Shown: positions 1 to 33,112 of the stretch, piece after piece
Layout of the letters: every line of letters starts with the position of its first letter
How positions within the stretch are numbered: the first letter of the stretch is position 1
NCBI GenBank assembly: GCA_004299275.1
Contig: SCSU01000049.1
Location: forward strand, 1 to 33,112
Length of the DNA: 33,112 bases
Direction: 5' to 3'
Origin: Patescibacteria group bacterium
Lineage (GTDB): Bacteria; Patescibacteriota; Patescibacteriia; 2-12-FULL-57-11
The notes under the pieces: model-generated
Database searches by the model: none
What the model was told of the DNA's origin: nothing
Seen by the model: only the letters and a program-made list of their open reading frames with translations
Translations under genes and position numbers: made by a program

Positions 1-6
1 GGTGTA

Positions 7-582
7 GTGTTTCATACACCGCGAACCATGCCCGCAAATACTCGGATTGTCCCATCAATCAGCTACGTTTCATGGTTGGTCACCAACCAAAATGTGGCGT
101 ATATCCCTTATATGAAAAAAGCAGGCGCACTGCAGTTGCGGAGAAAAAGCGGGAAAGTGATTTTGACCGTTTTCTGCAAAAATCTCGCGGCGGGATTGGG
201 TGTGAAACCAGGTTTTGGCCTTCGAACTCTGCATTTCGGGACTAAACTGCGAGGCTACAATATTCAGAAGGGACAGGGGTACGGTTGGGACGGCCGTGAT
301 TACATTAGGGCAAAACGAAAAGGCAAAAACTTTTGGGTGATGACTATTCCAATCCGTGATAATGACCGACGACGGTCTGCGAGGCGCTTTATTAAAGGCA
401 ATTGTTATATCCGGACGCATCATAATGAAATTTATTATTTTGACCTCAGCAAATGGGTGATTGACCCGTCCAAGGCGAACGTAAGCGATCGTCACGGCGG
501 ACGTATTATCGAGATTGATTTTGAAAAAAATTCCATCTCTAATTCGCGCGAATGGTGGAATAGTTTAAAATACTATTCATGA
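7..582 (+). CDS. hypothetical protein (alternative ATG start at 28)
   Basis: 191-aa ORF overlapping the ATG of the next gene by ATGA; no family recognised. Contains palindrome copy 1 near its 3' end (ISNSREWW). Confidence 0.6.
   Translation: MFHTPRTMPANTRIVPSISYVSWLVTNQNVAYIPYMKKAGALQLRRKSGKVILTVFCKNLAAGLGVKPGFGLRTLHFGTKLRGYNIQKGQGYGWDGRDYIRAKRKGKNFWVMTIPIRDNDRRRSARRFIKGNCYIRTHHNEIYYFDLSKWVIDPSKANVSDRHGGRIIEIDFEKNSISNSREWWNSLKYYS
542..553. repeat. ATTCGCGCGAAT palindrome copy 1 (SNSREW)
   Basis: Context ATTCCATCTCTAATTCGCGCGAATGGTGGAAT, with ATTCCA/TGGAAT outer arms. Confidence 0.95.
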
Positions 583-854
583 AAAGGCTTGAAAAAACAT
601 TTAAGGCGTTCGCCAACCGCCGACGGCTGGCAATTATAACACTGTTAAAAAAGTGCAAGGAACTGACCGTCTCTGAGATTGCCGAGAAAATCAAACTATC
701 CTTTAAGGCCACATCAAAACATTTGAATTTGTTGGCCAACTCTGATGTTCTTGAAAAAGAACAACGCAGTCTCGAAATGTTTTATCGTCTTAATCCCGAA
801 GCTGATTCTACAATTCATCACTTGGTTAAAGCTGTCTCTAATTCGCGCGAATAG
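579..854 (+). CDS. ArsR-like winged-helix transcriptional regulator
   Basis: KTFKAFANRRRLAIITLLKKCKELTVSEIAEKIKLSFKATSKHLNLLANSDVLEKEQRS matches the ArsR-type HTH pattern; C-terminus ends in the palindrome-encoded SNSRE. Confidence 0.85.
   Translation: MKRLEKTFKAFANRRRLAIITLLKKCKELTVSEIAEKIKLSFKATSKHLNLLANSDVLEKEQRSLEMFYRLNPEADSTIHHLVKAVSNSRE
841..852. repeat. ATTCGCGCGAAT palindrome copy 2 (SNSRE-stop)
   Basis: Context GTCTCTAATTCGCGCGAATAGG at the 3' end of the ArsR gene. Confidence 0.95.
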
Positions 855-936
855 GCGAGTGGTTCAAAGGATGGATGCATGGTGATTATTATTCTTATGT
901 TATACTGAGGCACTAAACAGCCACTTCCATATTTGT

Positions 937-1488
937 ATGAGTTTAACGATCATCGGCATCTCTGGCTCGCTCAGAAAGGATTCCTGGAACACCAAACTCC
1001 TTAAGGCCGCGGTTCGGTTTTGTCCGCCGGAAGCAAAAATTGATATTCTTGATTGGTCAAAAGTTCCCGTTTACAACGGCGATGATGAGGCCAATATGCC
1101 TGCGCCGGTCTTGGAAGCAAAAAATAAAATCAGGGCGGCCGATGCCGTGCTTTTTGTGACGCCGGAATACAACTACAGCGTTCCCGGCTCGCTCAAGAAC
1201 GTGATTGACTGGTGTTCGCGGCCGTACGGTGACAACGCCTGGCAGGGGAAGCCAGTGGCGCTCATGGGCGCCTCGCCCGGTAATTTTGGCACCTTGCGCG
1301 CCCAGATGGCTCTGCGTCAGACTTTTACTTTCTCCGACATGCAGCCGGTGATGAGCCCCGAGGTTTTTGTCGGCCACTGCGCGGAAAAATTCGATGCTCG
1401 CGGCGAATTTACCGACGAAAAAGGCAGGGAACTGGTAACCGAACTGCTGGCGAATCTTGTCGCTCTGACCCAAAAACTAATAGGTTGA
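937..1488 (+). CDS. NADPH-dependent FMN reductase family protein
   Basis: GISGSLRKDSWNTKLL flavin-binding motif and PEYNYSVPGSLKNVIDW signature. Confidence 0.9.
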   Translation: MSLTIIGISGSLRKDSWNTKLLKAAVRFCPPEAKIDILDWSKVPVYNGDDEANMPAPVLEAKNKIRAADAVLFVTPEYNYSVPGSLKNVIDWCSRPYGDNAWQGKPVALMGASPGNFGTLRAQMALRQTFTFSDMQPVMSPEVFVGHCAEKFDARGEFTDEKGRELVTELLANLVALTQKLIG

Positions 1489-1542
1489 ACCGAATACGGC
1501 CTTGCCGGCCGGGCGCAGATTGCGTAGACTGACACCGTTTTT

Positions 1543-3354
1543 ATGGCTATGGACAATCGGGGCGGAAAAAAGAGTTTTATATTCACTGTTGACGAGTGGC
1601 TGCGCGCTTTGCCGCGAAAGCTTTTTCGTCCGGGGCCAAAAGGCCGCGTCCGTCTTTTAGCGTTTTGCGTTCTTTTGCTCGGCCTCATCGCCGGCGCTTA
1701 CGCCGCGCCGTGGTACTGGAATCGCGGGGCGGAATGGCTTCGCGCCACGGTCAAGATTCCCGCGCCCCTACTGCCTGTGCCGCCCTATCGTTTAGGTCTT
1801 GACCTCCAGGGTGGCGCGCATTTGGTCTACGAGGCGGATATGTCCGGCATCCCGGAGCGCGACCGCGGCGACGCGCTTGGGGGCGTGCGCGACGTAATTG
1901 AGCGACGAGTCAACGCTTTCGGCGTTTCCGAGCCGCTGGTGCAGACGAGCATGAGCGGCGGTAAATCTCGCGTGATTGTGGAGCTCGCCGGCATTAAAAA
2001 CGTCAAAGACGCCATCAAGGAAATCGGGGAGACGCCGATATTGGAATTTAAGGAGGAGTCCGGTGAGCCGTCGCGAGGTTTGACCGAACAAGAAAAAAAG
2101 GATTTGGAAAAATTTAACGCCGACGCTCTGGCCAAAGCCAAAGATATTGCCAAGCAAGCCCTCGCTACCGCCGCGAGCTCCACCGCTTTTGCCGACTTGG
2201 CGAAAAAGTTCAGCGAAGACCCGGGTTCCAAAGACCAGGGCGGCGACCTCGGCTATTTTACGCGCGGCGCGATGGTCAAGGAATTTGAAGCGGCGGTTTT
2301 TGACAAGTTAAAAGTTAATGAAATCACCAGAGAGCCGGTCAAAACCGTGTTTGGTTATCACGTCATTCAAAAAACCGGCGAGCGTGAGACCGAACAGGAT
2401 GGCAAAAAAGTCCGTGAGGCATCGGCTCGCCACATCTTGATTCGCACCAAGTCGGAGCGCGACGTCGTGCCGCTCGAGCAGTGGAAGGGGACCGGGCTCA
2501 CCGGCAAGCAGCTCAAACGCGCTTCGGTGCAGTTTGACCCAAATACCGGCGAACCGAACGTCTCCCTGCAATTTAACAGCGAAGGCGCGGAGCTTTTCTC
2601 CCAGCTGACCGAGCGGAATGTCGGCAAACCAGTCGCAATTTTTTTGGACGGCCGGATAATTTCGTCGCCGACGGTTAACGAAAAAATTTCCGGCGGCCAG
2701 GCGGTCATTACCGGCCGCTTTACCGTAGTCGAGTCCAAAAAATTGGCTCAACGGCTCAACGCCGGCGCCCTGCCCGTGCCCATCAATCTGCTTTCGCAAA
2801 AAACAGTCGGCGCGACCTTGGGCGAAGTTTCACTCAATCAGTCGCTCTTTGCCGGCCTGATCGGCATTTTGGCGGTGGCGCTGTTTATGATTATTTTTTA
2901 CCGCTTCCCGGGACTGCTCGCCACCTTCGCGCTGCTCATCTACACGGCGCTGGCCTTGGCAATTTTTAAACTCGTCGGCGTAACGATGACGCTGGCCGGT
3001 ATCGCCGGTTTTATCCTTTCGGTCGGTATGGCCGTTGACGCCAACATTCTGATTTTTGAACGAACGAAGGAGGAGATCCGCCGCGGTCGGAGTGTCGGCT
3101 CGGCTCTTGACGAGGGTTTTAGCCGCGCCTGGAACTCCATCCGCGATTCCAACGTCTCTTCGCTTATCACCTGCGCGATTCTCTATTGGTTCGGCACCTC
3201 CATCGTCCGCGGCTTCGCGCTGACTTTGGCTATCGGCATTTTGATGTCAATGTTTTCCGCGATTACCATCACCCGCACTTTCCTCAAACTCACCATGGGC
3301 GGCTGGGCGGAAAAGCATTTATGGTGGTTTGGAGCAAAAAGAGAAATTGTCTGA
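1543..3354 (+). CDS. secD: protein translocase subunit SecD with internal parvulin-like (PpiC/rotamase) segment
   Basis: [47 protein letters not shown]; inserted [24 protein letters not shown]...[10 protein letters not shown] and ARHILIRT. Confidence 0.95.
2053..2478 (+). other. parvulin-like PPIase insertion within SecD (approx. residues 171-312)
   Basis: [49 protein letters not shown] matches the parvulin core; ARHILIRT, normally the first strand, follows the core. Confidence 0.8.
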
Positions 3355-3360
3355 TTAATT

Positions 3361-4275
3361 ATGATTAACATTATCGGCAAAAAGAAAATTTGGTTTGGAG
3401 TCTCCGGCGCCCTGCTCGCCGTTTCGCTAGCGGCGTTGATCCTTTGGGGGCTCAAGCTCGGTATTGACTTTACCGGCGGCTCAATTTTGGAATTGCACTT
3501 CCTCGCCGGCCGTCCGGAAAACGTAAGAATTTCCGAGGTGCTGAAAGAGCAGGGGATCGAAGGCGCCGCAATCCAGCCGGTTGAAGAAAGCGATTTACTG
3601 ATTCGCACCAAAGCGCTCTCCGAACCTGAGCATCAAAAAATCGTCGCCGCGCTCCATGAGTCCTTTAAAAACTCGGACAATCATAAAGTTTTGGAAGAGA
3701 AAGGTTTTGAATCAGTCGGCCCGACCATCGGCGCCGAGCTCAAAAGCAAGGCAATCTTGGCGCTGGTTTTGGTGCTCCTCGCGATTATTGCCTACATCGC
3801 TTTCGCCTTTCGCAAAGTTTCGGAGCCGGTGGCGTCCTGGAAGTACGGCGTCTGCGCCGTGGCGGCCCTCTTCCACGACGTGCTGATACCCACAGGCGTT
3901 TTTGCCCTGCTCGGAAAATTTTTGGGCTACGAGGTTGATACGCTCTTTGTTACGGCTATTCTGACCGTGCTGGGCTTTTCGGTGCACGACACCATCGTGG
4001 TCTTTGACCGCATTCGCGAAAATTTAATCAAACACACGGCCAAGACCTTTGAGGAAACCGTGAACCTCTCGGTCAACGAGACCATCACCCGTTCCATCAA
4101 TACCTCGCTCACGGTTTTGCTGGTCTTACTTTCGGTTTATTTTTTCGGCGGGGCCTCCACGCGCAATTTTGTCCTGGTGCTCATCCTCGGCATCGTTTTC
4201 GGCACCTACTCCTCGATTTTTATCGCCAGCCCGCTTTTAGTCGCCTGGCACAACCGCCAAAAACGCGGTAAATAA
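3361..4275 (+). CDS. secF: protein translocase subunit SecF
   Basis: GIDFTGGSILELHF, VLGFSVHDTIVVFDRIREN; directly downstream of secD. Confidence 0.95.
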   Translation: MINIIGKKKIWFGVSGALLAVSLAALILWGLKLGIDFTGGSILELHFLAGRPENVRISEVLKEQGIEGAAIQPVEESDLLIRTKALSEPEHQKIVAALHESFKNSDNHKVLEEKGFESVGPTIGAELKSKAILALVLVLLAIIAYIAFAFRKVSEPVASWKYGVCAVAALFHDVLIPTGVFALLGKFLGYEVDTLFVTAILTVLGFSVHDTIVVFDRIRENLIKHTAKTFEETVNLSVNETITRSINTSLTVLLVLLSVYFFGGASTRNFVLVLILGIVFGTYSSIFIASPLLVAWHNRQKRGK

Positions 4276-4294
4276 CGAATTAATTGCGATATTG

Positions 4295-4326
4295 CAAGAT
4301 TGGTTCTCCGCGGGGGACCAATCTTG
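4295..4326 (+). terminator. hairpin, probable transcription terminator after secDF
   Basis: CAAGATTGG TTCTCC GC GGGGGA CCAATCTTG followed by TTTAT; stem extends with G-U pairs. Confidence 0.65.
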
Positions 4327-4366
4327 TTTATATCAGAGCGGTTTTTTGCTATACTTTAATGCGTTT

Positions 4367-5821
4367 ATGCCCACTATCACCATTGATACCACGATCTTCC
4401 AGCAAATTTTCAACGCCACCGACCCGATTGTGGCGGGTTGGCTTATTTTTAAGGCCGGCGGCTGGATTCCCGCGCTGATTGTGCTCATTAAAGGCCTCTC
4501 CTGGGTCTGGCTTAACGAACGGCAGGGAATTTTTATTTCCCAACAGAAAAAAGTTTTTTTGGCTATTGACATCCCCAAGCAGAACGAACAGCTCCCCAAA
4601 GCCGTGGAGAATATTTTTTCCCACTTGCTGGGCGCCTATTCCACGTCGACCAAAAAAGAGCGTTGGATTGACGGCAAGGTCGGCGCGATTTTCAGTTTTG
4701 AAATTGTTTCCATTGAAGGTTACATCCAATTCGTTGTAATGAGCTGGGAAAAGTATCGCGATGTGCTGGAGGCGCTAATTTACGCTCAATATCCCGAAGC
4801 GGAGATAACTGAAATCGAGGACTACACCCAATTCGCCCCGCAAAAATGGCCAGACGACGAATACCTGATGTTTGCCACTGAGTTTGTACCCAAGAAAGGC
4901 AATTTTTATCCGATAAAAACTTACCCCGAGTTTGAGGAAAAATTGGCCGGCGAATTCAAAGACCCGATGGCCGGGCTTTTGGAGTCGCTCGCCAAGCTCC
5001 AGCCCGGCGAGCAGATTTGGCTGCAACTTTTGGTGCAGGTTGGCCCCCAAGATTGGATTAAGGGAGCGGAAAAATTGGTCAAAAAACTTATCGGCGCCAA
5101 AATGCCGCAGGCAGGACCGTCATTGCTGCAGCGAGCCATGGACATGCCGATTGAGGCCCTGGCGCTCGCGTCCGCCTCGCTTAGCCCGGCCGCGGTGCCG
5201 GCAAAAAAGGATCAGGAGGCCCGTTCCCAGATGCTCCATCTCTCGCCCGGCGAGCGTATCGTAGTGGAGGCAGTGGAGCGTAAAATTGCGAAGATTGGAC
5301 ATAACACTAAAATTCGTTTTTTATACATCGCGCCAAAAAAATCCGCGCGCACCGGCACGGCCATCGCTTTTGTCCGCGGCGCTCTGCTTCAGTTTACTAC
5401 TCACGATTTGAACAGTTTGGGCTTCAACGGACTCCTGACCACCAAACGCGATTATTTTTGGCAGACCAACAGTCTTTGGTATTATCTTTCGGCGACTTTT
5501 TATCGGACGGTCAACGAGCGGATGCGGATAAACTTTCGTGGTTATAAAAATCGGAGCTTGTGGACCGGCGGCAAAACTTTTGTTTTTAACACCGAGGAGC
5601 TCGCGACTTTTTGGCACTTCCCCGTGTTGCAGGTCAAGGCGCCGCTGGTCAAAAAGACCGAGGCTAAACGCGGCGAGCCGCCGTCGGGGCTGCCGGTTAT
5701 GGGCGGCTTGGGATTCCGTTTCGGCCCGCCGTCGGCCGGCGGCGCCGCCGCCGCGCCGGTGGGGGAGCCGAGCAGCGCCACGCCAGCTGGCGGGCCGCCG
5801 TCTAATCTGCCAATTGCTTGA
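4367..5821 (+). CDS. conserved membrane-anchored hypothetical protein upstream of the conjugation-type ATPase
   Basis: ORF track starts at TTG 4292 inside the terminator hairpin; MPTITIDTTIFQQIF at 4367 is the more likely start. N-terminal hydrophobic segment (WLIFKAGGWIPALIVLIKGLSWVWL), then a large soluble domain and Pro/Gly/Ala-rich tail. Confidence 0.8.
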   Translation: MPTITIDTTIFQQIFNATDPIVAGWLIFKAGGWIPALIVLIKGLSWVWLNERQGIFISQQKKVFLAIDIPKQNEQLPKAVENIFSHLLGAYSTSTKKERWIDGKVGAIFSFEIVSIEGYIQFVVMSWEKYRDVLEALIYAQYPEAEITEIEDYTQFAPQKWPDDEYLMFATEFVPKKGNFYPIKTYPEFEEKLAGEFKDPMAGLLESLAKLQPGEQIWLQLLVQVGPQDWIKGAEKLVKKLIGAKMPQAGPSLLQRAMDMPIEALALASASLSPAAVPAKKDQEARSQMLHLSPGERIVVEAVERKIAKIGHNTKIRFLYIAPKKSARTGTAIAFVRGALLQFTTHDLNSLGFNGLLTTKRDYFWQTNSLWYYLSATFYRTVNERMRINFRGYKNRSLWTGGKTFVFNTEELATFWHFPVLQVKAPLVKKTEAKRGEPPSGLPVMGGLGFRFGPPSAGGAAAAPVGEPSSATPAGGPPSNLPIA

Positions 5822-5824
5822 TTT

Positions 5825-7456
5825 ATGTCTTCTTTTTACGACCACGAACACGAGGACGAAATTATTTTTTTCGCCCAAACCAATTTTCGAAACCAGAACC
5901 GGCGTTTCGGAATCAAGACCGACGACCGACGCCGGCATTTTTACGTGCTCGGTAAGACCGGCATGGGCAAGACGACCTTGCTCGAGAACATGGTGATTTC
6001 CGACATCAACGCCGGCCACGGCGTCGGCGTGGTGGACCCTCATGGCGACTTTGCCGAAAAACTTCTGAACTTTATTCCCTCGAGCCGCGTCAACGATGTC
6101 GTCTACTTTAATCCCGCGGATTTTGATTACCCGATCGGTTTTAACGTGCTCGAAGCGGTGGATGACCGGCACAAGCATCTCGTGTCCTCGGGACTCATGG
6201 GCGTGTTCAAGAAAATTTGGCCGGACGTCTGGAGCGCCCGGATGGAGCACATCTTAAACAACTGCATCTTGGCCCTGCTTGACTACCCGGGCTCGACGCT
6301 TTTGGGCATTAACCGCATTTTGACCGATAAGGAGTACCGCAAGCGCGTCGTCTCCAAAATTAAAGACCCGGTGGTCAAGCAGTTCTGGATTGACGAGTAC
6401 GCGCGCTGGGAAGACCGTTTTAGGAACGAGGCCATCGCGCCGATACAAAACAAGGTCGGCCAGTTCCTCTCCGCTTCTATTATCCGCAACATCGTGGCGC
6501 AGGTTAAATCTACGATTAATCCGCGCGAAATAATGGATGGTGGCAAAATTTTTATCATGAATTTAGCCAAAGGGCGGATTGGCGAGGACTCCTCGCGGCT
6601 TTTGGGCGGGATGCTCATCACCAAAATCCAGCTCGCGGCCATGGAGCGCGTGGACGTCCCCGAGGCCGAACGCCGGGACTACTACCTTTACGTGGATGAA
6701 TTTCAAAACTTCGCCACGCAGAGCTTCGCCAATATTTTGTCCGAAGCGCGCAAATACCACCTGAACTTGATTATCGCCCATCAATACATAGAACAGCTGG
6801 ACGAGGACTACGTCCGTCCGGCAGTGTTCGGCAACGTCGGGACGATTATGACTTTCCGCGTCGGCGGCAAAGACGCTGAATTTCTGGAACAGGAATTTAC
6901 ACCGCAGTTTGTGATTGAGGATTTAGTGAATCTCGGGAAATACGACGTTTATCTGAAGCTGATGATTGACGGCGTGGCCTCAACGCCGTTTTCCGCCCGC
7001 ACTCTGCCGCCGATTTCCCAGCCGACCGGCAACGAGGATAAAGTGATAAAAGTTTCGCGCGAAAGGTATAGCCAGCCGCGCGCGGTGATTGAGGAAAAGA
7101 TTTTGCGCTGGGCCGGGTTTGAGGAGCCGGCGGCGGATGAGCATCCCGCGCCGCCGCGCGCCGTCGCGCCTGCCGCCCCAAGAGCGGCAGTTGTCCCGCC
7201 GGTCAGCGGGGCGCCAGCAGGCAAGCCGGCGCCCAGGCCGTCAGAGCCGCCGCGCTCAGCGCGGGGGAAAGGTAAAATTTCCGTTGTGGTAAACTGTTCT
7301 AACTGCGGCAAGGAGACGGCGGTCGGCTTTAAACCCGACCCCAACCGGCCTTTCTATTGCGACGAATGTTTTAAAAAAGTCAAAGCCGAACGCGAGCGGG
7401 CGCGCCAGGCTTCCTCCGAGGTCAAAAAATCGGAAGAAACGCCGGCGCCGGTTTGA
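5825..7456 (+). CDS. HerA/VirB4/TraG-like ATPase (type IV secretion/conjugation coupling type) with C-terminal zinc ribbon
   Basis: Walker A LGKTGMGKTTLLEN, VVDPHGDFAEKLL, Walker B-like YYLYVDEFQNF, IIAHQYIEQL; C-terminal CSNCGKETAVGFKPDPNRPFYCDEC. Confidence 0.88.
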   Translation: MSSFYDHEHEDEIIFFAQTNFRNQNRRFGIKTDDRRRHFYVLGKTGMGKTTLLENMVISDINAGHGVGVVDPHGDFAEKLLNFIPSSRVNDVVYFNPADFDYPIGFNVLEAVDDRHKHLVSSGLMGVFKKIWPDVWSARMEHILNNCILALLDYPGSTLLGINRILTDKEYRKRVVSKIKDPVVKQFWIDEYARWEDRFRNEAIAPIQNKVGQFLSASIIRNIVAQVKSTINPREIMDGGKIFIMNLAKGRIGEDSSRLLGGMLITKIQLAAMERVDVPEAERRDYYLYVDEFQNFATQSFANILSEARKYHLNLIIAHQYIEQLDEDYVRPAVFGNVGTIMTFRVGGKDAEFLEQEFTPQFVIEDLVNLGKYDVYLKLMIDGVASTPFSARTLPPISQPTGNEDKVIKVSRERYSQPRAVIEEKILRWAGFEEPAADEHPAPPRAVAPAAPRAAVVPPVSGAPAGKPAPRPSEPPRSARGKGKISVVVNCSNCGKETAVGFKPDPNRPFYCDECFKKVKAERERARQASSEVKKSEETPAPV

Positions 7457-7488
7457 GTGCGGCAAATAATACTTAATCCATCCAAAAT

Positions 7489-9858
7489 ATGTTCCTTCGC
7501 CAACGTCCGGCAAAAAGCGGATTTTCTTTTTCTCGCCGCGGTACGGTCTCAGCCAAGACAACTGTCTTGGACAAGCTAGCTAAAATATTCCTTTTACTAG
7601 CCGCCTTTTTGGGAATTTTCGCCGTGAGCCCCTGGGCCGCGGACGTTCACCAGTTCCCAAAGTTTTCTACTTTTACCCTGTTCGCAATTCTGGGAGCGTT
7701 TTTTTGGCTGTTGGGGCGGGTGCGAACCAAGGATTTTTCGTTTTATGAATTTCCGGGCTGGCAGGCGCTCGCGGCGGTTGTAGGCATTGCTCTGCTCTCC
7801 GCGCTTTTCTCCGGCAACCCGGGCCTGGCCATCTTGGGCAACCCGGCCGGCGTTGGCCTGTCTTTTGTCGGTTTGGCGGCTTTATACCTTTTTATATTCA
7901 GCGGCAGGCAGTATTTGCAAAACCCGAACGGGCTCCGACGTTTGCGAGCTGGTTTGGCCTGGTGTGTTGCCATTGCCTTCCTGTTTTTCGCAATCAGAAC
8001 CTTTGTGCCCTTGCCGGTTTTTTTCGGCCGGCTGGGCCTGTCCATTTTCTCCCGTTTGCCGTTGGAAATGGCGGCAGTGGCTGCGGCCATGGCCGTTCTC
8101 TCGCTCGCCGTTCTCTCCACCAATGTTTTTACGCCGCTAAAAACGGCGTTGTGGTCCGGCCTCGGAGTGCTCGCGCTCGTGCTGGTGGTGCTAATCGGTT
8201 CCCCGGCCGCCTGGGCGGGGCTGCTCCTCGGCTCTCTGCTCACACTCGCCGCGACTGTGAGCCGCGGCAGATGGCGCGGCGTCTGGTCCGCAGTCGGCGC
8301 CCTGCTTGTCCTCGCGTCTTTGCCCTTTGCCTTTTTCGGCACGCCGCGGGCCTTGCGCCTGGCCTTGCCTATTGAAAATACGCTTAACGTCAACGAGTCG
8401 TGGAGCATCACCAAAAATGTCCTTTACCGCGACGCGAAGCAGTTTTTGCTGGGCACTGGTTTTGGCGGTTACCCCGTGGCCTTCGCGGCGTATCGTCCGG
8501 CGGAATTGAATTTTTCATCGGCTTTTGGCGCCACGCTCCTCGCTCCGGCCGGCGTGTTTTATCTGATGCTCGTTGAGGGGGGCGTTCTAATGTTTATCCC
8601 TTTGCTGATTTTCATCGCCCTGACGCTCGTCTCGGTTTTCCGCGTCTGGAACCGGCGTCCGGCCGAGGGACCCCGGAGCCGGATTAAAGCCGCTTTAGGC
8701 CGCGGCGGCGAGAGCCAATTTCAATTCGGCGATGTTTGGCCGTTTATCGTCGCCTTTCTGGCGTTGCGCGCGGCCACTTTTTTCAGCGTGCCGTCGTTTT
8801 CAATTACGGTTCTGATGATTGTTTTGCTGACCCTTTACTTCGCTGGCTCAGCCGGTTTTTTGGGCGTAGCCGAACCAAGCGCTTCCTACGCCGCGAAATT
8901 ATTGGCAAAGCCGCGCGTCCGGCTGGCCAAAACAATTACCGCCGCAGTCCTTCTTGTTCTTTTTCTGTTTTTTTGGGGCCAGCAGACAATCGCCGAGGCC
9001 TATTTTGGACAAGCCATCAGGGCCTACGCTCAACGGGATTTGACGGCGGCGGAACAGCTGGCGCGAACGGCACAGTCGCTTAACGGAGGAGACGCCCGTT
9101 TCGCGCTGGGGCTGGCGCAAGTGCTCGCGGAACGCGCGTCGGCGGAGCTAAAAAATGCTGCTCAAACCGCGGCCGCCGTTGCGGCGCTCTCCCAAGCCGC
9201 CGCCTTCAAAGGTCAGGGCGCTGATTACTGGATTGCTCTTGCGGCCGCGGCGCGCGGACCGTCGGCAACTAACGAACAGGCCAAAAAAATTATGAATGAA
9301 AGCGCTGAGCGGGCCGAGGCGGCCGTGCCCGGGAATCCGGCTCTGCGTTTGGCCGTCGGCGACCTCTACGCCGCGAGCGGAGATTACGCTAACGCGATTG
9401 TTCGTTATCAAGCGGCGATACTTTTAAAAGCGGATTATTTGGCGGCCTACTTCCGCGCCGCCGACGTGGCCCTTAAGGCCGGCGATACGAATCGGGCTCA
9501 AGGTTTCGCGCTCACCGCCGTGCAGATTAATCCGGCGAACGCCGACGCCCTGACTTTGTTCGTCAACGTTTCGCTTACTAGACGCGCGCCGGGCGACGAG
9601 ACTGCCGCCGCCGCGGCGCTGGAGAGCTTGGCGGTGGTTCAGCCCTCAAATACCGCCGCTCTGGCTATCCTTGGCCAGCTTTATGAAAAACTGGGCCAGC
9701 TCACCGAAGCGCGGCGAGTTTTTGAACGTCTTAACCAGTTGGCACCGGAGACGCAGGGGCTCGGCCAAAAATTACAGGAGCTCAACGCGGCGATCGCCGC
9801 CGCGGCCTCGAGCACGCCGGCGGAAGCTCCTAAGGAAAAAACAGGGACTAAAAATTAG
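7489..9858 (+). CDS. polytopic membrane protein with O-antigen ligase/polymerase-like N-terminus and C-terminal TPR repeats
   Basis: Multiple hydrophobic helices, then NPALRLAVGDLYAASGDYANAIVRYQAAILLKADYLAAYFRAADVALKAGDTNRAQGFALTAVQINP (TPR). Start codon uncertain. Confidence 0.75.
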   Translation: MFLRQRPAKSGFSFSRRGTVSAKTTVLDKLAKIFLLLAAFLGIFAVSPWAADVHQFPKFSTFTLFAILGAFFWLLGRVRTKDFSFYEFPGWQALAAVVGIALLSALFSGNPGLAILGNPAGVGLSFVGLAALYLFIFSGRQYLQNPNGLRRLRAGLAWCVAIAFLFFAIRTFVPLPVFFGRLGLSIFSRLPLEMAAVAAAMAVLSLAVLSTNVFTPLKTALWSGLGVLALVLVVLIGSPAAWAGLLLGSLLTLAATVSRGRWRGVWSAVGALLVLASLPFAFFGTPRALRLALPIENTLNVNESWSITKNVLYRDAKQFLLGTGFGGYPVAFAAYRPAELNFSSAFGATLLAPAGVFYLMLVEGGVLMFIPLLIFIALTLVSVFRVWNRRPAEGPRSRIKAALGRGGESQFQFGDVWPFIVAFLALRAATFFSVPSFSITVLMIVLLTLYFAGSAGFLGVAEPSASYAAKLLAKPRVRLAKTITAAVLLVLFLFFWGQQTIAEAYFGQAIRAYAQRDLTAAEQLARTAQSLNGGDARFALGLAQVLAERASAELKNAAQTAAAVAALSQAAAFKGQGADYWIALAAAARGPSATNEQAKKIMNESAERAEAAVPGNPALRLAVGDLYAASGDYANAIVRYQAAILLKADYLAAYFRAADVALKAGDTNRAQGFALTAVQINPANADALTLFVNVSLTRRAPGDETAAAAALESLAVVQPSNTAALAILGQLYEKLGQLTEARRVFERLNQLAPETQGLGQKLQELNAAIAAAASSTPAEAPKEKTGTKN

Positions 9859-9867
9859 AAAACAGTC

Positions 9868-9960
9868 CTACGCAAGTACGAATTAAATACGAAAATACGA
9901 ATCCTAAAGGACTAAGAAATTACGAATTCGTAGTTTCGTGCTCGATTCGTACTTTCGTAG
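9868..9960. repeat. long imperfect inverted repeat with TACGAA/TTCGTA units
   Basis: Arm 9868-9902 ctacgcaagtacgaattaaatacgaaaatacgaat pairs with 9926-9960 (29 of 35 positions by hand alignment); central TACGAATTCGTA palindrome. Confidence 0.75.
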
Positions 9961-9972
9961 CCTAAAAAAACT

Positions 9973-10644
9973 ATGGAAAAAATTTCGTTTGTAACTTCCG
10001 ACAGGGTGACGATTGTCGGCGCTTGGCAGGACGCGTCGGGGAAAAGGGGAGTGGCTCTGCTGCTCCATATGATGCCCGAAACCAAGGAGAGCTACGCCGA
10101 GCTCCAAACCCGATTAGCCGCCGCGCTCATTGCCTCGCTCGCGATTGACCTGCGCGGACACGGCGAAAGTTTGGTCTGCGACGAGAACGCGACGCTGAAT
10201 TATAAGGACTTTGACGATGGTGGCCATCAGGCCTCGCGATTCGATATCCAAGCGGCGGCGGAATGGTTAAATAAACAGCAGGTAATGGGTTTGAATCGCC
10301 TGGCGCTCGTCGGCGCCTCCATCGGCGCTAATCTGGCCCTGCAGTTTGCGGCGGAACACCGCGAGGTAGCGGCAGTGGCGGCGCTCTCGCCCGGGCTAGA
10401 TTACCGCGGGGTCGCCGCCGCCGGTCCGGTTACTGCGCTGTCAAAAAATCAAAAATTGCTTCTGGTCGCGAGTGATGATGATAGTTACTCTGCGGAAACG
10501 ATTCAGGAACTGGCAAAAATTTCACCTGCCAAAATAACCGTAATTAAATTCAAAAATGCCGGACACGGAACCAATATGTTTAAAGCTGAACCGGCATTTC
10601 CTGAACAATTGACTCGCTGGATCTCGGAAGCCGTTTCCGATTGA
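9973..10644 (+). CDS. alpha/beta hydrolase
   Basis: IDLRGHGES, nucleophile elbow GASIGANLAL (GxSxG), terminal NAGHGTNM with catalytic-type His. Confidence 0.85.
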   Translation: MEKISFVTSDRVTIVGAWQDASGKRGVALLLHMMPETKESYAELQTRLAAALIASLAIDLRGHGESLVCDENATLNYKDFDDGGHQASRFDIQAAAEWLNKQQVMGLNRLALVGASIGANLALQFAAEHREVAAVAALSPGLDYRGVAAAGPVTALSKNQKLLLVASDDDSYSAETIQELAKISPAKITVIKFKNAGHGTNMFKAEPAFPEQLTRWISEAVSD

Positions 10645-10668
10645 CAATTATAAGCAGCGCGCTATCAT
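10641..10668 (+). promoter_or_regulatory. sigma70-like promoter TTGACA-16-TATCAT for the 10692 gene
   Basis: TTGACA 10641-10646, TATCAT 10663-10668; indicates the ORF-track start at 10641 is actually the -35 box. Confidence 0.6.
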
Positions 10669-10691
10669 TACCGGCTGACCCCGGAGGATTA

Positions 10692-11216
10692 ATGGGAGAA
10701 AGCGCCAGAAATCAGCCCAGAACAACGGTTGGCCGGCCGCCGCCCAAGCTCCGTTTTCGGCTTTTGCCGGGAGTGGTCGCCAAAACCGTGGACGACGCCG
10801 GTGAGGTCGTCTTGGCGGTAATCGACTTCCAGCGAGGCTATGCCAAACTGGTGGAGGTCTACGAGACCGGTCCGGAGCAGGGATTGGCTCGGAGCATCAT
10901 CATCAACTTCAGCTCCGACGAGGTGTTCCTGGCCAGGGCCGACTACGCTGAGGCGAGCAGAGAAGCGCGGGCCGCTAAGCAGGTGGTGCGCTACGTCCGC
11001 TACACGGTGAGATCGTTCGGTCAGCGGATAGAGATTCGTGAGTTCTATCCGCCGCACGAGCGGCACCGTTACGCGCTCGTAGACCCGGTCGCCGGCGCGC
11101 TGGAGTTGCCGGGTTGGATAGGGGAAAACGTAACGCATAACTCCGCCACTGACGCCTATCAGATTGCTTTGGAGGCGTGGAAGAGCGGCGGAGTCGAGCG
11201 CGGCGAGTCGCTGTAG
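10692..11216 (+). CDS. hypothetical protein, possibly CYTH-like
   Basis: ATG preceded by SD-like GGAGGATTA. VRYTVRSFGQRIEIREFYPPHERHRYALVDP...LELPGWIGENVTHNSATDAYQIAL resembles the C-terminal half of CYTH proteins (family call tentative). Confidence 0.6.
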   Translation: MGESARNQPRTTVGRPPPKLRFRLLPGVVAKTVDDAGEVVLAVIDFQRGYAKLVEVYETGPEQGLARSIIINFSSDEVFLARADYAEASREARAAKQVVRYVRYTVRSFGQRIEIREFYPPHERHRYALVDPVAGALELPGWIGENVTHNSATDAYQIALEAWKSGGVERGESL

Positions 11217-11247
11217 CACCCGCCGTATTTTTTTTCGCGACAACGAA

Positions 11248-11508
11248 TTATTTTACGGCTTTGACCAGGCTCGTGTTATGCATCCAGACGATGTACCAGG
11301 CGAAGACCCAGGCGAAGACAAACAGATACACCGCGCCGAAAATTATGCTGCCGATATTGCCCCAGACGAAACCGGGGAGCAGCTCGAAAAGTGAATGATG
11401 AAGTTCAGCGGTCTTGCCCGTAAGGAACGTGCCATAAATTAAACAAACAACATAGAATACTTCCGTCCCGAGGACGCAGAGCCAGCCGTAACGTTTTAAC
11501 TGCAGCAT
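11248..11508 (-). CDS. small integral membrane protein (two predicted TM helices; possibly DUF5676-like)
   Basis: MLQLKRYGWLCVLGTEVFYVVCLIYGTFLTGKTAELHHSLFELLPGFVWGNIGSIIFGAVYLFVFAWVFAWYIVWMHN; the longer ORF upstream extension looks non-native. Confidence 0.65.
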   Translation of the reverse strand: MLQLKRYGWLCVLGTEVFYVVCLIYGTFLTGKTAELHHSLFELLPGFVWGNIGSIIFGAVYLFVFAWVFAWYIVWMHNTSLVKAVK

Positions 11509-11527
11509 ATAATTAAGTTTAGATGAT

Positions 11528-11758
11528 TTAATTTTTGCAGCAATCCTGCTGTCCCTTTTCTTGTTCACGATAGATGATAGCGCAGACCAGGGCCGAGATG
11601 CCGACAAGGGTCAGGACGATGGCGTCGTTATAGAGATGCGGCTGGGAAAATCCCCATACCCTGCCGTTCTCTCCGGCAACCCACGCACTCACTAGGGCCA
11701 GTCCGCCCGAGATGCCGAAAATGCGGCCGAGCCAATGCATGATGGATGATTTTTTCAT
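11528..11758 (-). CDS. small membrane protein, hypothetical
   Basis: 76-aa ORF with two hydrophobic segments and a Cys-Cys C-terminus (QQDCCKN); between a CsoR-like gene and a second membrane protein on the same strand. Confidence 0.6.
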   Translation of the reverse strand: MKKSSIMHWLGRIFGISGGLALVSAWVAGENGRVWGFSQPHLYNDAIVLTLVGISALVCAIIYREQEKGQQDCCKN

Positions 11759-11813
11759 AGCGTCTATTTGATTGATTATTTTTTCGCGCCATCGACCTCT
11801 TTGGCGCGAGGTG

Positions 11814-12086
11814 CTATTTATTTGACAGGGTATAAACCCGGACTAGCTCTTTTATGGCTTTTTCTTCCTCATTTTTCCGGCCCATTTGGCGTCTGACATG
11901 AGTCCGTAAGTGATTCTCTAGGAGAAAAGCATCGAGACTTTTGAGCGAGCGTTGGATGGAGAGCGATTGTGCCAAGAGCTCGGGGCAATAGATTTCTTTT
12001 TCAATCGCCCGAATAAGGCCATCCAGCTGACCTCGGATAATTTTCGCGCGGTGGACAGACCGTTTTTTGAGTTTTTGGTTCAGCAC
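11814..12086 (-). CDS. CsoR/RcnR/FrmR-family transcriptional repressor
   Basis: HRAKIIRGQLDGLIRAIEKEIYCPELLAQSLSIQRSLKSLDAFLLENHLRTHV; conserved Cys then H-x3-H; GTG start. Confidence 0.88.
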   Translation of the reverse strand: MLNQKLKKRSVHRAKIIRGQLDGLIRAIEKEIYCPELLAQSLSIQRSLKSLDAFLLENHLRTHVRRQMGRKNEEEKAIKELVRVYTLSNK

Positions 12087-12130
12087 AGGTTTGAGTTGAT
12101 TATTAAGTTCTTAGGGCGATATTGCATAGG

Positions 12131-12150
12131 ATATACCCCCTCCCCCTATC
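12131..12150. promoter_or_regulatory. candidate CsoR/RcnR-family operator
   Basis: ATATACCCCCTCCCCCTATC: C/G tracts flanked by AT-rich TATA/TAT, in the divergent region between the CsoR-like gene and mnmA. Confidence 0.45.
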
Positions 12151-12211
12151 AGTCAAGAGGAACTGTGGATATCCGCCGCCCGAACGACTGCCGCGATTCA
12201 ATCCTCGTTTA

Positions 12212-12240
12212 GTGACAGGACTGTTCAAAAAGGTTATACT
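12212..12240 (+). promoter_or_regulatory. mnmA promoter GTGACA-17-TATACT
   Basis: GTGACA 12212-12217, TATACT 12235-12240, ATG 12251. Confidence 0.6.
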
Positions 12241-12250
12241 GTCGCTCGTT

Positions 12251-13327
12251 ATGAAGTTAACGCGAAAAAAATCAGGTAAAATTAGCGAAGCCGTCGCGCC
12301 AAAAGTTTTACTGGCCCTTTCCGGCGGCGTGGACTCGGCGGTCGCCGCCTTGCTTTTAAAAGAACGCGGATTTTCTGTTATCGGCGCCTTTATCAGGATG
12401 TTTGAGAGTGCCGAGAATTGCGGCTGGAGAGCCGAGCAGCGTGACGCTCTCGCCGTCGGGGCGCGGCTGAACATCCCGGTTATCACCTTTGATTGGAGCG
12501 CGGAATATGAGCGGCAGGTGCTTCGTGATTTTTATTCCGGTTATGCCGCCGGCGAAACGCCCAACCCCGACATCCTCTGCAACAGCCGCGTTAAATTCCC
12601 TCTTTTACGGCGCGAGGCGGAGCGTCGCGGGATTGAATATATTGCCTCCGGCCATTATGCCCGCGTTAAAATCTCCAAGGACGGGACGGCGCGGCTGCTC
12701 GCGGCCGCGGATAACGAAAAGGACCAAACCTACTTCCTCTCCGGCCTAGAACAGGACGATTTGAGAAAAACGATTTTTCCGGTCGGCGAACTGACCAAAA
12801 AGGAGGTAAGGGCGCTGGCGCGCGAGGCGGGACTCGCGGTCTGGGATAAGCGCTCCACCCGCGGCATTTGTTTTGTCGGCCAGGTTGACTTGCCAGTTTT
12901 TTTGAACCGCCGCGTTGCCGGGGAGCCCGGCCCGATTGTTGACCGCGACGGCCGCGAACGCGGGCGGCACGGCGGCATTCATTCCTTCACCATCGGGCAG
13001 AGGCATGGATTTGGCGTCGGCGGCGGCGCGCCGCTTTATGTCTTAGAAAAAATATCGGAGCGGAATGCTTTGGTGGTAACAGCCGACGAGGCAGACTTGT
13101 ATAGTAGTCAGGTGTATTTGCGCGATTTGCGCTGGATTGCCGGCGCGCCAGCCGCCGACGCTGAGCTTTGGGCGCGAGTCCGGTATCGCGCGCCACTTGT
13201 GCCCGCGCGGCTTACAGATGACTTAGTTCGGTTCCAAACGCCCTCCAGAGCCGTAACACCCGGACAACAAGTGGTTTTTTACCGCGGCGAGGAATGTCTC
13301 GGCGGCGGGACAGTGCGATCATTGTGA
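12251..13327 (+). CDS. mnmA: tRNA-specific 2-thiouridylase MnmA
   Basis: LLALSGGVDSAVAALLLKERG, GETPNPDILCNSRVKF (catalytic Cys), STRGICFVGQVDLPVFL, HSFTIGQRHGFGVGGGAPLYV. ORF-track start 12122 lies upstream of the promoter. Confidence 0.93.
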   Translation: MKLTRKKSGKISEAVAPKVLLALSGGVDSAVAALLLKERGFSVIGAFIRMFESAENCGWRAEQRDALAVGARLNIPVITFDWSAEYERQVLRDFYSGYAAGETPNPDILCNSRVKFPLLRREAERRGIEYIASGHYARVKISKDGTARLLAAADNEKDQTYFLSGLEQDDLRKTIFPVGELTKKEVRALAREAGLAVWDKRSTRGICFVGQVDLPVFLNRRVAGEPGPIVDRDGRERGRHGGIHSFTIGQRHGFGVGGGAPLYVLEKISERNALVVTADEADLYSSQVYLRDLRWIAGAPAADAELWARVRYRAPLVPARLTDDLVRFQTPSRAVTPGQQVVFYRGEECLGGGTVRSL

Positions 13328-13345
13328 ATAGTGAGTCGTGAGCCA

Positions 13346-13385
13346 CCCCGACGTAACGTCGGGGCGGGGTCCCGCCAAAGGCGGG
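13346..13385. repeat. tandem GC-rich hairpins (palindromic intergenic element)
   Basis: CCCCGACGT-A-ACGTCGGGG (13346-13364) followed by CCCGCC-aaa-GGCGGG (13371-13385). Confidence 0.75.
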
Positions 13386-13442
13386 ATAGTAAGTAGAACA
13401 ATGATGTATACTGAAGTCGAAAGTTCCGAAGATCTCAATATC

Positions 13443-14321
13443 ATGAAACGCATTAAAACAATTATCACAGCAGCCGCATTTTTTTTCTCCAGCGCGGCGT
13501 CAGCCACAGCTCTGGCCACGACCGCGCCAGAATTGACCAAGAGCTGGGGCGATTTGCCGGAAACGGAGCTCTCGGCCAAATCGGCGATTGTCGTGGACTG
13601 GCGGACAGGCGCTCTTCTCTATTCCAAAAATCCTGACTCGCCGCGTTCCGCCGCCAGTCTTACCAAACTGATGACCGCGGTGATTTTTTTGGAGCAGAAA
13701 CCGCGCTGGCAAAATTCTGCCGCCTTGCTAGAAGAAGATGAAGTCGGCGGCGGCCGTCTGCGCCTGGCCGCGGGCACCCGCCTCACGGTCAAAGATCTTT
13801 TTTACTCCGCGCTGGTCGGCTCGGCCAATAACGCGGCCATGGCTCTTATGCGCCTATCGGGAATGGAGCGACTCCAATTTATCCGAGACATGAACGTTAG
13901 AGCCGCCACTTTAGGCATGGTTGGCACCTCTTACGTTGAACCCACGGGCATGAGTCCGGAAAATGTAACGACCGCGCGGGATGTGATAAAACTGGCGGCC
14001 TACGCTTTTGCCAATAAGACAATAAGGAGGGCGACGCAAACCGGCGAATACCGTTTTAAAACGCAAAAGCCAGTAATTGAAAAACGGATTAAAAACACCA
14101 ATTCTCTGCTTTTGGACGACAATAACGGCTTGTGGATTACTGGCGGCAAGACTGGTTATTTAGAGGAAGCGCAATATAATCTGGTCATCGCCGCGGAGAC
14201 GCCCGGGCACGACAAACGGATTATCGTCGCGATTCTCGGCGCCGATAGCAAACAAAAATCGTTTGAGGAAGCTGAGCGTCTGGTAAAATGGGCCTGGACT
14301 AATTATGAGTGGATCAAATAA
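13443..14321 (+). CDS. D-alanyl-D-alanine carboxypeptidase-like serine peptidase (S11 family)
   Basis: SAASLTKLMTA (SxxK), VGSANNAAM (SxN), GGKTGYLEEA (KTG); signal-peptide-like MKRIKTIITAAAFFFSSAASATALA. Confidence 0.9.
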   Translation: MKRIKTIITAAAFFFSSAASATALATTAPELTKSWGDLPETELSAKSAIVVDWRTGALLYSKNPDSPRSAASLTKLMTAVIFLEQKPRWQNSAALLEEDEVGGGRLRLAAGTRLTVKDLFYSALVGSANNAAMALMRLSGMERLQFIRDMNVRAATLGMVGTSYVEPTGMSPENVTTARDVIKLAAYAFANKTIRRATQTGEYRFKTQKPVIEKRIKNTNSLLLDDNNGLWITGGKTGYLEEAQYNLVIAAETPGHDKRIIVAILGADSKQKSFEEAERLVKWAWTNYEWIK

Positions 14322-14877
14322 TTTGTTGTTTCTTGCGGCGGCGGTCGTGCTTTTTGGTTTTGTCTGCAAACGTCCCAACCCGACGCCGTTCGTTTTGCCG
14401 ACCAACGCACCTCCACCGCCGCTTGTAAACATGGAGGTAAAAACCGTTGCTATTTATCTTATTGCCGAAGACGGAACTTACGCCAGGGATGATGCCGCCA
14501 AGGTTTTTGGCGCCAAAATAATCGGCTGTAATGATTACGCTGTCCCGGTCAGGATTCCCTCTGAAATTGACGTTTCCCTAAAAAATTATCTGACTTTTCT
14601 CTTAGGCTTTTCGGATCGCAAAGCCACAGAAGATTATGGATATAGGAATTATTTGGCCGCGCAAAAATTGACGGTTGATACCGTAGACAAAACGGCTGAT
14701 GGGAGTTTCTTGGTAAATCTCAAGGGCGAGATTTTTTCCGCTGGTGTCTGCGACGACCCGCGCATTATAGAACAGGTGGAGCTTACCGCCGCTCAATTCG
14801 GCAAAGTAAAGATATTATTGAATGGTTCAGAATCCGCTTGGCGCTGTTTCGGCGACCAAAGCGGACTTTGTAAATAA
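14305..14877 (+). CDS. GerMN-domain-like secreted/membrane-anchored protein
   Basis: N-terminal hydrophobic segment; IGCNDYAVPVRI, NYLAAQKLTVDTVDK, GVCDDPRIIEQVELTAAQFGKVKILLNG match the GerMN pattern. Confidence 0.7.
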   Translation: MSGSNNLLFLAAAVVLFGFVCKRPNPTPFVLPTNAPPPPLVNMEVKTVAIYLIAEDGTYARDDAAKVFGAKIIGCNDYAVPVRIPSEIDVSLKNYLTFLLGFSDRKATEDYGYRNYLAAQKLTVDTVDKTADGSFLVNLKGEIFSAGVCDDPRIIEQVELTAAQFGKVKILLNGSESAWRCFGDQSGLCK

Positions 14878-14880
14878 GAT

Positions 14881-16719
14881 ATGACTGGATCAGAAATCAG
14901 AAAAAAATTTCTTCAGTTTTTTAAGGAACGGGGACACGCGATTATTCCTTCAGCTTCGCTCGTGCCAGAAAACGACCCGACCGTGCTTTTTACCACGGCC
15001 GGCATGCACCCGCTCGTGCCCTATTTGCTTGGTGAGCCGCACCCGGGCGGCAAACGATTGGCCAGCGTGCAAAAGTGCGTCCGCATGCAAGATATTGACG
15101 AAGTCGGCGACAACCGCCACGACACCTTTTTTGAGATGCTCGGCAACTGGTCGCTTGGCGATTATTTTAAAAAAGAGACGATTGAATGGAGTTTTGAATT
15201 TTTGACGGGCAAAAAATGGCTTGGCATTCCCGCCGAAAAAATTTACGTCTCGGTTTTTGCCGGCGACGATGACGCGCCCAAAGACGAGGAATCAATCCGT
15301 ATCTGGCAAGAGCTCTACGGCCGCGCGGGAATTAAAGCGACGGTGGCCGACGCCAAAAAGCCCGATATCGGTTCCGGCGCGCGGATTTATCCTTATGGCA
15401 AAGAAAAAAATTGGTGGGGACCGGCCGGAGAGACCGGCCCCTGCGGTCCGGATACTGAAATGTTTGTTGATACCGGACAGCGCCACGACCCAAGTTTCGG
15501 CGCGGCCTGCCACCCCGCCTGCGACTGCGGCCGGTTTATTGAAATCTGGAACGACGTTTTTATGGAGTATCGGAAAACCGCCCAAGGTAAGTTTGAACCC
15601 CTACCGCAAAAAAATGTGGACACCGGACTCGGCTTGGAACGCGCCGCCATGATTCTGCAAAAAAAAGAAGACATTTTTTCCACCGACCTTTTTGCGCCTA
15701 TCCTGGACTGGATTAAAAAGGCGGCAAAAAATTCCGATGCCCGAGCGGAACGGATTGTAGCTGACCATGTTCGCACCGCTGTTTTTATGCTGGCCGACGG
15801 CGTAGTGCCGACGAACCTCGACCGCGGTTACATCCTCCGGCGCATTATCCGCCGGGCGGTGCGTTACGGCCGCAATTTGGGTTTCAAATCGCTCGAGCTC
15901 GCCGGACTGGTTCCGGTAGTGATTGAATTATACGGCGATGTTTATCCCGAACTCGCGAGCCAGCGCGAAAAGATACTGAATGAGCTTAAAAAGGAAGAGA
16001 AAAAATTTGAACAAACGCTCAGCCGCGGCTTGCGCGAGTTTGAACGGCTGGCAGAGAGCTCCTCGGCGACCGAGATTATTTCCGGTAAAGATGCCTTTAA
16101 CCTTTTCCAAAGCTACGGGTTCCCGCTGGAGATGACGGCGGAACTCTCGCGGGAGCGGGGCCGGGGAGTGGATGAAAAAGAATTTTGGAAAAATTTTGAA
16201 GAGCATCAGGGAAAGTCGCGCGCCGCGGCCGGAGTTTTTAAGGGCGGTTTGGCCGACCACACGGCGGAGGTTACGCGGTTGCACACGGCGACCCACCTCC
16301 TGCACCGCGCGTTAAAAAATATTCTGGGCGAGCATGTGACCCAAAAGGGTTCTAACATCACCGCCGACCGGCTGCGTTTTGATTTTTCCCACCCGCAAAA
16401 AATGACGCCGGATCAAATTGCCGAAGTGGAGGCGATGGTGAATCGCGTTATCCAAGAAGACTTGCCGGTCCGCTTCGAGGAGATGACGCCGGCGGAGGCA
16501 AAATCAACCGACGCCGTCGGATATTTTCAAGATAAATACGCGCAGCTTGGCGGCAATCTTAAGGTTTATCTGGTCGGCAACGAGCAGCGCGGCTATTTTT
16601 CCAAAGAAATCTGCGGTGGTCCGCACGTGACTCACACCGGCGAACTGGGCAGTTTTAAGATTGTCAAGGAAGAGGCGGTCGCGGCCGGCATCCGCCGGAT
16701 TAAGGCCGTCGTCGTTTAG
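14881..16719 (+). CDS. alaS: alanyl-tRNA synthetase (compact form)
   Basis: SEIRKKFLQFFKERGH, DTFFEMLGNWSLGDYFKKE, HTATHLLHRAL, CGGPHVTHTGELG; ends after the SAD domain (612 aa). Confidence 0.95.
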   Translation: MTGSEIRKKFLQFFKERGHAIIPSASLVPENDPTVLFTTAGMHPLVPYLLGEPHPGGKRLASVQKCVRMQDIDEVGDNRHDTFFEMLGNWSLGDYFKKETIEWSFEFLTGKKWLGIPAEKIYVSVFAGDDDAPKDEESIRIWQELYGRAGIKATVADAKKPDIGSGARIYPYGKEKNWWGPAGETGPCGPDTEMFVDTGQRHDPSFGAACHPACDCGRFIEIWNDVFMEYRKTAQGKFEPLPQKNVDTGLGLERAAMILQKKEDIFSTDLFAPILDWIKKAAKNSDARAERIVADHVRTAVFMLADGVVPTNLDRGYILRRIIRRAVRYGRNLGFKSLELAGLVPVVIELYGDVYPELASQREKILNELKKEEKKFEQTLSRGLREFERLAESSSATEIISGKDAFNLFQSYGFPLEMTAELSRERGRGVDEKEFWKNFEEHQGKSRAAAGVFKGGLADHTAEVTRLHTATHLLHRALKNILGEHVTQKGSNITADRLRFDFSHPQKMTPDQIAEVEAMVNRVIQEDLPVRFEEMTPAEAKSTDAVGYFQDKYAQLGGNLKVYLVGNEQRGYFSKEICGGPHVTHTGELGSFKIVKEEAVAAGIRRIKAVVV

Positions 16720-16838
16720 AATGTCGTTTTTACCGCCCCCCAACGCTATTTTCGGCCATTTTTGAGTTACCGGCCCTTTCGTGCGAACAGGCCTAAAAGT
16801 GGTCGCTTGGGACGTAAATCGGGGGGGAGCATCGGCTA

Positions 16839-16867
16839 TTGACAGCATCATTAAAGGGGGCGAAAAT
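16839..16867 (+). promoter_or_regulatory. distal infA promoter candidate TTGACA-17-GAAAAT
   Basis: Consensus -35, 4/6 -10. Confidence 0.35.
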
Positions 16868-16894
16868 ACGAACAATCGGGGCAATGGCGCACTC

Positions 16895-16923
16895 TTGCCC
16901 TCATTTTTAACTTATGATAATAT
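16895..16923 (+). promoter_or_regulatory. proximal infA promoter candidate TTGCCC-17-TAATAT
   Basis: TTGCCC 16895-16900, TAATAT 16918-16923; ATG at 16932. Confidence 0.5.
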
Positions 16924-16931
16924 CGGCGCGC

Positions 16932-17174
16932 ATGGCAGAAAGCCAAAAGTCGGAGTCCAGTCAATCAAAGGAATTTATCCAAGTCCGCGGGAAAGTGGAG
17001 GAACTTCTGCCTGCCGCTAATTTCCGTATTCGTCTGGAGAACGGCCACACCATTATCGGGCACCTCTCGGGTAAAATGCGCATGAACCGCATCCGGCTCC
17101 TGCCAGGCGACGAGGTTAAGGTTGAGCTTACCCCTTACGACCTCTCCAAGGGTCGTATTGTGTACCGGTTCTAA
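16932..17174 (+). CDS. infA: translation initiation factor IF-1
   Basis: [66 protein letters not shown]. Start chosen at 16932 because 16914 overlaps a promoter -10. Confidence 0.95.
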
Positions 17175-17185
17175 AAATATTAGTC

Positions 17186-17299
17186 ATGAAAGTGCGTTCG
17201 TCCATCCGTAAAATCTGCAAAGAGTGCAAGCTGGTGCGCCGCAAACGGCGGCTTTTTGTCATCTGTAAAACACCCAAGCATAAACAAAGACAAGGATAA
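17186..17299 (+). CDS. rpmJ: 50S ribosomal protein L36
   Basis: Below the ORF-track length cut-off; hand translation [37 protein letters not shown], with C-x2-C...C...H zinc pattern, directly before rpsM. Confidence 0.95.
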
Positions 17300-17301
17300 C
17301 T

Positions 17302-17685
17302 ATGGCCCGTATAGCCGGTATTAACCTGCCCAACAAACGTCTTGAGGTGGCCTTGACCGCCATTTACGGCGTTGGCCGTTCGACCGCCAATAAAATCCTC
17401 GCCAATCTGGCGATTGACAAAAATCGCCGGACTAATGACCTTAGTGAGACGGATGTGAATCGCTTGCGCGAGGTCATTGAACGTTCCTTTAAGGTCGAGG
17501 GCGAACTCAGGCGCGAAGTGCTCTCCAACATCAAACGAATGAGGGATATTGGCTCCTATCGCGGCACCCGGCACGAAAAGCATTTGCCAGCGCGCGGCCA
17601 GCGCACCAAAACCAATTCCCGAACCGTTCGGGGCAATACGAGGAAAACCATGGGCAGCGGCAAGCGCCTCTTAACTAAGACCTAA
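17302..17685 (+). CDS. rpsM: 30S ribosomal protein S13
   Basis: [33 protein letters not shown]...[27 protein letters not shown]. Confidence 0.97.
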
Positions 17686-17689
17686 TTTT

Positions 17690-18139
17690 ATGGACGGAGA
17701 ATCCCTAGAACAAAATGCCGCGACTGCCGCTGAACCGGCCAAAAAGGCCAAGGTCAGCGCGCCGCGCGGGCGGAAGAAAAAAACGGCGGTTTCCGTGCCT
17801 ACCGGCCGGATTTACGTGCACGCTTCCTATAACAATACCTTGGTGACGATTACCGACCAAAACGGCAACGTGCTCGGCTGGTCCTCGGCCGGCGTGGTCG
17901 GGTTTAAGGGCCCGAAAAAGGCGACGCCCTACGCCGCGTCGGTCATCGTCCGCGACGTGCTGGAAAAGGTGAAACACGCCGGGCTCCGCGAGGCGCATGT
18001 ATTGGTCCGCGGCATCGGCGGCGGGAGGGAAGCGGCCGTCCGCGCTTTTAACGCCGGCGGCATCAATGTCCTTTCAATCAAAGACCAGACGCCGATCCCG
18101 CATAACGGCTGCCGCGCTCCGCGTCCGCGCCGCGTTTAA
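17690..18139 (+). CDS. rpsK: 30S ribosomal protein S11
   Basis: GRIYVHASYNNTLVTITDQNGNVLGWSSAGVVGFKGPKKATPYAA; IKDQTPIPHNGCRAPRPRRV. Confidence 0.97.
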   Translation: MDGESLEQNAATAAEPAKKAKVSAPRGRKKKTAVSVPTGRIYVHASYNNTLVTITDQNGNVLGWSSAGVVGFKGPKKATPYAASVIVRDVLEKVKHAGLREAHVLVRGIGGGREAAVRAFNAGGINVLSIKDQTPIPHNGCRAPRPRRV

Positions 18140-18144
18140 TTAAT

Positions 18145-18750
18145 ATGAGCATAAAGATTACTTGTAAAATGTGCCGCCGCGAAGGCGTTTCGATTTGCGG
18201 CCGCGAGCGTTGCGCTCTAAAGCGCCGGCCGTTCGCGCCCGGCGTGCACGGACCGACCTCGCGCAGCAAGCTCACGAGCTACGGACGCCAGTTGCGCGAA
18301 AAACAAAAGGCCAAACGGACTTACGGCTTAATGGAGCGGCAATTCCGAAAATATTTTGACGCGGCGGCAAAAAAGAAAGGGAACACCGGCGAACTTTTGG
18401 TCCAAACACTGGAGGAGAGGTTGGATAATGTCGTCTACCGCCTGGGCCTCTCCAAAACTCGGCGTCAGGCGCGCCAGCTCGTGAGCCACGGGCACCTTGT
18501 GGTTGATGGCAAACCGGTTAACATCCCCTCCTACCATCTGCGTCCCGGCCAAATGGTGGAGGTTAATAAGCGCAGTCAGGAGTCGCCGTACTTTCGAGGT
18601 CTAAGCGAGCAGCTGGAAAAACATCTGGTGCCGAGCTGGCTACAATTTGAGGCGGCGAATTTTTCCGGCCGGGTCCTGGAGCACCCCGCCGGCCAGGAAT
18701 TGGAGCAAAATTTCGACCCGAAATTAATCGTTGAATTTTATTCGCGTTAA
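18145..18750 (+). CDS. rpsD: 30S ribosomal protein S4 (zinc-binding C+ type)
   Basis: CKMCRREGVSICGRERCALKRRPFAPGVHG; LEERLDNVVYRLGLSKTRRQARQLVSHGHLVVDGKPVNIPSY. Confidence 0.97.
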   Translation: MSIKITCKMCRREGVSICGRERCALKRRPFAPGVHGPTSRSKLTSYGRQLREKQKAKRTYGLMERQFRKYFDAAAKKKGNTGELLVQTLEERLDNVVYRLGLSKTRRQARQLVSHGHLVVDGKPVNIPSYHLRPGQMVEVNKRSQESPYFRGLSEQLEKHLVPSWLQFEAANFSGRVLEHPAGQELEQNFDPKLIVEFYSR

Positions 18751-18786
18751 TATTTAAAACGCCCCTTGGGCTCACTTTTCTCCTCT

Positions 18787-19560
18787 ATGGAGGACATTCT
18801 CTACCCTTCAAAAATCGAATTATTGCCCGGTGCTTCGCGGCACGAGGCCGTTTTGGTCGCTGAACCATTTTTTCAGGGCTATGGCATGACCGTTGGCAGC
18901 GCCTTGCGTCGCGTGCTGCTCTCCTCGCTCCCTGGCGCGGCGATAACGGCCGTTAAGATTAAGGGCGTTCAGCACGAGTTTTCCACTCTGCCGCAGGTCA
19001 AGGAGGATGTGCTGGAGATTATCCTCAATCTCAAAATGGTTCGATTAAAATCTTTTTCGGCCGAGCCGGTGCGTCTGCGCCTCGCGGTCAAAGGCGAAAA
19101 AGAGGTTACAGCCGGAGACATTCAAGCGACCTCTGACGTGGAAATTGCCAATCCCAAATTGCATCTGGCGACGCTCACCGACAAAAATGCCGAGCTGGAG
19201 ATGGAGGTCTTGGTTGAACGCGGCCGCGGCTATCTGCCGACTGAAGAGCGCGGCAAAGAAAAAAAAGAACTTGGTTTGATTGCGGTGGATGCCTTATTTT
19301 CGCCGGTGATTAACGTCGGTATCCGCGTGGAAAACGTCCGCGTCGGCGAAATTACCAACTACGACAAGCTGATTCTGACCGTGGAAACCGACGGCACGAT
19401 AACCGCCAAACAGGCGATTGAGGAGTCGTCGCGCGTGCTCATTAATCACTTTAATCTGTTTGGCTCCCTGACCGATTTGAAGGGCGAAGTTGCGGAGGAG
19501 GGAGAAGCTCCCGCCAAGCCCAAGCGCGGCCGGAAAAAGAAAGCCGAAGAGGAAAAGTAA
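18787..19560 (+). CDS. rpoA: RNA polymerase alpha subunit, apparently without alpha-CTD
   Basis: GYGMTVGSALRRVLLSSLPGAAITAVKIKGVQHEFSTLPQVKEDVLEIILNLK; ends in a Lys/Arg/Glu-rich tail after the NTD. ATG at 18787 preferred over 18766. Confidence 0.95.
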   Translation: MEDILYPSKIELLPGASRHEAVLVAEPFFQGYGMTVGSALRRVLLSSLPGAAITAVKIKGVQHEFSTLPQVKEDVLEIILNLKMVRLKSFSAEPVRLRLAVKGEKEVTAGDIQATSDVEIANPKLHLATLTDKNAELEMEVLVERGRGYLPTEERGKEKKELGLIAVDALFSPVINVGIRVENVRVGEITNYDKLILTVETDGTITAKQAIEESSRVLINHFNLFGSLTDLKGEVAEEGEAPAKPKRGRKKKAEEEK

Positions 19561-19564
19561 AGTT

Positions 19565-19915
19565 ATGCGTCATCGGAAAAAGACCGTAATCTTGGGCAGG
19601 GAAAAGGGGCCGCGGACCGCGCTGCTCAGGAATTTGGCTACCAGTGTGGTGCTTTTTGAACGAGTGCAGACGACCCGGGCCAAGGCCAAAGCCGTCCAGC
19701 CGCTGGTAGAGCGTCTGGTGACGGTTGCTAAAAACAAAAACGCCTCCGCCCGGCGCGAACTAAACAAAATTTTGACCACTCGCGGGGCGGTGCTAAAGGT
19801 AACGGGGGAGCTTGCCCCGCGTTACGAAAAACGCGCCGGCGGCTACACCCGCATCACCCGCTTGGGTTTTAGAAAAGGCGACGCGGCGGAAATTGTCCAG
19901 TTGGAATTTGTTTAA
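19565..19915 (+). CDS. rplQ: 50S ribosomal protein L17
   Basis: MRHRKKTVILGREKGPRTALLRNLATSVVLFERVQTTRAKAKAVQPLVERLVTVAK. Confidence 0.95.
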   Translation: MRHRKKTVILGREKGPRTALLRNLATSVVLFERVQTTRAKAKAVQPLVERLVTVAKNKNASARRELNKILTTRGAVLKVTGELAPRYEKRAGGYTRITRLGFRKGDAAEIVQLEFV

Positions 19916-19918
19916 ATT

Positions 19919-20281
19919 ATGAAGACAGCGGTCCAGCGAAAAGTTGAGGTGATTGACGCCGCGGATGCTCCGCTCGGCCGTTTGGCGAGCCGCGCGGCGG
20001 TTTTGCTTATCGGTAAACATAAGGCCAATTACGCGCCCAATGCTGATGCCGGTGATTTTGTTCATATAAAAAATGCCGCCAAAATAAAATTGACCGGCAA
20101 AAAGCGTCAGCAAAAAGTTTACAAGTGGTATACCGGTTATCAAGGCGGTCTCAGGACTGAGCCGCTCAAAAGCGTGATAGCTAAAAGCCCCGCGGAAGTC
20201 ATAAAAAAAGCGGTCAAGAACATGCTGCCTAAAAACACTTTTCAGACGCCGCGTCTGCGCCGTTTGCGGATTACTGATTAA
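19919..20281 (+). CDS. rplM: 50S ribosomal protein L13
   Basis: VIDAADAPLGRLASRAAVLLIGKHKANYAPNADAGDFVHIKNAAKIKLTGKK; KNMLPKN. Confidence 0.95.
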   Translation: MKTAVQRKVEVIDAADAPLGRLASRAAVLLIGKHKANYAPNADAGDFVHIKNAAKIKLTGKKRQQKVYKWYTGYQGGLRTEPLKSVIAKSPAEVIKKAVKNMLPKNTFQTPRLRRLRITD

Positions 20282-20285
20282 TTAT

Positions 20286-20822
20286 ATGGAACGAAAGTCT
20301 GCGTCCAAAAAAACAGCCGCGGCCAAGCCCGCGCCAAAGAAGACGGCCTTGAAAGCCACAATCAAAAAAACGCCGCCCAAAGCGGCGACCGCGCCGAGCC
20401 CGGAGCTGGAGGTTAAGGAACAGGGTCCGAAGCGCGAGTTTGTCAAAGCGCTTGGCCGGCGAAAGGAGGCCACGGCCGAAATCCGGCTTTTTCCCGCCGG
20501 CGCCGGTGAGATTACGGTAAATAAAAAGCCGCTCTCCAGTTATTTTCCGCAATTTGAATTGCGCGAGGCGATTCTTTCTCCAATTCGGCTGGCCGGCCGA
20601 GAGGGGAAGATTGACGCATCGGCGCGTCTGCGCGGCGGCGGCTCGCGCGGGCAAGCCGAGGCAATGCGTCTCGGAATTGCGCGAGCGCTGGTTAAATTGG
20701 ATGAGCAGCTGCGTCGTTCAATGAAAAAAAGCGGATTTCTCACCAGAGACGCGCGCGTCAAGGAACGCAAGAAATACGGTTTGAAGAAAGCTCGCCGCGC
20801 GCCGCAGTGGGCAAAGCGCTAG
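20286..20822 (+). CDS. rpsI: 30S ribosomal protein S9 with N-terminal Lys/Ala/Pro-rich extension
   Basis: ALGRRKEATAEIRLFPAGAGEITVNKKPLSSYFP, AMRLGIARALVKLD, C-terminal KKYGLKKARRAPQWAKR. Confidence 0.95.
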   Translation: MERKSASKKTAAAKPAPKKTALKATIKKTPPKAATAPSPELEVKEQGPKREFVKALGRRKEATAEIRLFPAGAGEITVNKKPLSSYFPQFELREAILSPIRLAGREGKIDASARLRGGGSRGQAEAMRLGIARALVKLDEQLRRSMKKSGFLTRDARVKERKKYGLKKARRAPQWAKR

Positions 20823-20835
20823 CGAGAGTTGTATC

Positions 20836-20866
20836 AAGATCGGATCTCCCAAGGAGATCCGATCTT
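20836..20866 (+). terminator. perfect-stem hairpin after rpsI, probable terminator
   Basis: AAGATCGGATCTCC-CAA-GGAGATCCGATCTT, 14-bp perfect stem. Confidence 0.75.
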
Positions 20867-20912
20867 TAAATTATTTGTAAAATTCCGTTTTTTTGAGATA
20901 ATAACACTGATT

Positions 20913-22418
20913 ATGCCCCTGCACAGCACGGAAAAGGTGGTTAAAAATACTATTATTTACACTGCCGCCACCGTCGCCCAAAAAGCGATTTCTTTTATTT
21001 ATTTTTGGACTCTTTCGGCCAATCTCCGGCCCGCCGAATTGGGCGCTTATCTTTCGATGCTGGCTTTGGCCTCGCTATTTTCCATCGGCATGGATTTGGG
21101 ACTGACGCCGCTCCTGACCCGCGAGGCGGCCCAGCATGAGGAACAATCGTCAAAATTACTTCGCGCCACTTACGCCATAAAACTGCCTTTAGTTTTTTTG
21201 ACCACTCTTTTGCTCTGGCTGGCCGCTATTTTGTTTTTTGATCTGCTCGCGGCTGAAAAATTACTGCTCCTGGGAGCGACCTTGATTGTCGCAATTGACG
21301 CTTTTACCGCCGGCGCATACGCCATCCTCCGAGCGCGTCAGAACATTGTTATCGAAAGTCGCGCCATTCTTATTTTTCAGAGCACGGTGATGACCGGCGG
21401 CCTGCTCGCGCTCTTCCTCACCCGGAACATTGTTTTTATTATGGCCGCGCTCCTACTTGGTAGCATGGTCAACGCGGTTTATACCATCGGCAGCGCCCGG
21501 CGAATTGTCGGTGAAAAAATCACCCCGGCCTTTGATCGGCCAAGGATGCGACATTTGACTGCCCGCCTGCCGGCTTTTGCCGCGGCCGGCATCTTTACCA
21601 AAATCTACCAGCAGGCGGATGTCGTCCTGTTGCGCTTGCTCGCCAGCACCCACGCGGTCGGCCTCTACAGCATTCCGGCAAAAATCACCACCGCGCTCCA
21701 GACGCTCATCCCCGGCGCCTTTAGCGCGGCAATCTATCCCACCATGTCCAACTTCGCACGCGTTGACCGCGCGCGGTTGGCGGCGCTTTTCAGCTACACC
21801 TTTGGCTCGCTTTTCCTTCTGGCCTTGCCGCTTGGACTTTTCCTCGCGATGCTCACGCCCACTATCCTCGCCACTGTCTGGCCGCAATATCTGCCGGTCG
21901 CGCCGGCCATGCGGCTGATGCTCCTCGCGGTGCCGTTTCTCTTTTTGCCTTACGCTACCAGTTCGCTGCTTAATGCCGTCGGCCGCGAAAAAAGAAACTC
22001 GCTAAACCGCGCGGCGATGACGGCGATAAATGTCGGCGCCAATCTCCTGCTCATTCCGTTTTATCGTGAGTTTGGCGCGGCCATAGCTTTTTTTTCCGCC
22101 AACGCCCTGCTTTTAATTTTGGATTTGGCGGCTGTCCGGAGGGAATTTGCGCTTTGGAACGCGGACATTCGTCGTTTGACAATCGGTTCGGTCGTCTCCT
22201 GCCTGCCGGCGCTCATTGCGGCCTGGCTCGTGCTCGGGTTCGTCCAGAGTCGCGCGATCGGTCAGCAGGGACTGTTGGCGTTTGTGGAATTGAACGTCAT
22301 CTCCTTTGGCGCGGCGATGATTATCTATGTTATTTTCCTGGCGCTGACGCGGACGATTCGTCGTGCCGATGTCGCGGCTTTGCGTCAAATGATTAAACCC
22401 AAGACAGCCGGCCTATGA
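20913..22418 (+). CDS. oligosaccharide flippase / polysaccharide transporter (Wzx/MATE-like)
   Basis: VVKNTIIYTAATVAQKAISFIYFWTLSANLRPAELGAYLSMLALASLFSIGMDLGLTPLLTREAA; multi-TM; heads a glycosyltransferase cluster. ATG 20913 preferred over the ORF-track start in the terminator. Confidence 0.85.
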   Translation: MPLHSTEKVVKNTIIYTAATVAQKAISFIYFWTLSANLRPAELGAYLSMLALASLFSIGMDLGLTPLLTREAAQHEEQSSKLLRATYAIKLPLVFLTTLLLWLAAILFFDLLAAEKLLLLGATLIVAIDAFTAGAYAILRARQNIVIESRAILIFQSTVMTGGLLALFLTRNIVFIMAALLLGSMVNAVYTIGSARRIVGEKITPAFDRPRMRHLTARLPAFAAAGIFTKIYQQADVVLLRLLASTHAVGLYSIPAKITTALQTLIPGAFSAAIYPTMSNFARVDRARLAALFSYTFGSLFLLALPLGLFLAMLTPTILATVWPQYLPVAPAMRLMLLAVPFLFLPYATSSLLNAVGREKRNSLNRAAMTAINVGANLLLIPFYREFGAAIAFFSANALLLILDLAAVRREFALWNADIRRLTIGSVVSCLPALIAAWLVLGFVQSRAIGQQGLLAFVELNVISFGAAMIIYVIFLALTRTIRRADVAALRQMIKPKTAGL

Positions 22419-23479
22419 AATATTTGTTAGTAACTCCGGAATTTCCGCCGGACACCGGCGGCGTAGCGCGTTACCTCGGCGCGTTAGCGGCGGAAAAAGA
22501 TACGCGATTAGCAGTGGCTTCGCCTCATGGACCTATTTTATTTCGTCCGGATTGGAATTTTTGGCCGCGCTGGCTGCCGCTCCTCTGGCGTCTCCCGTCT
22601 CTAATTCGCGCGAATGGTTCCAAGGTGCTTATCATTTCCCATGTTCTGCCTTACGGCTATGCCGCGTTGCTCTCTGGTCTGCCCTATGTCGTGATTTGCC
22701 ATGGCTTGGATGTCGCCGCGCCGCGTCGACGCCCTTGGAAGCGGTTCTGGGCCGGAGTCGCGCTGCGGCGCGCTAGCTGTGTCGTCGTAAACAGTGAGGC
22801 GACTAAAAAAATTGTTCTGCGTTATGGTGTTCGGGAGTCGCGGCTCCGTGTCATTTATCCGCCACCTTCCTGGGATCCGGCAGAAGTAGGGGAGAGGGCC
22901 GAAACAAATCTGGCGGAGCGCTATAATCTTTTTGATAAAAAAGTGTTGTTGATTGCCGGACGATTAGTGCCGCGAAAGGGCGTTGATGTCGCGCTTCAGA
23001 TTATGCCCAAGGTTAAGGAGCGCTTTAGTGACGCGCGGCTCCTGATTGCCGGCGAAGGCCCAGAGCGTCCGCGCCTGGAACAACAGGCAGTCAATGTGGG
23101 GATAAAAGACAGCATTATTTTCCTCGGAAAAATTTCCGACGCCGAATTGCGCGATGCCTACTCGCTGGCCTACGCCGTTCTCTATCCTTCCCAAGAGTTG
23201 CCCGGGGACATTGAGGGCTTTGGCATCGGTGCGGCGGATGCCGGCCTCTTCAGCAAACCAGTGATCGCCAGTCGCACGGGAGGATTGCCCGAGGCAGTCA
23301 AAGATGGAGTAACTGGTCTGCTCGTGCCTCCGGACGCGCCAGGCGCGCTGTTAGAGGCCATTTTGGGCCTTTTAAGCAGCCCAGAAAGCGCGAAAACCCT
23401 AGGAGAAGGCGGCCGGCGGCTTGCGGCTCAAAGAACAAAAATTTCGTTCCGAAACGCCTTCTTCGAAGCATTGTTATGA
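22415..23479 (+). CDS. glycosyltransferase family 4 (GT-B)
   Basis: KKVLLIAGRLVPRKGVDVALQIMPKV, LLIAGEGPERPRLE, GFGIGAADAGLFSKPVIASRTGGLPEAVKDGVTGLLVPPDAP. Confidence 0.92.
   Translation: MKYLLVTPEFPPDTGGVARYLGALAAEKDTRLAVASPHGPILFRPDWNFWPRWLPLLWRLPSLIRANGSKVLIISHVLPYGYAALLSGLPYVVICHGLDVAAPRRRPWKRFWAGVALRRASCVVVNSEATKKIVLRYGVRESRLRVIYPPPSWDPAEVGERAETNLAERYNLFDKKVLLIAGRLVPRKGVDVALQIMPKVKERFSDARLLIAGEGPERPRLEQQAVNVGIKDSIIFLGKISDAELRDAYSLAYAVLYPSQELPGDIEGFGIGAADAGLFSKPVIASRTGGLPEAVKDGVTGLLVPPDAPGALLEAILGLLSSPESAKTLGEGGRRLAAQRTKISFRNAFFEALL
22604..22615. repeat. ATTCGCGCGAAT palindrome copy 3 (in GT4 gene, SLIRANGSK)
   Basis: Context GTCTCTAATTCGCGCGAATGGTTCCAAGG. Confidence 0.95.
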
Positions 23480-24174
23480 CGATTTCAATTATTATTCCGG
23501 CGCATAACGCCAGCCGGACAATCGTCAAAACCATCAAATCAATTTTGGCGCAGAGCAAACTGCCGGAAGAGATTATTGTTGTTGACGACGGCTCTGCTGA
23601 TAACCTTCAATCGTATCTATCGCTAATTCGCGCGAATGTGCGCTTGGAGAGGATCGCCCACGCCGGCGCGGCGGCGGCGCGGAACGCCGGCGCGCGGCAG
23701 GCCAAGGGTGATGCCTTATTTTTTTGCGACGCTGATATTGAACTTTTTCCCACTGCCTTGCAAAAATTAGAAAAAGCGCTGGCGGATAATCCTAACGCCG
23801 TTTTTGCTTACTCGGCTTTTGAGTGGGGCGGCAGAATTTTTGGCAATCGTGATTTTGACCCCGAGGAAGTCCGCCGCAACAATTACATCTCCACCATGAG
23901 TTTAATCAGCCGTTCCGCCTTCCCCGGTTTTGACGAAACCCTGCCGAGGTTCCAGGACTGGGATTTGTGGCTCACTATCATTGAACGCGGCGGCAACGGC
24001 GCGCGCGTGCCGGAAGTTCTTTTTCGCGTGCTGGAAGAAGGAAAGATGAGCCGCCGCGGCGGTCTCTCGCGCCTCCGCGCCACCGCGGCAGTCAGGAAAA
24101 AACACCGTCTCTCGTGGCGGATTTCCGACTTTTGGCTGGCGTTTAAGGAATCGCTACGCGCCGGTCGCCTATGA
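23476..24174 (+). CDS. glycosyltransferase family 2
   Basis: TISIIIPAHNASRTIVKTIKSILAQSKLPEEIIVVDDGSAD, AAAARNAGARQAKGDALFFCDADIE. Confidence 0.92.
   Translation: MTISIIIPAHNASRTIVKTIKSILAQSKLPEEIIVVDDGSADNLQSYLSLIRANVRLERIAHAGAAAARNAGARQAKGDALFFCDADIELFPTALQKLEKALADNPNAVFAYSAFEWGGRIFGNRDFDPEEVRRNNYISTMSLISRSAFPGFDETLPRFQDWDLWLTIIERGGNGARVPEVLFRVLEEGKMSRRGGLSRLRATAAVRKKHRLSWRISDFWLAFKESLRAGRL
23626..23637. repeat. ATTCGCGCGAAT palindrome copy 4 (in GT2 gene, SLIRANVR)
   Basis: Context TATCGCTAATTCGCGCGAATGTGCGC. Confidence 0.95.
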
Positions 24175-25043
24175 ACCCGGATTTGACTATTGTTATTGTC
24201 AATTACAAGACCAAAGAATTGGTCAGACGTTTGTTGGCCTCAATTTTCGCGCGAGTGAAAGGGGTTACCTTTGAGGTCTATCTCGTGGATAACGCTTCGG
24301 CTGACGGAGCGGTGGAAATGGCGGCAAGGGAATTCCTTCAAGTAAAAGTCATCGCCAATGAACAAAATTTCGGCTTTGCCCAAGCCAACAATCAGGCGCT
24401 GCGGCTCGCCGCGGGACGTCATATTCTTCTTCTTAATCCGGACACCGAACTCATTGAGGACACGCCAACAGCTTTGGTTCGATTTGCCGACTCTCACCAG
24501 AATGCCGGCGTTGTCGGTTGTAAAATTTTGAATTCTGACCGTAGTAGGCAAAAGTCCGTGCTGGCCTTTCCCACGGTTTGCTCACAGGCGTTTATCATGC
24601 TCAAATTGCACCATCTCTTGCCATGGCTTCCCTGCCTACGGCGTTATTTCCAAAATGACTTTGACTACTCGAAGACAGCGCAAGTTGACCAAGTGATGGG
24701 TTCAGTGTTTTTAATCACCCGCGCCGCACTTGAACGAGTTGGCTTGTTTGATGAAAGATTTTTCCTCTGGTTTGAAGAAGTGGACTATTGCAAGATGGTA
24801 AAAAACGCCGGTTTGGAAGTTTGTTATACGCCGGAGACATCAGCCGTCCACCATGGAGGCCAGAGCTTCGCCCAAGTTTTTGCTCCGCGGCGACAGCGGC
24901 AATTCAACGATTCTTTGACTAAATATTTTCGCAAGCACCACGGCGTCGGCGCTTGGCTTTTGCTTAAGGCGCTCCAACCGTTCTCAATAATTTTGGCTTT
25001 GATTGTCGGACTGCTCGGACTAAAACGCAAAAAATACGCATGA
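24171..25043 (+). CDS. glycosyltransferase family 2 (rhamnosyltransferase-like)
   Basis: LTIVIVNYKTKELVRRLLASIF, VYLVDNASADGAVEMA, NFGFAQANNQALRLAAGRHILLLNPDTEL, FDERFFLWFEEVDYC. Confidence 0.92.
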   Translation: MNPDLTIVIVNYKTKELVRRLLASIFARVKGVTFEVYLVDNASADGAVEMAAREFLQVKVIANEQNFGFAQANNQALRLAAGRHILLLNPDTELIEDTPTALVRFADSHQNAGVVGCKILNSDRSRQKSVLAFPTVCSQAFIMLKLHHLLPWLPCLRRYFQNDFDYSKTAQVDQVMGSVFLITRAALERVGLFDERFFLWFEEVDYCKMVKNAGLEVCYTPETSAVHHGGQSFAQVFAPRRQRQFNDSLTKYFRKHHGVGAWLLLKALQPFSIILALIVGLLGLKRKKYA

Positions 25044-26512
25044 GCAACCTTTCTTGGCGAACAGCATCGCTCGCATTGTTTGGAACGCTTGTCGTTTATC
25101 TAATTTCTTTTTTGGGCTCGCGAAATACTTTAGCAGAAATAATTTGGTTATCGGCCATCTTAATCATAACAGCGTTCGGCCGCTGGCGTTCGCTTATTTT
25201 TGTCACATCGCTCGTCGTCGTGGAACTGGTCGCTGGTTCGCTCGGCCGGCTATTTGCATTTCCTTCCGGTCTCTCGTTGCGAGAGGGGCTCTTCGCCATC
25301 GCGTTACTTGCCACCCTCTTACGGCTTTGGCGTAACCCGGATGAACTCGCCTATCTCCGCCAGCACATTCTCAAATGGCCTTTTCTTTTTTTGGCGGCAG
25401 TGATTATCTGGGGCATCCTCCGCGGTCTCACGCTGCACCCATTTCGGTTGGTCATTGCTGACGCCAATGCCTACGGATATTTTTTGCTTTTGCCAGCGTT
25501 TTTGCTCGCGTATCGCGAAGAAAAAAACAGGGAGCTGCTGTTTTCCACAATCTTGGGCGCGACGACGGCAGCAGCGCTGCTGACACTTTTTGAGCTCTAT
25601 ATTTTTACGCATGGATGGAATGAGCCGTTTCTAGGGGCACAGTACAAGTGGGTACGCGATTTTGGATTAGGGGAAATAACGCGCGCGCCCGGCGGTTTTT
25701 ACCGTGTTTTTTTTCAAGCGCATTTCTGGAATTTTATTGTCTTTATCTGGTCACCGGCGCTCATCGTCAGTCACCTTGGAAACATTCGCGCGAATGATTC
25801 CAAGGTTTGGTGGTTGTTTGTTCCGGCGGCGCTGTCTGCGGCGGCGCTGTTTGTCAGTTTTTCGCGCACTTTTTGGCTGGCCGCCGGACTGGCCGCTCTC
25901 CTAGGCCTTGCGATAGTGATCGCGCGTTCTGACCTGCGTGGCGCGGCCTTCCGTTACCTCGGCGCGCTCATCTTCATTTCCATCCTCGGAGTTGCCGTGC
26001 CCTTTGCCATTACTCGCTCGGTCGGCGGCGCGGCGTTCTCGCGAGCCGGAGCGCTTGCCGGCGAGGCGGCGGCTGACAGCCGGATGAATCTTTTGGCCGT
26101 CATGGCGCCGGTAATTAGAGAACATCCAATCCTCGGCTGGGGTTTTGGTAAGGAACTGACTTATATCACCAAAGACCCGCGCTTGCTCGCATATTTTCCC
26201 GACGGCCGTTACACCACTTATGCATTTGAATGGGGTTGGTTGGATTTCTGGCTCAAGATGGGGCTTGGGGGAATGATTGCCTTCCTAGCACTTGTTCTAA
26301 CATTGCTCCGAGGGCTCTGGCGGGGGATAGCGGTCGCGGATGATCGCTGGCTGTCTCTGGCTCTGTTTTTATCGCTCGTCGGCGTCTCTGTCGCGCACCT
26401 GTTTTCGCCATGGCTTAATCACCCGCTGGGTATTGGGCTCGTGCTTCTTATTGTTGCCTTGTGGCAAAAAACGAAATCGGATCCGTATATTAAAAAAGAC
26501 AGCTATTTCTAG
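25040..26512 (+). CDS. O-antigen ligase/polymerase-like membrane protein
   Basis: Multi-TM; VSFSRTFWLAAGLAALLGL and REHPILGWGFGKEL typical of the Wzy/WaaL family; last gene of the polysaccharide cluster. Confidence 0.82.
   Translation: MSNLSWRTASLALFGTLVVYLISFLGSRNTLAEIIWLSAILIITAFGRWRSLIFVTSLVVVELVAGSLGRLFAFPSGLSLREGLFAIALLATLLRLWRNPDELAYLRQHILKWPFLFLAAVIIWGILRGLTLHPFRLVIADANAYGYFLLLPAFLLAYREEKNRELLFSTILGATTAAALLTLFELYIFTHGWNEPFLGAQYKWVRDFGLGEITRAPGGFYRVFFQAHFWNFIVFIWSPALIVSHLGNIRANDSKVWWLFVPAALSAAALFVSFSRTFWLAAGLAALLGLAIVIARSDLRGAAFRYLGALIFISILGVAVPFAITRSVGGAAFSRAGALAGEAAADSRMNLLAVMAPVIREHPILGWGFGKELTYITKDPRLLAYFPDGRYTTYAFEWGWLDFWLKMGLGGMIAFLALVLTLLRGLWRGIAVADDRWLSLALFLSLVGVSVAHLFSPWLNHPLGIGLVLLIVALWQKTKSDPYIKKDSYF
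25784..25795. repeat. ATTCGCGCGAAT palindrome copy 5 with extended inverted flanks
   Basis: CCTTGGAAAC-ATTCGCGCGAAT-GATTCCAAGG; encodes NIRANDSK in frame. Confidence 0.95.
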
Positions 26513-26519
26513 CTGTTTT
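26492..26519. terminator. bidirectional terminator hairpin between convergent genes
   Basis: AAAAAAGACAGCTA-TTTC-TAGCTGTTTT; on minus strand ACAGCTA-GAAA-TAGCTGT-C-TTTTTT. Confidence 0.75.
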
Positions 26520-26586
26520 CCACTTCGAGTGGATAATCCGGACTTAGTAGCAACGCGACCGCGGCGTTGGGCTGGCGGGGTATTCC

Positions 26587-27042
26587 TTAGTGCTTCGGCG
26601 TTCTGGACCGTTTTCCCTTGACGCCCTTGGCGGGAGGAAGTAAATGCTGCTTTCGTTCGGTAAGCGGAGCGCACGCGCGCGAAGGTGAGCTTGCAGTGTT
26701 CGAGGGGGCGGTCAAGCTTACGATCACCCCAACACGCACACTTTCAGCCGAATTGCCGGTAAAGATCTCACCTGCTTTTTCTGCCAGATACCGATTGATG
26801 GCGGGGTGACTGTACTCGCCGCGGTCGAACATTTCGATCGCGCGCCCGACGATCGATAGCTCCACGGTTGTTGAGAGCCACCTTTCGTAAGCTTGTAGCA
26901 AGAGCGCCCTTGCCCTGACCTTCTGCGCCGGTGTTGCCTCCTTGAGAGCATCACCAAGCAGTTTCGATGCTGAGGTTTCTCCCCCCAGATATTCGTCGAT
27001 CTCCGCATCGGACATCGGCACGAGTTCGTCGTAGTCGCCCAT
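26587..27042 (-). CDS. hypothetical protein
   Basis: MGDYDELVPMSDAEIDEYLGGETSASKLLGDALKEATPAQKVRARALLLQAYERW; strong SD AAAGGAGGTTCAA before ATG 27042 and promoter TTGACA-17-TAAGGT. Confidence 0.65.
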   Translation of the reverse strand: MGDYDELVPMSDAEIDEYLGGETSASKLLGDALKEATPAQKVRARALLLQAYERWLSTTVELSIVGRAIEMFDRGEYSHPAINRYLAEKAGEIFTGNSAESVRVGVIVSLTAPSNTASSPSRACAPLTERKQHLLPPAKGVKGKRSRTPKH

Positions 27043-27086
27043 TTGAACCTCCTTTGGTTTCAATCCGTAGCCGTTGCCTATCAAAG

Positions 27087-27115
27087 ACCTTAGGAGAACT
27101 CCAATTATTTGTCAA
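27087..27115 (-). promoter_or_regulatory. promoter TTGACA-17-TAAGGT for the 26587-27042 gene
   Basis: Reverse complement: TTGACA (27115-27110), 17-bp spacer, TAAGGT (27092-27087). Confidence 0.6.
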
Positions 27116-27173
27116 TGCTCCGGCACCCATTTTTACGCACCTGCTGAGTTTTGGGTGCAGACCATATAATTAA

Positions 27174-27425
27174 AAAAGCGGGGCGGTTGGTGTCATGCGG
27201 AATCCGGACACCTCACGCCCCGGGCAGTGCGGTTTTCGGCTTTGCGGTTGGCGAGCGGTTTCGCCGAGGTCGGCGTTAGACGCTCTTCGGCCACCCCAGG
27301 AGAGTTCGGACCGAATAACGACTTGTCCGACAAATAACCGCGACGCGACGGCGATAGACTGCTCAAAAAAGGGGGGGAGCGAGCCGCCTACACACGTTGC
27401 GTTTAGCCGTCTGCTACACTGGCCA
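27174..27425 (-). ncRNA. candidate structured non-coding RNA with its own promoter and terminator
   Basis: Promoter TTGACA (27460-27455)-17-TTTAAT (27437-27432); terminator hairpin CGGGGCG-tga-GGTGTC...GACACC-aac-CGCCCCG followed by CTTTTTT; internal hairpins; no convincing protein. Confidence 0.45.
27178..27224 (-). terminator. rho-independent terminator of the candidate ncRNA
   Basis: Nested stems CGGGGCG/CGCCCCG and GGTGTC/GACACC followed by T6 on the minus strand. Confidence 0.7.
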
Positions 27426-27496
27426 AGAATTATTAAAACAAATCTCAATTGGGATGTCAAAAAATACAGCCTGAGCAATGGCTCGGCCGTGATGCA

Positions 27497-28705
27497 TCAA
27501 TCGTCGCTATTCTTATTGATTGTCAGATTTTCAAATTCGCCAGTTATCGAATTGTAATCTATAGAACCAATAGTTTTTAGAAAATTTTCGCCTTTCGCAT
27601 CATACTCTTTTCTGTCGAATTTTTTGATCCTAAAATTTGCAATTTTGCCGTCGAAACTTTGTGCGTTAAAACAGTATTTACCGGAATTGAAATCGCGAAG
27701 GAAAGAGTCAGTCAAAACATTCTCCATGACTTGATGCGAACCAGAGCGATCCTCGCGGATAAGTGGAAGCGCGGCATCACCTTCAAGCTTACAGGGGATG
27801 AGATAGGAAATTTTCGCTCGATAAATCGCAGTCCCTGCCGGTGTCAGAGAAACGTCATAACCCGGGAGGTGGAAGGTGAGATTCTTCCCGTCAAACAGCG
27901 GGGTTGGAAATACCGGGTCGTCAAAACCGCCTCCATATAAAAATTCGCATTCCACCGCGATCGCTGTTGGAAGTGGGAAAGTGCGTCCATTCACGACGAT
28001 ACTTGTGAGTATAGTTCTTGGGGTCTGATCACTCTGCTCGCTTAGGCACTTTCCTTTTTGAACTATTATTCGAGCATTTATCTCCTTCGTACCGATGCGA
28101 GCGATCAGTGTTTTGCTATCTTGATTCCATGTTCCATTTTTTGTTTCAGCAATGACATTCCCTGATGAATTCAGGAATTTTCGATGCAAATCGCCCACAG
28201 CCTCACCCGGGGAAAATTGCGCATCAACCAGCACGCCATTAGACCATTCTCCTAAAAAAATGTTGTTTCCACTACCGATGCGAAGTGGCTCAGCTATGAG
28301 TTGGACCGCTCCGCTCGCCGGCTCCAATACCCAGACACTTCTTACACTTACGGGACCATTGATACTATTATCCAACACTGCAATAATCTTTCCGGACGAA
28401 AGCTCTCGCACCTGCTGATATGTTTCCATGGGGAATGGAGAAAATTCAAATAATTCGTCGCTCGTTTTGCTGGAGAGACTAGAAAAGACACCGGGCTGTT
28501 CCTTTGGTGGTAGTGTGGATTGTGAAGACGTGATTTTATTTTGTTCTGTTAGTTCTTTTATTCGTTCCTTGGCACTCAGTATTTTTTTTTCGGACACCAG
28601 CAGCTTGTTTAGGGTTTGAATGTAAAGTTCTCCAGCGATAAAAATAATAGACGTAAGCAAGAAAAGCAGTATGCCAAAACCGATGTATCGCCGGGTGATT
28701 TTCAT
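27497..28705 (-). CDS. hypothetical membrane-anchored extracellular protein
   Basis: N-terminal TM (IGFGILLFLLTSIIFIAGELYI), coiled-coil-like segment, then a large beta-rich domain. Confidence 0.8.
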   Translation of the reverse strand: MKITRRYIGFGILLFLLTSIIFIAGELYIQTLNKLLVSEKKILSAKERIKELTEQNKITSSQSTLPPKEQPGVFSSLSSKTSDELFEFSPFPMETYQQVRELSSGKIIAVLDNSINGPVSVRSVWVLEPASGAVQLIAEPLRIGSGNNIFLGEWSNGVLVDAQFSPGEAVGDLHRKFLNSSGNVIAETKNGTWNQDSKTLIARIGTKEINARIIVQKGKCLSEQSDQTPRTILTSIVVNGRTFPLPTAIAVECEFLYGGGFDDPVFPTPLFDGKNLTFHLPGYDVSLTPAGTAIYRAKISYLIPCKLEGDAALPLIREDRSGSHQVMENVLTDSFLRDFNSGKYCFNAQSFDGKIANFRIKKFDRKEYDAKGENFLKTIGSIDYNSITGEFENLTINKNSDD

Positions 28706-28712
28706 ATATTAC

Positions 28713-28741
28713 AGGATAACAATTCGGCGGCTTTTACTCAA
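28713..28741 (-). promoter_or_regulatory. promoter TTGAGT-17-TATCCT, 7 nt from ATG 28705
   Basis: Reverse complement TTGAGT (28741-28736), 17 bp, TATCCT (28718-28713). Confidence 0.55.
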
Positions 28742-29687
28742 ACCGGCCGTTGTAAAAATCTGGGAAACCGCGGGTGAGCTCATTGGGGGACATTGGTTTT
28801 TTCCCTTCAAACTGAAGCGTTGGGGCAATGACCACGCCTTCACTGGCGCCGATTATCAGTCGCCCATTATCGGCCGCTATAGCGCCGGGCGCAAGTGTCC
28901 GCGCGCCGATTTCTAACTCAAAAAGTTTAACGCGTAATCTATTTTTGCCATCGCTCCACTCGGTCCAGATTCCCGGCCAGCCGGCGTAAGCGCGGCTCAT
29001 ACGCTCAATTTCCACGGCAGTTTTGGTCCAATCAATTTTGCCGCTCTCGCGCGAGAGCAGGGGACAGTAAGTCGCTCTGGCGTGTTCTTGATCTTGGGGA
29101 ACAAGTTCGTTGTTTAAATATCGAGGCAGAGCGGTAGCGACGAGGTCAGCGGCCGCTTCAGAGAGAATCTTGGAAAGTGAAGTAATGGTTTCCTTCCCCG
29201 TGAGCGGCCGACGTGTTTGGGCGATGAGCGGGCCGTGATCCATTTCGGAATCAAGCAGCATCAGCGTCACCCCGGTTTCCTTGTCACCCGAGAGTATCGC
29301 CGCCGCGATCGGCGATGGGCCGCGAAGCGCCGGCAAGAGCGAGGGGTGAACATTCAGCGTTCCTTTGGGCGGGATAGCTAAGAGCGCGTCGGGGATAATC
29401 CGGCCGTAAGCGATGACCAAGGCGACTTCCGGCGCGAGACGCTGGATTTCTGCCGCGAAAGCCGGCTCCTTTAGTTTTTCAGGCGTGAGAACCTTGAGTC
29501 CTAACCGCTCGGCCGCGATTTTAACCGGCGACGGCGTCAAACGCTGATCGCGGCCGAACGGCGCGTCCGGACGCGTAATCACGCCGACTATTTCCATTTT
29601 CTTTAGCTCGAAAAGCCGTTCCAGGATAGGAACGGCGAAATCCGCAGTGCCCCAAAAAATGAGTTGTGATTGGTCGAGGGACTTCAT
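28734..29687 (-). CDS. fmt: methionyl-tRNA formyltransferase
   Basis: IFWGTADFAVPILERL, VVIAYGRIIPDALLAIPPKGTLNVHPSLLPALRGPSPIAAAILSGDKETGVTLMLLDSEMDHGPLI. Confidence 0.95.
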   Translation of the reverse strand: MKSLDQSQLIFWGTADFAVPILERLFELKKMEIVGVITRPDAPFGRDQRLTPSPVKIAAERLGLKVLTPEKLKEPAFAAEIQRLAPEVALVIAYGRIIPDALLAIPPKGTLNVHPSLLPALRGPSPIAAAILSGDKETGVTLMLLDSEMDHGPLIAQTRRPLTGKETITSLSKILSEAAADLVATALPRYLNNELVPQDQEHARATYCPLLSRESGKIDWTKTAVEIERMSRAYAGWPGIWTEWSDGKNRLRVKLFELEIGARTLAPGAIAADNGRLIIGASEGVVIAPTLQFEGKKPMSPNELTRGFPDFYNGRFE

Positions 29688-30172
29688 TTAGTCTTTTTAG
29701 ACTTATCCTCTTTCCAAGTCCGCGCGGCGCGGTCAATAAAAAGAATGCCATTTAGATGGTCAACTTCGTGCTGAATGACTCGCGCGAATAAATCGCGCGC
29801 GGAGAATTCAATTGCCTTGCCATCAAGCGCTAGGCCTTTAACTTTTATTTCTATCGCCCGGCTGACCTCACCGGAAATCCCCGGCACCGATAAACAACCT
29901 TCGGGGTTGAGTTCTTTTTTTTCGCCGAGGCTCACAATGGCGGAGTTAATCAAAAAGAAAGGCCCGTTTTCCGTGCTGACCACGGCGACATTAATCGGAC
30001 GTCCGACTTGAATCGCTGCCAGTCCGATGCCGTCGGCTCGGTACATCGTCAGAGTCAGGTCATCAAGGAATTTTTTGAATTTCGGTTCACTAAGTTCAGC
30101 CGGAGAAATGTCAGCGGCTTTGGTTCTTAAAATCGGATTGGGATGAGTGACTATTTTGAGCAATCGCGGCAT
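29684..30172 (-). CDS. def: peptide deformylase
   Basis: GIGLAAIQVGRPINVAVV, EGCLSVPGISGE, VIQHEVDHLNGILFID. Confidence 0.96.
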   Translation of the reverse strand: MPRLLKIVTHPNPILRTKAADISPAELSEPKFKKFLDDLTLTMYRADGIGLAAIQVGRPINVAVVSTENGPFFLINSAIVSLGEKKELNPEGCLSVPGISGEVSRAIEIKVKGLALDGKAIEFSARDLFARVIQHEVDHLNGILFIDRAARTWKEDKSKKTK

Positions 30173-30178
30173 AAATAC

Positions 30179-31939
30179 TTATTTAACTTCCCACCGCCAG
30201 TCTTTCGGCAGTTTTTGGAAGGCGACCGGCACAAGTTCGTCCGCGCTTCGAAGCTGTAAAAGATATTCGTTTTTTGCGATTTGGTCAAGTTGGCGGCCTG
30301 CCCCGGGTAAAAGTTCATCAAGCATTTTACGCACTCTTTCGAGGTTTTCAGATACCGACGTTTCGAGCCGCAAGCGGAGATACGCCGGCGGGTAGCCAAA
30401 TTCCTCACGGACGGAAAGCTGCTGTTTGTAGAATTGCTCCGGGGTATCTCCTAGGGCCAAAAATACTTCGTGTTCGGGGATAAAGGTCTGCAAAATTAGC
30501 GGCGCCTTTTTTTCCCGGGCGAGCGAGGCGAGTCCGCGGAGCAGGGCGTAACCCTCCTCGCTGTCGGAAAAATTGGCGCCGCACCACAGCTGTTCGGCGA
30601 GCGGCACGGCGACGGCGCCAAGCTCCAGTTTCTCCAGCTGTGGCCGCAGGGAATGGAGTAAAACCTCGGTCCCGACAATTATATCGCCATTGATATTATT
30701 TTTCCCCGGCGCTTCGCCAGTAACTTCAACGACCTTAGCGGCAGTAAAATATTTTTTAATTTCAGCAGTTAGGCGGCTAATCGCGAGACCGTTGTCCTTG
30801 AGGCGGGCCGAGCCGCAGGACGGACAGACGGTCGGTGTCGCGGTTTTATTTCGGCAGCGGCCGCAAAAAAGTTCGCGGGGGTAAACCCGCATTGTTGAAC
30901 CGCATTCGGAACAGGAGACGCGTTGGCCGCAATCGCGGCAGATGAGCGAAGTCGCCGCGCCTTTACGGTTCACAATAACAAGAGCGGTTTTCCTTTGGGT
31001 CAGACTCACCGCGATTGCCGCGCGCAACCGCTCGGTTAAAAAGCCCCAAAAGCCGCCGCGGCGTTCCTCGGCTAGAGAAATCAGAGTTAAGTCCGGCGGT
31101 TCTGCCAGTAAGACGCGATTTTGGGCGGTATGCCAGGCAGAGAGAGTCGGCGTGACGGCAAGAGAGAGCAGCTCACGGCCCTCGGCGCGGGCGCGGGCGC
31201 GGGCTAGTAGCCGTGCGTCATAGCGCGGTTTGGCGTCAAACTGGATAAAGCTCGGCTCTTCCTCCGCAAAAATAATAATCGGTAAACCCTCAGGCAGGGG
31301 AGCGAACACCCCGCTCCTAGTCGCCACCAGCGCGTCGGCGCGGCCGGCGGCCAGCGTGGTCCAGGCCGCGAGAGCGGTCGATGGTCTGAGCTCGCCAAAA
31401 TAGCTAGCGACCCGAAGACCGGATTTTGTCAAACATTCCGAAAGCCAGTTACCGTGAGCGACGGTGGGGACGAGAATCAGGGCCGGGCGTTTGTTGGCGA
31501 ATTCGGTGATAACGCCGGTGATTTTTGCGGGATTGAAGATTGATTCCACCTGTTGGCAAGAGAGGGCCGCGTTTCCGGCGGCAGAGCCAATTTTTAAACT
31601 ATCAAATTCGCCGATTTTTTCGGGAATTTGTGGCAGGAGCTGTAGTAAAAACAAAGGTAACGGCGCTTGGTATTGCAGAGACAACCGCGAAAGCAATTCT
31701 AGAAGTTCCGCGGTAAAAACCGGGTTGCCGTTGAATAATGCCGAATGTAATGGACGAAGCTTTGAAGTCGGCAGTTCGGATTTTTCTTGTACGGAATGGA
31801 CAAGACCGACGATTCGTCGGCTGCCAAAACTGACGCGGACCAACGAGCCGGGTTGTAGAAGCGGCGCGTCTTCCGGAATCAGATAATCGAAAAGCCGATT
31901 GAATGGCAGCCGCAGGGCGGGTATAACTCGCGTAATCAT
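30179..31939 (-). CDS. priA: primosomal protein N' (PriA) homologue with degenerate helicase motifs
   Basis: RVIPALRLPFNRLFDYLIPEDAPLLQPGSLVRVSFGSRRIVGLV (3'-DNA-binding domain), CRDC/CSEC/CGRC/CPSC zinc domain, ILQTFIPEHEVFLAL; Walker A and motif VI not found. Confidence 0.88.
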   Translation of the reverse strand: MITRVIPALRLPFNRLFDYLIPEDAPLLQPGSLVRVSFGSRRIVGLVHSVQEKSELPTSKLRPLHSALFNGNPVFTAELLELLSRLSLQYQAPLPLFLLQLLPQIPEKIGEFDSLKIGSAAGNAALSCQQVESIFNPAKITGVITEFANKRPALILVPTVAHGNWLSECLTKSGLRVASYFGELRPSTALAAWTTLAAGRADALVATRSGVFAPLPEGLPIIIFAEEEPSFIQFDAKPRYDARLLARARARAEGRELLSLAVTPTLSAWHTAQNRVLLAEPPDLTLISLAEERRGGFWGFLTERLRAAIAVSLTQRKTALVIVNRKGAATSLICRDCGQRVSCSECGSTMRVYPRELFCGRCRNKTATPTVCPSCGSARLKDNGLAISRLTAEIKKYFTAAKVVEVTGEAPGKNNINGDIIVGTEVLLHSLRPQLEKLELGAVAVPLAEQLWCGANFSDSEEGYALLRGLASLAREKKAPLILQTFIPEHEVFLALGDTPEQFYKQQLSVREEFGYPPAYLRLRLETSVSENLERVRKMLDELLPGAGRQLDQIAKNEYLLQLRSADELVPVAFQKLPKDWRWEVK

Positions 31940-31960
31940 GGCAACTTTATAAGGCAGTCC

Positions 31961-32005
31961 CCCGACCTGCCTACGCGAGAGCTACGGCAGGCAGGCAAGC
32001 TCGGG
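31961..32005. repeat. palindromic intergenic repeat (CCTGCC/GGCAGG type)
   Basis: CCCGAcCTGCCtacgcgagagctacGGCAGgcaggcaagcTCGGG. Confidence 0.65.
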
Positions 32006-32089
32006 AACTAAATAAATAAAAGAGTCCCTGAGCGAAATTGAAAGGCTACCGTAATATACATCAAAAAAGCCGTCGAGGGCGGCATTTTT

Positions 32090-32157
32090 TGTCATCCCAA
32101 ACTTGATTTGGGATCCAGAAGTAAAATTTCTAGATTCCTGCCGGCGCAGGAATGACA
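32090..32157. repeat. REP/MITE-like palindromic element
   Basis: TGTCATCCCAAACTTGATTTGGGATCCAGAAGTAAAATTTCTAGATTCCTGCCGGCGCAGGAATGACA: terminal TGTCAT/ATGACA inverted repeats and two internal hairpins. Confidence 0.75.
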
Positions 32158-32164
32158 GAATTCT

Positions 32165-32953
32165 CTAGGACAACACCAGATTAGCCACCAGATGCCCGAT
32201 GCCGAAGGGCGCCTCGTAGGAATATATTTTTGGTTCGTATTGGACGCCGTCCAACACCCCGAGCAGTGTGGCAATCGGCTGGATGCCGCAGGATTGCGCT
32301 TTATCACAAAGTTTTGAATCTAAGCCGATAACGCCGCTGGAATTTTTGGTGGAAAGCAGTTCCTGAACAGTTCGGTCGAATTCCGCCCCCTCTTGGGCAA
32401 AACCAGCCGGAGCGTCTTTGGAGAGAGTGTGTGCCAAATCAGCCGAGGCGAAAACCGCGACGCGCTTGTTGGAATCCATTATCTCTTCTTTCAGCTCTTT
32501 GCCGAAAACGTAGTGCGCTTTTAAATCTAATTTTGAAGTAATCACCGGAACGACGGTGATTTTTGGTAAATGTTCGGTGAGGAAAAACAGAGGGATACCG
32601 GTGCCGTAATCGACCGCTTCCTGACTGCTAAGCACGAGTTGCGAATTTTTTCGGATGCTCCTCTGGACATGGTCAATCAGCAAAAAATCCGAGGCGTAAC
32701 TGCGAGATGTTTGAAAGTCGCCGAATTCTTTGAAATCCAAACGATAAGTAGCGGACAGATTAATCTGAAAAGCGTCGGGCAAGGTCGCGGCGTGCGGCGA
32801 AATAATCACAATGGTTTCCGGATTGACCAGATACAGCTCTTGTTCCAGGCGCTTGAGCGCCTCGGCGGTACCGGACATTTTTTTTGTTTTCTCCTTGCCG
32901 ATGTTCGGGATAAGGAGAGGGGAGTGAGGGACAATCCCGGCAAAACTCAACAT
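32165..32953 (-). CDS. MEMO/LigB-like class III extradiol dioxygenase-fold protein (AmmeMemoRadiSam B-like)
   Basis: FAGIVPHSPLLIPNIG, ETIVIISPHAAT, VAVFASADLAHTL, GIQPIATLLGVLDG. Confidence 0.8.
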   Translation of the reverse strand: MLSFAGIVPHSPLLIPNIGKEKTKKMSGTAEALKRLEQELYLVNPETIVIISPHAATLPDAFQINLSATYRLDFKEFGDFQTSRSYASDFLLIDHVQRSIRKNSQLVLSSQEAVDYGTGIPLFFLTEHLPKITVVPVITSKLDLKAHYVFGKELKEEIMDSNKRVAVFASADLAHTLSKDAPAGFAQEGAEFDRTVQELLSTKNSSGVIGLDSKLCDKAQSCGIQPIATLLGVLDGVQYEPKIYSYEAPFGIGHLVANLVLS

Positions 32954-33083
32954 ACTATTGTGGGGTAACGTGCTTTAGATATTTGTCATCCCGGGCATAA
33001 TGGTGAAAACGTGTTGGTAATATCCGTCCTTTTCCGCGTAGTAAAGCGGTAGAATGAGATAATCATTCACTGACTTTAACAAT

Positions 33084-33112
33084 ATGGAGAAAAAAACGAT
33101 GTCCGAACTGTT
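33084..33112 (+). CDS. start of a truncated CDS running off the window
   Basis: ATGGAGAAAAAAACGATGTCCGAACTG (MEKKTMSEL...), only 29 nt visible. Confidence 0.35.

Follow-up and report, generated by a model that had tools for sequence, protein, structure and literature searches.

Why does a 12-bp palindrome, ATTCGCGCGAAT, recur five times in 33,112 nt of DNA from a bacterium of the Patescibacteria group (the whole stretch analysed here, referred to as the window)? The original prediction, made from the sequence alone, favoured a protein-coding palindromic element like those of Rickettsia and named a protein-binding or an uptake-signal-like site as alternatives. Our analysis makes it very probable that the palindrome is the core of an operator of ~32-36 bp, which is recognized by a subfamily of small, autoregulated ArsR/SmtB-type winged-helix proteins.

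An exact and over-represented palindrome

Five exact copies were confirmed at positions 542-553, 841-852, 22604-22615, 23626-23637 and 25784-25795, and their flanks agree with the earlier description. The assumption that far less than one copy would occur by chance was borne out, with 0.009-0.018 copies expected in the window under Markov models of order 1-3. The genome-wide Markov check, run as had been suggested, yielded 11 copies in 1.0 Mb compared with 0.26-0.55 expected, and a reversed control pattern had 0 copies genome-wide. Because a search permitting one mismatch added only 4 further sites (control: 3), the 12-bp core is exact and not a decaying repeat.

The palindrome itself exceeds 12 bp: arm complementarity is above base composition out to about arm position 12, and the whole units, which are usually intergenic, follow the general form ATTC-N4-ATTC-N4-GAAT-N4-GAAT with the centre as the invariant part. 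Many sites are perfect palindromes of 28-34 bp with variable arms, and the most frequent form, TCTCTA / AGGCGAATAG, lacks symmetry. Two other origins were considered and rejected. A promoter overlapping the site, with TCTAAT as -10 element, is unsupported in its geometry, as no enriched -35 hexamer was found before TCTCTA-type sites, and a phage origin was discarded after the consensus gave 0 exact matches in viral contigs.

Two sites bracket an ArsR-type regulator gene

All five copies had been placed inside open reading frames, which holds for copies 3-5. Copies 1 and 2, in contrast, lie at the edges of a gene on the plus strand (579-854) that was missing from the earlier gene list and encodes an ArsR/SmtB-family winged-helix regulator of 91 amino acids (recognition helix SFKATSKHL; E 2.6e-34). 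The region 579-851 is matched by PF01022 (HTH_5; E 2e-8, 34.4 bits, above the cut-off of 22) and by NF033788 (metalloregulator ArsR/SmtB; E 1.7e-18, 66.2 bits, above the cut-off of 55). The best relative in the PDB is HlyU (3jth, E 3.9e-15), and in an alignment with this solved structure the recognition helix, LSLKATSKHL, pairs with LSQSALSQHL of HlyU. A single-sequence AlphaFold model of the protein was poor (pLDDT 53) and was not used.

Operator-like site 1 (532-564, plus strand) consists of the core at 542-553 and the arms CCATCTCTA / GGTGGAATAGT. It fits ATTC-N4-GAAT-N4-GAAT and has the same position relative to the ArsR gene as in relatives. Its core spans the final codons of the ORF at 7-582, and 25 nt separate the end of the core from the ATG of the regulator gene. 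Operator-like site 2 (833-862, plus strand; core 841-852; arms CTGTCTCTA / AGGCGAGTGG) overlaps the stop codon of the same gene, with the core encoding the last codons (SNSRE) and giving the T of the TAG stop. The first gene past site 2 (937-1488, plus strand) encodes an NADPH-dependent FMN reductase (PF03358, E 2.9e-43) and is a putative target, which the regulator may control. A second ArsR of the same genome (C67:35160-35414) is likewise located between palindrome copies, at 35080 and 35433. The alternative of a protein-binding site is strongly supported at the sequence level, and the regulator encoded at 579-854 is the probable binder of the palindrome.

The palindrome accompanies one ArsR subfamily across genomes

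For comparison, we used a sample of 381 genomes of the class, in which members of the ArsR subfamily were called at E<=1e-12. The subfamily is present in 26 of these genomes. The exact palindrome was found in 23 of the 26, compared with 37 of the 355 others (Fisher p ~1e-17, kinship ignored), and among the 17 genomes with at least three copies, 15 have a subfamily ArsR (Fisher p ~3e-18, kinship ignored). The three ArsR genomes that lack the exact palindrome (L098, L096, L088) carry variant cores in the same place; where the exact core is absent, a variant is usually present at the same position. Contrary to this pattern, G030 has 10 copies (about 8 typical ones) and G068 has 3, yet no subfamily ArsR was found in either, only distant ArsRs without palindromes. 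In a syntenic empty-site comparison within one genus, the sister genome lacked the neighbouring gene.

Cores are specific to the regulator gene and follow its recognition helix

Palindromes flank both sides of 67 of the 96 ArsR-like genes, compared with 4% of the control ORFs (n = 403) taken from these loci, and an upstream site is present in 73 of the 96 homologues. For genes with E<=1e-18, both-sided palindromes were a prediction fixed beforehand and were observed in 35 of 42. Paired copies had also suggested a cassette or integron, an idea that was dropped since the gene between several pairs is an ArsR. In several loci the downstream palindrome precedes a convergent gene and is therefore not simply the operator of the next gene.

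The two sites of a gene resemble each other. The upstream and downstream 12-bp cores are identical in 48 of the 67 genes, whereas shuffling gave a mean of 8.2 and a maximum of 16. The core moreover follows the recognition helix: S[LF][KR][AV]TSKH helices (KATSKH-type) go with a GCGC centre in 17/21 cases and with GTAC in 0/21, while SFRSTSKH helices go with GTAC in 6/6 (Fisher 3.4e-6 for the association of helix and core). Among the smaller classes, SIKSASKN/SVKSASKN is found with GCCC/GGGC (3/3) and SHTATSKH with TTTCGCGCGAA[AT]. The ArsR tree provides only 3 well-supported independent pairs for this association, each of them either agreeing with the prediction or neutral. A Mantel test of ArsR identity against cores (r=0.36, p=0.0035) and arms (r=0.19, p=0.05) was superseded by these finer tests.

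A further-reaching reading, to which we assign a low probability, is that palindrome-ArsR-palindrome forms a self-contained module, inherited or exchanged as a unit, with regulator and operators drifting together. Natural paralogues would then represent orthogonal repressor/operator pairs that are interchangeable, and the copies in glycan genes would be intragenic control sites for surface polysaccharides.

Less probable still is a mobile or selfish element, in which recombination or transposition would spread the bracketed unit or the palindrome alone, with the ArsR gene as cargo or helper. Both-sided bracketing that persists despite convergent neighbours would fit such an element, as would the patchy distribution (26/381 genomes, 0/3 of the family relatives G001-G003), some non-ArsR genes that also sit between two copies, and the hybrid arms in G000 and G126. 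However, cores and arms that are specific for each ArsR gene and follow its helix are unexpected of a mobile repeat, the internal copies in the GT2, GT4 and murI genes are not insertions (see below), and no recombinase was found among the ORFs read beside the sites.

We also give little credit to an RNA hairpin or REP-like element (a terminator, an mRNA stabiliser or a 5' leader structure) selected for arm pairing. The perfect palindromes with variable arms, the extent of arm complementarity and the T-runs after some sites would agree with it, but these T-runs are inconsistent, the commonest site form is asymmetric and the invariant centre would be the loop. Selection for pairing also predicts that half-sites are most alike within a site. 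Half-sites of a single site had a similarity of 0.61, those from the two sites of a gene 0.59 and those from different genes 0.39. There was no excess within sites (Wilcoxon p 0.87), even though the sites had been chosen in a way that favoured complementarity. Because half-sites are no more alike within a site than across the two sites of a gene, the symmetry is accounted for by protein recognition specific to each gene, with no need for RNA pairing.

Internal copies in glycan-biosynthesis genes

Copies 3-5 are located in frame inside glycan-biosynthesis genes and read IRAN. Site 3 (22598-22626, plus strand; core 22604-22615; TCTCTA / GGTTCCAAGGT) lies within a GT4 glycosyltransferase gene (22415-23479) and is translated as SLIRANGSKV, which adds no residues compared with homologues. 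Site 4 (23619-23648, plus strand; core 23626-23637; ATCGCTA / GTGCGCTTGG) lies within a GT2 glycosyltransferase gene (23476-24174), whose protein aligns to homologues without an insertion. The same is true for a copy in murI elsewhere in the genome. Site 5 (25773-25806, plus strand; core 25784-25795; ACCTTGGAAAC / GATTCCAAGGT) is a near-perfect 34-bp palindrome; the gene that contains it (25040-26512) belongs to the glycan cluster and encodes a large integral-membrane protein. Here the loop exceeds that of the closest homologue by 8 residues, in a region that is indel-variable.

A coding insertion like the Rickettsia RPEs, which are also palindromes inside coding sequences, was the lead idea of the original prediction and has become very improbable. 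The common IRAN reading and the longer loop at copy 5 speak for it, but three of the four tested internal copies add no residues to their proteins, copies 1 and 2 are placed like operators around the ArsR gene, and elsewhere most copies are intergenic. The units are also much shorter than RPEs and each is tied to a neighbouring regulator gene. An uptake signal or chromosome-organising site independent of ArsR, with which an exact and over-represented core in coding and non-coding DNA would agree, is hardly credible: DNA uptake sequences have high genomic copy numbers (hundreds or more), in contrast to about 1-12 palindromes per genome here, whose presence depends on the ArsR subfamily and whose core varies with the ArsR helix.

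As operators, copies 3-5 would be oddly located within genes, and their arms partly differ; an ArsR with GGTTCC-type arms was not found in this genome. They may be bound by the window ArsR or by a sister ArsR.

Discussion

Gene identity, co-occurrence, bracketing, gene-specific cores and the correlation of helix and core were all computed, and from them we infer binding, repression and the geometry of a dimer. A dimer of the regulator would occupy 542-553, before the regulator's own start codon, and the regulator would thereby repress itself. For the 3' copy (841-852), we envisage control over the next gene, a role as partner of site 1 in bracketing the ArsR gene, or both. The GCGC-centred core is predicted to be contacted by the conserved KATSKH recognition helix, and the arms by other regions of the protein. 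Each regulator maintains its own variant of core and arms, a 'dialect', at both ends of its gene. Further copies elsewhere may form a small regulon.

Related systems are known. The ArsR/SmtB autorepressors HlyU, CzrA, SmtB, BigR and Rv2034 belong to the same winged-helix family according to Pfam, NCBIfam and PDB profile searches. For Rv2034, ArsR autorepression via a palindrome beside the start codon is established, and as in this window the palindrome is located just upstream of the regulator start (PMC3338718). Unlike these systems, the one described here has a site at each end of the gene, gene-specific centres and arms within a family-wide ATTC-N4-GAAT frame, and several paralogues with their own dialects in one 1-Mb genome. 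In classical metal sensors of the ArsR/SmtB family, the alpha-3 region contains a Cys-rich metal box. In the alignment, no such box was found in the window ArsR, which has ELTVSEIA there and one Cys in the whole protein. Autorepressors of the SdpR type (NF033789) were the second-best NCBIfam match (E 1.7e-12), but the score is below the curated cut-off (47 compared with 100 bits), and no SdpI-like partner gene was seen beside the window ArsR. REP/RAYT systems also comprise repeated, mostly intergenic palindromes of 20-40 bp; here, however, the arms are variable, the centre is invariant and the partner gene is an ArsR.

Our literature searches turned up no earlier description of these palindromes and neither a regulon nor an operator for these bacteria, which are very small and mostly uncultured and whose gene regulation is almost undescribed. 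The analysis raises the question of why an operator should be located at both ends of a regulator gene, whatever its neighbours, and now supplies ~96 natural regulator genes, most of them with their own flanking sites. A few residues of the recognition helix appear to set the centre of the operator, and the DNA specificity of ArsR proteins is therefore directly testable.

Palindrome copies in the window and the source genome

The five exact copies of ATTCGCGCGAAT listed in the original prediction were all recovered (copies 1 to 5: 542-553, 841-852, 22604-22615, 23626-23637 and 25784-25795), compared with 0.009-0.018 expected in the window under Markov models of order 1-3. Across the source assembly (1,000,965 bp, 73 contigs), 11 copies were observed against a Markov background of 0.26-0.55, and the reversed pattern did not occur. 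Allowing one mismatch gained 4 extra sites, but also 3 for a control pattern, indicating that the core is exact. The claim that all copies lie inside ORFs holds for copies 3-5, whereas copies 1 and 2 are not truly internal: copy 1, whose end is 25 nt 5' of an ATG at 579, overlaps the final codons of ORF 7-582, and copy 2 comprises the last codons of the gene at 579-854 together with the T that opens its TAG stop. ORF 7-582 (191 aa), immediately 5' of this gene, has no Pfam match.

The gene at 579-854, absent from the original prediction, encodes a 91-aa winged-helix protein of the ArsR/SmtB family between copies 1 and 2. Its matches to PF01022 (2e-8) and NF033788 (1.7e-18) both exceed the curated cut-offs, and among solved structures the subfamily is closest to HlyU, NolR, CzrA and SmtB. 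The protein lacks a Cys metal box. A second ArsR member of this genome (contig C67, 35160-35414) is flanked by copies at 35080 and 35433, and a further one (C51, 5196-5450) has a GTTCGCGCGAAC palindrome upstream. No palindromic site was found for the member at C22:15886-16140, close to a contig end. By eye, the window also encodes a SecD-like protein (1543-3354) whose periplasmic part seems to carry a parvulin-type (PpiC) insertion, an arrangement likewise seen in a relative, G030 (locus L043, 1334-3049).

Copies within genes

Copies 3-5 sit within the glycan-biosynthesis cluster of the window, which includes a Wzx-like flippase (20829-22418), two glycosyltransferases (GT4 and GT2) and a large integral-membrane gene. 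An in-frame insertion, as suggested for such copies, was not borne out for copies 3 and 4 or for a copy in murI (C50), which add no residues in alignments with homologues; copy 5 falls in an indel-variable region, where its loop exceeds that of the closest homologue by 8 residues. The arms of copies 3-5 are of two types. Copy 4 has the GTGCGCTTG arm in common with C67:40413, similar to the sites flanking the C67 ArsR gene, and copies 3 and 5 have a GGTTCC arm, for which no ArsR gene of matching dialect was found in this genome. In two genera, prmC carries the palindrome at the same place and frame (G175, L164 940-1782; G191, L151 972-1838), reading IRAN-x-S like copies 3 and 5 with different arms; internal candidate sites can thus be shared.

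Co-occurrence with ArsR genes

In relatives, copies are mainly intergenic and frequently paired, and many match the consensus AATCTCTA-core-AGGCGAATAG. The genes read between paired copies turned out, in several families, to be one and the same small ArsR gene. We searched 381 genomes of the class with an ArsR profile (26 genomes at E<=1e-12) and for the exact palindrome (60 genomes). The palindrome was present in 23 of the 26 ArsR genomes versus 37/355 without ArsR (Fisher p 1e-17, kinship ignored), and ArsR was found in 15/17 genomes with at least 3 copies (Fisher p 3e-18, kinship ignored). In the three ArsR genomes without the exact core, variant cores (ATTCGTACGAAT, ATTCGTGCGAAT, ATTCTACCGAAT) adjoin the gene. 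The exceptions, G030 and G068, carry copies, yet the ArsRs found there are distant ones that lack palindromes. G030 has about 8 typical sites (L035-L043) and no detectable subfamily ArsR at a stated completeness of 100%; the regulator may have been lost, may fall in an assembly gap or may be replaced by another binder. The two copies at locus L136 (G126, contig C2, 95433 and 96568) have near-identical right flanks that terminate in a T-run plus an A-run, which looks like the duplication of a segment of 40-50 bp.

Predictions were set down ahead of a phylum search. Altogether, 67 of 96 ArsR-like genes had an ATTC-N4-GAAT-type palindrome on both sides, against 16/403 control ORFs (4%) at those loci. 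Bracketing was found for 35/42 genes of the new set at E<=1e-18 and for 2/12 more distant ArsRs, most of which lack it. The downstream site precedes a convergent gene at several loci (L089, L091, L094, L106 and L120), so it is not merely the operator of the next gene.

Arms, cores and recognition helices

The arms vary widely among sites, yet their complementarity exceeds composition out to arm position 12, which could reflect either RNA pairing or recognition of two equal half-sites by a dimer. Within a palindrome, half-sites had 0.61 of their letters in common, compared with 0.59 between the two palindromes of one gene and 0.39 between genes. A within-site excess was absent (Wilcoxon p 0.87), even though site choice favoured complementarity. 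Both cores of one gene were identical in 48/67 cases versus 8.2 expected. This agreement of half-sites and cores per gene is the pattern expected from a gene-specific protein.

Genes with the helix S[LF][KR][AV]TSKH had a GCGC centre in 17/21 cases and GTAC in 0/21, while all six SFRSTSKH genes had GTAC (6/6). In the post-prediction part, KATSKH went with GCGC in 5/6 and GTAC in 0/6, and RSTSKH with GTAC in 1/1. A helix-masked ArsR tree provided only three well-supported independent pairs, each as predicted or neutral; a helix/core code is suggestive rather than proved. One ArsR branch uses TTTCGCGCGAAA cores (L120, L149 and L152, also L224, L226-L228 and L230); at L120 and L149 the upstream site is ATTCGCGCGAAT and the downstream site TTTCGCGCGAAA.

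Proposed mechanism and putative targets

Most likely, an ArsR dimer would bind the core and repress transcription over the start region of its own gene and of a few others. Just 3' of non-ArsR copies in relatives (G030, G115, G136, G156, G352) are four Nudix hydrolases, Maf and a Ham1-type NTPase, among others, and two copies on C39 of the source genome adjoin NADAR-, THEP1-type and inosine/xanthosine triphosphatase-like genes. These putative targets hint at a role in nucleotide housekeeping.
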